Origin: Dokdonia sp. 4H-3-7-5
GTDB taxonomy: Bacteria; Bacteroidota; Bacteroidia; Flavobacteriales; Flavobacteriaceae
NCBI RefSeq assembly: GCF_000212355.1
Contig: NC_015496.1
Span: forward strand, 310,001-374,000
DNA length: 64,000 bases
Direction: 5' to 3'
The translations under genes were made by a program, and so were the position numbers. The number at the start of each line of letters is the position of its first letter. The stretch's first letter is position 1. Of this stretch, positions 1 to 64,000 are shown in pieces. The notes beneath the pieces are model-generated. The model had not been told where the DNA came from and made no database searches. It saw only the letters and a list, made by a program, of their open reading frames with translations.

Positions 1-1
1 A

Positions 2-58
2 GAACAAATGGATGCCATCAAAGAATTAAATACTATTGAAAAAGCCGTAACGCTTTAG
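2..58 (+). CDS. C-terminal end of an unidentified protein (partial)
   Basis: An open frame enters from the left edge and ends at a TAG at 56-58. Its last residues read EQMDAIKELNTIEKAVTL. It stops 19 bases before the next gene, so the two probably share a transcript. The fragment is too short to identify. In many Flavobacteriaceae genes of the following type sit behind an ECF sigma factor and a small regulatory membrane protein, but nothing here shows which protein this is. Confidence 0.5.
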   Translation, partial: EQMDAIKELNTIEKAVTL

Positions 59-77
59 TTACTTAAATAATAATCTT

Positions 78-1166
78 ATGAAAAAGAAAATAACGCAACT
101 CTTACTTATAGCGCTCATGATCCCTTCTATCATGATGGCCGCAAGTGTAGATCCTCAGGGAAAATACACTAAGGAAAAGAGAATCAAAAAAGAATATACT
201 GTAAATCCTGATGTAAAACTGGTGATTGACAATAGCTACGGAAATGTTAATATGGTGAGCTGGAACGAAAACAGAATCGTCATTGAAGTTCTAGTAAAAA
301 CTAATGGTAACGATGAGGAGCGTGTAAAAGAAAAACTAGACGAGATAGATGTCAATTTTGAAGGGTCAAGTAGCTATGTGAGCGCAAAAACAAACTTCGA
401 AAAAAGCAGCAGTAGATCATGGTGGAACAGTTGGAAAAATAGCAATGTAAATATGGAAATCAACTATACTATTAAACTTCCAGCAACTAGTATGGTAGAT
501 GTAAGCAATGATTATGGAGGTATAAATATTGATCGGTTAGAAGGTAATGCAAAAATAAATTGTGACTATGGGAAAATCACGATAGGCGAACTTCTTGCAG
601 AAAACAACTACCTCAACTTTGACTACACTAAGAATAGCACTATAGGCTATATGAAGAGCGGACGTATTAATGCTGATTATTCAAGCTTTTTCTTAGAAAG
701 AGGAGGTGACATTGAGCTTAATGCCGATTATAGTAAATCTGAATTTGGACGTATAGATAATCTAAACTATAACTGTGACTACGGCTCTGTAATTACTGGA
801 GACAGTAAAGATATTATAGGTCGAGGAGATTACATCTCTGCAAAAATTGGTATAGTACACGGAGACCTTAACATCAATGCAGATTATGGAAGCATACGTA
901 TAGAGGAGCTAGCGAGCGATGCTGGAGACGTATCGATACAAAGTGACTACACCGGTATTAAAGTGGGTTATAATTCTCAATACAACTTTACTTTTGCTAT
1001 TAAACTTGAGTATGCTGGATTAAGCGGTAAGGAGGATCTTACTTTTAATAAGGAGCGCATAGAATCTTCAGACAAATACTACGAAGGATATAGAGGAAAC
1101 TCTAATACTAATAATCATGTGAACATCAACTCAGAATACGGTGGTGTCACTTTATTTAAAAACTAA
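78..1166 (+). CDS. Exported DUF4097/GIN-like beta-repeat protein
   Basis: This 362-aa protein has an N-terminal signal peptide (MKKK, a hydrophobic stretch, then MMAAS). From about residue 140 it is built of repeated short strands with a recurring DYG or DYS motif (NDYGGI, CDYGKI, ADYSSF, ADYSKS, CDYGSV, ADYGSI, SEYGGV). This is the pattern of the DUF4097/DUF2807 right-handed beta-helix 'adhesin' proteins of Bacteroidetes. The site of action is probably periplasm or cell surface. No catalytic motif is visible and the biological role is unknown. It is followed after 25 bases by a related head-GIN protein on the same strand, so the two look co-transcribed. The family assignment comes from repeat pattern and context. 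Confidence 0.75.
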   Translation: MKKKITQLLLIALMIPSIMMAASVDPQGKYTKEKRIKKEYTVNPDVKLVIDNSYGNVNMVSWNENRIVIEVLVKTNGNDEERVKEKLDEIDVNFEGSSSYVSAKTNFEKSSSRSWWNSWKNSNVNMEINYTIKLPATSMVDVSNDYGGINIDRLEGNAKINCDYGKITIGELLAENNYLNFDYTKNSTIGYMKSGRINADYSSFFLERGGDIELNADYSKSEFGRIDNLNYNCDYGSVITGDSKDIIGRGDYISAKIGIVHGDLNINADYGSIRIEELASDAGDVSIQSDYTGIKVGYNSQYNFTFAIKLEYAGLSGKEDLTFNKERIESSDKYYEGYRGNSNTNNHVNINSEYGGVTLFKN

Positions 1167-1191
1167 TAATCAATCATCAAAAACAACAATC

Positions 1192-1917
1192 ATGAAAAAA
1201 TTAATCACACTAAGTATTATTCTTTTAGCAAGTACGCAGATACACGCACAATGGTGGGGAAAAGGAATAAAAGGTAATGGTCAAGTAGAAACAGAAACGC
1301 GTAGCGTAGGTGAGTATGATGAGATAAGCATTGCGGGATTCTTTGATGTAACACTCGTTGCTGGAGAAGAAGGAGAAATCACTTTACAAGGTGAAAGCAA
1401 CCTCCTTGATTATGTAGAGACAGAAGTGAGCGGCGATAGACTTACTATCAAAGTTCAAAACAAGCAAAATCTAAAGACGAGCTACGGAAAGGATATTAAA
1501 ATTAAAATTCCTTTTAGAGATTTAGATCGAGTGTCATTATCAGGATCTGGGGAGATTATGAGTGATGATGTGATAAAATCAAATACTTTTGAAGTTTCTG
1601 TCTCTGGATCTGGAGATGTTGCTCTTATTGTGGAAGCAAATCGTACTGAGAGTCGTGTTACAGGATCTGGTGACCTTATTCTTAAAGGCTACACAAAAGA
1701 CCACACTGTAAAAGTTACAGGCTCTGGTGATATAGAAGCTGGGCGTTTTAAAGCAGAGACGGTAGATGCTCAGGTTACAGGTTCTGGTGACATACGCGTA
1801 GCTTGTGAAAAAAGTATCAAAGCCCGTGTAACTGGTTCTGGTGACATAGAGTACGTAGGAAACCCATCAAAACAAGACACTAAGGTCTCTGGTTCTGGAG
1901 ATATTACAAGGGGATAA
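1192..1917 (+). CDS. Head GIN domain-containing protein (DUF2807)
   Basis: I take the ATG at 1192, which gives 241 aa and a clean signal peptide (MKKLITLSIILLASTQIHAQ). A frame reaching back to 1141 would overlap the upstream gene and hide this signal. The mature protein carries the GIN signature, a run of S/T-GSGDI/V repeats (SGSGEI, SGSGDV, TGSGDL, TGSGDI three times, SGSGDI) that form rungs of a parallel beta-helix. DUF2807 proteins are exported proteins of unknown function, common in Bacteroidetes. The gene ends just before a strong hairpin terminator shared with the convergent gene at 1997-2833, which encodes another GIN-type protein. Confidence 0.85.
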   Translation: MKKLITLSIILLASTQIHAQWWGKGIKGNGQVETETRSVGEYDEISIAGFFDVTLVAGEEGEITLQGESNLLDYVETEVSGDRLTIKVQNKQNLKTSYGKDIKIKIPFRDLDRVSLSGSGEIMSDDVIKSNTFEVSVSGSGDVALIVEANRTESRVTGSGDLILKGYTKDHTVKVTGSGDIEAGRFKAETVDAQVTGSGDIRVACEKSIKARVTGSGDIEYVGNPSKQDTKVSGSGDITRG

Positions 1918-1943
1918 TCCTTAAAAACATTTCTTTACAAGAA

Positions 1944-1976
1944 TAAAAAATGCCCTCATCTGAGGGCATTTTTTAT
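1944..1976. terminator. Bidirectional intrinsic terminator
   Basis: The stem AATGCCCTCA / TGAGGGCATT has a TC loop, an A-run on the left and a T-run on the right. It can therefore stop transcription of the plus-strand GIN gene and of the convergent minus-strand GIN gene. Confidence 0.85.
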
Positions 1977-1996
1977 TGACTTACATCTCGTAATAC

Positions 1997-2833
1997 TTAT
2001 TCCTTTTTTAAGATTTTTGAGGTTCCTGTAAAACGTTCTATCATTAGTTTAGGTTCGCCATACACATGAAGCTCTGCTTTTTCATCAAGATCAACAATAA
2101 TCTCTTGGTCTGCAGTTACAATGGTCGTTGAGCTTCCTGTAGCGTTTATATTAATCACATCTGTATTAAATGTTTCCGCCTTGCACTCAGCATTATCATT
2201 TAGATCCAGCGATACTGTTTGAGCATTTCCTTTTAACTCTAGGTCTGATCGTCCAGATGCAGAGAGGGTGATTTTTTTTGTATTGATATCCGCTTTCGCG
2301 AAAGCGTTATCCGTAACATTCATAGTCAAGTCATCTCCCATATAATCCATCTCAATTTTTGAATTTGAATTTGCAGTTATGGTAGCTTGTTTTGCTTTTA
2401 TCTCTCCTTCAAACTGACTATCATCTAGAAAACTTCCTCTAAAAAAATCTGATTTGAGAACAGATTGTGCTTTCACCTTACTCTTTGCATCTAAGCTTAC
2501 AGAATTAAGCGTAACAAAACGCACCGTAATATTAAGACGTTTTGCACTTCTGATATCCTTCCTCGCAGAAACTAGCAATACACTATCACGCACATCAAAA
2601 CTTATCAATTCAATAAGGTTATCATCCATCTCAAGCTCATAACTTGGTTGAGAATCTGCAATAAGTGTTACTTCTAGACCATCTGTTACTTTTATATCTG
2701 TAAATGGACGTAATACCTCCGATACATCTTTCACATTTCTACTCCCTTTTACTCGCTCTCTTTGAGCACTTACTGCCGTAGTCACAAACATAAGCACAGC
2801 AATAGCTATACTTTTCATATATAGTTTTTTCAT
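1997..2833 (-). CDS. GIN-type (DUF2807) exported protein
   Basis: The start at 2833 gives 278 aa with a signal peptide (MKKLYMKSIAIAVLMFVTT, then AVSAQ). An upstream in-frame ATG at 2878 would add 15 residues without signal character. The body resembles head-GIN proteins: an N-terminal strand region (FTDIKVTDGLEVTLIA), then short repeated strands without the classical GSGD turns. The segment NAFAKAD near residue 183 is encoded by a copy of the dispersed palindrome at 2291-2306. It is an exported protein of unknown function, convergent with the paralogous pair at 78-1917. Confidence 0.75.
   Translation of the reverse strand: MKKLYMKSIAIAVLMFVTTAVSAQRERVKGSRNVKDVSEVLRPFTDIKVTDGLEVTLIADSQPSYELEMDDNLIELISFDVRDSVLLVSARKDIRSAKRLNITVRFVTLNSVSLDAKSKVKAQSVLKSDFFRGSFLDDSQFEGEIKAKQATITANSNSKIEMDYMGDDLTMNVTDNAFAKADINTKKITLSASGRSDLELKGNAQTVSLDLNDNAECKAETFNTDVININATGSSTTIVTADQEIIVDLDEKAELHVYGEPKLMIERFTGTSKILKKE
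2291..2306. repeat. Dispersed palindrome, copy 1 (in coding sequence)
   Basis: Perfect CGCTTTCGCGAAAGCG inside the GIN-type gene, read as AFAKA in the frame of the protein. Confidence 0.95.
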
Positions 2834-2879
2834 AGAATTAAATGTACAATAAATGAGCCATCCTTTTATAATTGGCATA

Positions 2880-2911
2880 AAAAAAGCATCTGGTTACAGA
2901 TGCTCTTTTAA
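2880..2911 (-). terminator. Intrinsic terminator after the cysteine-repeat lipoprotein gene
   Basis: Read on the minus strand, AGAGCATCTG / CAGATGCTTTTTT forms a hairpin with a TAAC loop and a T-run. It lies 20 bases past the stop of the gene at 2931-3989. Confidence 0.8.
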
Positions 2912-2930
2912 AATATGTCGTTTATGGATA

Positions 2931-3989
2931 TTAATAGACAATATTAATCACTCCGCCTGCTGTTAGTACTTCTTCGTTATCTGGATTTGTAAATGTTCCA
3001 GAAAAAGTTCCTACGATTGCAGTACCATCGTTTGCAGTAATATTATTTACAAATGGCGTCGTTGCTTCTATAGATGCTGTGTGCACAACTCCTCCTACTG
3101 TTAGAATCGTATTTTGCATTACATTATCTCCTGTTTGTTGTAATACGATATCAAAAGTAAACGTATCTCCTGTATCTATATCAGTTGCAATCACGCTCAG
3201 TAAAGATCCGCTTATGCTTACCGTTGCTGTATTAAAATTTGTAAATATTTCTCCTACGGTTACTTGTACTGGCCCATCTTGTTCTGGTGGAGAGCAATCT
3301 CCTAGATTTTGTACAATAGCAGTAAGACTTCCATCTGTATCTCCACAAGCGGCTATTTGCGCTTGTAAAGCCATTGAGTAGTCTGCACAAGCCGTAGTAT
3401 ATGCATCTTCATCAAGAGGATCTACAGCATTAAATATTTCTCTAGCTTCTGATGTAGCTACCTGTGCTGCAGCACAATCACCACCACAATTCAATGCGTC
3501 AATGGTAGCCTGTATATTTCCGCTTACATCACCACAAGCTGCTATTTGAGCTTCTAAAGCGGCGCTATAAGCAAGGCATAATTGTTCTTCGTTATCACTA
3601 GAAGCATTATTTAAAGCTCCCAAGGCTGCATTTGCAGCAATCTCCGCTTGAAAACAAGGATCTGGCGTAGAGCAGTCTCCTAGGCTTGTAAGAGCAGCTT
3701 GAAATGTTCCAGATGCATCACCACAAAGTTGTATTGTTGCTTCGAGAGCTATAGCGTAGGTAGTGCATGCTTGAGCATAACCTTCATTAGATGCCACTGA
3801 AAATGCAGCTTGAGCTGCAGTTAAAGTTTCAAACGCTATCTGACATTCTTCACTATCGGAATCAACTTCAATAGGGTCAGAACCGTCACCTGTTACGCTA
3901 AAGACGCCTTCGAGTGGTTCATCATCACAAGAGACAACCGTCACTGCAACCATCATTATAAATAAAAATAAAACGTGTAGTTTTTTCAT
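2931..3989 (-). CDS. Lipoprotein with three cysteine-rich 60-aa repeats
   Basis: This 352-aa protein starts with a lipoprotein signal (MKKLHVLFLFIMMVAVTVVSC, lipobox VVSC). Residues of about 48 to 240 form three tandem units of roughly 60 aa, each with the pattern C-x-A...A-x(10-15)-C-x2-Y-x2-AL-x-A-x-I-x2-CGD-x-(S/D)G...L-(G)-(D)C. The four cysteines per unit suggest disulphide-pinned helical hairpins outside the cytoplasm. The last 110 residues are a separate beta-rich domain (GTFSGTF, VLTAGGVINI) like the C-terminal lipocalin-type domains of other flavobacterial lipoproteins. I do not recognise a named family. A binding or structural role at the cell surface is a guess. Confidence 0.7.
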   Translation of the reverse strand: MKKLHVLFLFIMMVAVTVVSCDDEPLEGVFSVTGDGSDPIEVDSDSEECQIAFETLTAAQAAFSVASNEGYAQACTTYAIALEATIQLCGDASGTFQAALTSLGDCSTPDPCFQAEIAANAALGALNNASSDNEEQLCLAYSAALEAQIAACGDVSGNIQATIDALNCGGDCAAAQVATSEAREIFNAVDPLDEDAYTTACADYSMALQAQIAACGDTDGSLTAIVQNLGDCSPPEQDGPVQVTVGEIFTNFNTATVSISGSLLSVIATDIDTGDTFTFDIVLQQTGDNVMQNTILTVGGVVHTASIEATTPFVNNITANDGTAIVGTFSGTFTNPDNEEVLTAGGVINIVY

Positions 3990-4055
3990 TGTAGTAGGAA
4001 TTTCTAAATCTGAAACACAAACATAATCAATTTATTGCACTGTTTTGCTCTTAGA

Positions 4056-4490
4056 CTATGAGTCCTTGCGAGCCTTTAACAGGTTGTTCTGCTCTTGCAT
4101 AAGATGCTCAATATTTGCAAGCAGCTCAATATTTTTTGGGGTTTTTTCTTCTGTATTTTTTGGATCTTCTGCTTTGTCCTTAAATCTATTTATTCCTTTA
4201 ATGACAACAAAAATGGTAATTGCAATTACTAAGAAGTCTATTGAAACTTCAATAAGTTCCCCATAACCTATTGCGATTTCTTTCCCTTCACCTTCGGCAG
4301 CACGTAAAAGATACTTTCTATCTGCGAGATTAATACCATCTGTGAGTAGTGATAGTGGTGGCATTACGACTTTTTTTACAATAGTATTTACCACATTATT
4401 AAAAGCAGTACCTATAATAATACCTACTGCCATGTCGATCATGTTACCTTTGATCGCAAAATTTTTGAATTCTTGAATAAATCCAGCCAT
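4056..4490 (-). CDS. mscL: Large-conductance mechanosensitive channel MscL
   Basis: This 144-aa protein has the MscL plan. The N-terminal amphipathic helix and first membrane helix read MAGFIQEFKNFAIKGN, then MIDMAVGIIIGTAFNNVV. A periplasmic loop follows, then a second membrane helix (EVSIDFLVIAITIFVVIKGINRF) and a charged C-terminal cytoplasmic helix. MscL opens at near-lytic membrane tension and releases solutes on osmotic downshock, which suits a marine bacterium. Length is normal for the family. The gene stands alone between the repeat lipoprotein and the MFS transporter gene, all on the minus strand. Confidence 0.97.
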   Translation of the reverse strand: MAGFIQEFKNFAIKGNMIDMAVGIIIGTAFNNVVNTIVKKVVMPPLSLLTDGINLADRKYLLRAAEGEGKEIAIGYGELIEVSIDFLVIAITIFVVIKGINRFKDKAEDPKNTEEKTPKNIELLANIEHLMQEQNNLLKARKDS

Positions 4491-4583
4491 AACTGTCTCT
4501 TGTTTGCCGTAGCAACTTAATTATTGATTAATAAACTTTAGAAAAGCCCTCTCTTATTATAAGATTGGGAATTTGAATATTTA

Positions 4584-4599
4584 CGCTTTCGCGAAAGCG
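4584..4599. repeat. Dispersed palindrome, copy 2 (3' of UMF1 gene)
   Basis: Perfect 16-mer, extended on both sides by TTA and TAA to a 22-bp palindrome. It ends 4 bases from the stop codon of the MFS gene. Confidence 0.95.
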
Positions 4600-4603
4600 T
4601 AAC

Positions 4604-5920
4604 CTACGTAATTACCGTCCTGTCTTTAGGCACTCGAAGTAATAACACGACGCCTGCTGCAAAAAATAGAATTAAAAATACAATCGAGTAGCGCATACTG
4701 CCCGTAAGCTCCTCAATGAAACCGTATAAAAACATACCGATGATGATCCCTATTTTCTCAGCTACATCATAAAAGCTGAAGTATGAAGTGGTGTCCTCTG
4801 TTTCTGGTAAAAACTTAGCATACGTAGATCGTGATAGTGATTGTATACCACCCATTACTAAACCTACAAATCCAGCTGTAATGTAAAATTGAAACGGTGT
4901 ATATACAAAGTATGCCCAAGCACAAATAATAATCCAGATAACATTAATAATCACCAGAGCTTTTATATTACCCACACGTGCCGAAAGTTTTGACGTAAGT
5001 ATGGCTCCTAGTACTGCTACAAGCTGTATCAAAAGTATACTCACAATTAATCCCGTTGTGCGCTCGCTATCACTACCCCACTCTAGTTCTTGCTCTCCAA
5101 AATATGCTGCTGCAAGCATTACCGTCTGCACTGCCATACTATATACAAAGAATGCGATAAGATATTTCTTGAGACGTAGTTGGTCTTGCATAGAAGTCCA
5201 AATAGCTCTTAGCTCCTTAAAGCCGTTAAAGAATACATCTTTGGTAAGTTTTCCTTGCGCTTGGTTTCCCTGAGGTAAATAAGCGTAGGTATACTGACTA
5301 AAACCTATCCACCAGACACCAGTAAGCACAAATGATAAACGTGTAGGAAAACTTTCGTCTTCAAAACCAAATGTCTCATACCCAAGTATCATTGCTAAAC
5401 AAGCTATAAGTAACAACACACTCCCTATGTAGCCTAGAGAATACCCTTTTGCACTAATGGCGTCATGCTGCTCTGGATAAGCAATATCTGGCAAATATGA
5501 ATTGTAAAAAACTAAACTCCCCCAAAAACCTATCAGTCCTAAAGCATAAAGTAGCAAACTCAAATAAATATGGTCTAAGCTAAACCAGTAAAGTCCTATG
5601 GTCGCCAGCGCTCCCATGTAACAGAAAAACTTAAGAAAGTACTTTTTATTACCTAAATAATCTGCTACTCCAGATAGAATGGGAGAAATAAGAGCTACTA
5701 TTAAAAAGGCCACAGCAGTAGTGTAAAATATAAGCGGACTGCGACGTAACATCATCCCAAAAACTTCAATCTCTTCTATGCCGGCTCCTCTAAAAAGAGC
5801 ACCGTAAAACAATGGAAAAATAGCAGATGCAATGACAAGACTGTAAGTGGAGTTTGCCCAATCATAAAACGCCCATGCATTTAATAATTTCTTGTCACCT
5901 TTTTTGAGTTGTTCTTTCAT
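4604..5920 (-). CDS. MFS transporter, UMF1/Atg22-like
   Basis: This 438-aa integral membrane protein has about twelve hydrophobic segments. Its N-terminus, LLNAWAFYDWANSTYSLVI, is the characteristic opening of the UMF1 family (Atg22-like MFS permeases), and the later stretch GGIQSLSRSTYAKFLPE is the family's conserved segment. Fungal Atg22 exports amino acids from vacuoles; the substrate of bacterial members is unsettled, so I give none. A copy of the dispersed palindrome abuts its stop codon. The gene lies downstream of the M48 protease gene and is separated from it by a terminator. Confidence 0.88.
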   Translation of the reverse strand: MKEQLKKGDKKLLNAWAFYDWANSTYSLVIASAIFPLFYGALFRGAGIEEIEVFGMMLRRSPLIFYTTAVAFLIVALISPILSGVADYLGNKKYFLKFFCYMGALATIGLYWFSLDHIYLSLLLYALGLIGFWGSLVFYNSYLPDIAYPEQHDAISAKGYSLGYIGSVLLLIACLAMILGYETFGFEDESFPTRLSFVLTGVWWIGFSQYTYAYLPQGNQAQGKLTKDVFFNGFKELRAIWTSMQDQLRLKKYLIAFFVYSMAVQTVMLAAAYFGEQELEWGSDSERTTGLIVSILLIQLVAVLGAILTSKLSARVGNIKALVIINVIWIIICAWAYFVYTPFQFYITAGFVGLVMGGIQSLSRSTYAKFLPETEDTTSYFSFYDVAEKIGIIIGMFLYGFIEELTGSMRYSIVFLILFFAAGVVLLLRVPKDRTVIT

Positions 5921-5931
5921 AGTACTAAAAT

Positions 5932-5961
5932 AGAAAAGCTGTGCGATTGCACAGCTTTTCT
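5932..5961 (-). terminator. Intrinsic terminator after the M48 protease gene
   Basis: GAAAAGCTGTGC / GCACAGCTTTTC is a long A/T-flanked hairpin with a short loop. It lies downstream of the minus-strand protease gene and just before the MFS gene start. Confidence 0.8.
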
Positions 5962-5984
5962 TACTATATATTTCGTGTAAAGTT

Positions 5985-6806
5985 CTATTTAAAAGAAGTC
6001 ACTCCAAATTTTGCAGCTTCTGCTCTCGCCATTGGCGCTTTGGCAGTAAGATTTGCAATACGACTATCTGAAGATGGGTGCGTACTCATAATCTGTGCTG
6101 GAGCTGCACCTCCACTTGCAGCTTTCATACGTTTCCATAACTCTGCAGCTTCGTCTGGATTGTATCCTGCTATTGCTGCAATTACGATTCCGATTTCGTC
6201 TGCTTGTGTCTCATGGCTACGCGAGAAAGGAAGCATTCCTCCTACTTGTGTACCTATACCATAAAGCTGCATAATTTGTTGTTGCTTTGCTTGATCTTGA
6301 CCTCCTACTGCAATAGCAGTGGCAACGCCACCATATTGTTGTAATTGTGCAGCACTCATACGTTGTGCTCCGTGATCTGCAAGTGCGTGAGCAAGCTCAT
6401 GCCCCATTACCATGGCAAGTCCAGTTTCTGATTGAGTAATAGGTAAAATTCCAGTATATACCACAATCTTTCCTCCTGGCATACACCAAGCGTTTACTGC
6501 TTCATCTTTAACTAGATTGTACTCCCAGCGGTAATCTTGTAAGTATCCCGGCTCTCCTAGTGCTGTTAGGTAACGCTCTGCTGCCACGGCTATTTTTTCA
6601 CCTACGCGCTTTACCATATTAGCATCTGCCGTTCCAGTAATCACATTATTTTCCGATAGGAATGCGTCATACTGTTGGAATGCCATTGGAAATAATTGAT
6701 CGTTACTTACAAAGTTAAGAGTCTTCTTCCCTGTAAATGGACTCGTCTTGCATGCACATACCAGAAGTACGGTCATGATAAGAACAAATGTATTTTTAAG
6801 TTTCAT
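5985..6806 (-). CDS. M48 family metalloprotease lipoprotein
   Basis: This 273-aa protein has a lipoprotein signal (LLVCAC, lipid cysteine near residue 19). The zinc motif HELAH is at residues 136-140, and the third ligand is in the downstream HETQADEIG segment. This is the M48 layout of LoiP/YcaL/Oma1-type proteases, which act on damaged or misfolded envelope proteins. The short glycine- and alanine-rich region between the two motifs is typical. It is probably anchored facing the periplasm. It lies 39 bases downstream of the GH31 gene with no terminator between them, so co-transcription is possible, though no functional link is evident. Confidence 0.92.
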   Translation of the reverse strand: MKLKNTFVLIMTVLLVCACKTSPFTGKKTLNFVSNDQLFPMAFQQYDAFLSENNVITGTADANMVKRVGEKIAVAAERYLTALGEPGYLQDYRWEYNLVKDEAVNAWCMPGGKIVVYTGILPITQSETGLAMVMGHELAHALADHGAQRMSAAQLQQYGGVATAIAVGGQDQAKQQQIMQLYGIGTQVGGMLPFSRSHETQADEIGIVIAAIAGYNPDEAAELWKRMKAASGGAAPAQIMSTHPSSDSRIANLTAKAPMARAEAAKFGVTSFK

Positions 6807-6845
6807 AATGATGGTTTTAAATCAGAATATAAAAATACGCAAATG

Positions 6846-9248
6846 TTAAATACCGCTCAGATGAAGCTCCGTGAAATCTTTGTTAATGATTAAAGCACAT
6901 GTTATCGGGTCAAACTGCACATCTTCTAGACTTACTTTCTGATTGTCTAATTCTATATCCTTAATTTCAAAAGGAAGTCCAATCAAGTGAATTCTAAATG
7001 TATCGTACGTAGTAATAAAATCACCGCGTTTATGTTGTTGTATAATCCAGTCTTTCTCACGACCTACCATTTTAAAAGTACGGTAACTATAACGATCTTT
7101 CTTGTAATCATATCCATCTTGAGCATCTTCATACAATTTGGAAGCATTTTTACCTAAACCATAATACACTTCAAGCTCTACCTGCTCAATGGTAAGTTCG
7201 CCTACATACTGCTGTAATGGATATTTAGGAAGGATGGTTCCCTCTTTTACAAATAATGGCATCTCATCAATATCTGCATCCACCCATTGCTCTTTACCTC
7301 CTTGCACAATTTGCTTTGTCCAATAGTTGTACCATTGTCCTCTAGGCACGTACATGCGACGTCCTTTAGCATTAGGCTCTAATATAGGACAAACTAGAAT
7401 ATGATGTCCAAAGATAAACTCATCTGTACGGTAATGCGTTTGTGCATCATCTTGATCAAAATAAACAAGCGGCTTTAATAATGGCGTACCTTTCTTGATA
7501 TACTCATAAAACATAGTATATAAATAAGGCAATAATCTATAACGCAAGTTGATAAACTTACGAGCAATATCTGTCACACCTTCGTCAAAAGTCCACGGCT
7601 CTTGATCTCCATGATGCCCAGAAGAGTGGGTACGGCAGAAAGGGTGAAATACTCCTAGCTGTATCCATCTTGCATAAAGCTCTCCAGTAGGTTGCTCTGC
7701 AAACCCGCCTATATCTGTACCTGTAAAACTCATCCCCGAGATACACATACGTTGCACTTGGATGTTTGCTACCCAAAGGTGCTCCCAGCTAGCTACGTTA
7801 TCACCCGTCCATGAACTTGTGTAACGTTGCGCACCAGAGTATGCAGACCTTGTGATTACAAACGGTCGCTTAGGATACGCAAATTTCTTCACACCTTCAT
7901 AGGTGGCGCGAGCCATTTGAGTACCATAAATGTTATGCGCTTTTAAGTGACTACAAGGATGACCATCATAATTATGACGCACATCTGGAGGAAATGTTTT
8001 TCCTGGAACCTCCATTACTGCAGGCTCATTCATATCATTCCACACTCCTTTTACACCTACATCTTGTATAAGCTCTTTAAATAATCCTGCCCACCAGTCA
8101 CGTACTTTAGGATTTGTATAATCTGGAAAATTACATTCTCCAGGCCACACTTTACCTTTCATAGCCGGTCCATCTGCACGCTTACAGAAGTAGTCATTTT
8201 CTACTCCTTCATTATAAACCCAATAATCCTTATCAATTTTAATCCCTGGATCTATAATAACAATGGTTTTAAAACCATCATCTGCCAGTTCTTTTACCAT
8301 TCTTTTAGGGTCAGGAAAATGATCTTTATTCCAAGTAAAACATCTCCAGCCATCCATATAATCAATGTCTAGATAAATCCCATCACAAGGAATTTTGAGT
8401 TCGCGAAATTTACTTGCAATCTCCTTTACATTACTTTCTGGAAAGTAACTCCATTTGCACTGGTGATATCCCAGCGCCCATAATGGCGGAAGCTCAGGAA
8501 CACCTGTAAGATTCGTATAACTTGCTACAACCTCAGACATATCTGGACCATATATAAAGTAATAATTCATCTCACCTCCTTGCGCCCAGAAGCTTGTAAC
8601 TCCCATACGCTCATGAGCAAAATCAAAATACGTTTTAAACGTGTTGTCAAAAAACACACCGTAAGCTTTCTTTTGATGTAGCCCTATGTAAAAAGGAACT
8701 GCTTTATATATTGGATCTTGATCCTTTGCAAATGCATATTGATCTGTAGCCCAGTTATGCATACGCTTTCCTCGCAAGTTAGAATGCATAGGCTTATCAC
8801 CTAGCCCATAATAAGACTCGGCATGCTGTGCTTTTTTACTCATCTTAACGATGTTACCTCCATACTGGAAGCTCTCCTCGTAATGAAAACCTAATTCGTC
8901 TTCATTAATAAGATTCCCATTTGTATCGTAAATACTGGTCTGTAGACTCTCTTTCTCAATACGTATATGGAGCTTTGCGGTGTTGACATGGTAATATTTA
9001 TCATCATCTGTAAGTTCTAGATGATTGTAGCCACGAGGTGCATCCTCATCTATCGCATAAGAAAAGTCTGGCTCAAAAACGCCACCTGTTGCAAAGCGAA
9101 AACGTATCACACTATCTCGCAATACAGTAAGTTCTAAAATTACCTCGTTTGAAGTAGTAAAATATAAGATGTCTGTCTCTTGCTTGACATCCACCACATT
9201 TTTAGGAAATTGATTCCCTTTTTGCTCTAATTCTGTATTTACAATCAT
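6846..9248 (-). CDS. Glycoside hydrolase family 31 (alpha-glucosidase)
   Basis: This 800-aa protein lacks a signal peptide, so it should act in the cytoplasm. It has the GH31 plan: an N-terminal beta-sandwich, then a TIM barrel with IDYMDGWRCFTWN and the nucleophile motif WNDMNEP (Asp near residue 405). The acid/base aspartate lies in SSWTGDNVASWEHL, and a C-terminal beta domain follows. It most likely releases glucose from alpha-1,4 or alpha-1,6 glucans or maltodextrins. Its place next to the glycogen genes fits turnover of storage glucan. A xylosidase specificity is possible within GH31 but less likely here. Confidence 0.93.
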   Translation of the reverse strand: MIVNTELEQKGNQFPKNVVDVKQETDILYFTTSNEVILELTVLRDSVIRFRFATGGVFEPDFSYAIDEDAPRGYNHLELTDDDKYYHVNTAKLHIRIEKESLQTSIYDTNGNLINEDELGFHYEESFQYGGNIVKMSKKAQHAESYYGLGDKPMHSNLRGKRMHNWATDQYAFAKDQDPIYKAVPFYIGLHQKKAYGVFFDNTFKTYFDFAHERMGVTSFWAQGGEMNYYFIYGPDMSEVVASYTNLTGVPELPPLWALGYHQCKWSYFPESNVKEIASKFRELKIPCDGIYLDIDYMDGWRCFTWNKDHFPDPKRMVKELADDGFKTIVIIDPGIKIDKDYWVYNEGVENDYFCKRADGPAMKGKVWPGECNFPDYTNPKVRDWWAGLFKELIQDVGVKGVWNDMNEPAVMEVPGKTFPPDVRHNYDGHPCSHLKAHNIYGTQMARATYEGVKKFAYPKRPFVITRSAYSGAQRYTSSWTGDNVASWEHLWVANIQVQRMCISGMSFTGTDIGGFAEQPTGELYARWIQLGVFHPFCRTHSSGHHGDQEPWTFDEGVTDIARKFINLRYRLLPYLYTMFYEYIKKGTPLLKPLVYFDQDDAQTHYRTDEFIFGHHILVCPILEPNAKGRRMYVPRGQWYNYWTKQIVQGGKEQWVDADIDEMPLFVKEGTILPKYPLQQYVGELTIEQVELEVYYGLGKNASKLYEDAQDGYDYKKDRYSYRTFKMVGREKDWIIQQHKRGDFITTYDTFRIHLIGLPFEIKDIELDNQKVSLEDVQFDPITCALIINKDFTELHLSGI

Positions 9249-9557
9249 AGTAATTGTTATTTCCTTTCAAATAAACACTATATCGTGTAAAAATGAAGTT
9301 AATTCGTAATTAGTTATTAACGCTAACGTTTTCGTAAGCTCAGAAAAGGTATTCATATCACCTTTAGAGCGTTTGGAACGCACAATCATGGCTTTTTTGC
9401 TAGATGTTAATCCCGCTTTCCATTACAATTCCTCATCGCGACTTTGTCTGCTCTTGTGGGATTTTCATTGCAATCGGGGTTATAGAGTCCCGCAAGTGTG
9501 CATTTATATAAGCCTAATTATTCTATCAGTTTCCCGAATTGAAATGTAGTATGCCAA
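9249..9557. other. 309-bp non-coding gap between GH31 and glgB
   Basis: No gene is seen here. The GH31-proximal third is AT-rich and may hold its promoter. At 9411-9495 there is a GC-richer block with roughly mirrored ends (CCCGCTTTCCATTACAATT, then TTTTCATTGCAATCGGGGT). It does not look like a terminator and may be a decayed copy of a flavobacterial intergenic element. Confidence 0.5.
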
Positions 9558-11471
9558 CTACTTTTTCAGCTCAAAAATCACTCCCGCCAAGGGCCCTATT
9601 TTTACCTCTGCCGAATGGTCTTTCCCATTCCAATAGGTTTCGGTAACATCGAGTTTTTTGTTATGATAATCACCTGTTCCAGCATACTTACTTGCGTCGC
9701 TGTTATGTATTTCGCGTAAGCTTCCTTTAAAAGGTAACCCTATGCGATATTGAGGCTGCGGTGTAGGTGTCATATTAAACACACACACAACTACGCTATT
9801 CTCATCATTGCCCTTTCTAATGTAACTTAGTATGGCATTTGTATTATCATCGTGTGCAATCCATTCGAAACCTTCTGGTTCAAACTGCTTCTCGTACAAA
9901 GCAGGTGTCAATGTATACAGGCCATTAATATCCTTGAAAGCACTTAGTGCTGCTTTGTGAATATCATATTCAAGCACGTACCAATCTAGCTGCTCTTGAA
10001 AATTCCACTCTGTACCTTGACCAAATTCGCTTCCCATAAACAGTAACTTACTACCAGGATGCGTATACATATACGTATACAAAAGCCTGAGATTTGCAAA
10101 GCGTTGCCACTCATCTCCAGGCATTCTACCTATAATAGATTTTTTACCATAGACCACCTCATCATGAGATAATGGTAGCATAAAGTTCTCTGTAAAACCA
10201 TAGGTCATTGAGAAGCTAATCTCATTGTGGTGATGATTTCTATAGATAGTGTCCCTCTTGAAATAAGCAAGTGTATCATGCATCCATCCCATCATCCACT
10301 TTTGACCAAAACCTAGACCTCCTGAAAATACTGGCCTACTCACTGCTGGAAAATTAGTAGACTCCTCTGCAATGGTTTGAACGTCTGGAAAACTAGCATA
10401 CACCTCTGCATTAAGTTCTTTTAGAAACGATATTACGGCGAGGTTTTCTCTTCCTCCTTGATCATTAGGCTCCCACTCGCCTTCTTCTCTACTATAATCG
10501 AGATATAGCATAGAAGCAACCGCATCTACTCTCAAGCCATCTACATGATATTGCTCTAACCAGAAGAGCGCATTACTAATCAAGAAGCTTCTCACTTCAT
10601 TACGTTCGTAATTGAAAATAAGTGACTTCCAGTCGGGATGCCATCCTTTCTTTCTATCTGGGTGCTCGTAACAGGCTGTTCCATCAAAGTTACCAAGACC
10701 ATGCGCATCTTCTGGAAAATGAGAAGGTACCCAGTCTAAAATTACCCCAATATCATTTTGGTGCAACGCATCTATCAAAGTCATTAACTCTTCAGGATAT
10801 CCAAATCGAGAGGTAGGCGCAAAATATCCTGTAATTTGATATCCCCAGCTGGGATCATAAGGATGCTCCATCACTGGCATAAACTCCACATGTGTAAAGT
10901 TTAATTCTTTCACATAAGCCACGAGTTCGCTGGCTAGTTCTGTATAGCTAAGGCTACGATTTCCTTCATCTTGCTTTCTTCTCCAGCTTGCAAGGTGCAT
11001 TTCATACACAGAGTACGGCGCATTAAGACTGTTGTGCTTATGGCGTTTTTTCATCCATGCAGCATCCTTCCAGTTATGATTTGTTTTATAAACTACAGAA
11101 GCGGTTTGAGGTGGGTGCTCTGCTCGTCTCGCGTAAGGGTCTGCCTTTTCTGTGACAACGTCGTTGTGATTGGAATGAATTTTGTATTTGTATACTTCAC
11201 CATGAGCGATCTCAGGAATAAAACCTTCCCAAATCCCGCTTCCATCCCATCGCACGTTAAGAATATGCTCTTCCTCATTCCAGTAATTAAAATCACCTAC
11301 AACAGATACTCGCTTTGCACTAGGTGCCCATACGGAGAAATAAGTTCCATCTACACCATCTACAGTTATGGGGTGACTACCCATTTTATCATGAAGACGA
11401 TAGTGTTTCCCTCCCTTAAAAAGGTCAATGTCAAATGCTGTAAATAAGCTATGTGCTATTACTTCTGCCAT
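9558..11471 (-). CDS. glgB: 1,4-alpha-glucan branching enzyme (GH13)
   Basis: This 637-aa protein has an N-terminal CBM48-like domain (TYFSVWAPSAKRVSVVGDFNYW) and a GH13 barrel with the four conserved regions: DWVPSHF, GLRVDAVASMLY (nucleophile Asp), IAEESTNFP (acid Glu) and LSHDEVVYGK. The motif WLEQYHVDGLRVDA is diagnostic for glycogen branching enzyme. It introduces alpha-1,6 branches into glycogen in the cytoplasm. It is the last gene of glgA-glgC-glgB; its start codon shares one base with the glgC stop (TAATG), which suggests translational coupling. Confidence 0.97.
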   Translation of the reverse strand: MAEVIAHSLFTAFDIDLFKGGKHYRLHDKMGSHPITVDGVDGTYFSVWAPSAKRVSVVGDFNYWNEEEHILNVRWDGSGIWEGFIPEIAHGEVYKYKIHSNHNDVVTEKADPYARRAEHPPQTASVVYKTNHNWKDAAWMKKRHKHNSLNAPYSVYEMHLASWRRKQDEGNRSLSYTELASELVAYVKELNFTHVEFMPVMEHPYDPSWGYQITGYFAPTSRFGYPEELMTLIDALHQNDIGVILDWVPSHFPEDAHGLGNFDGTACYEHPDRKKGWHPDWKSLIFNYERNEVRSFLISNALFWLEQYHVDGLRVDAVASMLYLDYSREEGEWEPNDQGGRENLAVISFLKELNAEVYASFPDVQTIAEESTNFPAVSRPVFSGGLGFGQKWMMGWMHDTLAYFKRDTIYRNHHHNEISFSMTYGFTENFMLPLSHDEVVYGKKSIIGRMPGDEWQRFANLRLLYTYMYTHPGSKLLFMGSEFGQGTEWNFQEQLDWYVLEYDIHKAALSAFKDINGLYTLTPALYEKQFEPEGFEWIAHDDNTNAILSYIRKGNDENSVVVCVFNMTPTPQPQYRIGLPFKGSLREIHNSDASKYAGTGDYHNKKLDVTETYWNGKDHSAEVKIGPLAGVIFELKK

Positions 11472-12739
11472 TAAATAGTTGTTCCTGACACTATAGTAGC
11501 TCCATTCTTTACAACCACGATGCCATCTCGCACTACATAAGTATCTGTTTCTACATCGTCTAGATGTTTTCCTCCAGTAATGCGAACATCGTCTCCTATT
11601 TTTGCATTTTTATCAATAATACAGTTGGTTATAAAACAGCGATCTCCTATACCTACGTGTGGGATTCCTTTGTCACGAGCCGCATTAATCTCTTCAAGAT
11701 CTAAGAAGCGATTGCTACCCATGACATAGCAGTTTTCAATAACCGTTCCTTTACCTATACGTGATCGTATTCCTATCACAGAATTTGCAATACGACTACC
11801 GTGTATGATACTACCTTCTGCTACTATAGATTTTTCAAGTGTTGTTCCTGAAATCTTTGTAGGTGGCAATACACGTGGTCTTGTGAGTATAGTCTGTCCT
11901 TTATTAAACAAATTGAATTTAGGCATATCTGACGTCAAGTCTATGTTTGCCTCAAAAAAGGAATCGATATTCCCTATATCTGTCCAATACCCTTCATAGG
12001 CATAACTAAGTACTTTGTGATTTTCTATAGATTGCGGAATAATCTCTTTTCCAAAATCCATAGTATCCGTCCCCTCTAGCAGATTAATCAATAAGTCTTT
12101 ATTAAAAATATAAATCCCCATAGATGCGAGATAATGTTTACCCTCGCTCTTCATTGCTGGTGAAACCTCAGATTCCCATTCTGGAAGAAGTTCGGCAGCT
12201 GGTTTTTCTATAAAAGAGTCTATCATATTATCCTCTTTTGTTTTAAGTATACCAAAAGATGTAGCATCTTTTGCATTTACAGGCAGTGATGCAATACTTA
12301 TCTCTGCTCCCGAAGCTTTGTGAGCATCTAGCATTTCATTAAAATCCATCTGATACAATTGATCTCCAGAGAGTATCATAATATAATCAGACTCATAACC
12401 TTTAAAGTGGTGTAAGCACTGTCTTACAGCATCTGCAGTGCCTTGAAACCAGCCTTTATTTTCTGGGGTTTGCTCTGCAGCAAGAATATCTACAAAAGCA
12501 TCAGAAAAATATGAAAATTGGTAGGTATGCTTAATATGCTTATTAAGTGAAGCCGAGTTAAACTGAGTTAACACGAACATCCTTTTGATATTTGAATTCA
12601 AACAATTTGAAATAGGAATATCTACTAGACGATATTTACCTGCAATAGGAACAGCGGGTTTTGATCTCTGTGCTGTGAGTGGGTATAATCTTGAGCCTTG
12701 ACCTCCTCCTAATATAATCGCTAGTACTTCCTTATTCAT
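11471..12739 (-). CDS. glgC: Glucose-1-phosphate adenylyltransferase
   Basis: This 422-aa protein opens with the nucleotidyltransferase motif GGGQGSRLYPLT, followed by RSKPAVPIAGKYRLVDIPISNCLNS, the sugar-nucleotide binding region of ADP-glucose pyrophosphorylase. The C-terminal third has the hexapeptide-type beta-helix (IGDRCFITNCIIDKNAKIGD). It makes ADP-glucose from glucose 1-phosphate and ATP, the committed and usually allosterically controlled step of glycogen synthesis. It lies between glgA, 28 bases upstream, and glgB, with which it overlaps by one base. Confidence 0.97.
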   Translation of the reverse strand: MNKEVLAIILGGGQGSRLYPLTAQRSKPAVPIAGKYRLVDIPISNCLNSNIKRMFVLTQFNSASLNKHIKHTYQFSYFSDAFVDILAAEQTPENKGWFQGTADAVRQCLHHFKGYESDYIMILSGDQLYQMDFNEMLDAHKASGAEISIASLPVNAKDATSFGILKTKEDNMIDSFIEKPAAELLPEWESEVSPAMKSEGKHYLASMGIYIFNKDLLINLLEGTDTMDFGKEIIPQSIENHKVLSYAYEGYWTDIGNIDSFFEANIDLTSDMPKFNLFNKGQTILTRPRVLPPTKISGTTLEKSIVAEGSIIHGSRIANSVIGIRSRIGKGTVIENCYVMGSNRFLDLEEINAARDKGIPHVGIGDRCFITNCIIDKNAKIGDDVRITGGKHLDDVETDTYVVRDGIVVVKNGATIVSGTTI

Positions 12740-12767
12740 TATTTATTGCTTTTAGAGTTTGGAATTT

Positions 12768-14195
12768 TTATTTTTTGATAGTTACTTTTTTTGGTATCAT
12801 TTCTTCATATAATGAGGCGTAAGTTCCAGCTGCATTTTCCCAGCTGTGGTCTATCTCCATCATTTGTTTTTGATTTGCACTAAAGGCTTTCTTATCCTTA
12901 TAAAAAAGAGAAGCACGTTCTATACTGTATACAACATCCCATACAGAAGTTTGATCATGACAAATACCATTACCGCCATCACCTATGTCTACTACTGTAT
13001 CTTTTAAACCTCCCGTACGGCGTACAATTGGCATACAACCGTATCTCAAACTATACAACTGATTTAAACCGCAAGGCTCCACCCTGCTAGGCATTAAAAG
13101 AAAATCTGCTCCAGCATATACTTGGTGTGACATTCTTTCTTCGTAGCCTATATGAGCATTATATCTTCCTTTATAGGTGGTTTTAAGTTCTTCTAGTTGG
13201 CGCTCCACTTCTGGCGAGCCGCTTCCTAATAAAATGATATTGACATCATGCTGTTTCAAAGCAGTATCGATAATCTCTGGTAGTAAATCTGCTCCTTTCT
13301 CCCAAACAAGTCTACCTATAAACCCAAAGAGTGGTTTTGAGGCGTCTAGTCCAAACTCATCACAAATAGCCTTTTTATTAGCCTCACGGCCTTTAGCTCT
13401 TGTCCTTATTGTATAATTTTTAATAAGATAATCGTCGGTGGCAGGATTCCATGTTTCGGCATCAATACCGTTTAGAATTCCAACGCACTTTAATTTCTCT
13501 TCTCTAAGCAGGCCTTCTAATCCATTTGCTTTTTCTTGTAATTCCACCATATATGATGGAGAAACGGTATTCACTCGCCATGCACATTTAATAGCAGCAG
13601 CAAGTGGGTTTATTTCTCCATACCAATCTAGTAGTCCTAGATCGCTTTCGCGAAAGCGTGGTAACATCCCTACCATATCATGAGAAAAATTACCTTGATA
13701 CTGTGCATTGTGAATAGAAAGCAACGTAGGCACTTTCATAAGGCTATCGAATTCTGGGCAATGCTGCATCATAAAGGGTATAAATCCAGTATGATGGTCA
13801 TGGCAATGTATAATATCTAATTTTCTCTTTAAACTGAGCACCCATTGCATCACTACTCGCTGAAAAGCGACAAAGCGTAAAGGATCATCATCATATCCAT
13901 ACACGTTTTTCCTATCTGTGAGCTCTGTAATTCTTACTACAAACAATGGAAAACCCAGCTCACTATCTACATCTATAACTTCGCTAAAATAAGTTTTACC
14001 CTCTATTACTAGGTTATAAAAAAACACGATAGAACCAGTTGCACGCTCCACCCAGCTAGTCTTATAATATGGCATAATAACTGCCGCTGTATGACCTATG
14101 CGATTTTGATATTTAGGAAGAGCACCTACCACATCTGCTAGCCCGCCCACTTTTGCGACAGGATAACACTCGGCACTTACATGAAGAATATTCAT
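12768..14195 (-). CDS. glgA: Glycogen synthase (GT5)
   Basis: This 475-aa protein begins MNILHVSAECYPVAKVGGLADVVGALP, the ADP-glucose-binding KVGGL motif of bacterial GT5 glycogen synthases. It ends with the second Rossmann domain (FIGRLVWEKGADLL, PSRVEPCGLNQLYSLRYG, TGGLKDTV). It extends alpha-1,4-glucan from ADP-glucose. It is the first gene of the glgA-glgC-glgB operon; a 298-bp AT-rich gap separates it from the divergent msrB gene and should hold its promoter. The segment RFRES near residue 185 is encoded by a copy of the dispersed palindrome. Confidence 0.97.
   Translation of the reverse strand: MNILHVSAECYPVAKVGGLADVVGALPKYQNRIGHTAAVIMPYYKTSWVERATGSIVFFYNLVIEGKTYFSEVIDVDSELGFPLFVVRITELTDRKNVYGYDDDPLRFVAFQRVVMQWVLSLKRKLDIIHCHDHHTGFIPFMMQHCPEFDSLMKVPTLLSIHNAQYQGNFSHDMVGMLPRFRESDLGLLDWYGEINPLAAAIKCAWRVNTVSPSYMVELQEKANGLEGLLREEKLKCVGILNGIDAETWNPATDDYLIKNYTIRTRAKGREANKKAICDEFGLDASKPLFGFIGRLVWEKGADLLPEIIDTALKQHDVNIILLGSGSPEVERQLEELKTTYKGRYNAHIGYEERMSHQVYAGADFLLMPSRVEPCGLNQLYSLRYGCMPIVRRTGGLKDTVVDIGDGGNGICHDQTSVWDVVYSIERASLFYKDKKAFSANQKQMMEIDHSWENAAGTYASLYEEMIPKKVTIKK
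13643..13658. repeat. Dispersed palindrome, copy 3 (in glgA)
   Basis: Perfect 16-mer inside glgA, read in the RFRES frame rather than the more common AFAKA frame. Confidence 0.95.
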
Positions 14196-14493
14196 AGTTT
14201 CAGGTAATTAGATAATATCTTAAATGTAACGGTTATTAAGATTACGACTCTTTATGAGCTATTAAATATAGGTTAAATCATAAATAACTAAGCATGATTT
14301 ATTCACATTTATAAGATAAAAAATCAAGTGATATCATAATTTTTTAATAATACCATAACAATACATGATGAACAGAAGTCTATTTTATCCCAATAAATGC
14401 AAACTTATAATTGCGTATGATATGTCATTTTCACAATGCTTTAACGACCAAGTCTACAGTAATGAATTAACTTTACTAAAAAAGGAAATAGTT

Positions 14494-14973
14494 ATGAGAA
14501 GAATAATAGGAGTAGTTGCTTTATTGAGCATTTTTGCTAGTTGCAAAGGGTCTGCTCAAGAGAGCAAAAAAGAAAGTTTTGAGATTACAAAAACAGATGC
14601 CGAGTGGAAAGCTCAACTCACAGAAGAGCAATATTATGTGCTGCGTTTAGAAGGTACAGAGCGACCTAATTCTAGCCCGCTCAATAATGTAAAAGAAGCA
14701 GGAACTTTTCACTGTGCTGCTTGTGATACGCCGCTTTTTAAAACAAAAGATAAATTTGACAGTGGTACTGGATGGCCTAGTTTTGATAAAGGTATAGAAG
14801 GCAATATAGCCTATAGTACTGATCGTAAACTTGGTTATACTAGAACCGAAGAGCACTGTGCTACTTGTGGTGGACATCTAGGACACGTTTTTAACGACGG
14901 CCCTAAAAAAACTACTGGAAAGAGACATTGTATTAACGGAGACGCACTTGTATTTGTGCCAGATTCAAAATAA
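14494..14973 (+). CDS. msrB: Peptide methionine-R-sulfoxide reductase MsrB, lipoprotein form
   Basis: Starting at 14494 gives 159 aa with a lipoprotein signal (MRRIIGVVALLSIFASC). The frame could open at 14365, but that extension has no signal character. The MsrB domain shows both zinc CxxC pairs (CAACD and CATCGG), the GWPSFD motif and GHVFNDGP. The catalytic cysteine is in KRHCINGDAL. It reduces methionine-R-sulfoxide in proteins, here in the envelope because of the lipid anchor. It lies one base upstream of a second, cytoplasmic-type msrB, so the pair probably covers two compartments from one transcript. Confidence 0.92.
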   Translation: MRRIIGVVALLSIFASCKGSAQESKKESFEITKTDAEWKAQLTEEQYYVLRLEGTERPNSSPLNNVKEAGTFHCAACDTPLFKTKDKFDSGTGWPSFDKGIEGNIAYSTDRKLGYTRTEEHCATCGGHLGHVFNDGPKKTTGKRHCINGDALVFVPDSK

Positions 14974-14974
14974 T

Positions 14975-15364
14975 ATGAGCTACCCAATAGAAAAAACGGA
15001 GGCTGAGTGGCTCGAAGAGCTAGGCCCAGATCGTTATCGCATACTTAGAGAAAAAGGAACAGAACGTCCATTTACTGGAACCTATAATCTACACAATGAA
15101 GAAGGCGCTTACCATTGCGGCGCTTGTGATCAAAAGCTTTTTGAAAGCGCGTCAAAATTTGACAGTGGTTGTGGATGGCCTAGTTTTGACGAGTCCATAC
15201 CGGGAACTGTGGAATATGTACGTGACAAAACGCTAGGGATGATAAGAACAGAAATTCTTTGTTCTAATTGTGGTTCCCACTTGGGACACGTCTTTGATGA
15301 CGGCCCTACTGCAAGCGGACAACGATACTGTGTAAACTCGCTCAGTATAGACTTTGAAAAATAA
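14975..15364 (+). CDS. msrB: Peptide methionine-R-sulfoxide reductase MsrB, cytoplasmic form
   Basis: This 129-aa MsrB begins MSYPIEKTEAEW at 14975, immediately after the stop of the lipoprotein MsrB. It has CGACD and CSNCGS for zinc, GWPSFD, GHVFDDGP and the catalytic cysteine in GQRYCVNSL. It has no signal peptide, so it should repair cytoplasmic proteins. The two adjacent genes are clear paralogues, both complete, and are not a split gene. A palindrome copy and a terminator follow. Confidence 0.93.
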   Translation: MSYPIEKTEAEWLEELGPDRYRILREKGTERPFTGTYNLHNEEGAYHCGACDQKLFESASKFDSGCGWPSFDESIPGTVEYVRDKTLGMIRTEILCSNCGSHLGHVFDDGPTASGQRYCVNSLSIDFEK

Positions 15365-15370
15365 GAATCA

Positions 15371-15386
15371 CGCTTTCGCGAAAGCG
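15371..15386. repeat. Dispersed palindrome, copy 4 (3' of msrB)
   Basis: Perfect 16-mer, 6 bases past the msrB stop codon and directly before the terminator hairpin. Confidence 0.95.
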
Positions 15387-15399
15387 TAAAAACACCAAT

Positions 15400-15428
15400 A
15401 AAAACCGAAGCAAACACTTCGGTTTTTG
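15400..15428 (+). terminator. Intrinsic terminator after the msrB pair
   Basis: The hairpin AAAACCGAAG / CTTCGGTTTTT has a CAAACA loop and a T-rich tail. It closes the msrB transcript. Confidence 0.85.
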
Positions 15429-15454
15429 TGTTTTATATATGACGGGATAATCCG

Positions 15455-15462
15455 TATTTTTG
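15455..15462 (+). promoter_or_regulatory. Possible -7 element of the lpdA promoter
   Basis: TATTTTTG fits the Bacteroidetes TAnnTTTG element, 33 bases before the lpdA start. The nearest upstream TTG is spaced further than usual, so this is tentative. Confidence 0.3.
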
Positions 15463-15495
15463 AACTACAATAATTAGACTTAAAAAAATCTAGAT

Positions 15496-16872
15496 ATGAG
15501 CAAATATGATGTAATCGTTTTAGGAAGTGGTCCAGGCGGATATGTAACAGCAATACGCGCAAGCCAGTTAGGCTTAAAAACTGCGGTTATTGAAAAAGAA
15601 AGCCTAGGAGGTGTGTGTTTGAACTGGGGTTGTATCCCTACAAAAGCCCTTCTTAAAAGTGCTCAAGTATTTGAATACTTAAATCACGCAGAAGACTATG
15701 GTCTTAAAGCAACAGGAGTAGAAAAAGACTTTACTGCAGTTGTAAAGCGTAGCCGTGGTGTTGCTGAAGGAATGAGCAAAGGTGTTCAATTCTTAATGAA
15801 GAAAAATAAAATAGACGTCATAAATGGCTACGGAAAAATCAAGCCTGGTAAAAAGGTTGACGTAGACGGTAAAGAATATAGCGCAAACCATATTATTATT
15901 GCAACGGGAGCTCGCTCACGTGAGCTACCTAATCTTAAGCAAGACGGTGAGACAGTAATAGGATACCGTAAAGCGATGACACTTGAGAAGCAACCTAAAT
16001 CTATGATTGTAGTAGGGTCTGGAGCAATAGGTGTTGAGTTTGCTAGTTTTTATAACACAATGGGTACAGATGTAACTATTGTAGAGTACTTACCAAACGT
16101 TGTTCCTGTAGAGGATGAAGATGTATCAAAGCAATTTGAGCGTTCTATGAAGAAGGCTGGAATTAAAGTGATGACAAACTCTTCTGTAGAAAAGGTAGAA
16201 AAAACAAAAACTGGTGTAAAAGCTACGGTAAAGACTAAAAAAGGAGAGGAAATCCTTGAGGCAGATATCGTACTAAGTGCAGTAGGAATCAAAACTAATA
16301 TTGAAAACATAGGCCTTGAGGATGTAGGTATCGTAACAGATAAAGACAAAATTATCGTTAACGATTTTTACCAAACTAACATGCCTGGTTATTATGCAAT
16401 AGGAGATGTAACTCCTGGTCCTGCTCTTGCTCACGTAGCATCTGCAGAAGGAATTACTTGTGTAGAGAAAATTGCGGGTATGAACGTAGAAAAAATAGAC
16501 TACGGCAACATTCCTGGATGTACCTATGCAACTCCAGAGATCGCATCTGTAGGAATGACAGAAAAGCAAGCAAAAGAGGCTGGATATGAATTAAAAGTGG
16601 GTAAATTCCCTTTTTCTGCATCTGGTAAAGCAAGTGCTTCTGGAGCAAAAGATGGTTTTGTAAAAGTAATCTTTGATGCAAAATATGGAGAGTGGCTAGG
16701 ATGTCACATGATAGGTGCAGGAGTTACAGATATGATCGCAGAAGCTGTATTAGGACGTAAACTTGAAACTACAGGTCACGAAGTATTAAAAACCATTCAC
16801 CCACACCCTACAATGAGTGAGGCTGTAATGGAAGCAGTGGCAGATGCTTATGGAGAAGTAATTCACTTATAA
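15496..16872 (+). CDS. lpdA: Dihydrolipoyl dehydrogenase (E3)
   Basis: This 458-aa flavoprotein starts with the FAD-binding VIVLGSGPGGYVTAIRASQLG. It has the redox disulphide in GGVCLNWGCIPTKAL, a second Rossmann motif (VVGSGAIGVEFASFY) for NAD, and a C-terminal dimer domain ending HPHPTMSEAVMEA, which supplies the catalytic His-Glu pair. It reoxidises dihydrolipoamide for the pyruvate and 2-oxoglutarate dehydrogenase complexes and the glycine cleavage system. The gene is alone between two terminators, so it is probably monocistronic and shared by those complexes. Confidence 0.97.
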   Translation: MSKYDVIVLGSGPGGYVTAIRASQLGLKTAVIEKESLGGVCLNWGCIPTKALLKSAQVFEYLNHAEDYGLKATGVEKDFTAVVKRSRGVAEGMSKGVQFLMKKNKIDVINGYGKIKPGKKVDVDGKEYSANHIIIATGARSRELPNLKQDGETVIGYRKAMTLEKQPKSMIVVGSGAIGVEFASFYNTMGTDVTIVEYLPNVVPVEDEDVSKQFERSMKKAGIKVMTNSSVEKVEKTKTGVKATVKTKKGEEILEADIVLSAVGIKTNIENIGLEDVGIVTDKDKIIVNDFYQTNMPGYYAIGDVTPGPALAHVASAEGITCVEKIAGMNVEKIDYGNIPGCTYATPEIASVGMTEKQAKEAGYELKVGKFPFSASGKASASGAKDGFVKVIFDAKYGEWLGCHMIGAGVTDMIAEAVLGRKLETTGHEVLKTIHPHPTMSEAVMEAVADAYGEVIHL

Positions 16873-16900
16873 GAGCTACACTTTATACATATAAAGTTTT

Positions 16901-16931
16901 TAGAAAATCCTGCCTTTGGCAGGATTTTCTA
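16901..16931 (+). terminator. Intrinsic terminator after lpdA
   Basis: AGAAAATCCTGCC / GGCAGGATTTTCT forms a strong stem with a TTT loop, followed by a T-rich tail. Confidence 0.85.
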
Positions 16932-16982
16932 TTTTATAACCTCTCAAAATAGTTAGCTTTACTATTGGTAATTAACAGCTGT

Positions 16983-18275
16983 ATGATGAAACATCTTAAT
17001 CTCTTTAAATTATTATATCTCTTTGTAATTTCCTTCATATTAGTGTCGTGCGGGCCTGCTTCAAATACGAATCGTTTCGCACCACTTACCACAGTAAACA
17101 CTGCAGAGTCTATAGAGAAACCATATGTTATATTAATATCACTAGATGGTTTTAGACATGATTATGTAAATACTTATAACCCTCCTTATCTAAGTTCATT
17201 TATAGAAGAAGGATCTCAAGCCGCTTCCCTAATACCATCTTTTCCCACTAAAACATTCCCTAATCATTACACGATCGCAACAGGAATGTATCCTGATAAC
17301 CACGGGCTGCTTGCAAACTCATACTATGATTATGATAAGAAAAAAACGTACAGCATAGGTAATCGAGAGACCGTGGTAGATGGGTCTTTTTATAAAGGAA
17401 CTCCATTATGGGTAAACGCAAATAGTACAGGGATGGTAACAGCTAGTTACTTTTTTGTTGGCACAGAAGCAGATATTCAAGGTGTACATCCTACTTACTA
17501 TTATAATTACGATGGAAAAGTAACCAATCAAGAACGCGTAGATCAAGCTATAAAATGGCTAGAAATGACCGAAGAGACAAGACCACATCTCATTACTCTA
17601 TATTTTTCTGATATGGATGATACTGGACATCGTTACGGCCCTAACAATAAAGAGAAAATTAAAGAAGCGCTATTAAAGTTAGATAGCACGCTAGGAGATT
17701 TATTTGATCGCGTTGACAGCACAGGTTTACCTGTAAATATTGTCATTGTATCAGACCATGGTATGGCAGAGCAATCTATTGAAAAACTTATTACCACAGA
17801 TACATTAGTAAATGATGTTCTTTACAACATGATTGACAATGGTGTCATTCTCAATGTACACCCTCATAATAATGAGGAAACTGATAACATTTTCAACCAA
17901 TTAAAGCAATTAGAAAGTAATTTCACAGTTTACAAAACCAAAGACACACCACATTTTGAAAATGTCCCAAAAAATAAGAACTGGGGACCCATACAAGTAA
18001 TCCCTGATGATGGATATTACTTTAGCTCAAATAAGAGTATCGAAAGAAGAAAGGCTGGAAATCAGGAAGTATTTGGTGTACATGGGTATACTCCCGCTTT
18101 AAAAGATATGCACGGCATTCTTTATGCAAAAGGCCCTGCTATTAATGTGGGAAGTAGTTTACCTTCTGTAAAAAACATTCACGTTTACCCTATGATATGT
18201 GAAATTCTAGGGCTTCCTGTGCCGACTAATGTAGATGGTAAATTATCTTACTTAAAAGGTATGCTACAAGAATAA
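16983..18275 (+). CDS. NPP-type nucleotide pyrophosphatase/phosphodiesterase lipoprotein
   Basis: The start at 16983 gives 430 aa with a lipoprotein signal (FILVSC). It belongs to the ectonucleotide pyrophosphatase/phosphodiesterase branch of the alkaline phosphatase superfamily. The metal-binding LISLDGFRHDY is followed by the threonine nucleophile in PSFPTKTFPNHYT. Later metal ligands are in FSDMDDTGHRYG, VSDHGMA and FGVHGYTP. It cleaves phosphodiester or pyrophosphate bonds in nucleotides or phospholipid head groups outside the cytoplasm, probably for phosphate scavenging. The precise substrate cannot be read from the sequence. Confidence 0.92.
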   Translation: MMKHLNLFKLLYLFVISFILVSCGPASNTNRFAPLTTVNTAESIEKPYVILISLDGFRHDYVNTYNPPYLSSFIEEGSQAASLIPSFPTKTFPNHYTIATGMYPDNHGLLANSYYDYDKKKTYSIGNRETVVDGSFYKGTPLWVNANSTGMVTASYFFVGTEADIQGVHPTYYYNYDGKVTNQERVDQAIKWLEMTEETRPHLITLYFSDMDDTGHRYGPNNKEKIKEALLKLDSTLGDLFDRVDSTGLPVNIVIVSDHGMAEQSIEKLITTDTLVNDVLYNMIDNGVILNVHPHNNEETDNIFNQLKQLESNFTVYKTKDTPHFENVPKNKNWGPIQVIPDDGYYFSSNKSIERRKAGNQEVFGVHGYTPALKDMHGILYAKGPAINVGSSLPSVKNIHVYPMICEILGLPVPTNVDGKLSYLKGMLQE

Positions 18276-18304
18276 CCCCTGAATGAAGAGGATTAAAATC
18301 TCTT

Positions 18305-18727
18305 TCAATCCTTCATCAAGAAATTCTCAATAGCAAGATTATAACTATTAAGACCAAAGCCTACTATTACACCCTTAACATATTTAGAAAGGTATGAATG
18401 ATGTCTAAACTCTTCTCTCGCAAATGTATTTGAAATATGCACTTCTATAACTGGAGTACTTATAGCTGCTACAGCGTCTCCTAATCCTATAGAGGTATGG
18501 GAATAAGCTGCTCCGTTTAAAATCACTCCGTCAAATGTGTCATTTGCTTCGTGTAATTTTGAAATGAGCTCTCCTTCTATATTACTTTGAAAATAGCTAA
18601 GCTCAGTGTCCTTATAAGCAAACTGAAGTTGAGTGAAGTAATCCTCGAAAGTTTCGGTTCCATAAATTTCTGGTTCACGCTTACCTAACATATTCAAATT
18701 AGGGCCATTTATTATAAGTAATTTCAT
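18305..18727 (-). CDS. aroQ: 3-dehydroquinate dehydratase, type II
   Basis: This 140-aa protein shows the type II dehydroquinase features: LLIINGPNLNMLGKREPEIYG (with the catalytic tyrosine), FQSNIEGELI, ILNGAAYSHTS and IEVHISN. It converts 3-dehydroquinate to 3-dehydroshikimate in the shikimate pathway. Length is typical. It stands alone, convergent with the phosphodiesterase gene 29 bases away, and a degenerate palindrome copy lies just upstream of its start. Confidence 0.96.
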   Translation of the reverse strand: MKLLIINGPNLNMLGKREPEIYGTETFEDYFTQLQFAYKDTELSYFQSNIEGELISKLHEANDTFDGVILNGAAYSHTSIGLGDAVAAISTPVIEVHISNTFAREEFRHHSYLSKYVKGVIVGFGLNSYNLAIENFLMKD

Positions 18728-18746
18728 AGATTATAGTTGTTGAGTG

Positions 18747-18762
18747 CGCTTTCGCGAGTGCG
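18747..18762. repeat. Dispersed palindrome, degenerate copy
   Basis: CGCTTTCGCGAGTGCG matches the 16-mer at 14 of 16 positions. The two changes break the right arm. It lies 19 bases upstream of aroQ. Confidence 0.7.
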
Positions 18763-18785
18763 TAAAAATACAGATTTACAGGGCG

Positions 18786-18817
18786 TAAAAAAAGCGCCTA
18801 TTATAAGGCGCTTTTTA
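18786..18817 (-). terminator. Intrinsic terminator after the outer-membrane barrel gene
   Basis: AAAAAGCGCCT / AGGCGCTTTTTT on the minus strand forms a stem with a short AT loop and a T-run, 21 bases past the stop. Confidence 0.85.
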
Positions 18818-18837
18818 CAATTCTTATTATTTAACTA

Positions 18838-19446
18838 TTAAAATGCAAATCCAGCTCCTAACATAAATACTCTATTACGAGCATCAAGGTCGAAACCTCC
18901 TAAGTCCTCACTACTAAAAACGTCTGAAAGTCCTAAGTTATAACGTGCGTTAAAATATAAACCATTGTTAAGTTTATATCCTAGTCCACCGACAACAGCA
19001 AAGTCTATCGTGTTTATAGCATCGTTATTAAAATTGATATCTCCAGAATCACCATCAGGATTAGAATCAATCTCACTATTTACATTAAATCCTATTTGTG
19101 GTCCCACTTCTCCATAAAACCCATCTACAAAGTAATACTTTGCAAGTACTGGCACATTAATGTAATCTAGCTGAAACTCAATATCATCTCCGTTATCAAC
19201 ACTCTGGATATCGTACCCCTGACCCGAATAATAAACCTCTGGTTGTATTGAGAATTTCTCTGTGATAGGCACTTCTACAAATCCTCCAAAATGGAAGCTT
19301 GTTCTTGCATCTGGATCATCAAAATCGTCTCCTCCTACAGTTGCAAAATTAACTCCTCCTTTTGCTCCAAATGACACCTCATCTTGTGCTTGAACGGCTA
19401 CAGTTCCAAATAAGGCTGCGATTGCTACTACTACTATTTTTTTCAT
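18838..19446 (-). CDS. Outer-membrane beta-barrel protein (porin-like family)
   Basis: This 202-aa protein has a signal peptide (MKKIVVVAIAALFGTVAVQAQ). The body has the alternating amphipathic strands of the small PF13568-type barrels: SFGAKGGVNFATVGG, TSFHFGGFVEVPI, FSIQPEVYYSGQGYD, YINVPVLAKYYF, YFNARYNLGLSDVF. It ends on an aromatic residue (MLGAGFAF), as outer-membrane barrels do. The role is unknown; these proteins are often abundant. It is divergent from xerD. Confidence 0.88.
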   Translation of the reverse strand: MKKIVVVAIAALFGTVAVQAQDEVSFGAKGGVNFATVGGDDFDDPDARTSFHFGGFVEVPITEKFSIQPEVYYSGQGYDIQSVDNGDDIEFQLDYINVPVLAKYYFVDGFYGEVGPQIGFNVNSEIDSNPDGDSGDINFNNDAINTIDFAVVGGLGYKLNNGLYFNARYNLGLSDVFSSEDLGGFDLDARNRVFMLGAGFAF

Positions 19447-19562
19447 GTTTGTGTTTGTTTTAAATGATGTCCAAAGCTATCCATCATCGTGTTAAATGCA
19501 TGTTAGGCACTTTCTAAACTCTTGTTAATTGAGAATCCTTTAATAATTGTATTTTCACTTTC

Positions 19563-20465
19563 GTGAAATGGGAAACAGGCATATCAAATTATAAAAGTTA
19601 CTTACGCATAGAACGTGGTCTCTCTGAGAACACTATAGACAACTATGCTCGAGACTTAAAAAAACTAACCCGCCATCTAGAGCAATTAGATAGTGCGCCA
19701 GATCCTATTACTATAACTAAGGATGATATTCAAGACTTTATATACACCATAGCCAAAGAAGTACAAGCCAGATCACAGGCTCGTATTATCTCTGGGCTTA
19801 AAGGCTTTTTCAATTATCTGATATTTGAAGATTATAGAAAAGATAATCCATTAGATCTTATAGAATCTCCTAGATTAGGTCGTAAACTTCCAGACACATT
19901 AGCTGAAGAGGAAATAGACGCCCTTATCACTGCCATAGACCTCTCTAATCCTCAGGGAGAACGCAATCGCGCTATGCTAGAAACACTCTATTCTTGCGGA
20001 CTTCGAGTAACAGAATTAATAAGCCTAAAACTTTCTGACTTATATTTTGAAGAAGGATTTATAAACGTGATAGGAAAGGGTGACAAACAGCGCTTTGTCC
20101 CTATAAGTGAGCATACTCAAAAGTACATCAACATATACCGTAATGAAATACGAACACATACAGACGTCAAACCAGAGTATGTAGATATTTTATTTTTAAA
20201 TAGAAGAGGTCGCCAGCTCACACGTGCCATGATTTTTACAATCATAAAAGATCTCGCAGTAAAAGCTGGAATTAAGAAAAGTATTAGTCCGCATACATTT
20301 CGTCACAGCTTTGCTACACACCTTTTACAAAATGGCGCCGATTTGAGAAGTATTCAGCAAATGCTAGGTCACGAGAGCATTACAACTACCGAAATCTATA
20401 TGCATGTAGATCGCAGTGACCTCGCTCGAGTGATGGAGCAATATCACCCTAGAAAGAACTACTAG
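19563..20465 (+). CDS. xerD: Tyrosine recombinase XerD
   Basis: This 300-aa recombinase has an N-terminal SAM-like DNA-binding domain (YKSYLRIERGLSENTIDNYARDL). The catalytic set is complete: Arg in CGLRVTEL, Lys in GKGDKQR, the HTFRHSFATHLL box, the second His in MLGHES, and the nucleophile Tyr in TEIYMHVD. There is no usable ATG near the N-terminus, so the start is taken as GTG at 19563. With its partner it resolves chromosome dimers at dif. No dif site was identified in the window. Confidence 0.95.
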   Translation: MKWETGISNYKSYLRIERGLSENTIDNYARDLKKLTRHLEQLDSAPDPITITKDDIQDFIYTIAKEVQARSQARIISGLKGFFNYLIFEDYRKDNPLDLIESPRLGRKLPDTLAEEEIDALITAIDLSNPQGERNRAMLETLYSCGLRVTELISLKLSDLYFEEGFINVIGKGDKQRFVPISEHTQKYINIYRNEIRTHTDVKPEYVDILFLNRRGRQLTRAMIFTIIKDLAVKAGIKKSISPHTFRHSFATHLLQNGADLRSIQQMLGHESITTTEIYMHVDRSDLARVMEQYHPRKNY

Positions 20466-20481
20466 GGTTTTCTTTCAATTT

Positions 20482-20493
20482 TTCGCGAAAGCG
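20482..20493. repeat. Dispersed palindrome, half copy
   Basis: TTCGCGAAAGCG keeps the right half of the palindrome while the left arm is AATT. It lies between the convergent stops of xerD and the M24 peptidase gene. Confidence 0.65.
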
Positions 20494-20502
20494 GACTTAT
20501 AA

Positions 20503-21813
20503 TTACTTCACAATAAGTATTTCTTCTTGCCTTCCTGAAACATATCTAAAGCCATCTTCACCCCAAAATCCTGCTTCCTCAAGCATAATTCTAATGTCCT
20601 TATTCCACTCTGGAATGGTTACGGTAGTATTGAGTTCAATAGCGTATGCTGTGTTCTCATAAAGCTTGTAGTCTCCTGTACCTGGCACACCACCTTGAGA
20701 GTCCCACATTCCAATCGTTGGCCCAGCGGCATGACCGTATAGTCCAAGTGGATGCGTATAGATAGAAGGCACAAGACCTTCTGCTCTAGTCTCCTTTAAT
20801 GATTTTAATAGAATCTCATTTCCAGTTCTACCTGTCTTAAAATTTGAAGCAAGTACATCTTGCACGCGGTTACCGTCTGCAAATGCTTTACTCAAGAACG
20901 CTGGCAGTTCCTTCTCGTCATCCTTTAAAACATATGCGTGCTGCTGGCAATCTGTATTAAGACGTAGATAAGTAATTCCAAAATCACAGTGCAACAAGTC
21001 ACCCTTCTGGATTACTTTTCCTTCTGGTCTATTAGAAAATGAAACAATATGACTCTCTAGCTTTTCTTCAGATCGTTGAATATCAACCGTAGGGTGAAAC
21101 CATGTTTCTAATCCCATATCTGTAACTCGCTGGCGTAAATACCACACCACATCATCTGTAGTTGTAACTCCTGGAACAATCACTTTATAGCTGAAGGCAT
21201 CCTTAATAATATCATGCGTCACATCTACTAGCTGTTCAAAATATTTCATTTCAAGCGCCGTGCGTGTTTCTAACCATCCCACTGCAAGATTCTGTGCAGA
21301 GACTACTTTTGATTGCTGAGTAGGTGATAGTTTTGATATAAAAGCCTCATAATCTGTCTTTACAATTCCGTCTGCAAGTCCAAAATCATCAGAATAATTA
21401 AGTCCAATTTTTGAAGGGTTGCGCTCTTCTATAATCTCTAGAAGACGTGCCCATTGATCTGGTTGTTTTTCTTTATCCCAAGCAGAGATGATATTCTTCC
21501 CTACGTTATATCTAGCTACTGCTAGCTTTTCAATAGTATTCTTTTCTTTATTTCTGTAAAAAACTAAAATAGTTCTCCTTCTCGCATTAAGCCACGTAGA
21601 AGGAAGCATTGTTTTTATAACAGGATCTTCATTATATTCTCTAGAAATCACAACCCACATATCAATATCTGTGCGGTCCATTAATGTAGGTAGTAAATTA
21701 TCAAATCTATCTGCTAAGACCTCATCAATTACGTCCGCTCTATCGCGTTCTGTTAAGATTTGACCATTAATGCATGCAAACGGAAGTAGTAAAAGTAATA
21801 GTAATGTTTTCAT
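20503..21813 (-). CDS. M24 family metallopeptidase (Xaa-Pro aminopeptidase-like), exported
   Basis: The start at 21813 gives 436 aa with a signal peptide (MKTLLLLLLLPFACINGQ); the frame extends to 21864 without signal character. An N-terminal creatinase-like domain precedes a pita-bread domain. The metal-ligand segments are CDFGITYLRLNTD, GHAAGPTIG, AIELNTTV and MLEEAGFW. It should remove N-terminal residues before proline, or act on related dipeptides, in the periplasm. The first aspartates are spaced more widely than in classical aminopeptidase P, so the exact activity is open. Confidence 0.85.
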   Translation of the reverse strand: MKTLLLLLLLPFACINGQILTERDRADVIDEVLADRFDNLLPTLMDRTDIDMWVVISREYNEDPVIKTMLPSTWLNARRRTILVFYRNKEKNTIEKLAVARYNVGKNIISAWDKEKQPDQWARLLEIIEERNPSKIGLNYSDDFGLADGIVKTDYEAFISKLSPTQQSKVVSAQNLAVGWLETRTALEMKYFEQLVDVTHDIIKDAFSYKVIVPGVTTTDDVVWYLRQRVTDMGLETWFHPTVDIQRSEEKLESHIVSFSNRPEGKVIQKGDLLHCDFGITYLRLNTDCQQHAYVLKDDEKELPAFLSKAFADGNRVQDVLASNFKTGRTGNEILLKSLKETRAEGLVPSIYTHPLGLYGHAAGPTIGMWDSQGGVPGTGDYKLYENTAYAIELNTTVTIPEWNKDIRIMLEEAGFWGEDGFRYVSGRQEEILIVK

Positions 21814-21846
21814 AGTTAAGTTGCTAGTCCTTAAAAATACTAAAAA

Positions 21847-21880
21847 CAAAAAAAGAGTATTCATCTGAACACTCTTTTCT
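21847..21880 (-). terminator. Intrinsic terminator after the Lys-rich exported protein gene
   Basis: On the minus strand AAAAGAGTGTTC / GAATACTCTTTT forms a hairpin with a short loop and a T-run, 27 bases past the stop at 21907. Confidence 0.8.
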
Positions 21881-21906
21881 TAATTATAAATTGATGTAAG
21901 ACTATT

Positions 21907-22395
21907 TTACCTGTCACCTTTATTTCTACGCTTTTTCTTGCGTTCCTTTTTCTTTTCTTTTTCTACTTTCTTATCAGTTCGTCCTGACTCTTCCTCTGCT
22001 ATGATCTTCACCACTTGTTCCTCGGTGAGAATATCTCTTAATTGAGATTCAAATTTCTTTTTTTCTAATTCCGCTTTTTTGCGCTTATCATCAATAACCA
22101 TGTCCTTATCATCTTGGATTGCCAATAATACAGTATAGTAATCTTTTAAATAACTTCTAAGCACCTCTTTACCAAAAACGTCTAGTTCAAACATTTCCTG
22201 GTATACGCTTGATCGCTCTAAACTTAACACATTAGGGTCTGGTTTCTCATTATAAGATGCTGCTACTCCTGGTGTGGAAGGAACTAAGCGCCTGCCTCTA
22301 CCACTAAAGTCAGTCCCATTTTGACCTCCAAATCCTTGAGCTTCAACACTCACTAGACACAACAACATCACTACCACTAAAAAATATCTCATCAT
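21907..22395 (-). CDS. Small exported protein with a Lys/Glu-rich C-terminus
   Basis: This 162-aa protein has a signal peptide (MMRYFLVVVMLLCLVSVEAQ) and a Gly/Arg-rich segment (GRGRRLVPSTPG). A helical middle part (YLKDYYTVLLAIQDDKDMVIDDKRKKAELEKK...RDILTEEQ) resembles the Spy/CpxP-like helices of periplasmic chaperones. It ends in a strongly basic tail of alternating K, E and R. No family can be named with certainty and a periplasmic role is inferred from the signal only. The gene lies 73 bases downstream of another exported protein of unknown function. Confidence 0.6.
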   Translation of the reverse strand: MMRYFLVVVMLLCLVSVEAQGFGGQNGTDFSGRGRRLVPSTPGVAASYNEKPDPNVLSLERSSVYQEMFELDVFGKEVLRSYLKDYYTVLLAIQDDKDMVIDDKRKKAELEKKKFESQLRDILTEEQVVKIIAEEESGRTDKKVEKEKKKERKKKRRNKGDR

Positions 22396-22468
22396 CTTAT
22401 CTATCTATTTTTGCAAATATGCATAATTATTTCGTGAATACTCATATTCAATAATGATGCCCAAATCT

Positions 22469-23170
22469 TTAATCCTTAATTACATCAAGTATTTCTGGCA
22501 ATAAAGTGAGTGCAGTTAAAGCAATCGCTCCGCCTAAATTTTTATGATCTGTAGCTCTTGATTGTTTACGCCGTTCTCTTTCTTGTCTTCTTTTATCCCG
22601 ACTAGAAACTCCTATTCCTTGGTATAATGACGTGCTACTAGCTCGACTTTTAATATCGTTGGCGCTGGCCATTAACTCTTGAGCATCTTCAATAACATCA
22701 ATACCGGCACCTCGTATCATGATCACACTACTCAATTTTTTCTCATCATAATGTGCCTCCATCATATCATACGCTATAGAAATTCCCGAGGAAGTCATCG
22801 CCATAAACTCACCCTTAAACAAACTCTCTACAGACTCTAGCAATACTGCCGCTTTGCTTACTTCTGTAAATGGAAGAATATTTGCACTTATCGCTCCATA
22901 GGTTCCTATCGCTATCATATCATTATCATCAAGCCTTTTAACGAGCAGCTTTATTCCTTGCTCTATGTAAAACTTATCTTCGGGAGAGATTCCTGCTTTT
23001 CCCGTCTCTACCAAGATATAGAGTTGCTGGGCATCTTCGCTTGGGAAGTTTTCGGCAGCATAGGTGATGAGATGTTCTGCTCTAATTACTACAGATTTGG
23101 TCTCAATTTCATTTTGACTAGGTAGTTGGAATGCAATAAATAATAGGACTAGTGTGAAGATACTTTTCAT
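22469..23170 (-). CDS. Exported VWA-like protein with degenerate metal site
   Basis: This 233-aa protein has a signal peptide (MKSIFTLVLLFIAFQLPSQ). It then shows a von Willebrand A-like pattern: strand LYILVETGKAG, helix KFYIEQGIKLLVKRL, strand DMIAIGTYG, and a threonine/serine-rich loop MTSSGISIAYDMM. Where a working MIDAS would have DxSxS it has ETGKAG, so metal binding is doubtful. The C-terminus has a basic RRQERERRKQSR stretch and a final hydrophobic helix (GGAIALTALTLLPEIL). I infer a VWA-like fold only from pattern; the function is unknown. Confidence 0.5.
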   Translation of the reverse strand: MKSIFTLVLLFIAFQLPSQNEIETKSVVIRAEHLITYAAENFPSEDAQQLYILVETGKAGISPEDKFYIEQGIKLLVKRLDDNDMIAIGTYGAISANILPFTEVSKAAVLLESVESLFKGEFMAMTSSGISIAYDMMEAHYDEKKLSSVIMIRGAGIDVIEDAQELMASANDIKSRASSTSLYQGIGVSSRDKRRQERERRKQSRATDHKNLGGAIALTALTLLPEILDVIKD

Positions 23171-23281
23171 AGGTCATACATTTTAAATGAATTGTAAACC
23201 TATAGCCTATATGATCTCATTTCCAGTTAGAATGAGCAAAAGCCTAGTACCAATGAGTGAAGTAATATAAGATGATTATTA

Positions 23282-23297
23282 CGCTTTCGCGAAAGCG
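23282..23297. repeat. Dispersed palindrome, copy 5 (3' of menE)
   Basis: Perfect 16-mer with a further A/T pair on each side, 11 bases past the menE stop codon. Confidence 0.95.
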
Positions 23298-23308
23298 TAA
23301 CTTCAACT

Positions 23309-24403
23309 CTATAAATTGTTTAAATACTCTTTTAAGGTTTGCCCTCTCTGTATTTTACCTGTAGCCGTACGCTGAAAGGAGGTTAATGAAACCGCAAGTT
23401 TAGGTAGTTCAAAAGACCCAAAAGCCGATATATCTGTAATATGCTCCTTTATAAAAAGAGGTTCTTCTTGCTCTACAAATAACGTTAATTGCTCGCCAAG
23501 CAGTTCATCTGGAACTCCGGCTACAAAATATGGAACATGGATAAATGGCGCCAACTTTGCCTCTATCTGTTCTGGAAACAATTTTACTCCACCGCTATTA
23601 ATTACATTATCAATACGACCTAGCCAGATGAACTTCTTATACGTTATGAGCTCTACAAGATCATTTGTAATCACGGGATCCGTGCTCACCTTAGGAGCTT
23701 TTATTACAAGACAATCCCTATTATCGATTTCGACTGTAACTTTGTCAAGTACTTTAAAAGGGATGATTCCTTCTTTATTTTTTTTTGGATTGACTCTTCT
23801 TGCTGCAATGTGAGTTACAGTTTCTGTCATTCCATAGGTTTCATAAACCTTGGTTTTAAGTCCTTGTAGTCTTAATGACAGTGCTGGTGATATCGCTCCT
23901 CCTCCTACAATAAGCTTTGAAAGTAAGTGTAATCGCGATAACGAATTATCAAGCTGAAAAGGCGTCATCGCACAAAAGTCATACGTTCTATAAACAGCAT
24001 CCAGCGGGTTTGATTTTGGCTGCGCCATATCAATACGCCATCCCAATGTCATGGCTCTTACAAGCATCATTTTTCCAGCAATATAATGCGCAGGAAGACA
24101 AAGCAATGCCGTTGTTTTTTCAAATACATCAAAGTGCTTTGCAGTTGCTTTTGCACTATTGATCATATGTTCCTTGTTTATCTTAATAAGCTTAGGTGTT
24201 CCCGTAGATCCAGAGGTATGTACCGTCACATACTTCTTAGCATCTAGCCACTCTATAATAAACTCACCTACAGATTCCTCATAAGGTTCTCCTTCTTTAA
24301 TAAAGGTATGCGCTTGCTCCTTTAATGAAGCAATGGTAAATGAAGCACCATTAAGTTTAAATTTAGGGTGTAAGCGCGTATATTTTTCAGCAAGCTCCGT
24401 CAT
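23309..24403 (-). CDS. menE: O-succinylbenzoate-CoA ligase, short form
   Basis: This 364-aa protein belongs to the AMP-forming acyl-CoA synthetase family: phosphate loop VHTSGSTGTPKLIKI, then YETYGMTETVTHIAAR, LGRIDNVINSGG and the late lysine in TATGKIQRG. It activates o-succinylbenzoate to its CoA ester in menaquinone synthesis. It is about 100 residues shorter than typical MenE proteins, with the missing part at the N-terminal end. The MenE call depends on the nearby menC, with which it shares strand and probably transcript. Confidence 0.85.
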   Translation of the reverse strand: MTELAEKYTRLHPKFKLNGASFTIASLKEQAHTFIKEGEPYEESVGEFIIEWLDAKKYVTVHTSGSTGTPKLIKINKEHMINSAKATAKHFDVFEKTTALLCLPAHYIAGKMMLVRAMTLGWRIDMAQPKSNPLDAVYRTYDFCAMTPFQLDNSLSRLHLLSKLIVGGGAISPALSLRLQGLKTKVYETYGMTETVTHIAARRVNPKKNKEGIIPFKVLDKVTVEIDNRDCLVIKAPKVSTDPVITNDLVELITYKKFIWLGRIDNVINSGGVKLFPEQIEAKLAPFIHVPYFVAGVPDELLGEQLTLFVEQEEPLFIKEHITDISAFGSFELPKLAVSLTSFQRTATGKIQRGQTLKEYLNNL

Positions 24404-24474
24404 ATCATTTAAATATACGGGTTCCTTGTAAGATTAATATTAAGCAAATGTAAAATGTAAGTCTGCTCAACTAT

Positions 24475-25413
24475 TTAAGCGCCAGCAAGAGGCTTTACAC
24501 TTCCTGTGAGTTTCTCTTTCCAGTTAGACCATTTATATTTTCTAGCAAAAATATACATGAGAATAGGTAGTATAATAAATATAGGAACAATCTGCCCTAT
24601 AGCCGAAGGCTCTGCAACATCACGAAAGATAGAATTAGTTTGTAATGCACTCCAATCTGAAGTTACGAGCAGTGCAATTAACATATTATTTGCCGCATGA
24701 AAGCCTAGAGCAAGCTCCATTCCATCATCCATAAGCGTTATAATCCCGAGAAAGAAACCTAAACCTATGTAGACCGATAGTATGCTGTATCCAAGCTTTT
24801 CTATTTCAGGATTAAGCGCGTGCATGAGTCCAAAAATAAGTGAAGTAATAATAAGAGGCACGAGCTTATTACCAGCAGCAACTCCTATCCCCTGCATTAA
24901 ATATCCTCTAAAAAGAAATTCCTCAAAAGAAGTTTGTAAGGGTAGTAGTATTAATGTGATGGCTAGAAGCCCAAGAAAAGGCATAAGATTAAAATTCCAC
25001 ACAAGATCTTCTGGAGCAAAATAGTATGCTACAAGTGTGGATACTATAGAAAACGCACCCCAAATAGCAAAAGCAAAGAAAAAACGAGACCAATCTATTT
25101 TTTTTCTAGCAGTTACTAGCTTTGTAAATCGCTGCTTATGTAGATACTTAACAACAACAACGAGTCCAAGTAACCCCCCTAAAAAGGTGCAAAGTGCAAG
25201 TACTAAGTAAAAATTACTTTCCCCTTCAAAAAGCGGAAAAAAATTCTCTTCTCCTGCTTCTAGAAAAGTATTTATATCACCAGCTCTCATCCACGAGCCT
25301 ACCATTAATGGAATTGCTCCTAAGATTTGCCAGCCTAAAATAAATATAATCAAGAAACCTATTATATATCTCCAACCCTCATGTAAACTCTTATACGCCT
25401 GCTCAATATACAT
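24475..25413 (-). CDS. CPBP family intramembrane metalloprotease
   Basis: This 312-aa membrane protein has about eight hydrophobic segments. The CPBP (Abi, CAAX-protease-like) motifs are present: EEFLFRGYLM, then FGLMHALN and GFHAANN, which provide the glutamates and histidines of the intramembrane metal site. Members of this family cleave membrane proteins or peptides; the substrate here is unknown. It sits between menC, 3 bases upstream, and menE, 71 bases downstream. It is therefore probably co-transcribed with menaquinone genes, although no biochemical link is known to me. Confidence 0.88.
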   Translation of the reverse strand: MYIEQAYKSLHEGWRYIIGFLIIFILGWQILGAIPLMVGSWMRAGDINTFLEAGEENFFPLFEGESNFYLVLALCTFLGGLLGLVVVVKYLHKQRFTKLVTARKKIDWSRFFFAFAIWGAFSIVSTLVAYYFAPEDLVWNFNLMPFLGLLAITLILLPLQTSFEEFLFRGYLMQGIGVAAGNKLVPLIITSLIFGLMHALNPEIEKLGYSILSVYIGLGFFLGIITLMDDGMELALGFHAANNMLIALLVTSDWSALQTNSIFRDVAEPSAIGQIVPIFIILPILMYIFARKYKWSNWKEKLTGSVKPLAGA

Positions 25414-25416
25414 ATG

Positions 25417-26451
25417 TTATAATTTAAAATTCCAGTGCTTATTATTATCCGTTCTTAAAGTTCCATTCACTACTTCTAGTGGTGAAGATATATTATTTGT
25501 AAAAAGGCTCCCCGTACCTAGTCCTTGAGGCCCTTTTGCTCCTAATTCATGGGTCCATTGTGCGATAGCATTAAGACCAATATTACTTTCTAATGCAGAG
25601 GTAATCCACCATGCGATCCCTAATGAATCTGCTACGTCAATCCACTCTTGACTTCCTTTAAAACCTCCAATAAAGCTAGGCTTTAAAATAATATATTGTG
25701 GTTTTATAGTTTCAAGCAGCTTGCGTTTTGAAGGGAGATCTGTCACTCCTATAAGTTCTTCATCTAGCGCTATTGGTGTAGGTGTACTCGCACATAATGA
25801 TGCCATTGCCTCCCACTGTTTTGTAGCAATGGGTTGTTCTATAGAGTGAATATCTAGCTCGGCTAGTTGGAATAGGACTTCTTTTGCTTTCGCGAAAGCA
25901 AAACCACCATTTGCATCTACCCGCAAGGTAAGCTGCTCATTATTGTAACTCTTTCTTATAGAGGAAAGAATCGCCATTTCGTCTTTAAAGTCAATGGCTC
26001 CTATCTTCATTTTTATACAATCAAAACCTTGCTCAAGCTTTTCTGCTACCTGCGCTCTCATAAAATCTTCATCTCCCATCCATATCAAGCCATTGATTTC
26101 TATAGCAGAGGTTCCTTCCGTAAAGGTAGATGGAAATAAAACATAGGGATGATTAGATTTAAGTGATAAAAACGCCATCTCAATACCCGCTTGTATACTT
26201 GGATAGGCTATTAGTTGTTCCCAAAGAGCTTGAGGTCCTTTAGTTATATTACTACATGCCCATTCCAGCTTCTGCTCATAATCTGGCACATCATCATAAC
26301 TAAGGCCTCTAAGGATTCCACATTCTCCTACACCCATCTTCCCATTATCATCAATGATAATATACCACGTCTCTTTTGTACGTAAGACACCTCGTGAAGT
26401 ACCGCTGGGGCTCTTGAACTCTAATATGTGCTTTTTATAATGTGCTTTCAA
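25417..26451 (-). CDS. menC: o-Succinylbenzoate synthase
   Basis: This 344-aa enolase-superfamily enzyme has a catalytic lysine pair in CIKMKIG. The metal ligands lie in LRVDANGGF, SIEQPI and IALDEELIG, and the second lysine is in YIILKPSFIGG. It dehydrates SHCHC to o-succinylbenzoate in menaquinone synthesis. It heads the run menC-CPBP protease-menE. The AFAKAK segment after DANGG is encoded by a palindrome copy and sits beside the metal-binding aspartate, showing that the repeat is tolerated in conserved surroundings. Confidence 0.92.
   Translation of the reverse strand: MKAHYKKHILEFKSPSGTSRGVLRTKETWYIIIDDNGKMGVGECGILRGLSYDDVPDYEQKLEWACSNITKGPQALWEQLIAYPSIQAGIEMAFLSLKSNHPYVLFPSTFTEGTSAIEINGLIWMGDEDFMRAQVAEKLEQGFDCIKMKIGAIDFKDEMAILSSIRKSYNNEQLTLRVDANGGFAFAKAKEVLFQLAELDIHSIEQPIATKQWEAMASLCASTPTPIALDEELIGVTDLPSKRKLLETIKPQYIILKPSFIGGFKGSQEWIDVADSLGIAWWITSALESNIGLNAIAQWTHELGAKGPQGLGTGSLFTNNISSPLEVVNGTLRTDNNKHWNFKL
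25886..25899. repeat. Dispersed palindrome, copy 6 (in menC)
   Basis: The 14-bp core GCTTTCGCGAAAGC is flanked by TTTT and AAAA instead of C and G, so the palindrome extends with A/T pairs. It reads AFAKA in menC. Confidence 0.93.
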
Positions 26452-26735
26452 TACGATCTTATTGGTCTAGTAAAAGTACTTAATCATGTGCATAAAACAT
26501 CTACAGAAATGAATTCTCAATATGATTTATTACATATATTTTCTTCAAGAAGTAAGCGGTTCATCCCCTATTTATTACCTTATATCTATGTTTTTTAAAT
26601 ACTAAAAAAGCGTTTTAATTTATAATTAATTAAATTACAAATAGTTACATAAGATTTTTACTAGTTAAATATATTAGAAATAAATTTTTTGTAATCTAAA
26701 AAATAGCTAGATTTATCTATATAAACGTCACTATT

Positions 26736-27296
26736 ATGATTGCATATCCTACAAAGGGACATTTATTAGTTGCCGAACCATCTATACTAGGTGATACATC
26801 ATTTACAAGGTCTGTAATTCTTCTTGCAGATCATAATGATAAAGGCTCTGTAGGGTTTATTCTCAATAAACCGCTGGATGTCAAACTATCAGACTTAATA
26901 GAAGGCATAGAGGATTGTGAGATGCCTATTTACAATGGAGGACCTGTAGAGCAAGAGAATCTCTATTTTATACACACCGTTCCTGATCTTATAGAAGATA
27001 GCCTAGAAATAGCCTCAGGTATTTATTGGGGAGGGAATTTTGAGAGAGCCCTAGAACTAATTATGAACGAAGAAATCTGCTGTGAAAAAATTAAATTTTT
27101 TCTAGGATATAGTGGATGGGAAAGCAACCAGCTTGACCAAGAGATCGTGCAAAACAGCTGGGTCATTCTTGAAAATGACCAACAAGATGCACTACTCAAA
27201 GATAACCACACAGCACTGTGGAGAGATAAAATTATAGAAATAGGCGGTGATTATGCCTTATGGTCTAATGCTCCAGAAAACCCTCAATATAACTAA
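26736..27296 (+). CDS. YqgE/AlgH family protein
   Basis: This 186-aa cytoplasmic protein has the family hallmarks GHLLVAEPSILGDTSFTRSVILLADHN, GSVGFILNKPL, YNGGPVEQENLYFIH, then GIYWGGNFE and FLGYSGWESNQLDQE. The family is widespread and its biochemical role is not established; the AlgH name comes from a reported effect on alginate regulation in Pseudomonas. It converges with the aminotransferase gene and the two coding regions overlap by four bases. A 284-bp very AT-rich gap separates it from menC. Confidence 0.93.
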   Translation: MIAYPTKGHLLVAEPSILGDTSFTRSVILLADHNDKGSVGFILNKPLDVKLSDLIEGIEDCEMPIYNGGPVEQENLYFIHTVPDLIEDSLEIASGIYWGGNFERALELIMNEEICCEKIKFFLGYSGWESNQLDQEIVQNSWVILENDQQDALLKDNHTALWRDKIIEIGGDYALWSNAPENPQYN

Positions 27297-28138
27297 CCTA
27301 ATCTTACTTTTACATTAAGTTTTTTTAACAAAGCTGAAGCAGCATCAATTTTAAACTCCTTTTTTCTATACTTTGTTATAGGCTGTATTCCCATAATGGT
27401 GTTTGTAATAAAAAGCTCATCTGCTTTTTGCAATTCAAATGGTGATATAGATGCCTCTTCAAAAGTGTACTCATCCATTAGTCCTATAATATTAATAAGT
27501 TGTTTCCTTATCACACCGCGTAAGCAACCATCAGTAAGTGGTGGTGTCTTAATATAGTTTCCTTTTACTAGAAATAAATTCCCTTGCAATGCTTCGGCTA
27601 TATTTTTCTCATTATTTACTAGTAGACAATTATCATATCCATTCTCTTGAGCATAGATACTTCCTGTAACGTGCACAATCTTATTAGTCGTTTTAAGGGT
27701 AGATATTAAATCTGCATTTATATAATGGTCTTTATACAACTCCACCTCGTAAGGTTCTTCGCTTAGGAGATAAAAAGGATTAGGGTGCGCTTTCGCGAAA
27801 GCGTAATAACCCACACCGCGCTCTTCTGGAAGATACGTGCCGCCACCAGATCTATACACTGTAATACGTATGCGAGCTGTTTGATCAATTAGACCAGAAG
27901 CTGTCAAAGTCTTCAAGAGTTCTTCTTCAAGAAACTCTGGCGTGAACTCCATTGGGATTTCCATGCGAAGAATGCGCATAGAAGCCATAAGTCTAAAGTA
28001 GTGGTCTTCCCAGAAAAGGAGTTTACCGTTTACTGCTTTAATTGTTTCAAAAAGTCCATCGCCATAAAGTAGCCCTCTATTAAATGGATTAAGTTGCGCA
28101 TCCTCTGGTGAGGATAAAGTTCCGTTGTGATTGATCAT
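27293..28138 (-). CDS. Class IV aminotransferase (PabC/IlvE/DAAT fold)
   Basis: This 281-aa PLP-dependent protein starts with NPFNRGLLYGDGLFETIKAVNGKLLFWEDHYFRL, the standard opening of fold-type IV enzymes. The PLP-binding lysine is in LKTTNKIVHV, and later segments (NIAEALQGNLFLVKG, TPPLTDGCLRGVIR) are also typical. It could be aminodeoxychorismate lyase or a branched-chain or D-amino acid aminotransferase. The sequence alone does not decide this, and neighbours give no hint. Its AFAKA segment near residue 120 is palindrome-encoded. Confidence 0.85.
   Translation of the reverse strand: MINHNGTLSSPEDAQLNPFNRGLLYGDGLFETIKAVNGKLLFWEDHYFRLMASMRILRMEIPMEFTPEFLEEELLKTLTASGLIDQTARIRITVYRSGGGTYLPEERGVGYYAFAKAHPNPFYLLSEEPYEVELYKDHYINADLISTLKTTNKIVHVTGSIYAQENGYDNCLLVNNEKNIAEALQGNLFLVKGNYIKTPPLTDGCLRGVIRKQLINIIGLMDEYTFEEASISPFELQKADELFITNTIMGIQPITKYRKKEFKIDAASALLKKLNVKVRLG
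27788..27803. repeat. Dispersed palindrome, copy 7 (in aminotransferase gene)
   Basis: Perfect 16-mer, read as AFAKA in the class IV aminotransferase. Confidence 0.95.
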
Positions 28139-28167
28139 AAAAAAACCGCCTTTTAGGGAGGCGGTGC
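28138..28167 (-). terminator. Intrinsic terminator after the START-like gene
   Basis: On the minus strand ACCGCC...GGCGGTTTTTTT forms a GC-rich stem and a T-run, immediately before the aminotransferase start. Confidence 0.8.
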
Positions 28168-28189
28168 AAAGATATTAATTAGGCTTTAG

Positions 28190-28576
28190 TTATGATGAGC
28201 CTATTACTTGTTTCAACTCTGAAATTTGATTTTCCCAGAACATTTTACCTTCATCTACTTCATCTTCTTCTGCAAAGTCTGTTACCATGAGTGATACATC
28301 CTTGGTAATCTCATCTACTTGGAGACGTAATTCAAAATAATATTCCTCTCCTTCATCTGCCGCCCATTGGAATTTTATGCGGTCATCGTTCTTTTTGGTA
28401 AGGAGTTTTGCTTTCTCCTCACTTCCGTCCCAAATAAAAGTGTAGTGGTCACCTCTTAAATTTACATTATCTGCAAACCACTCACTCATTCCTGATGGAG
28501 TAGCTATATATTGGTATAATAAAGAAGGAGAAGCTCTTACAACAAACTCAATCTCATATTTTATTTTATCGCTCAT
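28190..28576 (-). CDS. START-like (SRPBCC/AHSA1) domain protein
   Basis: This 128-aa soluble protein has the helix-grip pattern: KIKYEIEFVVRASPSLLYQYIATPSGMSEWFADNV, strands YTFIWDG and IKFQWAADEGEEYYFELRL, and a C-terminal helix (MFWENQISELKQVIG). It is similar to AHSA1-type proteins that close over hydrophobic ligands. The flavobacterial members form a conserved family without assigned ligand. A terminator follows, so it is probably a single-gene unit. Confidence 0.85.
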   Translation of the reverse strand: MSDKIKYEIEFVVRASPSLLYQYIATPSGMSEWFADNVNLRGDHYTFIWDGSEEKAKLLTKKNDDRIKFQWAADEGEEYYFELRLQVDEITKDVSLMVTDFAEEDEVDEGKMFWENQISELKQVIGSS

Positions 28577-28659
28577 AGAAAGGTATTAATAGTACGACAA
28601 TATATTGAAAGTAATTAGTAGAACAAAGCAATTAAATTAATTTTATTTAAGAAAGAGGT

Positions 28660-28689
28660 TTGCACAACCACAAATAAATTTTATATTTG
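28660..28689 (+). promoter_or_regulatory. Promoter of the tRNA-Met gene
   Basis: A TTG at 28660-28662 and TATATTTG at 28682-28689 are separated by 19 bases. This matches the Bacteroidetes housekeeping promoter (TTG, then TAnnTTTG). It lies about 70 bases before the mature tRNA. Confidence 0.7.
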
Positions 28690-28760
28690 CACCCGCTTAG
28701 GCACATTGCTTATGCGAGCACACAAAATTGCTTTTATTATTAATAGCAATTTTAAATTAT

Positions 28761-28834
28761 GGCGAGGTAGCTCAGCTGGTTAGAGCGTCGGATTCATAAC
28801 TCGGAGGTCGGGGGATCGTGCCCCCCTCTCGCTA
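28761..28834 (+). tRNA. tRNA-Met (anticodon CAT)
   Basis: The 74-base gene folds as a cloverleaf: acceptor GGCGAGG with TCTCGCT, D arm GCTC/GAGC, anticodon loop TTCATAA, variable AGGTC, T stem GGGGG/CCCCC and discriminator A. The 3' CCA is not encoded. The G1-T72 wobble pair and the D loop suggest elongator rather than initiator tRNA, but a CAT-anticodon tRNA could also be tRNA-Ile with lysidine. The T loop reads ATCGTGC, so the usual T54 and A58 are swapped. A promoter and a terminator flank it. Confidence 0.93.
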
Positions 28835-28843
28835 CATAATTAT

Positions 28844-28878
28844 AAAGGCTTTACAGAAATGTAAAGCCTTTTTTATTA
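28844..28878 (+). terminator. Intrinsic terminator after tRNA-Met
   Basis: AAAGGCTTTACA / TGTAAAGCCTTTTTT forms a long stem with a GAAA-type loop and a T-run, 10 bases past the tRNA. Confidence 0.88.
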
Positions 28879-29114
28879 TACAAAATTTCACTTAAAAGTC
28901 TTAGCCCACATATTTTTATCGCTCTCTTATTTAACAATAAAGTTGACTGCTCTAAAAATAATTAGGATATAAAACACAACATCATTTATAATTATGCCCC
29001 TATCCTATGTATCGACGGGAGGTTTAAAAGAAATTTAGATCTTAACATTATAATCTTCTTTAGACTTTACTAATATTTGATACTTAAATTTGTAGTGAAT
29101 GGTAATTGTAAAGC

Positions 29115-29843
29115 ATGAAACAAAAACTAGCATCACTTATTTATTGGATTAAAAGTTTATTAGTCAAGATATTTAAAAAATATGATGGTAGATGGGCTTA
29201 TATTATCACCACAATCATCGCCTTAGCACTCTTTATAGGTGGTATAAAATTATTTATATCCCTTACAGAAACTTTAAAAAGTACCTATCTAGCTGCGTCT
29301 GATACGGCAATTTCAAACTACGTTGCCAGTTTTAGGACGCCTTATCTCACAAACTATTTTATTTTTGTAACAGATCTGGGTGATGCTCTAGGTTATGTTA
29401 TCACATTTATATTATGCACGATTATATTCTATTTTACATTTAAAAAATGGCGATATGTTGCTCAACTTGCATTTGTGATGGTGCTTGCTTTGAGTTCTAA
29501 TCTTATTTTGAAACAAATCATTAATAGAGCGCGACCAGATGCCGAACATCTTGTAACAGTAGAAACGCTTAGTTACCCTAGCGGGCACGCGATGATGGCA
29601 ATGGCTTTTTACGGGACACTGTTATTCTTAGTAAGTAAATTCCCAATTAAGAAATTTTATAAAATTCTATTTATCACTCTGTGCTTGATTTTGATACTAA
29701 GTATCGGCGTTAGTCGTATTTATTTAGGCGTTCATTACCCCTCAGATGTCGCAGGTGGATTTATTGCAGGCTTTGTTTGGGTAGTGTTTTGTGTGATTGT
29801 TTTTGATTTAATTCAAATTTTTAAACGAGACCCAGCAACCTAA
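29115..29843 (+). CDS. Membrane PAP2-family phosphatase
   Basis: This 242-aa protein has about six membrane helices and the three-part phosphatidic acid phosphatase signature: KQIINRARP, YPSGHAM and SRIYLGVHYPSDVAGG. It should dephosphorylate a lipid phosphate such as phosphatidate, phosphatidylglycerophosphate or undecaprenyl pyrophosphate on the outer face of the inner membrane. The specific substrate is not evident. It lies 63 bases upstream of an SdiA-regulated-type lipoprotein on the same strand, a palindrome copy sitting between them. Confidence 0.92.
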   Translation: MKQKLASLIYWIKSLLVKIFKKYDGRWAYIITTIIALALFIGGIKLFISLTETLKSTYLAASDTAISNYVASFRTPYLTNYFIFVTDLGDALGYVITFILCTIIFYFTFKKWRYVAQLAFVMVLALSSNLILKQIINRARPDAEHLVTVETLSYPSGHAMMAMAFYGTLLFLVSKFPIKKFYKILFITLCLILILSIGVSRIYLGVHYPSDVAGGFIAGFVWVVFCVIVFDLIQIFKRDPAT

Positions 29844-29855
29844 TGTTATATTTTA

Positions 29856-29871
29856 CGCTTTCGCGAAAGCA
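29856..29871. repeat. Dispersed palindrome, copy 8 (3' of PAP2 gene)
   Basis: CGCTTTCGCGAAAGCA, with a perfect 14-bp core and a changed last base. It lies 12 bases past the PAP2 stop codon. Confidence 0.93.
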
Positions 29872-29906
29872 AAAAAAAACTCACCGTATATTAAAAAAGA
29901 AATCTA

Positions 29907-30785
29907 ATGAACTATAGAAAATATATACCTCACCTATTTATTGTCACTCTCGCAATCATTGTCACTGTAAGTTGTGCAAATAGCTACAATGGTCAGAGCG
30001 ATGAAAAAGACAAAATAACAATTAAAAAAAAATCTAAAAAAGATTATACGATTGTAAACACTTGGAAAATGCCCAAAATTTTAAATGAGGTAAGTGGCAT
30101 CTCATGGATTTCTGACAACAGACTAGCTTGCGTAGAAGATGAGGATGGCACCATTTTCATTTATGATCTTAAAAAAGAAAAAGTCATTCAAGAAGTAGCC
30201 TTTGCTGGTCATGGAGATTATGAAGGTATCACAGTTAATGGTAAGGATGCCTACGTGATGCGCAGTGATGGACTAATTTATGAGGTATTACGCTTTCGCG
30301 AAAGCAATCCAACTGTTACTAACTTTCAAACAGCATTTAGCGGTCGCAACAATATAGAAACCCTCACTCTAGACACAAAAAAAAATAGTTTAGTTATAAC
30401 CCCAAAAGATCGTGATAGTAATGAGGATTTTAAAGGTCTATATTATATCCCTTTAAACTCTAAAATAATGCCTGTAAAACCAGTCATTCGTATAAATATG
30501 AATGACAAAGCTTTTGAGGATTTTAAAAAGAAAAAAGCGTATCGCACTTTTAGTCCTTCTGATGTGGCAATACATCCAGTGACGGGTGACTACTATGTGC
30601 TTGAAGGTAAAAAACCAAAGCTGGCAATACTAGATAGCGACGGTACCGTTAAAAAAGTATACCAACTCGATAAAGACGACTTTGCTCAGCCAGAGGGAAT
30701 TACTTTTAGTCCTGACGGAAGGCTTTTTATTTCTAATGAAGCTAGAAAGGACGAAGCTACGATTGTAGAAGTTGTCTTTAATTAA
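29907..30785 (+). CDS. SdiA-regulated-type beta-propeller lipoprotein
   Basis: This 292-aa protein has a lipoprotein signal (VTVSCANS). Its propeller-like repeats include EVSGISWISDNRLACVEDEDGTIFIYDL, HGDYEGITVNGKDAYVMRSDGLIYEV, IETLTLDTKKNSLVITPKD, FSPSDVAIHPVTGDYYVLEG and FAQPEGITFSPDGRLFISNEA. These match the SdiA-regulated domain family, which is related to strictosidine-synthase-like and phytase-like propellers. The function is unknown. The RFRES segment near residue 129 is encoded by a palindrome copy. It is probably co-transcribed with the PAP2 gene. Confidence 0.85.
   Translation: MNYRKYIPHLFIVTLAIIVTVSCANSYNGQSDEKDKITIKKKSKKDYTIVNTWKMPKILNEVSGISWISDNRLACVEDEDGTIFIYDLKKEKVIQEVAFAGHGDYEGITVNGKDAYVMRSDGLIYEVLRFRESNPTVTNFQTAFSGRNNIETLTLDTKKNSLVITPKDRDSNEDFKGLYYIPLNSKIMPVKPVIRINMNDKAFEDFKKKKAYRTFSPSDVAIHPVTGDYYVLEGKKPKLAILDSDGTVKKVYQLDKDDFAQPEGITFSPDGRLFISNEARKDEATIVEVVFN
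30291..30306. repeat. Dispersed palindrome, copy 9 (in SdiA-regulated-type gene)
   Basis: CGCTTTCGCGAAAGCA with a perfect 14-bp core, read in the RFRES frame. It lies only about 0.4 kb from copy 8. Confidence 0.93.
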
Positions 30786-30834
30786 GAAACGCAGATTGGC
30801 ACCTGCATTAGCGTATTACTTAACATTCTCTAGG

Positions 30835-31698
30835 CTATTTTATCATTTTTAACTCATTAATGAGCTTTATCAACTTAGGTATAATTAATTCTGTATTTCT
30901 ATAAGAAATCTCATGGCCTTTGCCTGATACTGTGATGATCTCAACATTCTGAAAATTTTCTTTGCTAAAGTTTACATTTTCATAGGGAACAATATCATCG
31001 TTATCGCCATGAATGTGAATCACTGGTACTTTTAGATTTTTCCAGTCAGCTTTTATAAAATCTAGTTCGGCTGCGTGTATTTTCTTTTCATCTCCTGCTA
31101 CGCGATAAGCTGTGGGCACAATCCATCGCGTTATTTTCCACTGTGTAAAACGAGCTACCCAAAAGTCTTTTTCTATAGAAGGATCAATCGCTGGAGAGAT
31201 CATAACAACAGCTTTTACTTCTGGATTTAAAACTCCTATTCTTGCTGCAATAGGCCCTCCGTAAGATGAGCCTACAGCTATAATATTTTTTATTCCTTTT
31301 TCTTTAAGAATAGTGGCCATTAATTGGGCCTGACGTTCAATAGACGGGAGTTCTTTACCAAAATTAGAGTAGCCGTAGCCAGGCCTGTCTATTGCATAAA
31401 TATTTGCATTTTTAATGAGAACATTATTTGAGATATAGCCCTCCCAGGCAGCGATAGAACTAGGTGCTCCATGAAAAAAAACAAGATTTACATCGCTATC
31501 TGCGGTAGTAACCTCCTGGATACGAACTTTTAAATCAAGACTATCAACTTGAAAATATGAGATTTTACTTTCAACTTTTAAGGCAGTAAACTTTTCATGA
31601 ATCTCTTGATCAGACTTACGCCATTGTAATACACTACAAGAACAAAAGGTTACTATAAATAACAGAAATAGAGGAACATATAGAAAGATCTTTTTCAT
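30835..31698 (-). CDS. Alpha/beta hydrolase lipoprotein
   Basis: This 287-aa protein has a lipoprotein signal (VTFCSCS). The alpha/beta hydrolase elements are VNLVFFHGAPSS (oxyanion hole), DRPGYGYS, the nucleophile elbow AVGSSYGGPIA, an acid in HIHGDNDDIVP and a histidine in VSGKGHEIS. It should hydrolyse an ester or similar bond in the periplasm or at the surface. The substrate cannot be inferred. It is convergent with the SdiA-regulated-type gene and lies 95 bases from the marC gene on the same strand. Confidence 0.85.
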   Translation of the reverse strand: MKKIFLYVPLFLLFIVTFCSCSVLQWRKSDQEIHEKFTALKVESKISYFQVDSLDLKVRIQEVTTADSDVNLVFFHGAPSSIAAWEGYISNNVLIKNANIYAIDRPGYGYSNFGKELPSIERQAQLMATILKEKGIKNIIAVGSSYGGPIAARIGVLNPEVKAVVMISPAIDPSIEKDFWVARFTQWKITRWIVPTAYRVAGDEKKIHAAELDFIKADWKNLKVPVIHIHGDNDDIVPYENVNFSKENFQNVEIITVSGKGHEISYRNTELIIPKLIKLINELKMIK

Positions 31699-31793
31699 AT
31701 TTTCTATAGAAATCGTATGTATGACAAAAGTTAAGCAGTACAGCTATTAATTGCACTTATATCATTATCTGTACAATTAATGCAGCTAACAGT

Positions 31794-32414
31794 TTATGGC
31801 ATCAAATCAAAAGAGATTTTTACTCCTTCTATGATCATTCCTGTGCCAATAATCCCTATTATCAACCCCATAATCTTACCTATTACAGAGATTACATTAT
31901 TACCCAAAACCCTAACAATAAGATTGCTGGCACTAAATGTCATGTACATCAACATGCACATAACAGCAAAAATCAAAATCACAACCCCTATCTCCATGTA
32001 AGTTGCATCTGATACTGAATTCATTGCAGTTACAATTGTACCCGGACCTGCAATAATTGGGATAGCTAAAGGTGAGATTGCTATATTCTCATCTACATCT
32101 ACCTCTTTTAAGTGCTTTACGTTTACCTTCTTAGACTGCAACATATCAAAACCGATAAGAAATACTAAAATCCCACCAAATATCTTAAAAGCCGGTATTG
32201 TTATTTGGAATAACTCGAAAATGAATTTGCCTAATAACACAAAACCAGCCACAATAACAAAAGCAACAATGTTTGCTCTTTTATTGATATTTTGCTTTGT
32301 CTTTTTATCTGCTCCCTCTGTGAGGGACAAAAAGATGGTCATATTTGAAATTGGATTTGTTATAGCAAAAAAGCCCGTAAATACGGTAATTGCAAACGTA
32401 ATTAGGTTATCCAT
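31794..32414 (-). CDS. MarC family integral membrane protein
   Basis: This 206-aa protein has six predicted membrane helices, with the MarC/UPF0056 features FAITNPISNMTIFLSLT, AFKIFGGILVFLIGFDML, and AIPIIAGPGTIVTAMN. The family was once linked to multiple antibiotic resistance but its function is unsettled. The gene is monocistronic by spacing. A 555-bp non-coding region separates its start from the divergent katG. Confidence 0.9.
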   Translation of the reverse strand: MDNLITFAITVFTGFFAITNPISNMTIFLSLTEGADKKTKQNINKRANIVAFVIVAGFVLLGKFIFELFQITIPAFKIFGGILVFLIGFDMLQSKKVNVKHLKEVDVDENIAISPLAIPIIAGPGTIVTAMNSVSDATYMEIGVVILIFAVMCMLMYMTFSASNLIVRVLGNNVISVIGKIMGLIIGIIGTGMIIEGVKISFDLMP

Positions 32415-32969
32415 AAATCGCCAGATTGATTTGACTGTTATTTTATGTTAGCGCTGCACAAAACACTATGTTTTAATAGCCTGTAAATATATAGTATGTT
32501 TTTAAACTAAAATCAATATTCGTTTTTATCTATATATGAGAAATACAATTTTTGTGAAAATTCATAGGGTAAATAGTAATTAACATAGTCTTATTTACAA
32601 TTCTGAAAATAGTTAAGAGTACAACTTATACCTTACAACTGTAATACTGATTAGAATCTTAAAAGGCATCGCGTCTATAAAATTGACAACACAAATTGCT
32701 TATTATTTATCTTGTAGTTCCGCTGATATAATATGATTTTCCTAATGAAAGTAATTTCTTAATTATTTAACAAAACACTAACTATTGTCATCTTCGTTAT
32801 TAAATTTTTAAATAATTGTGAGAAATTATGATCACTTTAAAACTATTTTAACTTGACGGTATGATTTGAAAAACCAAACTTACTTAGTTTTATGAATTGC
32901 GGTAATTAATTACAATTATTGTTGAATTTAGACTCCAATCATTAATTTCCTTAGACTAAAAATAATACT
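32415..32969. other. 555-bp AT-rich non-coding region upstream of katG
   Basis: This divergent intergenic region must carry the promoters of marC and katG. I see no convincing coding frame and no terminator or palindrome copy. There is no regulatory box I can name. Its length is unusual for this window and may reflect regulation of katG or an unrecognised small RNA. Confidence 0.4.
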
Positions 32970-35264
32970 ATGAAAGATTTTGACAATCCAGAAAACTTAG
33001 AAAAATGCCCTTTTCGTGGGACACGTATTGGTGGTGCATTTGGCACTTCCCCTCAAATTGATGATTGGTGGCCTAATAGATTACAAGTAGAATTGCTTCA
33101 TCAAGAGCAGCCTGTTGCAAATCCCCTAAGTGATCAATCCTATAAGGAAGCTTTTAATAAAATTGACTTTCAAGAATTAAAAAAAGATATTAAAGAAATG
33201 CTTGTCACTCATCAAGAATGGTGGCCAGCAGATTACAATAACTATGGTCCTCAAATGATACGTATGGCTTGGCATTCGGCTGGTACTTACCGTATAGCAG
33301 ATGGTCGTGGAGGTGGTGCACAAGCGATGCAGAGATTTGCACCTATTAACTCATGGTGGGACAATGGTAATACAGATAAAGCAAGAAGGCTTGTATGGCC
33401 TATAAAAAAGAAATACGGCGCGTCACTTTCATGGGCTGACCTTATTATGCTTACAGGTAATTGTGCGCTAGAAATAATGAACTTCCCTACCTATGGTTTT
33501 GCAGGTGGAAGACGTGATGCTTGGGAACCAGACCGCAGTACGTACTGGGGACCAGAATTTTGGAATGGTAAGGCATATGATGAATCACAAACTACAGGTA
33601 ATCATGTAGGCCATCCAGAAGAAATGGTAAACAATAATTTGCGTTGGAAAGGAGATGTAAAGGAAGAATATCATGATTTAGAAAACCCCTTGGCTGCGAC
33701 ACACCAGTCTTTAATATATGTCAACCCTGAAGGTCCTGGAGGAAATATGGACGCAATGGACTCTGCTAGAAATATTAGAGAATCATTTAAGCGTATGGCG
33801 ATGGATGATGAAGAAACCGTGGCACTTATTGCTGGAGGACATGCTTTTGGAAAAAGTCACGGAATGGTTGATCCAGAAAAAATAGGGGCAGCTCCAGAAA
33901 AGGCACCTATTGAGGCTCAAGGTTTCGGGTGGCATAATCCAGTAGGAAGTGGTAATGGTGCAGATACAATGACTAATGGAATTGAAGGATCCTGGACTCC
34001 TAACCCTACAGAATGGGACAACACTTACTTAGTAAATCTATTTAAGTATGAATGGAAACAAATCAAAAGCCCCGCAGGAGCAGGACAGTGGACTCCAATA
34101 GACCCTAACGCTCCAAAAACTCCTGATGCACATATAGAGGGAAAAATGAACGATTTAATGATGATGACTTCTGACATAGCATTAAAGGTAGACCCTGCTT
34201 ACAGGGAAGTATGTAAAAAATTCATGGATGATTTTGAGTACTTTACTCAGGCATTTTCAAAGGCTTGGTATAAGCTTACTCACCGTGATATGGGTCCTAC
34301 AGATAGATATTTGGGACCTGAGGTTCCTGAAAAGGAATTATTATGGCAAGACCCAATCCCTAAACTGATTAAACATACTATCAATGAATTTGATATTGCC
34401 TTTCTCAAAACAAAAATTTTAGAAAGCGATATCTCTGTTACTGCTTTAGTAAACGCTGCTTGGTCTGCTGCATCAGTGTATAGACATTCTGATAAAAGAG
34501 GTGGAGCAAACGGTGCTCGCATAGCTTTAGAACCGCAAAGAAGTTGGTTATTTAATAGACCTGGTGAATTAAATAATGTCATTAAAGCTCTAGAGGAAAT
34601 CAAAGAAACATTTAATGTAATGGATACCCCAAGAAAGGTATCTCTTGCTGACCTAATTGTTTTAGGAGGTTGTGTAGGAATAGAAAAGGCTGCTAAAGAT
34701 GCGGGGAGTACTATATCAGTTCCTTTTACTCCCGGTAGAAATGACACTACTCCAGAACTTACAGATATAGAAAGTTTTGATTGGCTTAAACCAGTATCAG
34801 ATGGCTTTAAAAACTATCATAACAATAAGGTAGGTTATCATGTTCCTTCTGAACGTATATTTTTAGACCGCGCTCAGCTTTTAACGCTCAATGCTCCAGA
34901 ATGGACAGTTCTTGTGGGAGGACTTCGAGTGTTAGATCAAAATTTTGATTATTCTAAGCACGGTTTATTTACCGAAAATCCAGGACATTTAACTAATGAT
35001 TTCTTTAAAGTATTAACGAGTATGGATTATGCGTGGGAGCCTCAAACTAATGATGCACAATTATTCAATGTTCGAGAGAGATCTACAGGAGATATAAAAT
35101 ATACAGCAACCCGTTGTGATTTGATATTTGGCTCAAATTCTCAGTTAAGGAACATCTCAGAAGTATATGCCGCCAATGATGGTAACGAGCGATTCTTGAA
35201 AGATTTTGTCGCTGCTTGGGATAAAGTTATGATGCTAGACAGATATGATGTTAAGGATGAATAA
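32970..35264 (+). CDS. katG: Catalase-peroxidase
   Basis: This 764-aa protein has both KatG halves. The N-terminal haem domain carries the distal [13 protein letters not shown] (Trp and His) and [12 protein letters not shown]. The crosslink partners are the Tyr in [10 protein letters not shown] and the Met in [10 protein letters not shown], and [10 protein letters not shown] holds the proximal His. The C-terminal, non-haem half starts near residue 440 and contains [17 protein letters not shown]. It degrades hydrogen peroxide in the cytoplasm. No signal peptide is present. The start is preceded by a long AT-rich leader and the gene is followed by a terminator. No palindrome copy interrupts it. 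Confidence 0.98.
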
Positions 35265-35283
35265 TAAATAGTTAGATTAATTA

Positions 35284-35317
35284 TTAAGCCCAACTTCAAA
35301 CAAGTTGGGCTTTTTAT
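35284..35317 (+). terminator. Intrinsic terminator after katG
   Basis: AAGCCCAACTT / AAGTTGGGCTTTTTA forms a strong stem with a short loop and a T-run, 20 bases past the katG stop. Confidence 0.88.
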
Positions 35318-35356
35318 TTGAAAAAATTCACTCGTAGAAATATGTTCTTAGACAAA

Positions 35357-35372
35357 CGCTTTCGCGAAAGCT
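35357..35372. repeat. Dispersed palindrome, copy 10 (intergenic, katG/eda)
   Basis: CGCTTTCGCGAAAGCT with a perfect 14-bp core, 92 bases past the katG stop and beyond its terminator. Confidence 0.93.
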
Positions 35373-35551
35373 TAGTAAAAAGTTTACAACACAGCAATAC
35401 AATACAGATGTAAAGACTAATGACTATGAATCACAAATACATAAATCAACAAGTAAGGAAACTATCCAATAAAATTTCTTGTAGAACTTTGTTATGTCCA
35501 GAAAATTATTTCTTGAAAATCATCATCTATAGAGAGACTAATTTGAAACAA

Positions 35552-35579
35552 CAAAGGGTATCTCTCGATACCCTTTAAA
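35552..35579 (-). terminator. Hairpin downstream of eda, probable terminator of the alginate catabolic unit
   Basis: AAAGGGTATC / GATACCCTTT forms a stem with a CTC/GAG loop. It is followed on the minus strand by only a weak T-stretch, so termination may be partial. Confidence 0.5.
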
Positions 35580-35638
35580 ATACAAACTAAATGTAAATAA
35601 ACAAACTAATTCAAATAATTGTGAGCCTTATGATGCTC

Positions 35639-36310
35639 TTATTTACCTCTTATAACTTTTATTAAATCAATAGCCAGAGCTGTCTTTTCTTCTATTTTTT
35701 TATAATCCCATGCTCCATTCTCATCTAGAGCAATGAGTTTTGAACCTAGTCCTACGCAGGTTACTCCTGCATTAAACCATTCTTCTAGACTTTCTCTGGT
35801 AGGAGAAACACCGCCTGTAGGCATCACTGACGTCCAGGGACATGGTCCTTTTATTGCTTTTACAAACTGGGCTCCATAAATACCTCCTGGAAATAATTTT
35901 ACAATCTCACAGCCTAGTTCTTCGGCACGGGCAATTTCTGTAAGTGATCCGCAACCTGGTGACCATAGCACTTTTCTTCTATTACACACCAAGGCGATAT
36001 CTTCACGCAATACAGGAGTTACCACAAAGTTTGCTCCTAACTGCAAATAAAGAGATGCTGCTGCTGCGTTCGTAACACTACCTACGCCAAGTATTAACTC
36101 AGGTAATTCCGCTTTCGCGAAAGCGCACAACTCATCAAATACCTTATGTGCATTATCACCACGGCTTGTAAACTCTATTACTCGAGCACCACCGCTGTAA
36201 CAAGCTTGTAATAATTGCTTGCCTACCTCAACAGATTCATTATAAAACAAAGGAACAATTCCCGTGTCTTTCATCGCTTGTGCTACTTCTAATCTTGTAA
36301 ATCTTGCCAT
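35639..36310 (-). CDS. eda: KDPG aldolase (2-dehydro-3-deoxyphosphogluconate aldolase)
   Basis: This 223-aa barrel aldolase has the conserved glutamate in VIEFTSRGD, FVVTPVLRE, SPGCGSLTE and the Schiff-base lysine region IVKLFPGGIYG, with MPTGGVSP late. It splits KDPG into pyruvate and glyceraldehyde 3-phosphate, the last step of alginate catabolism here. It is the last gene of the MFS-SDR-kdgK-eda run, 2 bases after kdgK. Its AFAKA segment is encoded by a palindrome copy. Confidence 0.95.
   Translation of the reverse strand: MARFTRLEVAQAMKDTGIVPLFYNESVEVGKQLLQACYSGGARVIEFTSRGDNAHKVFDELCAFAKAELPELILGVGSVTNAAAASLYLQLGANFVVTPVLREDIALVCNRRKVLWSPGCGSLTEIARAEELGCEIVKLFPGGIYGAQFVKAIKGPCPWTSVMPTGGVSPTRESLEEWFNAGVTCVGLGSKLIALDENGAWDYKKIEEKTALAIDLIKVIRGK
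36110..36125. repeat. Dispersed palindrome, copy 11 (in eda)
   Basis: Perfect 16-mer, read as AFAKA in KDPG aldolase. Confidence 0.95.
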
Positions 36311-36312
36311 AA

Positions 36313-37335
36313 TTATCTTGAAACTTTTCCTGATTGATCTCCATCCATAAATCGTTCTATATCTTGTAAAGAGACCAAATTGTAATCACCATAAATGGTA
36401 TGTTTTAAACAACAAGACGCTACAGCAATATCTACTGCACGCTGCTTGTTTATAGGGTCGTCTATGAGTCCAAAGGCTAGACCGCCCATAAATGCATCTC
36501 CACTCCCTACACGGTCTACTACGGGCGTTACTTCTTGAATGTGTGCCCTATACACTTGCTCACCATCATATAATAATCCTCCTATGCGCTGGTGAGATGC
36601 ACTCACAGAGTATCTTAATGTGGTCGCAACCTGCTTGAGGTTAGGGCATAGTTTAAAAAGCTTGTCATATAAAACAGGGAGTGATTTTTCATCTTGATAG
36701 TTAGGTCCTACTTTGTCCTCACCTAGCATAAAAAAAGCAGTATCTATATCTCCTAGTATTAAATTACTATACTTAAGAAGTTCTGGCATTACCTCCTTAG
36801 GCTCCTTGCCCCATTTCCAAAGTTTTGAACGGTAATTTAAATCTGTAGAGATGCTGAGCCCCAACTTACTTGCGACTTTTACAGCCTCTAGACACTCTAG
36901 CGCTGCTGCTTCTGATATTGCTGGAGTAATACCACTCCAGTGAAACCAAGTTGCACCTTCAAATATTTTTTCCCAGTCAAAACATCCTTTTGTAATAGTA
37001 GCCATAGAGCTACCAGCGCGATCATATACCACGTTGCTAGCTCTTGTTCCGGCTCCTGTTTCTAGAAAGTAAATCCCTAGTCTATCACCTCCTCTTTTAA
37101 TATACTTATCGCCTACTCCAATTTTCTTAATTTCTTGAAGAGCTGTATCGCCTATCTCGTTACTAGGAAGCCTAGTAACAAAATCTGCAGAGACGCCTAG
37201 ATTATTAAGTGAGACTGCTACATTAAATTCGCCTCCACCATAGGTTACCCCAAAGGTTTTGGCTTGAGAAAATCTCAAGAATCGCTCTGTCGAGAGCCGT
37301 AACATAATCTCACCAAAAGTGACTACTTTACTCAT
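36313..37335 (-). CDS. kdgK: 2-Keto-3-deoxygluconate kinase (PfkB family)
   Basis: This 340-aa kinase has the PfkB N-terminal region (VTFGEIMLRLST, GGGEFNVAVSLNNLG) and the C-terminal signature DRVGSGDAFMGGLAFG with the catalytic aspartate. It phosphorylates KDG to KDPG. Placement between the SDR and eda supports KDG as substrate over other sugars. It starts 22 bases after the SDR gene on one transcript with it. Confidence 0.93.
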   Translation of the reverse strand: MSKVVTFGEIMLRLSTERFLRFSQAKTFGVTYGGGEFNVAVSLNNLGVSADFVTRLPSNEIGDTALQEIKKIGVGDKYIKRGGDRLGIYFLETGAGTRASNVVYDRAGSSMATITKGCFDWEKIFEGATWFHWSGITPAISEAAALECLEAVKVASKLGLSISTDLNYRSKLWKWGKEPKEVMPELLKYSNLILGDIDTAFFMLGEDKVGPNYQDEKSLPVLYDKLFKLCPNLKQVATTLRYSVSASHQRIGGLLYDGEQVYRAHIQEVTPVVDRVGSGDAFMGGLAFGLIDDPINKQRAVDIAVASCCLKHTIYGDYNLVSLQDIERFMDGDQSGKVSR

Positions 37336-37357
37336 ATTCTAAGAATATAATGTTTTA

Positions 37358-38119
37358 TTAAATACCTAATGCTTGACCACCGCCTACTTGAATTGTTTCG
37401 GCAGTTAAGAAGGCGGCATCTTTACTCGCAAGGAATGATACTACACCCGCTACATCATCTGGCTGTCCAAGACGACCTAACATAATATTATTTGCCCATG
37501 AAGCAAACACTTCTGGCTTAGTCTCTTTAATTTGCTTGTGGAAAGGTGTATCAATAGTTCCTGGTGATACTGCATTCACACGGATACCATATTCTGCAAG
37601 ATCCTTTGCTAGTGCTCTCGTGATTGTATGCACTCCAGCTTTTGAAGTACCATAAATACCTGCTCCTGGTCCACCTGCATTCCATCCAGCATTAGATGTA
37701 TAGTTAATGATTGTAGGGTGATCTCCTTTCTTAAGGAATGGTATTGCTGCTCTAGAAGCAAAGAATACTGAGTCTAAGTTAAGCGCCATTACAAATCTGT
37801 AAAACTCTGTAGTCATCTCTTCAAATCTTGAACGACCACCTAGTCCACCAGCGTTGTTTACAAGTACATCTATCTTACCGTACTTCTCACCTATTTTCTT
37901 GATATTTTCTGTTACAGCTTCATCATTAGTAACGTCAAAGCCATAATACTCGGCAGTAATACCTTCTGCCTTAAGCTCCTCAAGTCTTTTTGCACCATCT
38001 TCATCTTGAATTCCGTTAATTACAACGGTATATCCATCGTGGCCTAGTCTTTTTGCTACTGCAAATCCTATTCCTCCTGTGGCTCCAGTTATGATAGCTA
38101 CTTTTCCTTTATTACTCAT
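37358..38119 (-). CDS. SDR oxidoreductase, probable DEH reductase
   Basis: This 253-aa classical short-chain dehydrogenase has TGATGGIGFAVAKRL for the cofactor, NNAGG, and the Ser-Tyr-Lys set in SNAGWNAG and YGTSKAG. It ends in ETIQVGGGQALGI. In alginate loci such enzymes reduce 4-deoxy-L-erythro-5-hexoseulose uronate (DEH) to KDG with NAD(P)H, and the next gene is KDG kinase. Substrate is inferred from position. The gene follows the MFS transporter gene after 24 bases. Confidence 0.88.
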   Translation of the reverse strand: MSNKGKVAIITGATGGIGFAVAKRLGHDGYTVVINGIQDEDGAKRLEELKAEGITAEYYGFDVTNDEAVTENIKKIGEKYGKIDVLVNNAGGLGGRSRFEEMTTEFYRFVMALNLDSVFFASRAAIPFLKKGDHPTIINYTSNAGWNAGGPGAGIYGTSKAGVHTITRALAKDLAEYGIRVNAVSPGTIDTPFHKQIKETKPEVFASWANNIMLGRLGQPDDVAGVVSFLASKDAAFLTAETIQVGGGQALGI

Positions 38120-38143
38120 AATATTAATTTTTACTTTTTATTA

Positions 38144-39445
38144 TTATCTATTTGATTTAAGAAGTTCAATTTTAGGAATCAATATCCATACACTTGCTAT
38201 TACTATAAATGCTAATGCTGCGCCTATTACAAATGCTGGTGTATAATTACCTCCTACTGTTAATTTAGGCACTAGTGCAACGAGACCTGCTCCTGTGAGT
38301 TTTGCTGCTGTTCCTGCAAAGCCTGAAAGTGTACCTACTGTCTTTTTACCGTACAAATCACTTGGTAGTGTTTGTACATTTCCTATTGCTGTTTGAAACC
38401 CAAAGAGCACTACTGCCATAATCAATACAGCTGCTATAGGTGATCCTGGATTTGACAAAGCAAGAAGTGCTGGAAGCATAATAATACAACCAAGAGTAAT
38501 TACCATCTTACGGGTTTTATTAATATTCCATCCTGATTTCAATCTATTTTGCGCTAATAAACCACCAAACCAAGCTCCAAACATAGCTCCTACATAAGGA
38601 ACCCAACCATAGATACCTATCGCTTTTACATCCATACCATACACTTCTGAAAGGTATATAGGGATCCAAAAAACAAACAGCCACCATATTGGATCTATCG
38701 CCGCGGAGGCAATGATAACTCCCCAACTTTGCTTTTTAGATAGCAACTCTCCTACAGGAGGGTTATACTCCCTTAGTTTTTCATCTTTCTCTGTCTCTTC
38801 TTTTATTTTTTGACCTTTTAAAATATGCTGCTTTTCTAGTTCTGTTAACCACGGGTGACTCTTAGGTGGTGCTTTTACTAAAATTAACCAAGGAACTAAC
38901 CATAACAATCCTATAAGACCGATGATTACAAATATCATTTGCCAACTAAAATAAACAGTCAAAAAAGCAATCGTGGGGATTGCAACGATACCGCCTATAG
39001 CCGCTCCAGAATTAAATAATCCTTGTGCAAACGCTCTCTCTGTGGCTGGAAACCATTCGGCATTTCCTTTGGCTGCTCCAGGCCAGTTTCCGGCTTCAGA
39101 AACTCCTAATATTGATCTGAAGATTGAGAAACTCAATACTCCATTTGCTAGTGCATGTAGTGCTGTAGCGATAGACCAAAATCCAATTGATAATACAAAA
39201 CCAAATCGGGTCCCTACTTTATCAAAGATTTTCCCAAAAATGGATTGTCCAAAAGCATATGAAAACATAAAAACTACCGATATCAAAGCGTAGATTTCTT
39301 TTCTCTCTGTTGTAGTCTTATCTGGATATAAATCTTCTGCTATACTAGGCCATAAAACAACTAGAGCTTGACGGTCTATATAATTAATAACAGTTGCCAG
39401 TGCAATAAGCCCTACAACCCACCATCTTAGTCCTTTAAGTTTCAT
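38144..39445 (-). CDS. MFS transporter, hexuronate (ExuT/ACS-like) type
   Basis: This 433-aa protein has about twelve membrane helices. It opens with the ACS-family pattern RWWVVGLIALATVINYIDRQALVVLWP and the loop FGKIFDKVGTRFG, followed by EAGNWPGAAKGNAEWFP, which closely resembles ExuT hexuronate transporters. It most likely brings the alginate monomer DEH or unsaturated uronate into the cytoplasm. It begins the catabolic unit MFS-SDR-kdgK-eda. A palindrome copy lies between it and the regulator gene. Confidence 0.92.
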   Translation of the reverse strand: MKLKGLRWWVVGLIALATVINYIDRQALVVLWPSIAEDLYPDKTTTERKEIYALISVVFMFSYAFGQSIFGKIFDKVGTRFGFVLSIGFWSIATALHALANGVLSFSIFRSILGVSEAGNWPGAAKGNAEWFPATERAFAQGLFNSGAAIGGIVAIPTIAFLTVYFSWQMIFVIIGLIGLLWLVPWLILVKAPPKSHPWLTELEKQHILKGQKIKEETEKDEKLREYNPPVGELLSKKQSWGVIIASAAIDPIWWLFVFWIPIYLSEVYGMDVKAIGIYGWVPYVGAMFGAWFGGLLAQNRLKSGWNINKTRKMVITLGCIIMLPALLALSNPGSPIAAVLIMAVVLFGFQTAIGNVQTLPSDLYGKKTVGTLSGFAGTAAKLTGAGLVALVPKLTVGGNYTPAFVIGAALAFIVIASVWILIPKIELLKSNR

Positions 39446-39548
39446 AAACTATAATTTTATATCTAATTAATTCTTTTAAATAAGGCAAAAAATCACCCTA
39501 GCCATGCGTAGATGACGTTCAATTTTTTCAGTCTTTTCTTGAGTTTTA

Positions 39549-39564
39549 CGCTTTCGCGAAAGCG
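39549..39564. repeat. Dispersed palindrome, copy 12 (3' of gntR)
   Basis: Perfect 16-mer, extended by TA on both sides, 11 bases past the regulator stop codon. Confidence 0.95.
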
Positions 39565-39575
39565 TATTTCGTCAC

Positions 39576-40280
39576 TTAAATATTATAGCAATATTGATAC
39601 AGTGCTTTGAAGTGTTTTTTCATCATTGCTTTTGCTTCTTGAGGATTTTGTTGCTCAATTGCGAGGTAGATTTTCTCATGCTCTTCTATAGCCGATTGTG
39701 ACATTCCGGAATCACAAACATGATATTTTTCAAAATTTGTAATAATTTCTGGAGTAATAATCAGCATGAAATTGTTCATTGTACTATTACCAGATGCCTT
39801 TGCAATGGCAAGGTGAAAGAGCAAGTCTTCTTGAACCGCATCTTCACCATTAATTACTTTTTCTGTGTAAGCGTCTAGCGCTTGTCGCATTTTTTTAAGA
39901 TCACTATCTGTACGCCTTATTGCAGCCAGTCTGGCAGTTTTAAGTTCTAATAGAATACGTGTTTCGACTAACGATTTGAAGTCTGGATCTTCAAGTTTAA
40001 GAATATCATCTATCATCCCATTAAGGGCAATCACACCTATGTTTGCCACAAAAGTTCCACTCTGAGGAATCGATTTAAGAATACCATAAAATTCTAATTT
40101 TTGAATAGCTTCTCTCACACTACTGCGAGTCACTTCAAACCGATCAGAGAGCATACGCTCAGAAGGTAACTTATCACCAGGCTCCAGATTTTTCAAATTT
40201 ATTATATCTCTAATTTGACCAATAATCTCTAAACCTGTATCCTTATTTTCTGTCGTCTTTGTACGTGTCTCCAGTTTCAT
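39576..40280 (-). CDS. GntR-family regulator, FadR subfamily
   Basis: This 234-aa protein has an N-terminal winged helix (GDKLPSERMLSDRFEVTRSSVREAIQKLEFYGILKSIPQSGTFVA) and a C-terminal all-helical FCD ligand domain (ETRILLELKTARLAAIRR, EDLLFHLAIAKASGN, HEKIYLAIEQQNPQEAKAMMKKH) with metal-type histidines. It probably senses a uronate or KDG-type intermediate and controls the alginate genes around it. Candidate operators are the tandem TTGGT-N2-ACCAA boxes upstream of the susC and PL6 units, but that link is inference. Confidence 0.92.
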   Translation of the reverse strand: MKLETRTKTTENKDTGLEIIGQIRDIINLKNLEPGDKLPSERMLSDRFEVTRSSVREAIQKLEFYGILKSIPQSGTFVANIGVIALNGMIDDILKLEDPDFKSLVETRILLELKTARLAAIRRTDSDLKKMRQALDAYTEKVINGEDAVQEDLLFHLAIAKASGNSTMNNFMLIITPEIITNFEKYHVCDSGMSQSAIEEHEKIYLAIEQQNPQEAKAMMKKHFKALYQYCYNI

Positions 40281-40392
40281 ATCGTAACAATTTAATTCCT
40301 AAAATAATTCTTCTTAATTCTTAAAACAGTAACTTAAAATCTATAGAAAGTTATTGATTTATAATAGATAACAATGTGATTTATCATTTTAA

Positions 40393-41307
40393 TTAATGCT
40401 CAACCTCTATATTGTAGACTCTAACATCTGCAAATGCATTCTCGTCTCTTGTTTGAAGATAGTTTCCAACCTTAAAGTAGTTTTCAAAAACACCCCATCG
40501 TTGCATGTGTACATCTTCATAAGTTTTATACTCTTGACCATTAAGAGAGATTACCATTTTCCCTTCTTCTACTTCTACCTCAATAGTAAATTTTTTAAAA
40601 CCTACCTTTTGTTCAAAATTAAAACCTTCATCATCAACCCACGATTCTTTTTTTAGAATTTCTACAGGTCCAATATTAGAAGTTCTCAATTTCTTTGTTT
40701 TTACTCTTATTTTACCATTCTGCCAATAAATTTTTAAAATAGGAGGCGCATTATTATCTTTCTGTCCAATCTCATCACGCTGCTCATTAGTAAGTCTACC
40801 GTGTATCTGCGTGATAATTGTTTTGTGATACTTACCATTCTCATCACGAGAAATTTTATCCATGGCCATTTTCACTTTAAGTTTACCGCCTTGTGCAAAA
40901 GTCCAGTTTACAGAATTATTACCTGGCACCATCTGCTCTCTGAGCTCTGACCTAGAATATTTTGTATTTGTAGTGGTCTGTGCAGGTACTGCATGAAAAA
41001 CAAGAGCTCCTTTTGTAGAGTCATTGTACATGTAGGGTTTTAAAACTTCATTTGTGGCATAATTCAAAATCTCTGGAGGATCCACTTCAATAATCTTCGG
41101 CTCACCTACTGGAATTGTTACTTTCCAGTGAGATAGATCTACCTTTGGTAACTTATATTTTTTACGTTTTTTCTTCCTTTTTGATATTTTACTAGTACTA
41201 ATTTCATCTCGCCCAGAAGGTGAGTTACCATTATTTTCTGAAGTTTGCCCTAAAGACAAACTTGCAGAAAGTAATAGTGTGCATAATATTATAAAAGTCT
41301 TCAACAT
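40393..41307 (-). CDS. PL7 alginate lyase, exported
   Basis: This 304-aa protein has a signal peptide (MLKTFIILCTLLLSASLSLGQ) and a very basic linker (ISKRKKKRKK). A PL7 beta-jelly-roll domain with the three conserved strands follows: YSRSELRE, ITQIHG and YFKVGNYLQ. These hold the catalytic Arg, Gln/His and Tyr/Lys. It cleaves alginate endolytically by beta-elimination. The QIH rather than QVH form is usually associated with action on guluronate-containing blocks. It is the last gene of the susC-susD-PKD-PL7 unit, 7 bases after the PKD gene. Confidence 0.94.
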   Translation of the reverse strand: MLKTFIILCTLLLSASLSLGQTSENNGNSPSGRDEISTSKISKRKKKRKKYKLPKVDLSHWKVTIPVGEPKIIEVDPPEILNYATNEVLKPYMYNDSTKGALVFHAVPAQTTTNTKYSRSELREQMVPGNNSVNWTFAQGGKLKVKMAMDKISRDENGKYHKTIITQIHGRLTNEQRDEIGQKDNNAPPILKIYWQNGKIRVKTKKLRTSNIGPVEILKKESWVDDEGFNFEQKVGFKKFTIEVEVEEGKMVISLNGQEYKTYEDVHMQRWGVFENYFKVGNYLQTRDENAFADVRVYNIEVEH

Positions 41308-41314
41308 CGTTTTA

Positions 41315-42151
41315 TTATTGTACTGCTGCAGTAAAATTGTCTACTCTTGCTTCGACACTAGCATTATAAATTAGAATACTTACCGTGCTACTCACGCCTG
41401 AGTTGAAATTAAGCGTTGTAAGAGTGTAGTCTTCTTCTGATCCTGTAAATTCTACAATTGCAGCTCCTTGTGCTACAGTAAGATCTGTATAACCTCCACC
41501 TGGTAAAATAGCAACAGTTGCTTCTCCTCCTGCTCCTTCTAATCTATAAGAGTACGTAATAGTATAATCTGTGTTAGGAGTCACCTCAATTTCTTGGTAT
41601 GCAATTCTGCTTCCGTCACTTGGAAATTTTGCTGCTTGACTTCCATCAGGAACAGAAGAGCTTGTATTAATCTGGATAACGCCTCCTAAGTCAGAATTTC
41701 TCCAAGAGTCACGTCCATCTCCAGTACCATCTGGCAAGGAGTTATCTTCAAAACTAGCTTCTAGTATTACTGGAATAATCGCATCTGGTTCTTCTGGCTC
41801 AATTACCTCAATATCTGATGAAAATGTACTTGTTATACCTAAAGCATCTGATGCTGTTAGCGTAATCGTATATACTCCTTCAGCAGCATATTGATTTTGA
41901 CCATCAATTGTCGTTGACGTATTACCATCTCCATAATCCCAACTATATGCTGTTGCGCTTGTTGAAAGGTTGGAAAACGTATAAATATCAAAGTTATTTA
42001 CATCTCTTGTAGCAGAAAAGTTAGCTTCTGGAGGCATTGTATCTGCGCGACTTCCCGCCTCTGGAAGATCTAATTCATTCTCACAAGAAACTGAAATAAC
42101 CATACCTATTAAAAGAAAAACGAATTTTCTTGGTGTTATAAAATATCTCAT
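41315..42151 (-). CDS. PKD-domain lipoprotein, probable surface glycan-binding protein
   Basis: This 278-aa protein has a lipoprotein signal (VISVSC). A PKD domain spans about residues 40-118 (ANFSATRDVNNF, YSWDYGDGNTSTT, GVYTITLTASDALG). A C-terminal beta-sandwich of about 150 residues (DGSQAAKFPSDGSRIAYQEIEVTPNTDYTITYSYRLEG) resembles carbohydrate-binding modules. It sits directly after susD, the usual place of SusE/F-like surface glycan-binding proteins, and should bind alginate at the cell surface. Binding is inferred, not shown by residues I can name. Confidence 0.82.
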   Translation of the reverse strand: MRYFITPRKFVFLLIGMVISVSCENELDLPEAGSRADTMPPEANFSATRDVNNFDIYTFSNLSTSATAYSWDYGDGNTSTTIDGQNQYAAEGVYTITLTASDALGITSTFSSDIEVIEPEEPDAIIPVILEASFEDNSLPDGTGDGRDSWRNSDLGGVIQINTSSSVPDGSQAAKFPSDGSRIAYQEIEVTPNTDYTITYSYRLEGAGGEATVAILPGGGYTDLTVAQGAAIVEFTGSEEDYTLTTLNFNSGVSSTVSILIYNASVEARVDNFTAAVQ

Positions 42152-42167
42152 AGTATTATTTTTATTA

Positions 42168-43601
42168 TTAGTAGCCAGGGTTTTGTGTTAATAGACCATT
42201 ACTCAAGTTAACCTCAAACTGAGGAAGTGGTAATAAGAGATCTGTAGCACTAAAGCTATGTCCGTTGGCATTAGAAAAATCAGTTAGTACTTGTTGTGCT
42301 GTTCCAAATCTTTTCAAATCATGTATTCTATGATTTTCAAAAGCTAATTCAACACGACGTTCTATTAGTAATTGCTCTGATGTAACTTCTTCTACAATAT
42401 CAGTTAAGCCTGCTCTGTTTCTTACTTCTTGAAAAGATTCTAAGGCGTTTGATGATTGAGTTACTGCACCTCCAGCTAAAATAGCCTCGACATGCATAAG
42501 TAATACATCAGAATATCTAAGAATAATCCAATCATTACCTGCACTTGTAGGATCTGAGCTTGTAGGCTCAATTCCTAAACTCGCATCACCATTAGGTAAA
42601 TACTTTACCACTTGTGTTTGTGTAGGCTGTCCTGCATCTACTCTCTTTGAATATTGTGCTCTATCTCCTCCAAACTCATCTAATGCGGCAATTGCCTCAT
42701 CTGTCACATAATTTACACCACTCGTACGACCAACACCGTTAAGCATCTCTGCCGAAAAGTTTTGACTATCTAGTGAAGAACTTGCTACATAACCAACAGT
42801 AAAAATGTTTTCACCATTTGCTTCGTTATAAAATACTTCTCTAAAATCAGACTCAAGAGCATATTCTTGACTTGCTATAATTTCCTCTAGTAAACTCTGA
42901 GCTTCTCCATAGTTGCTTCTTTGCGTTAAATACACTTTGGCTAAGATTCCTTGAGCAGCAGCTTTTGAAGCTCTATTTGCAGTAGTCGTACTTCCTAACT
43001 TAGAAGCCGCAGATTGTAAGTCTGCTACAATAAAGCTATAGATTTCACTAGTAGGAACGCGTGTAAATTGTGTCTCTACATCTTCTATTGAGATTGGGCC
43101 GTCTATTAATGGTACATCTCCAAAAGAACGTACAAGATTAAAATAAGCTAGTGCCCTCATAAAACGAGCTTCTCCTTCAATACGGTCACCATCTGTAATT
43201 GCTAGGTCAATATTTTCAAGAACTAGATTTGCTCTTGTAATGACGCTGTACATACTACGGTAGTAATCAAACACAAAACCATTAGTAGGCTGTACTGTGA
43301 AGTTATCAAACTGTCCTGCCTCTCCTTCTCCACTTTTTGACCTTGTGTTATCACTTAACATTTCTGTTACATAAAACTCTATTTGCTGCCCATGATTAAG
43401 ATTGTTATTTGTAATCTCAAGACTATTAACTCCTTGAAGCGCATCGTAAACTGTAGTAAGAACAGATTCAAGATCACTTTCATTTGTTGGAAAAGTATCA
43501 CCTACTAACACAGCTGTTGGTACAGGCTCTAAAAAATCGTCACCGCAAGAGGCAAAGCTCACAACAACTAATAACATCATTAAAAATTTATATGTTTTCA
43601 T
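42168..43601 (-). CDS. susD: SusD/RagB-like outer-membrane lipoprotein
   Basis: This 477-aa protein has a lipoprotein signal (VVSFASC) and the SusD plan: the helical N-terminal half EPVPTAVLVGDTFPTNESDLESVLTTVYDALQG, TPR-like helices (RFMRALAYFNLVRSFGDVPLI) and the conserved late part WIILRYSDVLLMHVEAIL, ending FENHRIHDLKRFG. It forms the lid of the SusC transporter and captures alginate oligosaccharides on the cell surface. It lies 18 bases after susC. Confidence 0.96.
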   Translation of the reverse strand: MKTYKFLMMLLVVVSFASCGDDFLEPVPTAVLVGDTFPTNESDLESVLTTVYDALQGVNSLEITNNNLNHGQQIEFYVTEMLSDNTRSKSGEGEAGQFDNFTVQPTNGFVFDYYRSMYSVITRANLVLENIDLAITDGDRIEGEARFMRALAYFNLVRSFGDVPLIDGPISIEDVETQFTRVPTSEIYSFIVADLQSAASKLGSTTTANRASKAAAQGILAKVYLTQRSNYGEAQSLLEEIIASQEYALESDFREVFYNEANGENIFTVGYVASSSLDSQNFSAEMLNGVGRTSGVNYVTDEAIAALDEFGGDRAQYSKRVDAGQPTQTQVVKYLPNGDASLGIEPTSSDPTSAGNDWIILRYSDVLLMHVEAILAGGAVTQSSNALESFQEVRNRAGLTDIVEEVTSEQLLIERRVELAFENHRIHDLKRFGTAQQVLTDFSNANGHSFSATDLLLPLPQFEVNLSNGLLTQNPGY

Positions 43602-43619
43602 AGTTCTGTCTTTTAAATT

Positions 43620-46600
43620 TTAAAATTCTAAGTTTAATCCTAATGATATGGTACGAGCTATAGGATTTCCTCCACGCTGATATCCTACATTTAAAGCACC
43701 TTCATTTTGATATGATTCCGGATTCCATCCTGTATAACCATCTGCTGTGAAGTATAAAAGATTTTGTCCTGAAACATAAACCCTAGCACTACTTAAGCCT
43801 ACTTGACTTATAAGATCTGAGTCTAATGTGTAACCTAGATTCAATGTGCGTAATGCTACGTATGATGCATCTGAGATGATAGCATCTGTAAAAATCTTTT
43901 GTTGTAAGAAATTCTGATCTGTAGCTACCTCAAGGTTTGTACCCTCACGACTACTGAAGTGATTAAATATATATTGATCTGCTATGTTACGCACTTCTGC
44001 TCCCCAGCTTCCTTGAAAGGTGAAGCTAAAATCAACATCTCCTATTTGAAAATCATTTGCTATACTCCATACAAGATCTGGAAAAGGGTCTCCTATAACT
44101 GTTTTATCATCATCATCAATTAAGCCATCTCCATTTAGATCTCTTACATATACATCTTGAGCTTCTCCACCTACCACTGCGTAAGGATCTGTTATAAATT
44201 CTACAGGCACCTCTCTATCTACTACAAAACCGTAGAAAGAGGATATAGGCTGTCCTTCTAGTGTAATCCACTCTGCAGCTCTTTTATCATCTACATTAGT
44301 AATAAGTCCGCTTGCCCCAGCAAAGTCTGTCAACTCATTTTCATTTGTAGATGCCAGTATTGTCGTTCTCCATGTGAATTTCTCATTAGTAATATTGCGA
44401 GTTCTCAATTCTACTTCAATACCTCTATTTACAACCTCTCCGCGATTTGCAAGTCCTTCTCTAAAACCTGTTGTAGTTGAGATAGGCACATTTAACAATA
44501 ATTGGTCAGAAACTTTATTATATGCATCTATAGATCCAGAGATCCTACCATTAAAGAAACCAAAATCTAAAGCTACGTTTGTTTCGCTAGAACGTTCCCA
44601 CTGCAAATCTGGATTTGCAACATTTATTGGAGCTAAACCACTAGAAACTTCGTTTCCAAAGACTGCAGAGTTAGGTCCATATAGTTGTAAAGAAGGGTAC
44701 AACTCAATATTATCAGAAATTACACCACTACCAAGACTAATATCTTTGTTTCCTGTAAATCCGTAACTTCCTCTTAGCTTTAAATCGCTTATTACATCAC
44801 TCTCGCTTAAGAAATCTTCTCTAGCAAGGTTCCAACCAACAGACACTGCTGGGAAATAACCATATTTATTGTTTACACCAAAAGATGAATGTCCATCTGT
44901 TCTTAAACTTGCAGAAGCTAAATATTTATCTTCAAAAGAATAATTAACACGTCCAAAGAAAGAAACTAAACGCTCCTCTGTATTATATGAAATATTTTCT
45001 ATTACAGATGTACCTCCACCTAGGGTTTGTATTAAATCGTTTTCAAATCCATTTACACCAATAGCGCTATACTCGCGATCCCACTTCTCTGCCGATGCTC
45101 CAAGAATAGCACTTATATTATGCGATCCAAAAGAGGTATCGTAAGATAATAATCCCTCCGTTAAGATGTGAATTTGATCAAACGTATCAAGATCTAACTG
45201 CGCTGCAGAAGCTCCGTTACGACTAGCTTCAACACCTTGCCAGCGTCTTTGCTTTCTGTTTTGATAATCCCCACCTAAGGTAGCTTTGAAGCTAAGACCT
45301 TTGGCTAGTTCGTATTTTCCATAGAAGTTACCGTACATTCTAAACTGCTCATCTGTTCTATGTCTTTCTAATACTTTTGCAGCAGGATTTTGGTTACTTG
45401 TAGTACTTATATCTACTAACTCGCTTCCGTCTCCAAAAAGATCATAGTTATCAAAGTGACGCTCTTGAGCATAATCACCTATCTGAACATTTGGAAAGAC
45501 ATTGCGATCTACATACTGAATTGAATTTTCATCGTGATACGTAGGCAACCAAGGTTGTTGTCTTAAAATATCATGTGTAGAACCATCAAAACGTCTTCTG
45601 TTTGTGTATGACGGAGCAATATTTGCTCCAAAAGAAAACTTATCATTTACCTCTGTATCTACTTTTAATCTAAAGTTATATTTTTTGAAATCGTCGGTAA
45701 GAAGTACACCTTCATCATGTAAATAAGAAAGTGATGTATTAAATTTTGTTTTCTCACTACCTCCTCTAGCACTTAGAGAATGACTCTCTATAATACCACC
45801 GTCAAAAATGCGATCTTGCCAAGACTGATCTATACCTATAAGCTCTCTATACTGAGAACGCAAAGAAAGTTCGCCAGTTTGTGCGAGCTCTTCTGCATGT
45901 GACTTTGCTACACTTATGTCATAAGCATCACTTTGTCTAGCTTCTTTAAAACCAGTAAAAGTATTGTAGCTAAAACGAGTTTTACCTTCCTTACCTTGTT
46001 TTGTAGAAATGATTATTACACCACCAGATGCTCGCGAACCATAGATTGCCGCCGAAGCCGCATCTTTAAGAACCTCTACAGATTCAATATCATTTACATC
46101 TACTGTGTTTAAAAATTCGGCATCTAGTACAACACCATCTACTACAAGAAGAGGTCCACTAGCTCCTGCTATTGACCCAATACCTCTAATGTTGATAGTT
46201 GAATTTGATCCTGCTTCTCCTTCTGTAGCTTGTATATTAAGACCTGCTACTTGCCCTACTAAGGCTTCATTAGCGGTTCCTACAGCTATTTGATCAAGAT
46301 CTTCATTTTTTACTTTTCCTACAGCACCTGTGATTTTTGTTCTAGATTGAGACCCATAGCCTATTACAACAACCTCATCTAGCGTTCCTGCATCAATTTT
46401 CAAGACTATATCTGCTCTAGTCTGTCCAGTTATCGTTACTACTTGTGGAGTAAAACCTACATATGTAAACTGCACTATATCGTTTGCGGTAACAGAAATC
46501 TCATAGTTACCATCAAAATCAGTAGAAACTCCCGTTTGAGAATTGAGCACTGATACATTCACACCTGGGATAGGAGAATTCCCCTCCTCAGACACAACAG

Positions 46601-46688
46601 TTCCCTTTAATAAGTAACTTTCCTGCCCATACAGTAAAACACCGCATAAAAGAAAAAGGACTAAGGAAAACTTAGTTTTTACATTCAT
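43620..46688 (-). CDS. susC: SusC/RagA-like TonB-dependent transporter
   Basis: This 1022-aa protein has a signal peptide, an N-terminal carboxypeptidase-like regulatory domain (LKGTVVSEEGNSPIPGVNVSV) and a TonB-box region followed by the SusC motif DEVVVIGYGSQ. A plug (VVDGVVLD) and a long barrel ending in a terminal aromatic residue (LGLNLEF) follow. It imports alginate oligosaccharides across the outer membrane. It is first in its unit, behind a leader that carries three tandem operator-like boxes and a hairpin. No palindrome copy occurs anywhere in its 3 kb. Confidence 0.97.
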   Translation of the reverse strand: MNVKTKFSLVLFLLCGVLLYGQESYLLKGTVVSEEGNSPIPGVNVSVLNSQTGVSTDFDGNYEISVTANDIVQFTYVGFTPQVVTITGQTRADIVLKIDAGTLDEVVVIGYGSQSRTKITGAVGKVKNEDLDQIAVGTANEALVGQVAGLNIQATEGEAGSNSTINIRGIGSIAGASGPLLVVDGVVLDAEFLNTVDVNDIESVEVLKDAASAAIYGSRASGGVIIISTKQGKEGKTRFSYNTFTGFKEARQSDAYDISVAKSHAEELAQTGELSLRSQYRELIGIDQSWQDRIFDGGIIESHSLSARGGSEKTKFNTSLSYLHDEGVLLTDDFKKYNFRLKVDTEVNDKFSFGANIAPSYTNRRRFDGSTHDILRQQPWLPTYHDENSIQYVDRNVFPNVQIGDYAQERHFDNYDLFGDGSELVDISTTSNQNPAAKVLERHRTDEQFRMYGNFYGKYELAKGLSFKATLGGDYQNRKQRRWQGVEASRNGASAAQLDLDTFDQIHILTEGLLSYDTSFGSHNISAILGASAEKWDREYSAIGVNGFENDLIQTLGGGTSVIENISYNTEERLVSFFGRVNYSFEDKYLASASLRTDGHSSFGVNNKYGYFPAVSVGWNLAREDFLSESDVISDLKLRGSYGFTGNKDISLGSGVISDNIELYPSLQLYGPNSAVFGNEVSSGLAPINVANPDLQWERSSETNVALDFGFFNGRISGSIDAYNKVSDQLLLNVPISTTTGFREGLANRGEVVNRGIEVELRTRNITNEKFTWRTTILASTNENELTDFAGASGLITNVDDKRAAEWITLEGQPISSFYGFVVDREVPVEFITDPYAVVGGEAQDVYVRDLNGDGLIDDDDKTVIGDPFPDLVWSIANDFQIGDVDFSFTFQGSWGAEVRNIADQYIFNHFSSREGTNLEVATDQNFLQQKIFTDAIISDASYVALRTLNLGYTLDSDLISQVGLSSARVYVSGQNLLYFTADGYTGWNPESYQNEGALNVGYQRGGNPIARTISLGLNLEF

Positions 46689-46836
46689 AATTAATGATTT
46701 AGATTAAATTAATTTGTTTTATTAAATAATCCTCAGAAACCTATTAACTGTTCTAAACTCTGTATGCGATTTCATACATTTACAACAAGTAAGCTTACTG
46801 AGCTTATTTATACTTCGTACCAGAAGTAATTATAAA

Positions 46837-46860
46837 GAGGACGGTGTCGAAGCTGTCCTT
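46837..46860 (-). promoter_or_regulatory. Hairpin in the susC upstream region
   Basis: AGGAC / GTCCT arms enclose a 12-base loop and are flanked by A and T runs. On the minus strand it lies between the operator boxes and susC. It could terminate read-through from the cupin gene or act as an attenuator; the sequence does not decide. Confidence 0.4.
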
Positions 46861-46864
46861 TTTT

Positions 46865-46902
46865 TTGGTTTACCAAACTGGTCAACCAAATTGGTTTACC
46901 AA
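46865..46902. promoter_or_regulatory. Three tandem operator-like boxes upstream of susC
   Basis: The 12-mers TTGGTTTACCAA (46865-46876), CTGGTCAACCAA (46878-46889) and TTGGTTTACCAA (46891-46902) are inverted repeats of TTGGT/ACCAA with two central bases, repeating every 13 bases. They lie about 180-215 bases before susC and 50 bases after the cupin stop. Two more occur upstream of the PL6 gene, so they probably bind the regulator of the alginate locus. Confidence 0.75.
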
Positions 46903-46953
46903 ATATGAGTATAATATTCTGTTAATACAAAAATTAATGTGTTAAAATATTAA

Positions 46954-47301
46954 CTATTCCATAAAATCTTCTCTTATTGGCGAGAATACGTCAATTAATA
47001 CCCCTGCTTCGGTACAAATTGCTCCATGTAATTCATGTGGAGGTATGTAAAAAGAGTCACCTCCTTTTAGCGTTTTAGTCTTACCATTTATAGTCACATC
47101 AAAAGATCCACTTTCTACATAAGTAACTTGTGAGTGGTAATGCTCATGCATAGGTCCTATTCCGCCCTTCTCAAAGTGCACTTTTACAAGCATGATTTTG
47201 TCATCATAGCCCATTATTTTACGTTTTACTCCTTCACCTACAACTTCCCACTCAATGTCGTTGCCTTCTATAAATTCTTTACTTGCTCCAAATGATTTCA
47301 T
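46954..47301 (-). CDS. kdgF: KdgF-like cupin (unsaturated uronate processing)
   Basis: This 115-aa single-domain cupin shows motif 1 as GPMHEHYHSQVTYVESG and motif 2 as DSFYIPPHELHG, giving the His/Gln/His metal set. KdgF enzymes convert the 4,5-unsaturated uronate released by exolytic lyases into the open-chain keto form (DEH in alginate catabolism). Its place 4 bases after the PL17 exolyase gene supports that role. It is the last gene of the PL6-heparinase-PL17-cupin unit. The symbol rests on motif and context, not on a diagnostic residue. Confidence 0.82.
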   Translation of the reverse strand: MKSFGASKEFIEGNDIEWEVVGEGVKRKIMGYDDKIMLVKVHFEKGGIGPMHEHYHSQVTYVESGSFDVTINGKTKTLKGGDSFYIPPHELHGAICTEAGVLIDVFSPIREDFME

Positions 47302-47305
47302 ATTC

Positions 47306-49603
47306 TTAGTTTTTAATTTGTTTTAAAGTGTAATTACCTTTCCAGGTGTATGTTTGATTTGATAGGGTTATTGAATGTTGCGCTTTCGCGAAAGCGTTAT
47401 CTACCACCACCACAAGTTGCTCCTCCCCAGATAGCATAGTGATTTTTATAGCCACATATCCTTCTGGTGCTTTTTCTTGAGTTATAGATGCCACAGATGC
47501 ATATGCATCCTGCGCTTTTTCTGTAACCGCATTATAGGTACCATGGGATTCTATCACCTGAGCGTACACTGCGTTTTTAACATCTGTCTTTCGATGTATA
47601 AACATAGGATCTCTGCGTAGGTTAAACGATGAATCATTTGCTCCCACACGACCTAAAATAAATGTATCCTTACTATCTGAAAGTGTAGTAACACTGTAGA
47701 ATCTGTTATTATTAAGCCAAGTAAATTGACTACTTCCAGCCTTTGCATTACCCATGGCCTCTTTCCATATGTGTTGATATCCGTTTGCCGTTCCTAATGC
47801 GCGTAATGATGCTTCCTGCTGTAAATCAAAACTAGTTGAGATGACCTGCCCATGATAATAGATTGGTAAGTCTATCTGATGCGCTTGATTGCTGTTTATT
47901 TGATTAATATCTATTATATATGGCTTGTTACCACCTTCTGGTGTTACCATCATCATAGTGCGTGTAATCTCCGTTCCAGGGTAAGCGTTGTTTTCTGTGG
48001 CGCTTACTACTTGTAGTTTTTCATCATTAGTTTCAAAAGTGATAATCTCTGGGTGGTGTTTTGAACTTTCCTTAAAACTACCTTTAAAGTGTGATGTCTC
48101 ATCAATCACCACTGTATTATGAGCAATAGTTTGCTTTGCCCAAGTCGTATTTTCTTTTAGGTAACCACCTCCATTCTTTTGCTCGACATTTACAAAACGT
48201 GCGAGTCCATAATCTTGCAATACCTCTGCTCCATCTTCATAAAGAGAATAAGAGAGCTTATCAAAATGCCCATGACTCAAACCATGACTAGCATTTTTCA
48301 TCACTAGTGCCATCGTTCCTTGACTATAATTTGCTCTTAAAATAGCAACACCACCTTGATTACCTTCTGGGCCGTCATGTAGTAAAACAGATTCTTTTGT
48401 GAATGGGATTGCTTTACCTGCCTCAATTGCCTGAGCTACTGCAAGACCGGTAATATCAAGTTCTACTTGTCCTTGCTGCTGCGCTACCGATAGTAAACGT
48501 GCGTCTTGATTCCCATAATAATAAGCAATATCCACTGCAGAAACCAATGATGACGTGTTATAAGACATTCCTTTTTGACCATCATTTAGTGGGAAAAAAT
48601 CACCATTTTGATCGGTGAGGTTAAGAAGTGCATCTACTGCTTTTATTAAAACTCCGCCATTGTATTCAAATATTTTGAGTTCCGGTTTTTTAGTTTCTAA
48701 CGCTTTCGCGAAAGCTAAAAAAGGATACATCGCATATCGCTGATAGTACGGTCCTTCTGTATAATAACCATCTGGCGAAAAAGGTTCATCTAGATTTGCT
48801 AGAAACCCTGTTTTTTGACCCTCAGCCTTTATGAGTCCGCCATCATTATCCGTCGCGGTCGCCGAAATACTATCGTTTTTAATGCCGTACAATGCGCGGT
48901 CTACAAGCTCATCATCATCCATTACTAAACCTATCATACCTACAGCGACAGTACCCCAAGTACTATGATTATGAATGCGGTTAAAAAATTGTGGTGTTTC
49001 TACAGACAGAAAATCTGCAAATGGACGAAATAACTTTGTATCGAGAATCTCACGATCTTCTTCTGGTATCCAACTACGTATGGCGTCATACGCCTGGCTC
49101 ATATGCACTAACCAGTTTGCATCATTGAGACATTGCCAGAATATCTTCCCACGAGAATATGATCGTTCTTGCGGGTGACGTGGTAATGAAGGATACATCT
49201 CTGCATATTTCATTAATACATCTCTCGTATACTGTGCATATTTCTCTTCTCCCGTGAGCTGAAAAATCACCCCTGCCTTATGAAGTATGGTATAATTTAA
49301 TTTATGCTGTGTGTGGGTATAACCTCCAGCCATGTCCTTTGGGATAGGCACTTGTATCCCTTTTTCCATTGCTGCATCTACTTCTTGTTTTGCTACAGCT
49401 AGCGAACTATCAAACAACGGAACACTTCCCAACTTAGCTCTTATATCTTCAACCTCAGTTGTGGTAAGTACTACATTTGGATTTGCGCCACTTGTAGTAG
49501 CGCCCGATGTGTCTTTACTAGTTCCCTGCTCATCACAAGAAACGAATAAAGTCGAAAGTGTGATACCAACTACAAGAGCCGTATTTCTGCTAATTAATTT
49601 CAT
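47306..49603 (-). CDS. PL17 oligoalginate lyase, lipoprotein
   Basis: This 765-aa protein has a lipoprotein signal (LSTLFVSC). The N-terminal alginate-lyase alpha-barrel contains NRIHNHSTWGTVAVGMIG and YTEGPYYQRYAMYPF with the catalytic tyrosine and histidine. A C-terminal heparinase II/III beta-sandwich follows (HGLSHGHFDKLSYSLYEDGAEVLQDYG). It releases unsaturated monouronates from oligoalginate, feeding the KdgF-like cupin next door. Two in-frame AFAKA segments are encoded by palindrome copies at 48701 and 47381, the only gene here with two. Confidence 0.94.
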   Translation of the reverse strand: MKLISRNTALVVGITLSTLFVSCDEQGTSKDTSGATTSGANPNVVLTTTEVEDIRAKLGSVPLFDSSLAVAKQEVDAAMEKGIQVPIPKDMAGGYTHTQHKLNYTILHKAGVIFQLTGEEKYAQYTRDVLMKYAEMYPSLPRHPQERSYSRGKIFWQCLNDANWLVHMSQAYDAIRSWIPEEDREILDTKLFRPFADFLSVETPQFFNRIHNHSTWGTVAVGMIGLVMDDDELVDRALYGIKNDSISATATDNDGGLIKAEGQKTGFLANLDEPFSPDGYYTEGPYYQRYAMYPFLAFAKALETKKPELKIFEYNGGVLIKAVDALLNLTDQNGDFFPLNDGQKGMSYNTSSLVSAVDIAYYYGNQDARLLSVAQQQGQVELDITGLAVAQAIEAGKAIPFTKESVLLHDGPEGNQGGVAILRANYSQGTMALVMKNASHGLSHGHFDKLSYSLYEDGAEVLQDYGLARFVNVEQKNGGGYLKENTTWAKQTIAHNTVVIDETSHFKGSFKESSKHHPEIITFETNDEKLQVVSATENNAYPGTEITRTMMMVTPEGGNKPYIIDINQINSNQAHQIDLPIYYHGQVISTSFDLQQEASLRALGTANGYQHIWKEAMGNAKAGSSQFTWLNNNRFYSVTTLSDSKDTFILGRVGANDSSFNLRRDPMFIHRKTDVKNAVYAQVIESHGTYNAVTEKAQDAYASVASITQEKAPEGYVAIKITMLSGEEQLVVVVDNAFAKAQHSITLSNQTYTWKGNYTLKQIKN
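47381..47396. repeat. Dispersed palindrome, copy 13 (in PL17 gene, 3' part)
   Basis: Perfect 16-mer read as AFAKA near the C-terminus of PL17. Confidence 0.95.
48701..48716. repeat. Dispersed palindrome, copy 14 (in PL17 gene, middle)
   Basis: CGCTTTCGCGAAAGCT with a perfect 14-bp core, read as AFAKA just after the YTEGPYYQRY active-site region. Confidence 0.93.
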
Positions 49604-49609
49604 AAAGTC

Positions 49610-51844
49610 TTACTTAATTTTATATTCTAGCAGAGCTGCGGGAGCTAGCGGCTGAGATATGTTTTGTTTTCCTTGGGTAATCGTAACAGTGGTAGGCTTA
49701 TCACTTAATAGTGTAATGTATAAACGGTCGTTTTCTACTTGCGTCATCACATCGGCCTCTTGTGAAAAATCAATAATCACATCGCCTATTGTTAATTGTG
49801 AAGTAGCAAAAGATATGTTAGTATCATCCTTAGATAAGGTGATACTATTGTTTTGAGTATCGCTAGTAGGGCTAATTGACCAACCGGCAAATATACTACC
49901 CATGCTATCTTCATCTATTCTCTTATCGTAGGTGTCAAATGGATAAAGCACCGTCACAAAACTGAAGTTATTTGTAGCTGCTTTTTGCACCACAGACCAT
50001 TCTTTACCACGTTTACCGTCTGTGACTACACTATCTACAGCATTTAACTGTAAAATATCCAGACCACTTCCATTATCAAAAGTGGCTCTAAGAAGCGCTG
50101 GGCTGTAGTCACTACTATAATGTCCTTGCCATACTTGCTTATAAGTATGAGGATTCTTTGATTCAAAATTATCTTTGACAATCCAGAATTCATTCTCAAC
50201 ATTTATCACCTGTCTACTATAGTTGACACCTACATTTTCAAATCCGTTGTGAGAACCCACAAAAACATCTGCTGTAGCATTTGCGCTCCACCCTAAAACT
50301 TTTGGCGTAGGAAGTTCTTTAAATTTCCCAAAACCGCTTCCACCTTTATTTGAAGTGTATTGCTTGCCTTGTAACTCCTCATCCACAAGCGCAACATTCT
50401 TTACCATACTATTTTTGAAGAGCTCCAGGTTTTCTAGTGAGTAACGTACTTGATAGTTAGGCAATATTACCTTTCCATTTGCCATTGCTTGAATTCCCAG
50501 CATATCACCATGCTGATGATCAGGTTTATCTGCATCAAGTCCGGCAGCTATAACAAGCATATTATCTTGATTGTCCCAGCCTTCCCTCATGACGTAGTAA
50601 CCTGTATCTTCAAAGGCATAAGATCCTACTTGAGGCGCTGTAGCTTTAATCTCTTTTAAAGCACCTAATTGCTCTTTACTTAAATTCCATAAATATTTAG
50701 GTTTTACCGTGCTTTTTGCAAAGTATCCCATCTCAGGATCATCAAATAAAAGATACCCTAAGGTAAGTGTTCCAGATATATCGTTTTTTTCTGCCCAAGG
50801 AGCATCTGTATCATCAGATAATACTGGTGCAGATCCGTCTGGAAATGCGATCTTAGTAAGTGTAGTAAAAAGAGATTTTAAACGTTCTTCCCAGATGGCG
50901 CTTACTTTCTTATTACTTTTTTGAGCGAGTTGATAGATATAAAAGTAGTTATCAATATCGCTTTGATGATAATGAATGGTACGTTCAAACTGGAAACCAT
51001 CTTCATTGATCTCGCGTTGCAAGTGCTGCTCGAGAATACTCATTGCCCTTTCATACCATAAATCTGCATCCTGAAAATCATTGAATATAATGGCAAGCAT
51101 AGCCAGCGCACTTAATCCTCTCGTTTGGTGATTACCAGATTTAAACTCGGCATTATTTTCATATAAATGTGAAGCGTGTTGCAACAATGTTGCTACCGTA
51201 GTAAGCTGCTCTTTATCTGAATATGCTTTTTCTCCAAGAAATCCATTATGAATTTGCAGCCAATTGAGAACTCTGTAACCAGATCTAAAAGCTTCGTAAA
51301 CTCCGTTTCCATCGGGAATGGTTTCATATTCACCTGTGATTAACGCATCATTGAGTGACTGTAATTGACCAGTGAAGTAATCTATATATTGTGCATCTTT
51401 ATCCTTGTAGCGATATAGAAAGGCAATATCTACCATTTTATGCTGTCTCGCTAGGTGCCTGAGACCGTATGCATTAATGGGAGTTTCATTTTTGTAATTA
51501 AAAGGTAACTTCCAGTGCGTACTGGCATCAAATTTATCTAAGTGATCTTGAGCACGAGTAGTATGAGAAACCTCCATCGCTGGATACAATGTTTTATACT
51601 CCTCAAAACGAGTATCATTCTCTGTCCATTCGTAAAAGTAACGTTCTTGAAAAACAGTTCTAAAATGAGCAGCAAGCTTCTCTGGTGAGTCATCACCAAG
51701 TTCATCTTTAATCTCTTTTTTTAGATAAACAGCAAGGTCTTCTACAGCTACCACCTTATCTGATGGTAATTGCTGAGAACAAAGCGCAAGTGAGAATAAA
51801 CAAAAACACCACTTCAATAAAGGGAACTGTTGTGGCTTATACAT
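49610..51844 (-). CDS. Heparinase II/III-like polysaccharide lyase candidate
   Basis: This 744-aa exported protein has an N-terminal hydrophobic signal (LLKWCFCLFSLALCSQ). An all-helical toroid contains GNHQTRGLSALAMLA and FERTIHYHQSDIDNYFYIY. A heparinase II/III-type beta-sandwich begins around DKPDHQHGDMLGIQAM. Its position between PL6 and PL17 genes, with start and stop codons shared or 6 bases apart, argues for action on alginate or an associated uronate glycan. It is not a standard PL17, and I cannot assign the PL family. It could have a new linkage preference. Confidence 0.8.
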   Translation of the reverse strand: MYKPQQFPLLKWCFCLFSLALCSQQLPSDKVVAVEDLAVYLKKEIKDELGDDSPEKLAAHFRTVFQERYFYEWTENDTRFEEYKTLYPAMEVSHTTRAQDHLDKFDASTHWKLPFNYKNETPINAYGLRHLARQHKMVDIAFLYRYKDKDAQYIDYFTGQLQSLNDALITGEYETIPDGNGVYEAFRSGYRVLNWLQIHNGFLGEKAYSDKEQLTTVATLLQHASHLYENNAEFKSGNHQTRGLSALAMLAIIFNDFQDADLWYERAMSILEQHLQREINEDGFQFERTIHYHQSDIDNYFYIYQLAQKSNKKVSAIWEERLKSLFTTLTKIAFPDGSAPVLSDDTDAPWAEKNDISGTLTLGYLLFDDPEMGYFAKSTVKPKYLWNLSKEQLGALKEIKATAPQVGSYAFEDTGYYVMREGWDNQDNMLVIAAGLDADKPDHQHGDMLGIQAMANGKVILPNYQVRYSLENLELFKNSMVKNVALVDEELQGKQYTSNKGGSGFGKFKELPTPKVLGWSANATADVFVGSHNGFENVGVNYSRQVINVENEFWIVKDNFESKNPHTYKQVWQGHYSSDYSPALLRATFDNGSGLDILQLNAVDSVVTDGKRGKEWSVVQKAATNNFSFVTVLYPFDTYDKRIDEDSMGSIFAGWSISPTSDTQNNSITLSKDDTNISFATSQLTIGDVIIDFSQEADVMTQVENDRLYITLLSDKPTTVTITQGKQNISQPLAPAALLEYKIK

Positions 51845-54144
51845 TAGTAAACCAGTTTAAGTTTCAGATTTTGAACTACTTTTATTTCACCAGAGTTAGA
51901 TACTGTATTATTTACTGGTTCTTGACCTTTTTCTCCCCAAAGAACCGCGACATACTTCACACGATTATTTGTAAATGTGTTATTTGCTAGGGTAACATTT
52001 ACAATACCTCTTGTTTGTAATAAAATGTTAGCGCTATCACTAGCACCACATTTTGTAAATGTGTTACCAGTAACCACCAGGCTTCCACCTATGGTAGACT
52101 CATCATAACCTCCACGGTAATAATCTAGCACATCACTGGCTACATTTTCAAACTGAGAATCTTCTACAAAGACAAAAGCTGCATTATAATCACCTTTATC
52201 ATTTACTTCTTTATTAAGCTGTATCCCTCGCTGTGTGTTTTTAATCACACTATTTTTAATCATGATGGTATCTGCAAAAGATGCTTTACTCGTTTCTAGC
52301 ACACTTTTGAATCCATCTATTTCTACATTATCAAGCCACAGTTCATAAGACTGCCCCATGTTTTTGTCAAGGGTTGCAAAAGCATCTGTAGTTGACGTTC
52401 CTTTAAGTGAAATGTTTTTGAGCTTGAGTTTTGCTCTTGGTTGTAGCTCAAAACCTTTGGCAGTATTACTAAAAGTAAGTACCGGTTTTTCTGAAGATGA
52501 GGATTGAAGAGTTACCGCTTTCGCGAAAGCGTACTTTTCATTAATCTCATAATTACCAGCACTAAGCTCGATAGTATCTCCATCATTACTTGTCGCAACA
52601 GCCTCTGTAAGCTCTGCTGCAGTTGACACTTTTATCGTTTTTCCTGCTTGCTTTTCTGGATGTGGGTTGAACCATGACGTCCCGTAATTAGTTACGTCGA
52701 GCAATGCCATTGCTCCCGTACTCGCTCCTGCAATTGCCCCCACCCTATTAGTGGACGCTCTTTTATTGCCAAAAATGTCAGTCTCAATCTTATCAAAGTC
52801 AAATCCATTATACATCTCAGTCTCTAGTGATTCTGGCGACTGGAAGATTTCTGTAGGCGATGATAATGTCACTTCTTTAGTTAACAAACCATCCGTTTGA
52901 TAAGCACTTTTATTTTCTACGTTAAGTATGTTATTTTTAAAAGTAACCCCAGTGATGCTATCGTAATTTTTGATAATTTCTGTAGTTTCAATATCTCCGT
53001 AGACTAAGTTATTTGCCACAATCATACGTTCTGCACGTGCAGAGCGTATTTCTGAAGCTGGAAGCACTTCTGCCTGATTTAGGTTTGCTCCTACTCCAAA
53101 ATGCCAAGGCGTCTTTGTATTTATAAATGAATTGTGAGCGACTACCACATCTGTAACCTGATTATAACGATTGAGCGGGGACTTAGGAATACCATTCATT
53201 ACTGCGAGCGGTGCGCGAAATTCATTTCCTTTTAAGTTATAGAAGTAGTTATTTACAATAAGATGACCCGTATTTATAACACGTATACCTCCTATAAACT
53301 CAGATGCATCATTGCCTATAAATACATTACCATCTATGGTCGCATAATTACCGTGACGAAGCACTAGCGAACCTTCTGACTCAAAAAAGACATTATTTTT
53401 AAACGTATTATAATTAGACTTACTTGAGATAATCTCTACTTCTCCATTACACTTCTCAAAATAATTGTGTTCTACATTTACATAGCCCGGTGTCATAGAC
53501 GTATAACTATCGCCTAACTGCATAGTCTCAGCACGAGGCCCACCTTTTCTAGGACGTGGTCCAAAATGGTTGTCCTTAATCTGATGATACGTATTTACAT
53601 TTTCATTTCCTTTTAAAAACACGCGAAGTGTAGGGCCTTGGTTTGTTTTACCAGTAATATAATTATGATCAAATGTATTGTGCTGTCCCCATAATTCGAT
53701 CCAGTGGTTTTTACTATCGCGATCTGGATTTGTAAAATCTTCTATTACACAATCTGTTACTTGCGAGTGATATGCAATCTTCTCATCATCTATTTTAAAA
53801 CGTATAATGGCATTCTCTGTGGTATAACCATTTTTAAAATAAAGTCCTTCTACTACAAGGTGCTTCCCTCCTAGTTTAAGTGAAGAGTTTCCTTCTAAGA
53901 TTACTTTTCCAGCATTTTCTGCCTTAAGAGTAATAGGATTTGCTTCAGTGCCTTCTCCGTAAAATTTAATAGCTAGATCTTTCCACACCCCATCTTTAAG
54001 ACTTATTACATCTCCTGGCTCTGCATCTTCAATTGCCTCTTTTAATTCATCTGGGGTAGTGACTGTCTGTGATATTATAGGCATAGGTTCTTTGCATGAT
54101 GCAAAGATGATAAGGCTACAAAAAAGAAGAAGATATCGAGTCAT
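51844..54144 (-). CDS. PL6 alginate lyase, two-domain, lipoprotein
   Basis: Starting at 54144 gives 766 aa with a lipoprotein signal (LIIFASC). The frame is open to 54186, but that stretch is palindrome-derived and lacks signal character. The first domain is a right-handed beta-helix of the chondroitinase-B/PL6 type (HWIELWGQHNTFDHNYITGKTNQGPTLRVF), carrying the basic residues expected at the calcium-assisted active site. A second beta-helix starts near residue 510, as in two-domain PL6 enzymes such as AlyGC. It is first in its unit; its stop shares one base with the next start. Residues AFAKA are palindrome-encoded. Confidence 0.92.
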   Translation of the reverse strand: MTRYLLLFCSLIIFASCKEPMPIISQTVTTPDELKEAIEDAEPGDVISLKDGVWKDLAIKFYGEGTEANPITLKAENAGKVILEGNSSLKLGGKHLVVEGLYFKNGYTTENAIIRFKIDDEKIAYHSQVTDCVIEDFTNPDRDSKNHWIELWGQHNTFDHNYITGKTNQGPTLRVFLKGNENVNTYHQIKDNHFGPRPRKGGPRAETMQLGDSYTSMTPGYVNVEHNYFEKCNGEVEIISSKSNYNTFKNNVFFESEGSLVLRHGNYATIDGNVFIGNDASEFIGGIRVINTGHLIVNNYFYNLKGNEFRAPLAVMNGIPKSPLNRYNQVTDVVVAHNSFINTKTPWHFGVGANLNQAEVLPASEIRSARAERMIVANNLVYGDIETTEIIKNYDSITGVTFKNNILNVENKSAYQTDGLLTKEVTLSSPTEIFQSPESLETEMYNGFDFDKIETDIFGNKRASTNRVGAIAGASTGAMALLDVTNYGTSWFNPHPEKQAGKTIKVSTAAELTEAVATSNDGDTIELSAGNYEINEKYAFAKAVTLQSSSSEKPVLTFSNTAKGFELQPRAKLKLKNISLKGTSTTDAFATLDKNMGQSYELWLDNVEIDGFKSVLETSKASFADTIMIKNSVIKNTQRGIQLNKEVNDKGDYNAAFVFVEDSQFENVASDVLDYYRGGYDESTIGGSLVVTGNTFTKCGASDSANILLQTRGIVNVTLANNTFTNNRVKYVAVLWGEKGQEPVNNTVSNSGEIKVVQNLKLKLVY
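52516..52531. repeat. Dispersed palindrome, copy 15 (in PL6 gene)
   Basis: Perfect 16-mer read as AFAKA in the second beta-helix of PL6. Confidence 0.95.
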
Positions 54145-54169
54145 AAATATGTTGTGAGTACTAAGAGTA

Positions 54170-54185
54170 CGCTTTCGCGAAAGCA
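54170..54185. repeat. Dispersed palindrome, copy 16 (5' of PL6 gene)
   Basis: CGCTTTCGCGAAAGCA with a perfect 14-bp core, 25 bases upstream of the PL6 start, inside the probable leader. Confidence 0.93.
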
Positions 54186-54282
54186 AAAAAACAATACACT
54201 TATATTAGAATTATCTAAAATTACTCATCTGCAACATCACTGTTTGAGCGTGAAATAATTTTAAATTTGAATTTAATGTAAA

Positions 54283-54307
54283 TTGGTTATCCAAACTGGT
54301 TTACCAA
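54283..54307. promoter_or_regulatory. Two tandem operator-like boxes upstream of the PL6 unit
   Basis: TTGGTTATCCAA (54283-54294) and CTGGTTTACCAA (54296-54307) repeat the box type found upstream of susC with the same 13-base pitch. They lie about 140-165 bases before the PL6 start. Confidence 0.75.
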
Positions 54308-54476
54308 TTTACAATCTCAAATATATAGATAATTACGATACTCACAATTATTTACACAATTATTTGTCGAATTATAATATAATAAGGAGGTAATCACTTA
54401 TTTCCTCACTCGAAAAAATTCCTAGCTGAATGTTAGAAAATAAGAGTAGATTAAAATAGCTACTTATTCAAAAGTT

Positions 54477-54572
54477 TTATTCAAATATAGGTGCAGATAC
54501 AATACTACTTAGAAGTAGAATTACTAGCGCTCCAAGAATTATTATAATGATATAAAATTTACGATTGCTCAT
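54477..54572 (-). CDS. 31-aa single-helix membrane peptide
   Basis: A short frame encodes a peptide with a basic start (MSNRKFY), then one membrane helix (IIIIILGALVILLLSSIV) and SAPIFE. The start lies 8 bases past the stop of the universal stress protein gene, in line with the tight spacing of that operon, which it would close. No homologue is recognised. Small single-helix peptides of this type often modulate membrane complexes or transporters, but that is only a general analogy. It is short enough that chance cannot be excluded. Confidence 0.5.
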   Translation of the reverse strand: MSNRKFYIIIIILGALVILLLSSIVSAPIFE

Positions 54573-54580
54573 CTCAATGG

Positions 54581-55423
54581 TTATTGGTGTAATGCAATCA
54601 AAGGACTTGAAGATAAGGGTCCTAAATTTGTGATGGTTGAATGACCTAATCCGTATTTACGGAGAAAATCTGGCTTTTTATCAATCAAGCTAATGATATG
54701 GTTGCTATGCGTATTTGCAAACTCTTTGATGTCTGATGTCGTGTTGAGATAGTCAACTACCACTGAACTATTAGTAAGTGTTCTCAAGTAATAACACACC
54801 TTCGTCTGGTTACTTATCTGTTGATTAGTCATCTCGTTCATACTGTTGCTCACAACAATCTTGAGAGTACCATTCGAAAGTTTTACGATTTCATACCAGC
54901 TCTCTATTTCTTCTTCAGATACTTCAGATTTAAAATCTGACACTAATGCAAAAACTGGATTTCTTTTTTGTTTGGTAGCCGTAGGCATTATAAGAATAGG
55001 ACATTCTCTTATTTCATCGATGATAAGACTGGTGCTTTTACAGTACATATTGACATCTCTATTTAATTTGTCCTTACAAGAAACTACCACAATATCAATT
55101 GCTAGCTCGGTGATGTTTTTTTTAATACCAGAGATAAGTCCGGTGCACTCTGAGATTGCATTAAAGCCGTGATTCTTATTTCTATTATTATAAGAATACT
55201 TTTTTATCAAACGACTTAGGCGTTCTTGCGATTCTTGTTTAGGACGTTCAAACCAATCCTCATCTGCTTGTAGTAGTTGGATTGCATTGAGACCTTGGAC
55301 GTTGTAATTGTAGGTATTGAGAAGATAGAATTCACACACTTCTCGTTTAAAGAACTTGACAGCATAATCTATAGCATCACAGTTATGATGATTTAAATGA
55401 ATAGGTATTAATATCTTTTTCAT
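54581..55423 (-). CDS. Two-domain universal stress protein-like
   Basis: This 280-aa soluble protein begins MKKILIPIHLNHHNCDAIDYAVKFF, the first strand and helix of a UspA fold. A second core strand reads IDIVVVSCKDKLN and the terminal part CPILIMPT. A diverged second Usp-like half follows (RNPVFALVSDFKSEVSEEEIESWYEIVKL). The ATP-binding G-x2-G-x9-G(S/T) motif is not clearly present, so it may not bind ATP. It is the sixth gene of the gdhA operon, 10 bases after its upstream neighbour. A stress-related role is inferred from the family. Confidence 0.8.
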   Translation of the reverse strand: MKKILIPIHLNHHNCDAIDYAVKFFKREVCEFYLLNTYNYNVQGLNAIQLLQADEDWFERPKQESQERLSRLIKKYSYNNRNKNHGFNAISECTGLISGIKKNITELAIDIVVVSCKDKLNRDVNMYCKSTSLIIDEIRECPILIMPTATKQKRNPVFALVSDFKSEVSEEEIESWYEIVKLSNGTLKIVVSNSMNEMTNQQISNQTKVCYYLRTLTNSSVVVDYLNTTSDIKEFANTHSNHIISLIDKKPDFLRKYGLGHSTITNLGPLSSSPLIALHQ

Positions 55424-55433
55424 ACGTCTATTG

Positions 55434-55823
55434 TTAGCTGCGTTTATATCTAGAGAGCGCCATGTAAATAACCTTTCTTAGTTGTTTAAATTCAATCATA
55501 AGATTGCTATACAAAACTCTTCTTCCCTCGTGTTCCTTTGCTCTTACTGTGTCATATGCTCTTGCGCTGTATTCATATTCTCGTTTTAATTCCTGCTCAT
55601 ATTTGCACAATGATGCCATAACGAGGGTGTTTTTCCTTCTAAAACCCTGTAGCATTGCAGAAAGGGTGCTATTTTTAATAAGTCTTTTCTCTATTAATTG
55701 CAGGTAATCAATTTCAAGATTAATACTTTCAATGGCGTCTATCCATTGGCTCAATTCAATGAGATCTTTTTCTATAAACAACCTTCTATAAGCGTCGAGT
55801 TTATGTGATAATATGGCGTCCAA
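55434..55823 (-). CDS. Small helical protein, paralogue of the next upstream gene
   Basis: This 129-aa protein is predicted all-helical and has no signal or membrane segment. It shares with the 141-aa product encoded at 55843-56268 an ELxxWI motif in the N-terminal part (ELSQWIDAI) and EHExxRRxxY in the C-terminal part (KEHEGRRVLYSNL), with similar spacing. The two are paralogues in tandem within the gdhA operon. I do not recognise the family. A coiled-coil or four-helix arrangement and a soluble partner are guesses from heptad-like hydrophobic spacing. Confidence 0.6.
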   Translation of the reverse strand: MDAILSHKLDAYRRLFIEKDLIELSQWIDAIESINLEIDYLQLIEKRLIKNSTLSAMLQGFRRKNTLVMASLCKYEQELKREYEYSARAYDTVRAKEHEGRRVLYSNLMIEFKQLRKVIYMALSRYKRS

Positions 55824-55842
55824 GTAGTATTATTTTTAGGCA

Positions 55843-56268
55843 TTATGCTGGTTGAGCTACTTGAGAAATTTTTCCTTGAAGCTCTTTAAAAAAAGTGTCT
55901 TTAAGTTTGCGGTACTTATCTATGTGATATAAATACATCCTTCTACATTTTTCATGTTCTTGTATAAACGTCATATCACAAAGCACATCCTCACACTCTG
56001 CAATAGTATCTCTAGAAACCTTAAATTTTTGGAGTTCTACTAAGATCACATCATTATCTACTTGCTTCATTTCAAACCGCTGAGAGGTAGATTCTTGTTC
56101 TAATCTTTTTTGAGCTGGCTGTGCATTATAAAAATGTATAAGATTACTAAGCTCTTTACGTATGTAAGTAAGATGGTTAATCCAGTTATGAAGCTCCATC
56201 GTGTTGATTTTATGTGCGACATCTACCTCACTGTCATGAGCATATATTTCTATATTTAGTCCTTTCAT
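55843..56268 (-). CDS. Small helical protein, paralogue of the next downstream gene
   Basis: The start at 56268 (MKGLNIEIYAHD) gives 141 aa; the frame extends to 56292 but would then overlap the upstream gene. It is helical and cytoplasmic by sequence, with ELHNWINHLTYIRKEL and QEHEKCRRMYLYHIDKY matching the paralogue's ELxxWI and EHExxRRxxY motifs. It lies 13 bases after the Rnk-like gene and 19 bases before its paralogue, in one operon. The function is unknown; neighbours suggest stress or nutrient adaptation. Confidence 0.6.
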   Translation of the reverse strand: MKGLNIEIYAHDSEVDVAHKINTMELHNWINHLTYIRKELSNLIHFYNAQPAQKRLEQESTSQRFEMKQVDNDVILVELQKFKVSRDTIAECEDVLCDMTFIQEHEKCRRMYLYHIDKYRKLKDTFFKELQGKISQVAQPA

Positions 56269-56281
56269 AGTATTTGTTTTT

Positions 56282-56701
56282 TTAGAGAACAACTTCCATA
56301 GTGTGTTCTAGTGCATCTTGTATAACCTTTGTTATGGTGAGCTCTTGCATTCCACTAGGAAACATCCAGTTTATAATAGCACCTTCTTTATTCCCAAATA
56401 TTGCAGAACCCATAGGTGTGAGTACAGATACCTTACTTAATGCCACATCCTTATCTGCAGGTGCTACCACTTGTAGTGTTTTCTCCCAGCCTCGATCTGA
56501 GGATACTGTTACCTTGCTATTAAAGCGTATTACGTTTAAAGGCATATCACAGTCATCTACTATATGAGCACTTTTAAGCTCATTACTTAACCGCTGCAAT
56601 GACTTTTGCGTTTCAAAATCATCTACATATCCCGAGATATTGAGTACGCGTTTTAAAAACACGTACTCTCTCTTTTCTAATATTAGACCATTACATTCCA
56701 T
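56282..56701 (-). CDS. GreA/GreB C-terminal or Rnk-like protein
   Basis: The start at 56701 (MECNGLILEKREYVFLKRVL) gives 139 aa. A longer frame to 56785 would overlap gdhA. An N-terminal helix pair is followed by the FKBP-like domain of Gre factors: VIRFNSKVTVSSDRGWEKTLQVVAPADKD, then VSVLTPMGSAIFGNKEGAIINWMFPSG. It lacks the long coiled coil of GreA, which is typical of Rnk-type regulators that bind RNA polymerase. It probably tunes transcription under stress. It lies 26 bases after gdhA. Confidence 0.82.
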   Translation of the reverse strand: MECNGLILEKREYVFLKRVLNISGYVDDFETQKSLQRLSNELKSAHIVDDCDMPLNVIRFNSKVTVSSDRGWEKTLQVVAPADKDVALSKVSVLTPMGSAIFGNKEGAIINWMFPSGMQELTITKVIQDALEHTMEVVL

Positions 56702-56727
56702 ATTATAGTGATTAGATATCCTTAAAA

Positions 56728-58026
56728 TCAAGGAAAAATCCCTCGTTGTATGTAAGCCTTTTCTATTCTCTTTATGGCAATACAATAAGCTGCCGTTCTC
56801 ATATCCATAGACTCGCTTTGAGCAAAAGCATGAACTTTATTAAATGATTCTCTCATTTTTTTCTCTAGCTTGACCATTACCTCATCCAGTTGCCATAACT
56901 CTCCATTACGGTTTTGCAACCACTCAAAATAACTCCCTATCACTCCTCCAGAATTACATAGAATATCAGGGATAATAGTTACACCTCTATCTAAAAGTAT
57001 ACGCTCACCGTCACCGTTAGTAGGTCCGTTTGCACCTTCGGCAATGAGTCTTGCTTTTATAGTAGGCGCATTTTCTTTAGTAATTTGGTTTCCTAAAGCT
57101 GCAGGAATACAGATATCACAATCTGTTGCATAAAAATCATCTTGTGATAACATAGTAGACTCAGGAAAGTCCACAATGCTTCCATTATTCACCTTGCTAT
57201 AATTAAAGAGATCCTCTACGTTAATTCCCTCTTTATTTTCAATCGTACCAAAAGCATCTTGAACCGCTACTAGCTTTGCTCCTTCTTGCTCTAGAAAATG
57301 TGCAGCCCAGTAACCTACGTTACCAAAACCTTGTACAATAAACTTCTTGTTGTCTAATGACTCCTCATTGCGCTCTGCCCAGTATTTTATTGTGAGATAT
57401 ACACCGTAACCTGTTGCACGATCACGGCCTTCTAGACCTCCACTCCCATCTGGTTTTCCCGTAACTACATGCTGGTTTGCGGTGCGCTCTGCAGGAGGGC
57501 GCGTACTCATATACGTATCTGCCATCCATGCCATGGTCTGGCTATTTGTATTTACATCTGGTGCAGGGATATCATGCTCTGGACCTATATTATCTGCAAG
57601 AGCAAACGTAAATCTGCGCGTAATACGTTCTAATTCTGTTTGTGAATATTTTGAAGGATCTAGCTGGATTCCACCTTTACCACCACCATAAGGAAGACCT
57701 GCAAGTGATGTTTTCCAGGTCATCCACATGGCAAGAGCTCTTGCTGCATCAATATCTACCGTAGGGTGATAACGTAAACCACCTTTATAAGGTCCTAAGG
57801 CATTGTTGTGCTGCACTCTATATCCTGTAAAAATCTCAACATCTCCATTATCCATTTTTACTGGAAAATGAACCACAATCTCATTGTTTGTGATGCTCAA
57901 TATTTTTCTAATGCTAGGGTGAAGTTCAATATGATCTGCAGCACAATTAAACTGCTCCATCACATTATCCATCATACCTCTTACAGGTACTTTTGTACTC
58001 TTCTTATCTATAGTTGCTATTTCCAT
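56728..58026 (-). CDS. gdhA: Glutamate dehydrogenase (Glu/Leu/Phe/Val family)
   Basis: The start at 58026 gives 432 aa; an ATG at 58038 would add four residues and lie inside a small palindrome. It shows GYRVQHNNALGPYKGGLRYHP, the catalytic lysine in GLPYGGGKGGI, HDIPAPDVNT, and the Rossmann motif VQGFGNVGYWAA. It interconverts glutamate and 2-oxoglutarate plus ammonium. It is encoded after a 40-aa frame and heads the Rnk/helical/Usp run. A sigma-54 promoter upstream suggests control by nitrogen or stress signals. Confidence 0.93.
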   Translation of the reverse strand: MEIATIDKKSTKVPVRGMMDNVMEQFNCAADHIELHPSIRKILSITNNEIVVHFPVKMDNGDVEIFTGYRVQHNNALGPYKGGLRYHPTVDIDAARALAMWMTWKTSLAGLPYGGGKGGIQLDPSKYSQTELERITRRFTFALADNIGPEHDIPAPDVNTNSQTMAWMADTYMSTRPPAERTANQHVVTGKPDGSGGLEGRDRATGYGVYLTIKYWAERNEESLDNKKFIVQGFGNVGYWAAHFLEQEGAKLVAVQDAFGTIENKEGINVEDLFNYSKVNNGSIVDFPESTMLSQDDFYATDCDICIPAALGNQITKENAPTIKARLIAEGANGPTNGDGERILLDRGVTIIPDILCNSGGVIGSYFEWLQNRNGELWQLDEVMVKLEKKMRESFNKVHAFAQSESMDMRTAAYCIAIKRIEKAYIQRGIFP

Positions 58027-58032
58027 AATCAA

Positions 58033-58046
58033 AGCCACTAGTGGCT
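58033..58046. promoter_or_regulatory. 14-bp palindrome at the gdhA translation start
   Basis: AGCCACTAGTGGCT is a perfect palindrome 6 bases upstream of the preferred gdhA ATG. In the RNA it could pair locally and affect initiation, or be a protein site. Confidence 0.4.
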
Positions 58047-58055
58047 ATTTATATA

Positions 58056-58178
58056 TTATTTAAAAAGACGATTTGAAATACTTCTTTCCTTGTATCTCTC
58101 TGTGATATATTTACTTTTTGGTTTTTTGCTACCCGCTTTTTTTGGAGCTATAGCGCTTAACATTGAATTGAAATTCAT
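58056..58178 (-). CDS. 40-aa basic peptide, first frame of the sigma-54 operon
   Basis: A short frame (MNFNSMLSAIAPKKAGSKKP then KSKYITERYKERSISNRLFK) lies 29 bases upstream of gdhA and about 95 bases after the predicted sigma-54 transcription start. It is strongly basic, with 12 Lys/Arg in 40 residues, and has no membrane segment. It could be a small nucleic-acid-binding protein or a leader peptide; no family is recognised. Its ATG is the first after the promoter, which raises the chance that it is translated. Confidence 0.5.
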   Translation of the reverse strand: MNFNSMLSAIAPKKAGSKKPKSKYITERYKERSISNRLFK

Positions 58179-58285
58179 CGTACTACTCTTTAAATTGTTT
58201 TCTATTTTTTATTGTTTCACAAAGATTAGGAGCAATAGCCATCTCTACAGATGATTTAAGTTCCTTTTACTTTGCTGTGATAATG

Positions 58286-58300
58286 GCAATCTATATGCCA
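58286..58300 (-). promoter_or_regulatory. Sigma-54 (-24/-12) promoter of the 40-aa/gdhA operon
   Basis: On the minus strand TGGCATATAGATTGC matches the TGGCAY-N5-TTGC consensus with exact spacing of GG and GC. Transcription would start about 12 bases on, near 58274, and run through the 40-aa frame, gdhA and the following genes. An NtrC-type activator is encoded just upstream. Confidence 0.75.
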
Positions 58301-58357
58301 GCACGTGTGCCAGAAAGAGGTATAAATAGAAGAACGCAATGTTTATAAGGGTTTTCA

Positions 58358-58373
58358 CGCTTTCGCGAAAGCG
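58358..58373. repeat. Dispersed palindrome, copy 17 (regulatory gap)
   Basis: Perfect 16-mer with A/T extension, lying between the sigma-54 promoter and the enhancer-like dyad. Confidence 0.95.
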
Positions 58374-58386
58374 TAACAAGAAACTA

Positions 58387-58411
58387 CAGCTGAGTAATAA
58401 TTACCCAGCTG
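58387..58411. promoter_or_regulatory. Enhancer-like inverted repeat
   Basis: CAGCTGAGTAAT, one base, then ATTACCCAGCTG pairs at 11 of 12 positions. Its centre is about 100 bases upstream of the -24 element, the usual place of an NtrC-type upstream activator site. It might instead be a terminator of the regulator gene, but no T-run follows. Confidence 0.5.
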
Positions 58412-58459
58412 AGGAAAAATGTATCAATACTATATATTGTTTTATGGAAATATGAGTGC

Positions 58460-58479
58460 CATGCTGATACGGTAGCATG
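58460..58479. promoter_or_regulatory. Second inverted repeat, CATGCT/AGCATG
   Basis: Six-base arms enclose an 8-base centre, 28 bases past the regulator stop. No T-run follows, so a protein-binding site is as likely as a terminator. Confidence 0.3.
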
Positions 58480-58507
58480 AGTATGAAGACACTTTTGAAA
58501 GAACCTG

Positions 58508-59848
58508 TTAATCTTCTAACTTACTACGCAAAGTCTTGCGATCTATACCTAGAATTTGGGCTGCTTTGGTTTTGTTATTTTCCATAGCACTGAGCACTTT
58601 CCTTATATGAATTTTCTCCATTTCCTTGAGGGAAAGTAAGCCATCCTCAGGAAAATCAATAGTATATTTAAGTGCTTCTGGTAGGTGTGCAACTTCCACG
58701 ACTTTATCACACATAATGACAGCTCTTTGTATGATATTTTCGAGTTCGCGTATGTTACCAGGCCAGTCATAACGTTGTAAAATGGCTGTTGCTTCTGGTG
58801 TGATTTTTATAAAACGATCTTTAAACTCTACACCATATTTGAAAAGAAACTTTTCAATAAGCAACGGGATATCCTCCTTGCGTTCTCGCAACGGAGCGAC
58901 ATCGACCTCAACCACGGTAAGACGGTAAAAAAGGTCTTCTCTAAAAGTTCCTTTTTTTATCATCTCCTTGAGATCACTATTTGTTGCTGTGATAACGCGC
59001 ACGTCTATTTTCTCAGGTTTTTGAGCGCCTACTTTTACCACTTCCTTTTCTTGAAGTACGCGCAACAATCGTGATTGCACGGCAGTAGATGCGTTACCTA
59101 TCTCATCGAGGAAAATAGTCCCACCATTTGCCGCCGGAAAAAAGCCATCCCGATTTTTATCGGCGCCTGTAAAGGCTCCTTTTGTGTACCCAAACAACTC
59201 TGACTCTAATAGATTTTCTGGTATACCGCCACAGTTTACGGCAATAAACGGTGCTCGCGAAAATTTACCTTGATAATGAATAGCTCGTGCTACAAGCTCT
59301 TTACCTGTACCACTCTCACCTTTTATAAATATGGTTGCTTTATTATCCTTTACACGCTCTATAATCTGGATAACACTATTAATCTTATCAGAGTTTCCTA
59401 TAATCTCACCATAGGGTTTGTGCTGTGTGTTACTAGTAGACTGCGGTTCTTTGCGGTTAGTAGCTGCACTTCCGTCATCATTTACGAATGACTTATTAAT
59501 AGCCGCTTTTAATTCAATTTTAGTAAAAGGCTTTGTCAGGTAGTCTACAACTCCAGACTTGATTGCAGCGAGGGAATCTTGCACAGAAGGATAGCCAGTC
59601 ACTATAAGTTTAGGCAATTGCGGGTAATGCTCAGACACAAAATTAATGAGTTCTGTGCCATCTATTTCAGGCATTTTGAGATCTGTGATAAGTAAATCAA
59701 TATGTGTATCACGTAGTATTTGAACTGCCTCCTTTACAGAAACTGCCTTATAAGTATGATAGTTCCATGATTGCAAGTGACGCTGCAAGAGCTCTAAGAT
59801 ATTGATATCATCATCTACTATTAATATGTTCTCTTTATTGAGTTGCAT
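58508..59848 (-). CDS. NtrC-family sigma-54-dependent response regulator
   Basis: This 446-aa protein has a receiver domain (VDDD, phosphoacceptor Asp near residue 56 in LLITDLKMPEIDG). The AAA+ domain carries Walker A GESGTGKE, the sigma-54 contact loop GAFTGA and Walker B IFLDEIGN. A Fis-type helix-turn-helix is at the end (NKTKAAQILGIDRKTLRSKL). It activates sigma-54 promoters on phosphorylation by the adjacent kinase, encoded 6 bases upstream. The sigma-54 promoter of the gdhA operon directly downstream is the obvious target. Confidence 0.95.
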   Translation of the reverse strand: MQLNKENILIVDDDINILELLQRHLQSWNYHTYKAVSVKEAVQILRDTHIDLLITDLKMPEIDGTELINFVSEHYPQLPKLIVTGYPSVQDSLAAIKSGVVDYLTKPFTKIELKAAINKSFVNDDGSAATNRKEPQSTSNTQHKPYGEIIGNSDKINSVIQIIERVKDNKATIFIKGESGTGKELVARAIHYQGKFSRAPFIAVNCGGIPENLLESELFGYTKGAFTGADKNRDGFFPAANGGTIFLDEIGNASTAVQSRLLRVLQEKEVVKVGAQKPEKIDVRVITATNSDLKEMIKKGTFREDLFYRLTVVEVDVAPLRERKEDIPLLIEKFLFKYGVEFKDRFIKITPEATAILQRYDWPGNIRELENIIQRAVIMCDKVVEVAHLPEALKYTIDFPEDGLLSLKEMEKIHIRKVLSAMENNKTKAAQILGIDRKTLRSKLED

Positions 59849-59854
59849 AGCGTC

Positions 59855-60937
59855 TTAAAATCTAGGTAGCATTACGGTAAATGTAGCGCCTTTGTCTTTA
59901 TTATTTCTAGCTGTAATAGTGCCTTTGTGGCTCGCAACAATACCATGTACCACACTAAGACCCAGCCCTGAGCCATCACCCGTAGGTTTTGTTGTAAAAA
60001 AAGGCTGAAACACTTTATCTAGCACCTCACTAGATAATCCCACGCCTTCGTCTTTGATTTTTAAAATAATAGATCGATCAGATTGCGATGCCGTTATTGT
60101 TACAAGTCCGTTTTCTGGCGAAAAATAAATAGCATTTATGATTAGATTAAAGATAATCTGAGTGATTTGAATCGTATCTGCTTTAAGCCATAGTTCTTGA
60201 TCATCGATATCTATCAGATAATTAACCTTTGCTTTTTTAAACGAAGCTTCTAGTAATGCTACGGCACCTTTAATACTAGGCACCATATTAAGCGCTTGCA
60301 TTTCTTGCGGCATCTCGCAGGCAAAAAACATTAACTTTTTTACAACCTCACGGGAGAAAATAGCATTCTTTATAATCTTATCTAGATCTTCTGTTGCGCT
60401 TTCATTACTCGCTATATCTTCTTTTAAAAGCTCTGCAAATCCTAAAATATTTGCGAGAGGCGTGTTAAGTTCATGTGCAATTCCCGCAGTAATCTCACCT
60501 AGAATACCCAGACGATCTGCACGCTCCATCTGCCTCTTGAGAGAGGTTTCATTTTGCTGTATTTCTATACGCTCTAGTAGATTTCCTATTTTCTGAGCGA
60601 CACTATCTAGTAATTGTTTTTCTTCTTTTAAAAAAGAGCTCTTACCTATCAAGTAGGCGGTAATCATCCCATTAGGCTTATTAAATACATGAATAGGCGC
60701 TTCTAGACATATGGCTTCATTGGAACGCTCTGTAATGGTAGACCATAATGAGGTCTCAATAGAAATCTCTGTATTGCTAGGATATTGAAAGCCTTTCTTT
60801 AAGCTAAATGCAATAGCATTTAGCGTTTCTTGCATTTGATCTACATCTGCATGTACGATAATAGAGGACACTTCATAAAGGCAAGTAAGCTCTTTAATCC
60901 TTTCTTTAAGTTCGTCTTCTGTAGTTGCCATACTCAA
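59855..60937 (-). CDS. Soluble sensor histidine kinase
   Basis: This 360-aa protein has no membrane segment. The N-terminal part, about residues 5-125, is GAF-like (LTCLYEVSSIIVHADVDQMQETLNAIAFSL). A HisKA domain follows, with the phosphorylated His near residue 155 in TAGIAHELNTPLANILGFAELL, then a HATPase domain with NLIINAIYF, DEGVGL and GDGSGLGLS. It should sense a cytoplasmic signal and phosphorylate the response regulator encoded 6 bases downstream. It follows the DUF3124 gene after 33 bases. Confidence 0.92.
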   Translation of the reverse strand: MSMATTEDELKERIKELTCLYEVSSIIVHADVDQMQETLNAIAFSLKKGFQYPSNTEISIETSLWSTITERSNEAICLEAPIHVFNKPNGMITAYLIGKSSFLKEEKQLLDSVAQKIGNLLERIEIQQNETSLKRQMERADRLGILGEITAGIAHELNTPLANILGFAELLKEDIASNESATEDLDKIIKNAIFSREVVKKLMFFACEMPQEMQALNMVPSIKGAVALLEASFKKAKVNYLIDIDDQELWLKADTIQITQIIFNLIINAIYFSPENGLVTITASQSDRSIILKIKDEGVGLSSEVLDKVFQPFFTTKPTGDGSGLGLSVVHGIVASHKGTITARNNKDKGATFTVMLPRF

Positions 60938-60970
60938 TGGATTTCATTTATTTACAAGTAGCTACTATCT

Positions 60971-61486
60971 CTATGAACGCAATAGCTTTTTACCTGTAGT
61001 GACAAAAGAAATTCCTTGCTGGCCGTAGGTACTTATCATAATCGCTTCAATGATAGGCTCATTTGTATTAGGCTCTATTTTCCAGTCGAAGATAAAGTTT
61101 GCACCCGTTCCTCCTTCTTTATCCACACCATCTATAACAATCTGAACGGTCTCCATAGGCTTGATAAAAATGGTCTTATCAAAATACACACGTATTGGCT
61201 CGCCATAAGTGTTATAATACACTGCCTTGTCAACATACACCTGCGCTTCTCGATTAGGATTATGCAAACTTATAGTCGCCGTTAAGTCTGCTTGATCATT
61301 TTCTGTACGTAAATATATTTGAGAATAAATAGAAAGAAAAGTACTCCCAGACTCGAGTGAATCACTAAGCGCGCTCTTGACTGCCCTCTTGTCCCAGTTC
61401 ACTGGATCTACAGAACTTAGTGGCTTAGGTTCCTCACAAGAAAGAACTAATAGATATACTAATGCAATGGGAAGTAAATATTTCAT
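60971..61486 (-). CDS. DUF3124 lipoprotein
   Basis: The start at 61486 (MKYLLPIALVYLLVLSC) gives 171 aa with a clean lipobox; the frame extends to 61519. The mature part contains SIYSQIYLRTENDQADLTATISLHNPN, VYVDKAVYYNTYGEPIRVYFDKTIFIKPMETVQIVI and TGANFIFDWKIEPNTNEPIIEAIMISTYGQQGISFV, as in DUF3124 proteins. The function is unknown. It is probably co-transcribed with the histidine kinase and regulator, and could act as a periplasmic input, though the kinase looks cytoplasmic. Confidence 0.8.
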   Translation of the reverse strand: MKYLLPIALVYLLVLSCEEPKPLSSVDPVNWDKRAVKSALSDSLESGSTFLSIYSQIYLRTENDQADLTATISLHNPNREAQVYVDKAVYYNTYGEPIRVYFDKTIFIKPMETVQIVIDGVDKEGGTGANFIFDWKIEPNTNEPIIEAIMISTYGQQGISFVTTGKKLLRS

Positions 61487-61710
61487 AATAAGGTTGAGAT
61501 AGATGTAAGGTATACGCACTATAATAGATAGGTACTACAAGATATCAAATTTCTGAATTTAAATTGGTATGAAGTGTTTGTATCTCTTGTTTTAGAGGGA
61601 ATCTTTCTAAAAAATATAGTTGACATTTTTACTAATAGAGATTAACTTGAAGTAGCTCTTTACATTAAGAATACCTTAGAAATTTACATATAAGTAAATT
61701 TTTAAATCAA

Positions 61711-61724
61711 GCTTTCGCGAAAGC
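61711..61724. repeat. Dispersed palindrome, copy 18 (3' of haloperoxidase-type gene)
   Basis: The perfect 14-bp core GCTTTCGCGAAAGC is flanked by A and GTAA. It lies 7 bases past the stop codon at 61732. Confidence 0.93.
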
Positions 61725-61731
61725 GTAACAA

Positions 61732-63138
61732 CTACTCAGTAAGGTCATAAGCATTTACAGCATCAGAAATTTCATAACCTAGACGTAATCCTTCTGTGCA
61801 GTCCATTCTCACATGTACTCCTAGAGGAAGCCTTGAGTAAGCGTTTTCTTGAGCCATTTCTGAAAGCGAACTATATTGTCTAGAAGCTCCTCTAAACTCG
61901 GCCCTACCTTCGTGCGTTTTGTCTGTAAAATTTATAGTGTTTCCAAACTCATTGATAAATACCCCAGCTGCCGCCGAAGAAAATGCAGAATGCCCCGATG
62001 GATATCCTGGAAATGACGGATTAGGCCAGTTAATAAATCTATATAAATTAGTTTGATAAGATGGGTCAATGTGCGCTTGAATGTAGACACTTGGGCGCAT
62101 GACCATATACTCATACTTATCTGCCCACGTGGAAACAGCAGCATCATTTAATGAAAAGCCTAACTTTAAAAGCATTATAAGTGATTGCTCATAACTCACA
62201 TCTAGTTGATCTATCAATTGATTTGCAATTGATATTTGACGACCAGGAGGACTTATCATGAGACCTTCTACATCGTCAGACCAGAACTCTGCTATCCATA
62301 GATCATCATTATCTTCTTCTCTTGCTGTATTGTTGATGGTATATACTTCCATCATTTCATTATAAAAATCACTATCTATGCTTGTACTATAATTGATTGT
62401 AGGCGGTATACTTGATGTCTCTTCTGACGATATTACAAACGTTCTTGCACTAGCCCAATAAGGAAACCAAGCTCTTTCCTCATCTGCACTGTAGGTCCAA
62501 TAACCTTCACCTGCTGGAGGTTCATAAGCATAGGGTTGTGGTTCTATTATTTGAGATTCTGCTGCAGCGTCGGTTTGGCTGTATAAAATTACTTGTTCTG
62601 CAACATAGGTTCCCCAATCCATAGAATTTGTAATTACATCTGCACTTAAACCTTCTTGAAGTCTGATTTCTTGAGCATTTTTATGCTGGTCAATTTTCAC
62701 ATCCACATCTGATTGCACATTATACATGAAGTGATCAAAAACTAGTGCATAGCAAGTATTCAGAGCTACTTTAATGTCTACATTATCTGGGCGCTCACTA
62801 AAGTCAATAGTTAATCCATCAAGATTATTTACGTTAGACTGGTTTCCATCTACATCTGCAACTGCTACTTCATATGCCGCAAGATGTATATAAGCTAAGG
62901 ATCTGGCAGTAGCAACAGGTCTCATACCATAGGCATATTGATCTACTTCTAACCAAAGCGTATTCCAGTCTGTAATGAGCTGTGTGGTTGGGTCTGTAAC
63001 TATTATTGAAGTATCAATAATATCAGATACTGCTACATTTTGATTAAGACTCACATCATCTACATCATCTTGACAAGATTGAAATAAGAAGACAACAAGG
63101 AGTCCTAGTAGTAAAGGATTAATACATGAGATTCTCAT
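61732..63138 (-). CDS. Vanadium-dependent haloperoxidase/PAP2-type lipoprotein
   Basis: This 468-aa protein has a lipoprotein signal (VFLFQSC). The C-terminal half carries the three-part vanadate/phosphate site: KYEYMVMRP, GYPSGHSAFSS and SRLPLGVHVRMD. The N-terminal helical region (WNTLWLEVDQYAYGMRPVATARSLAYIHLAAYEVAV) is typical of bacterial vanadium haloperoxidase-like proteins. It may oxidise halides with hydrogen peroxide or act as an acid phosphatase; the residues seen do not separate the two. The gene is alone on the minus strand. Confidence 0.87.
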   Translation of the reverse strand: MRISCINPLLLGLLVVFLFQSCQDDVDDVSLNQNVAVSDIIDTSIIVTDPTTQLITDWNTLWLEVDQYAYGMRPVATARSLAYIHLAAYEVAVADVDGNQSNVNNLDGLTIDFSERPDNVDIKVALNTCYALVFDHFMYNVQSDVDVKIDQHKNAQEIRLQEGLSADVITNSMDWGTYVAEQVILYSQTDAAAESQIIEPQPYAYEPPAGEGYWTYSADEERAWFPYWASARTFVISSEETSSIPPTINYSTSIDSDFYNEMMEVYTINNTAREEDNDDLWIAEFWSDDVEGLMISPPGRQISIANQLIDQLDVSYEQSLIMLLKLGFSLNDAAVSTWADKYEYMVMRPSVYIQAHIDPSYQTNLYRFINWPNPSFPGYPSGHSAFSSAAAGVFINEFGNTINFTDKTHEGRAEFRGASRQYSSLSEMAQENAYSRLPLGVHVRMDCTEGLRLGYEISDAVNAYDLTE

Positions 63139-63521
63139 AACGAATTATTTAAGCAGTGTATTACACATCTAATCACCATAAACTTAGCCGCAAAATACTA
63201 TTAATAGGCTAGAAATAAATTTTTATTTCTTCAAATGATAGTCGGATTTCATTTATCAATATTAAATATTCTCAGCACAATAAAAAAAGCCTTAAAAATC
63301 TAAATGTCAACAAATTAGCCCAGCAAGTAAATATACAAGTACTAAAATTTAAATATAACCAAAACGTCGACGAAATACATTTATCGTCTACAAAATACAC
63401 AATTTAACATTTTTATTAACATTTATCCTTGGTTTTTTTCTAGTTTAGCAGCTTTTAAAAATAAACCCCTAACGAATTAAGGCATCCCAAATTCCTTAAT
63501 TGACTTAAACCTACTATTGCT
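63139..63521. other. 383-bp AT-rich divergent promoter region
   Basis: No gene, terminator or palindrome copy is seen. It must contain the promoters of the haloperoxidase-type gene and of the exported protein gene that starts at 63522. Confidence 0.4.
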
Positions 63522-64000
63522 ATGAAGCAAACCTACTTAAAGGTTGTTATCCTTATCGTTGTACTTGTCTTTGGTACAATCGCTACAGTTCAAGGGCAAC
63601 ACAATCACGTAAATGGAAAACGTATTAAAATTTCCAATCCAACACCAAACCAACTCACATTGATTGCTACCTCGGGTATAGACCTTAAGTGTGGTGCTGA
63701 GATTTTTGGCAACGAACTTGTATTAGAATTAAGCAATCAAGAGGTAGAGATAATCGAGCAACTTAATATCTCCTTTACTACCATTATTGATGATACACGG
63801 GCTTATTATAAAGAACAAAATGAGGTTGAATTACCAAAAGCAAAGCAGGAACTTAATGCCTTAAAATCTTTAAGTTATTCTAATAATGAAACTAGATCCT
63901 TAAGTACGACTGGTACTACTATTTCTAACATTATTCAATACGAAGGGGAGACTGAAATAAACTGGCAGACTCCACAAAATTTTGAGTTAGGAAGCATGAA
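63522..64000 (+). CDS. Exported protein, probable M14 zinc carboxypeptidase (5' part)
   Basis: About 159 codons are present and the frame runs off the right edge. It has a signal peptide (MKQTYLKVVILIVVLVFGTIATVQG). The prodomain-like stretch NPTPNQLTLIATSGIDLKCGAEIFGNELVLELSNQEVEIIEQL is typical of flavobacterial M14 carboxypeptidases. The visible end, NFELGSM, resembles the point where their catalytic domain begins. The zinc motif HxxE lies outside the window, so the assignment is provisional. Confidence 0.6.
   Translation, partial: MKQTYLKVVILIVVLVFGTIATVQGQHNHVNGKRIKISNPTPNQLTLIATSGIDLKCGAEIFGNELVLELSNQEVEIIEQLNISFTTIIDDTRAYYKEQNEVELPKAKQELNALKSLSYSNNETRSLSTTGTTISNIIQYEGETEINWQTPQNFELGSM

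Follow-up and report, generated by a model that had tools for sequence, protein, structure and literature searches.

What maintains a long, perfect palindrome that recurs every few kilobases along a bacterial chromosome? The question is raised by a 64-kb stretch of Dokdonia sp. 4H-3-7-5 (positions 310,001–374,000 of NC_015496.1, hereafter the window), in which an initial annotation had listed 18 copies of the 14-mer GCTTTCGCGAAAGC. An exact search recovers the same 18 copies against 0 expected, and the 14-mer is absent from all of 100 dinucleotide shuffles of the window, in keeping with the annotation's view that chance would supply far fewer than one. The listed start positions were mostly one base low because a 16-mer had been counted, the sites themselves being genuine; likewise, the two degenerate copies placed at 18747 and 20482 are real but lie at 18748 and 20479, and they are the only further window sites when up to two mismatches are allowed.

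Genome and taxonomic range

The whole genome (3,389,993 bp) contains 757 copies of the palindrome, as against 0 of the reversed control. The figure of about one per 3.5 kb given earlier is close to that of the window (3.6 kb), whereas the genome-wide density is lower, at one per 4.5 kb. Ten 20-kb samples from around the chromosome, on which the origin and terminus were not located, hold 3–8 sites apiece. The count thus greatly exceeds what chance would give, and the copies do not stem from a single amplified element; neither of the two objections that the initial annotation had itself raised applies. All 18 Dokdonia genomes carry the palindrome, at 369–905 copies each, while among 397 searched genomes of the family more than 19 copies occur in 6, belonging to three genera, and beyond the family the highest count seen is one. 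The site-rich lineages are Dokdonia and two related genera, which carry copies by the hundred. Our literature searches found no published description of this palindrome.

Architecture of the site

The palindrome had been described as often extending to TTA...TAA; what stands of this is a weaker TTAC...GTAA extension, the 14-mer alone being invariant. Eleven of the 18 window copies have the form CGCTTTCGCGAAAGCG, and one further copy, ending in T/A, is palindromic over 16 bp. Other sites form a second class, GCTTTCGCGAAA, which is asymmetric in having GC on one side only; it accounts for 31 of 131 TTTCGCGAAA occurrences in a sample of 464 kb. To this class belongs the supposedly degenerate copy at 20479..20492 (GCTTTCGCGAAAAA on the minus strand, between convergent genes), whose core is the same in the genomes G008 and G007; the other, at 18748..18761 (GCTTTCGCGAGTGC), is a degenerate copy whose place is occupied by an intact site in both. 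Asymmetric sites occur in both orientations, with no orientation bias relative to genes, and they lose most of the hairpin into which the symmetric 22-mer folds. The asymmetric class, the arms described next, the spacing and the positional conservation were all absent from the initial annotation.

On each strand, the core is preceded by a 5' arm of about 17 nt, spanning -19 to -3, in which C is scarce at most positions whether the DNA is coding or noncoding. The avoidance is relaxed at -8 and -14 (Fisher P 4.6e-5, for positions picked after looking), and C has a lower share among the differences within arms, partly as a consequence of there being little C in them. For the site-rich group g213, C-poverty of the arms is not clear, and a search for complementarity between the arms found none.

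Arms of this polarity on both strands invite comparison with a two-way Chi-like signal, i.e., a site that an end-processing nuclease-helicase would read on whichever strand it meets it and at which RecA loading would start. RecA prefers a G/T-rich, C-poor strand and would thus be favored by such a 5' arm; the density of sites is also of the same order as that of Chi in E. coli (87 in 300 kb), and the phage contigs considered below carry sites too. However, in 300 kb of E. coli K-12, Chi itself shows neither C-poor arms nor even spacing (spacing CV 1.14, within a null of 0.86–1.35), the asymmetric sites here stand in both orientations and a core of 12–14 bases is long for Chi. AddB-like (PF12705) proteins are found in 15 of 15 genomes tested, and g11 and Dokdonia do not group together in a tree of them, which argues against the reading without firmly excluding it. 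On balance, we regard a Chi-like role as improbable.

Conservation and turnover

Sister species have the sites at corresponding positions. Where the aligned DNA averages 93.5% and 89.9% identity, the intact sites number 49 of 52, 49 of 53, 45 of 47 and 45 of 49 of those aligned; much of the asymmetric class is likewise conserved. Within coding copies, third codon positions in the core are identical throughout (118/118 and 114/114), as against 804/964 (83%) and 705/928 (76%) in the flanks, and noncoding cores are identical at 361 of 364 and 320 of 322 positions. The sites are thus under purifying selection at the level of DNA. Relatives whose DNA is about 70% identical keep sites at single positions. 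When sites of g11 and g213 were compared with Dokdonia genes 3 of 48 could be aligned, all from g213, of which 2 are kept, a number too small to build on.

Sites are lost by base substitution in place: altered aligned sites differ by one or two substitutions, and none of the 19 altered rows among G000, G008 and G007 has a gap in its core. Of the 14 rows from wider relatives in which the site is lost, 12 are likewise ungapped, while 15372 and 23283 are gapped and ambiguous in one relative each. A mobile repeat of the REP/BIME type, which would show empty sites in relatives, is accordingly not supported, and the earlier denial that the palindrome is a REP/BIME or an IS end holds.

DNA specific to one of three genomes has 12 sites in 85.7 kb, and is poorer in them than shared DNA, of which 582.8 kb contain 192 (Poisson P 0.0005; shared DNA is counted once per genome, and some specific blocks lie at the ends of the stretches compared). 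This suggests that newly acquired DNA goes without sites for some time, and that the sites cannot be strictly essential.

Spacing and genomic context

Sites exclude one another. Adjacent sites less than 1 kb apart are rarer than under uniform placement in 9 of 9 samples (P ≤ 0.016 for seven of them), and the low variation in spacing persists under three gene-aware nulls; the tests on G000, G008 and G007 are not independent of each other since their aligned regions are orthologous. Asymmetric sites lie unusually far from symmetric ones in 5 of 9 samples, as if filling gaps, and the signs of this conflict in g213 (12 sites).

This pattern bears upon a HIP1-type origin, wherein an orphan DNA methyltransferase would make or keep the palindrome. 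A palindromic, highly iterated sequence with palindromic extensions recalls HIP1 as portrayed in PMC4390886, and over-representation of a perfect palindrome is seen here as it is there. Yet a mutational bias predicts neither even spacing nor gap-filling, and the marking methylase proposed by the initial annotation does not emerge from the three families searched: among 12 site-rich genomes, PF00145 is missing from 7 and PF02086 from 6, and PF01555 reaches the cut-off in only 2. TCGCGA is not avoided outside the motif (28 seen against 31 expected), which also speaks against restriction avoidance of this hexamer. A methyltransferase-driven origin hence appears very unlikely.

With genes called by a home-made hexamer caller, 46 of 100 sites fall inside genes, in all three frames. 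The window copies divide evenly, 9 in called genes and 9 between them, bearing out the earlier remark that both locations are used. The genic copies, all but one in minus-strand genes, lie at 2292..2305 (ORF 1997-2878), 13644..13657 (glycogen-synthase-like, 12768-14195), 25886..25899 (enolase-like, 25417-26451; kept at 10 of 15 aligned loci), 27789..27802 (aminotransferase IV, 27293-28138; 11 of 17), 30292..30305 (29907-30785, plus strand; 2 of 2), 36111..36124 (KDPG-aldolase-like, 35639-36310; 7 of 7), 47382..47395 and 48702..48715 (both alginate-lyase-like, 47306-49603) and 52517..52530 (chondroitinase-B-like, 51844-54186). The copy at 54171..54184 is upstream of the called start of this last gene, its longest ORF (TTG start) covering the site. 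Several intergenic copies lie downstream of stops: 4585..4598 (just beyond 4604-5920, minus), 23283..23296 (23309-24403, minus; kept at 5 of 6 aligned loci), 29857..29870 (29115-29843, plus), 39550..39563 (39576-40280, minus) and 61711..61724 (61732-63138, minus). Another, at 35358..35371, lies between convergent genes (kept at 0 of 1 aligned locus), and the remaining two are at 15372..15385 and 58359..58372. Divergent gaps are poor in sites, with 3 in 10.4 kb as against 40 in 39.0 kb of tandem gaps (P 0.02), and convergent gaps have 8 in 4.6 kb.

Intergenic copies are closer to stops (median 45 bp) than to starts (125 bp), the symmetric 22-mer forms a hairpin and, of the four exact sites within window positions 1-20000, that at 15372 was itself listed as terminator-like on the minus strand by a pattern scan. 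Such signs would suit an RNA element, be it a 3' UTR hairpin, a processing site or a terminator. Against this stand the many sites within genes in every frame and a separate, longer hairpin with a T-run at 15398-15429, beside the site at 15372. Further, the asymmetric class, despite much of it being conserved, lies far from symmetric sites, lacks the full hairpin and shows no orientation bias, which makes an RNA target unlikely. The sites are not hairpins with T-runs confined to gene 3' ends, and the earlier opinion that they are no terminators is sustained; we give an RNA element very little credence.

Virus contigs, islands and the uptake reading

Among 25 searched virus records, 7, of 24–40 kb, have at least four symmetric sites, spread out along the contig. 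As these contigs were found by their having the site, they indicate that phages can carry it, and do not give the share of phages that do. In another viral scan, many of the matches listed are likely chance hits, and a search of named plasmid and phage collections with the 22-mer, in which matches shorter than 17 bases are not reported, returned only 17-base chance matches, in two records each. Site-bearing islands in other genera encode an RND-type efflux function, multicopper oxidase and P-type ATPase, and these efflux islands offer no hint of a trans-acting factor.

The chief rival reading is a DNA-uptake or self-recognition sequence, comparable to USS of Haemophilus and DUS of Neisseria: competent cells would import site-bearing DNA, and biased recombination would spread and keep the sites. 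The sites here change by point mutation rather than insertion and have weaker flanks, as reported for the gain and loss of USS and its flanking segments in PMC7811141. Another member of Flavobacteriaceae, Riemerella columbina, prefers its own DNA, according to PMC7965970. The paucity of sites in genome-specific DNA also speaks for this reading, and the spacing is compatible with one site per fragment. However, spread-out sites on phage contigs are not predicted, and the scarcity in divergent gaps counts against it as well. To our knowledge, moreover, no uptake sequence is palindromic, unlike GCTTTCGCGAAAGC. We consider uptake a real but lesser possibility.

A candidate spaced recognition site

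Uptake sequences have many signs in common with the reading that we place first. The even spacing, the few sites in divergent gaps and the phage contigs nevertheless favor a nucleoid-organizing site over a DNA-uptake sequence. Accordingly, we lean, at close to even confidence, toward GCTTTCGCGAAAGC being a selectively maintained recognition site in double-stranded DNA for a putative sequence-specific protein, most likely one that organizes or handles the chromosome. This protein, probably binding as a dimer, would require a site every few kilobases of resident DNA. The computational analysis found no binding protein or trans-acting factor. Such a factor may have moved between lineages or been lost in one. 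A simple dimer offers no explanation for the avoidance of C at most positions between -19 and -3 on each strand, for which a process acting on single strands is the more natural source. The poverty of genome-specific DNA in sites, and in g213 the unclear arms and conflicting signs of gap-filling, also weigh against this reading.

Of what the initial annotation proposed, a dispersed, highly iterated palindrome that is probably a protein recognition site survives, while the marking methylase, for the three families searched, and a segregation site read by ParB are not supported. For ParB, this is because the recognition region in Dokdonia and g213 matches that of site-poor genomes; in g11 the recognition helix region has two changes of its own, this being an indirect test.

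A fuller version, which we advance more tentatively, is that of a new chromosome-wide site for DNA bookkeeping: a composite of about 50 bp, with a 14-bp palindrome and polar C-poor arms, spaced by selection every 3–5 kb, wherein a putative factor crosses between lineages, hundreds of sites evolve afterwards and resident phages adapt. In any case, the sites point to a previously undescribed DNA-level site with a putative partner protein. They offer a clean and testable example in which selection acts on short stretches of DNA by the hundred, and so strongly that synonymous positions are frozen within genes unrelated to one another. Sharp predictions follow from the rule of spacing, from the asymmetric class and from the arms. 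The factor, if found, would reveal a new chromosome-organizing system, an uptake code of Bacteroidota or a recombination signal, all of which bear on how bacteria recognize or arrange their own DNA.

Comparison with known systems

Chi of E. coli (GCTGGTGG) is similarly dispersed, at a density of similar order, but is short and asymmetric, and in the same tests lacks arms and even spacing. The parS and Noc-binding sites are, like GCTTTCGCGAAAGC, palindromes of 14–16 bp with TTTC...GAAA; they number tens per genome, whereas GCTTTCGCGAAAGC has hundreds, and the ParB recognition region is unremarkable. With USS/DUS of Pasteurellaceae and Neisseriaceae the sites share restriction to a family, high enrichment, turnover by point mutation and weaker flanks, and differ in having a palindromic core, arms on both sides, even spacing, a presence on phage contigs and scarcity in divergent gaps. 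There is also a likeness in form to HIP1 of cyanobacteria (GCGATCGC), a perfect palindrome that is strongly over-represented in its clade and has palindromic extensions (PMC4390886). HIP1 differs in clade and in having 8 bases as against 14 invariant ones, and here none of three methyltransferase families is common to the site-rich genomes; the even spacing, asymmetric class and C-poor arms of GCTTTCGCGAAAGC may also set it apart. HIP1 poses a similar question, and with the GCTTTCGCGAAAGC system another clade becomes available for addressing it.

Abundance and range of the palindrome

The 14-bp palindrome GCTTTCGCGAAAGC occurs in the window as 18 exact copies, placed where the initial annotation had put them, and the two degenerate copies it listed correspond to two further matches with at most two mismatches; its chance expectation of far below one agrees with zero copies in 100 shuffles of the window. 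Across the genome (one contig of 3,389,993 bp) there are 757 such 14-mers and none of the pattern read backwards. The enrichment is equally evident against a Markov background: a 464-kb sample holds 100 exact copies and 11, 35 and 28 with one, two and three mismatches, as against 0 exact and 0, 1 and 11 in a single fourth-order Markov simulation of 464 kb. The 14-mer recurs in two Dokdonia records whose AlgH-like protein is 74% identical to that of the window, these being the nearest named relatives found for that protein, which makes the present genome very probably a Dokdonia, and at 369–905 copies in each of the 18 genomes of the genus, the present one included. Among 397 genomes of the family, more than 400 copies are seen in six (two Dokdonia, three of the genus g11 and one of the genus g213) and 0–19 in the other 391; among 395 genomes of the phylum, the present genome alone is rich, with 0–6 copies in the remainder and at most one outside the family. 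Single copies are at chance level, since the reversed control also reaches one in some genomes. No description of CGCTTTCGCGAAAGCG, TTTCGCGAAA or a highly iterated Bacteroidetes palindrome, nor of a Dokdonia palindrome or over-represented motif, was found among the matches listed from open-licence PubMed Central.

The window also contains a match to the Flavo-1 RNA family at 9405–9485 on the minus strand (45.5 bits, just over the gathering score of 42) and, at 43620–54186, TonB-dependent receptor, alginate-lyase/heparinase-like and chondroitinase-B-like genes that probably form a polysaccharide-use cluster.

Conservation and the target of selection

The TTTCGCGAAA cores of the 464-kb sample (n = 131) comprise a symmetric class with GC on both sides (100) and an asymmetric class with GC on one side only (31), the non-GC side of which is A followed by A or T in 20 of 31; 28 of 159 TCGCGA occurrences lie outside such cores. 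In the same sample GATC and CGCG are both under-represented, at 0.71 and 0.72 of expectation. The commonest form is the identical 14-mer in the sister genomes G008 and G007, in G016, G004 and G010, and in g11 and g213.

Positional conservation in sister species, which had been proposed as a check, is pronounced over a 264-kb stretch with mean aligned identities of 93.5% (G008) and 89.9% (G007). Of the present genome's 59 sites, 49/52 aligned ones are intact in G008 (7 unaligned) and 45/47 in G007 (12 unaligned). Conversely, 49/53 aligned G008 sites (10/63 unaligned) and 45/49 aligned G007 sites (16/65 unaligned) are intact in the present genome, while the sisters share 52/55 aligned sites in either direction (8/63 unaligned from G008, 10/65 from G007). 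Where a copy has changed, it has done so by one or two substitutions and is not an empty site. In wider members, aligned loci retain sites 36111 (7/7), 30292 (2/2), 23283 (5/6), 25886 (10/15) and 27789 (11/17), with 0/1 each for 35358 and 15372; asymmetric sites (16 tabulated) are frequently, not invariably, conserved. At coding sites all aligned core bases are identical (378/378 and 364/364), and so are the third codon positions of the cores (118/118 and 114/114) as against 804/964 and 705/928 in the flanks, an outcome with probabilities of 5e-10 and 2.5e-14 at flank rates. Since synonymous positions are thus frozen, and since hairpin formation is slight in the asymmetric class (-2.6 versus -7.3 kcal/mol), which shows no orientation bias, the target of selection is the DNA, neither protein nor, in all likelihood, RNA.

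Placement and spacing

As initially described, copies lie both within and between genes: 46 of 100 are in called genes, which make up 86% of the DNA, with all frames used (27, 12 and 7), and 54 are intergenic (40 in tandem gaps, 8 convergent, 3 divergent and 3 with a neighbour missing at a contig end). Density falls from 1.75 sites per kb in convergent gaps through 1.03 in tandem and 0.29 in divergent gaps to 0.11 in coding DNA. Spacing of the first 100 sites is even (CV 0.72; 5,000 random draws averaged 0.99, none that low), also under three nulls preserving the gene map (P 0.002, 0.017 and 0.008), and pairs less than 1 kb apart are below uniform expectation in 9/9 samples (P <=0.016 in 7). 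Asymmetric sites are unusually distant from symmetric ones in 5/9 samples (P 0.0012–0.043), three of which are orthologous regions, and in g213 the under-1-kb fraction points the opposite way; the other four gave no significant effect.

Selection demands one site per few kilobases, and sites are rare in divergent gaps, where promoters lie. A putative protein bound at the sites would perturb promoters and would have a job distributed along the DNA. The promoter-gap scarcity and the one-per-few-kilobases density fit such a protein, and we therefore tentatively favour a role in chromosome organisation.

Sites on mobile and phage DNA

In low-count genomes of other genera, copies cluster in islands common to several genera, and two 14-mers exactly 933 bp apart recur at matching island places in five genera. 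The island stretches (L163–L174, from G126, G135, G149, G262, G384 and G029, plus G208) carry RND efflux, outer-membrane efflux, multicopper oxidase and P-type ATPase families by Pfam, with L172 differing in kind. Within Dokdonia, counting both classes, 12 sites lie in 85.7 kb of genome-specific DNA versus 192 in the 582.8 kb that is shared. One 32-kb block present in a single genome of the three (G007:C1, ~247580–279589) has 4 sites versus ~10 expected at the shared-DNA rate.

Among 25 IMG/VR records, which were found by carrying the site and so show that phages can carry it, not how many do, seven hold at least four symmetric sites and the other 18 hold 1–3. The richest is G444 (37 kb; 7 symmetric, 1 asymmetric), with terminase, portal, head protease and tail sheath. 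G451 (36 kb; 5 symmetric) has a transposase, G445 (27 kb; 5 symmetric) matches only a family of unknown function, G446 (31 kb; 4 symmetric, 1 asymmetric) has an integrase, G448 (30 kb; 4 symmetric) portal and head proteins, and G449 (40 kb; 4 symmetric, 1 asymmetric) a head protease; the phage-gene scan covered these six, and the seventh is G450 (24 kb; 4 symmetric). By DNA identity of the available pieces, G446, G448 and G450 form one group, with G444 and G451 as distant relatives and G445 and G449 largely separate. Sites on phage are not predicted if the palindrome is a DNA uptake signal, a reading that shares most of the signs of chromosome organisation and that we consider less likely.

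Candidate factors and evolutionary origin

ParB is present in 29/30 genomes. As a reader of the site it is not supported by a comparison of 28 rows (10 site-rich, 18 site-poor), in which Dokdonia and g213 have a ParB helix-turn-helix region like that of site-poor genomes and the g11 region shows two changes peculiar to that genus. ParB domain scores tend to be lower in site-rich genomes (108.9–115.4 versus 113.0–119.1 bits). A second ParB-type protein (frame of ~540–630 aa) accompanies the chromosomal ParB in G149, G369, G121, G262, G443, G038, G192 and G010. The suggested search for a methylase marking the site gave little encouragement, with PF00145 in 5, PF01555 above cut-off in 2 and PF02086 above cut-off in 6 of 12 site-rich genomes.

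An rpoB tree of 30 genomes groups Dokdonia with g213 and the site-poor G192 in one clade (support 100/99), within which Dokdonia pairs with g213 against G192 (89/75); g11 is placed elsewhere, and the backbone of the tree is weakly supported. At least two changes of the site-rich trait are required on this tree, and the trait might therefore have had two origins, perhaps via transfer of a factor, or perhaps a single origin followed by loss. An AddB-like tree does not join g11 with Dokdonia; its firm branches demand one change only, and thus a single origin remains compatible with it.

Polar arms and comparison with Chi

The 5' flank of each strand is C-poor from -19 to -3 (~6% versus 17–19%) and enriched in G and T, the arm stopping near -20. 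Such arms are found in both coding and noncoding DNA and also in g11; those of g213 (12 sites) show G excess without clear C loss. Arm bases vary freely, with C involved in 23–24% of between-genome differences versus 38–42% farther out, and no pairing between the two arms of a site was found. C is about twice as frequent at -8 and -14, positions picked after looking, as at other arm positions, hinting at a 6-nt rhythm. Polar arms are consistent with a Chi-like role, which nevertheless appears quite improbable: in the same test, 87 Chi sites of E. coli display neither arms nor even spacing.
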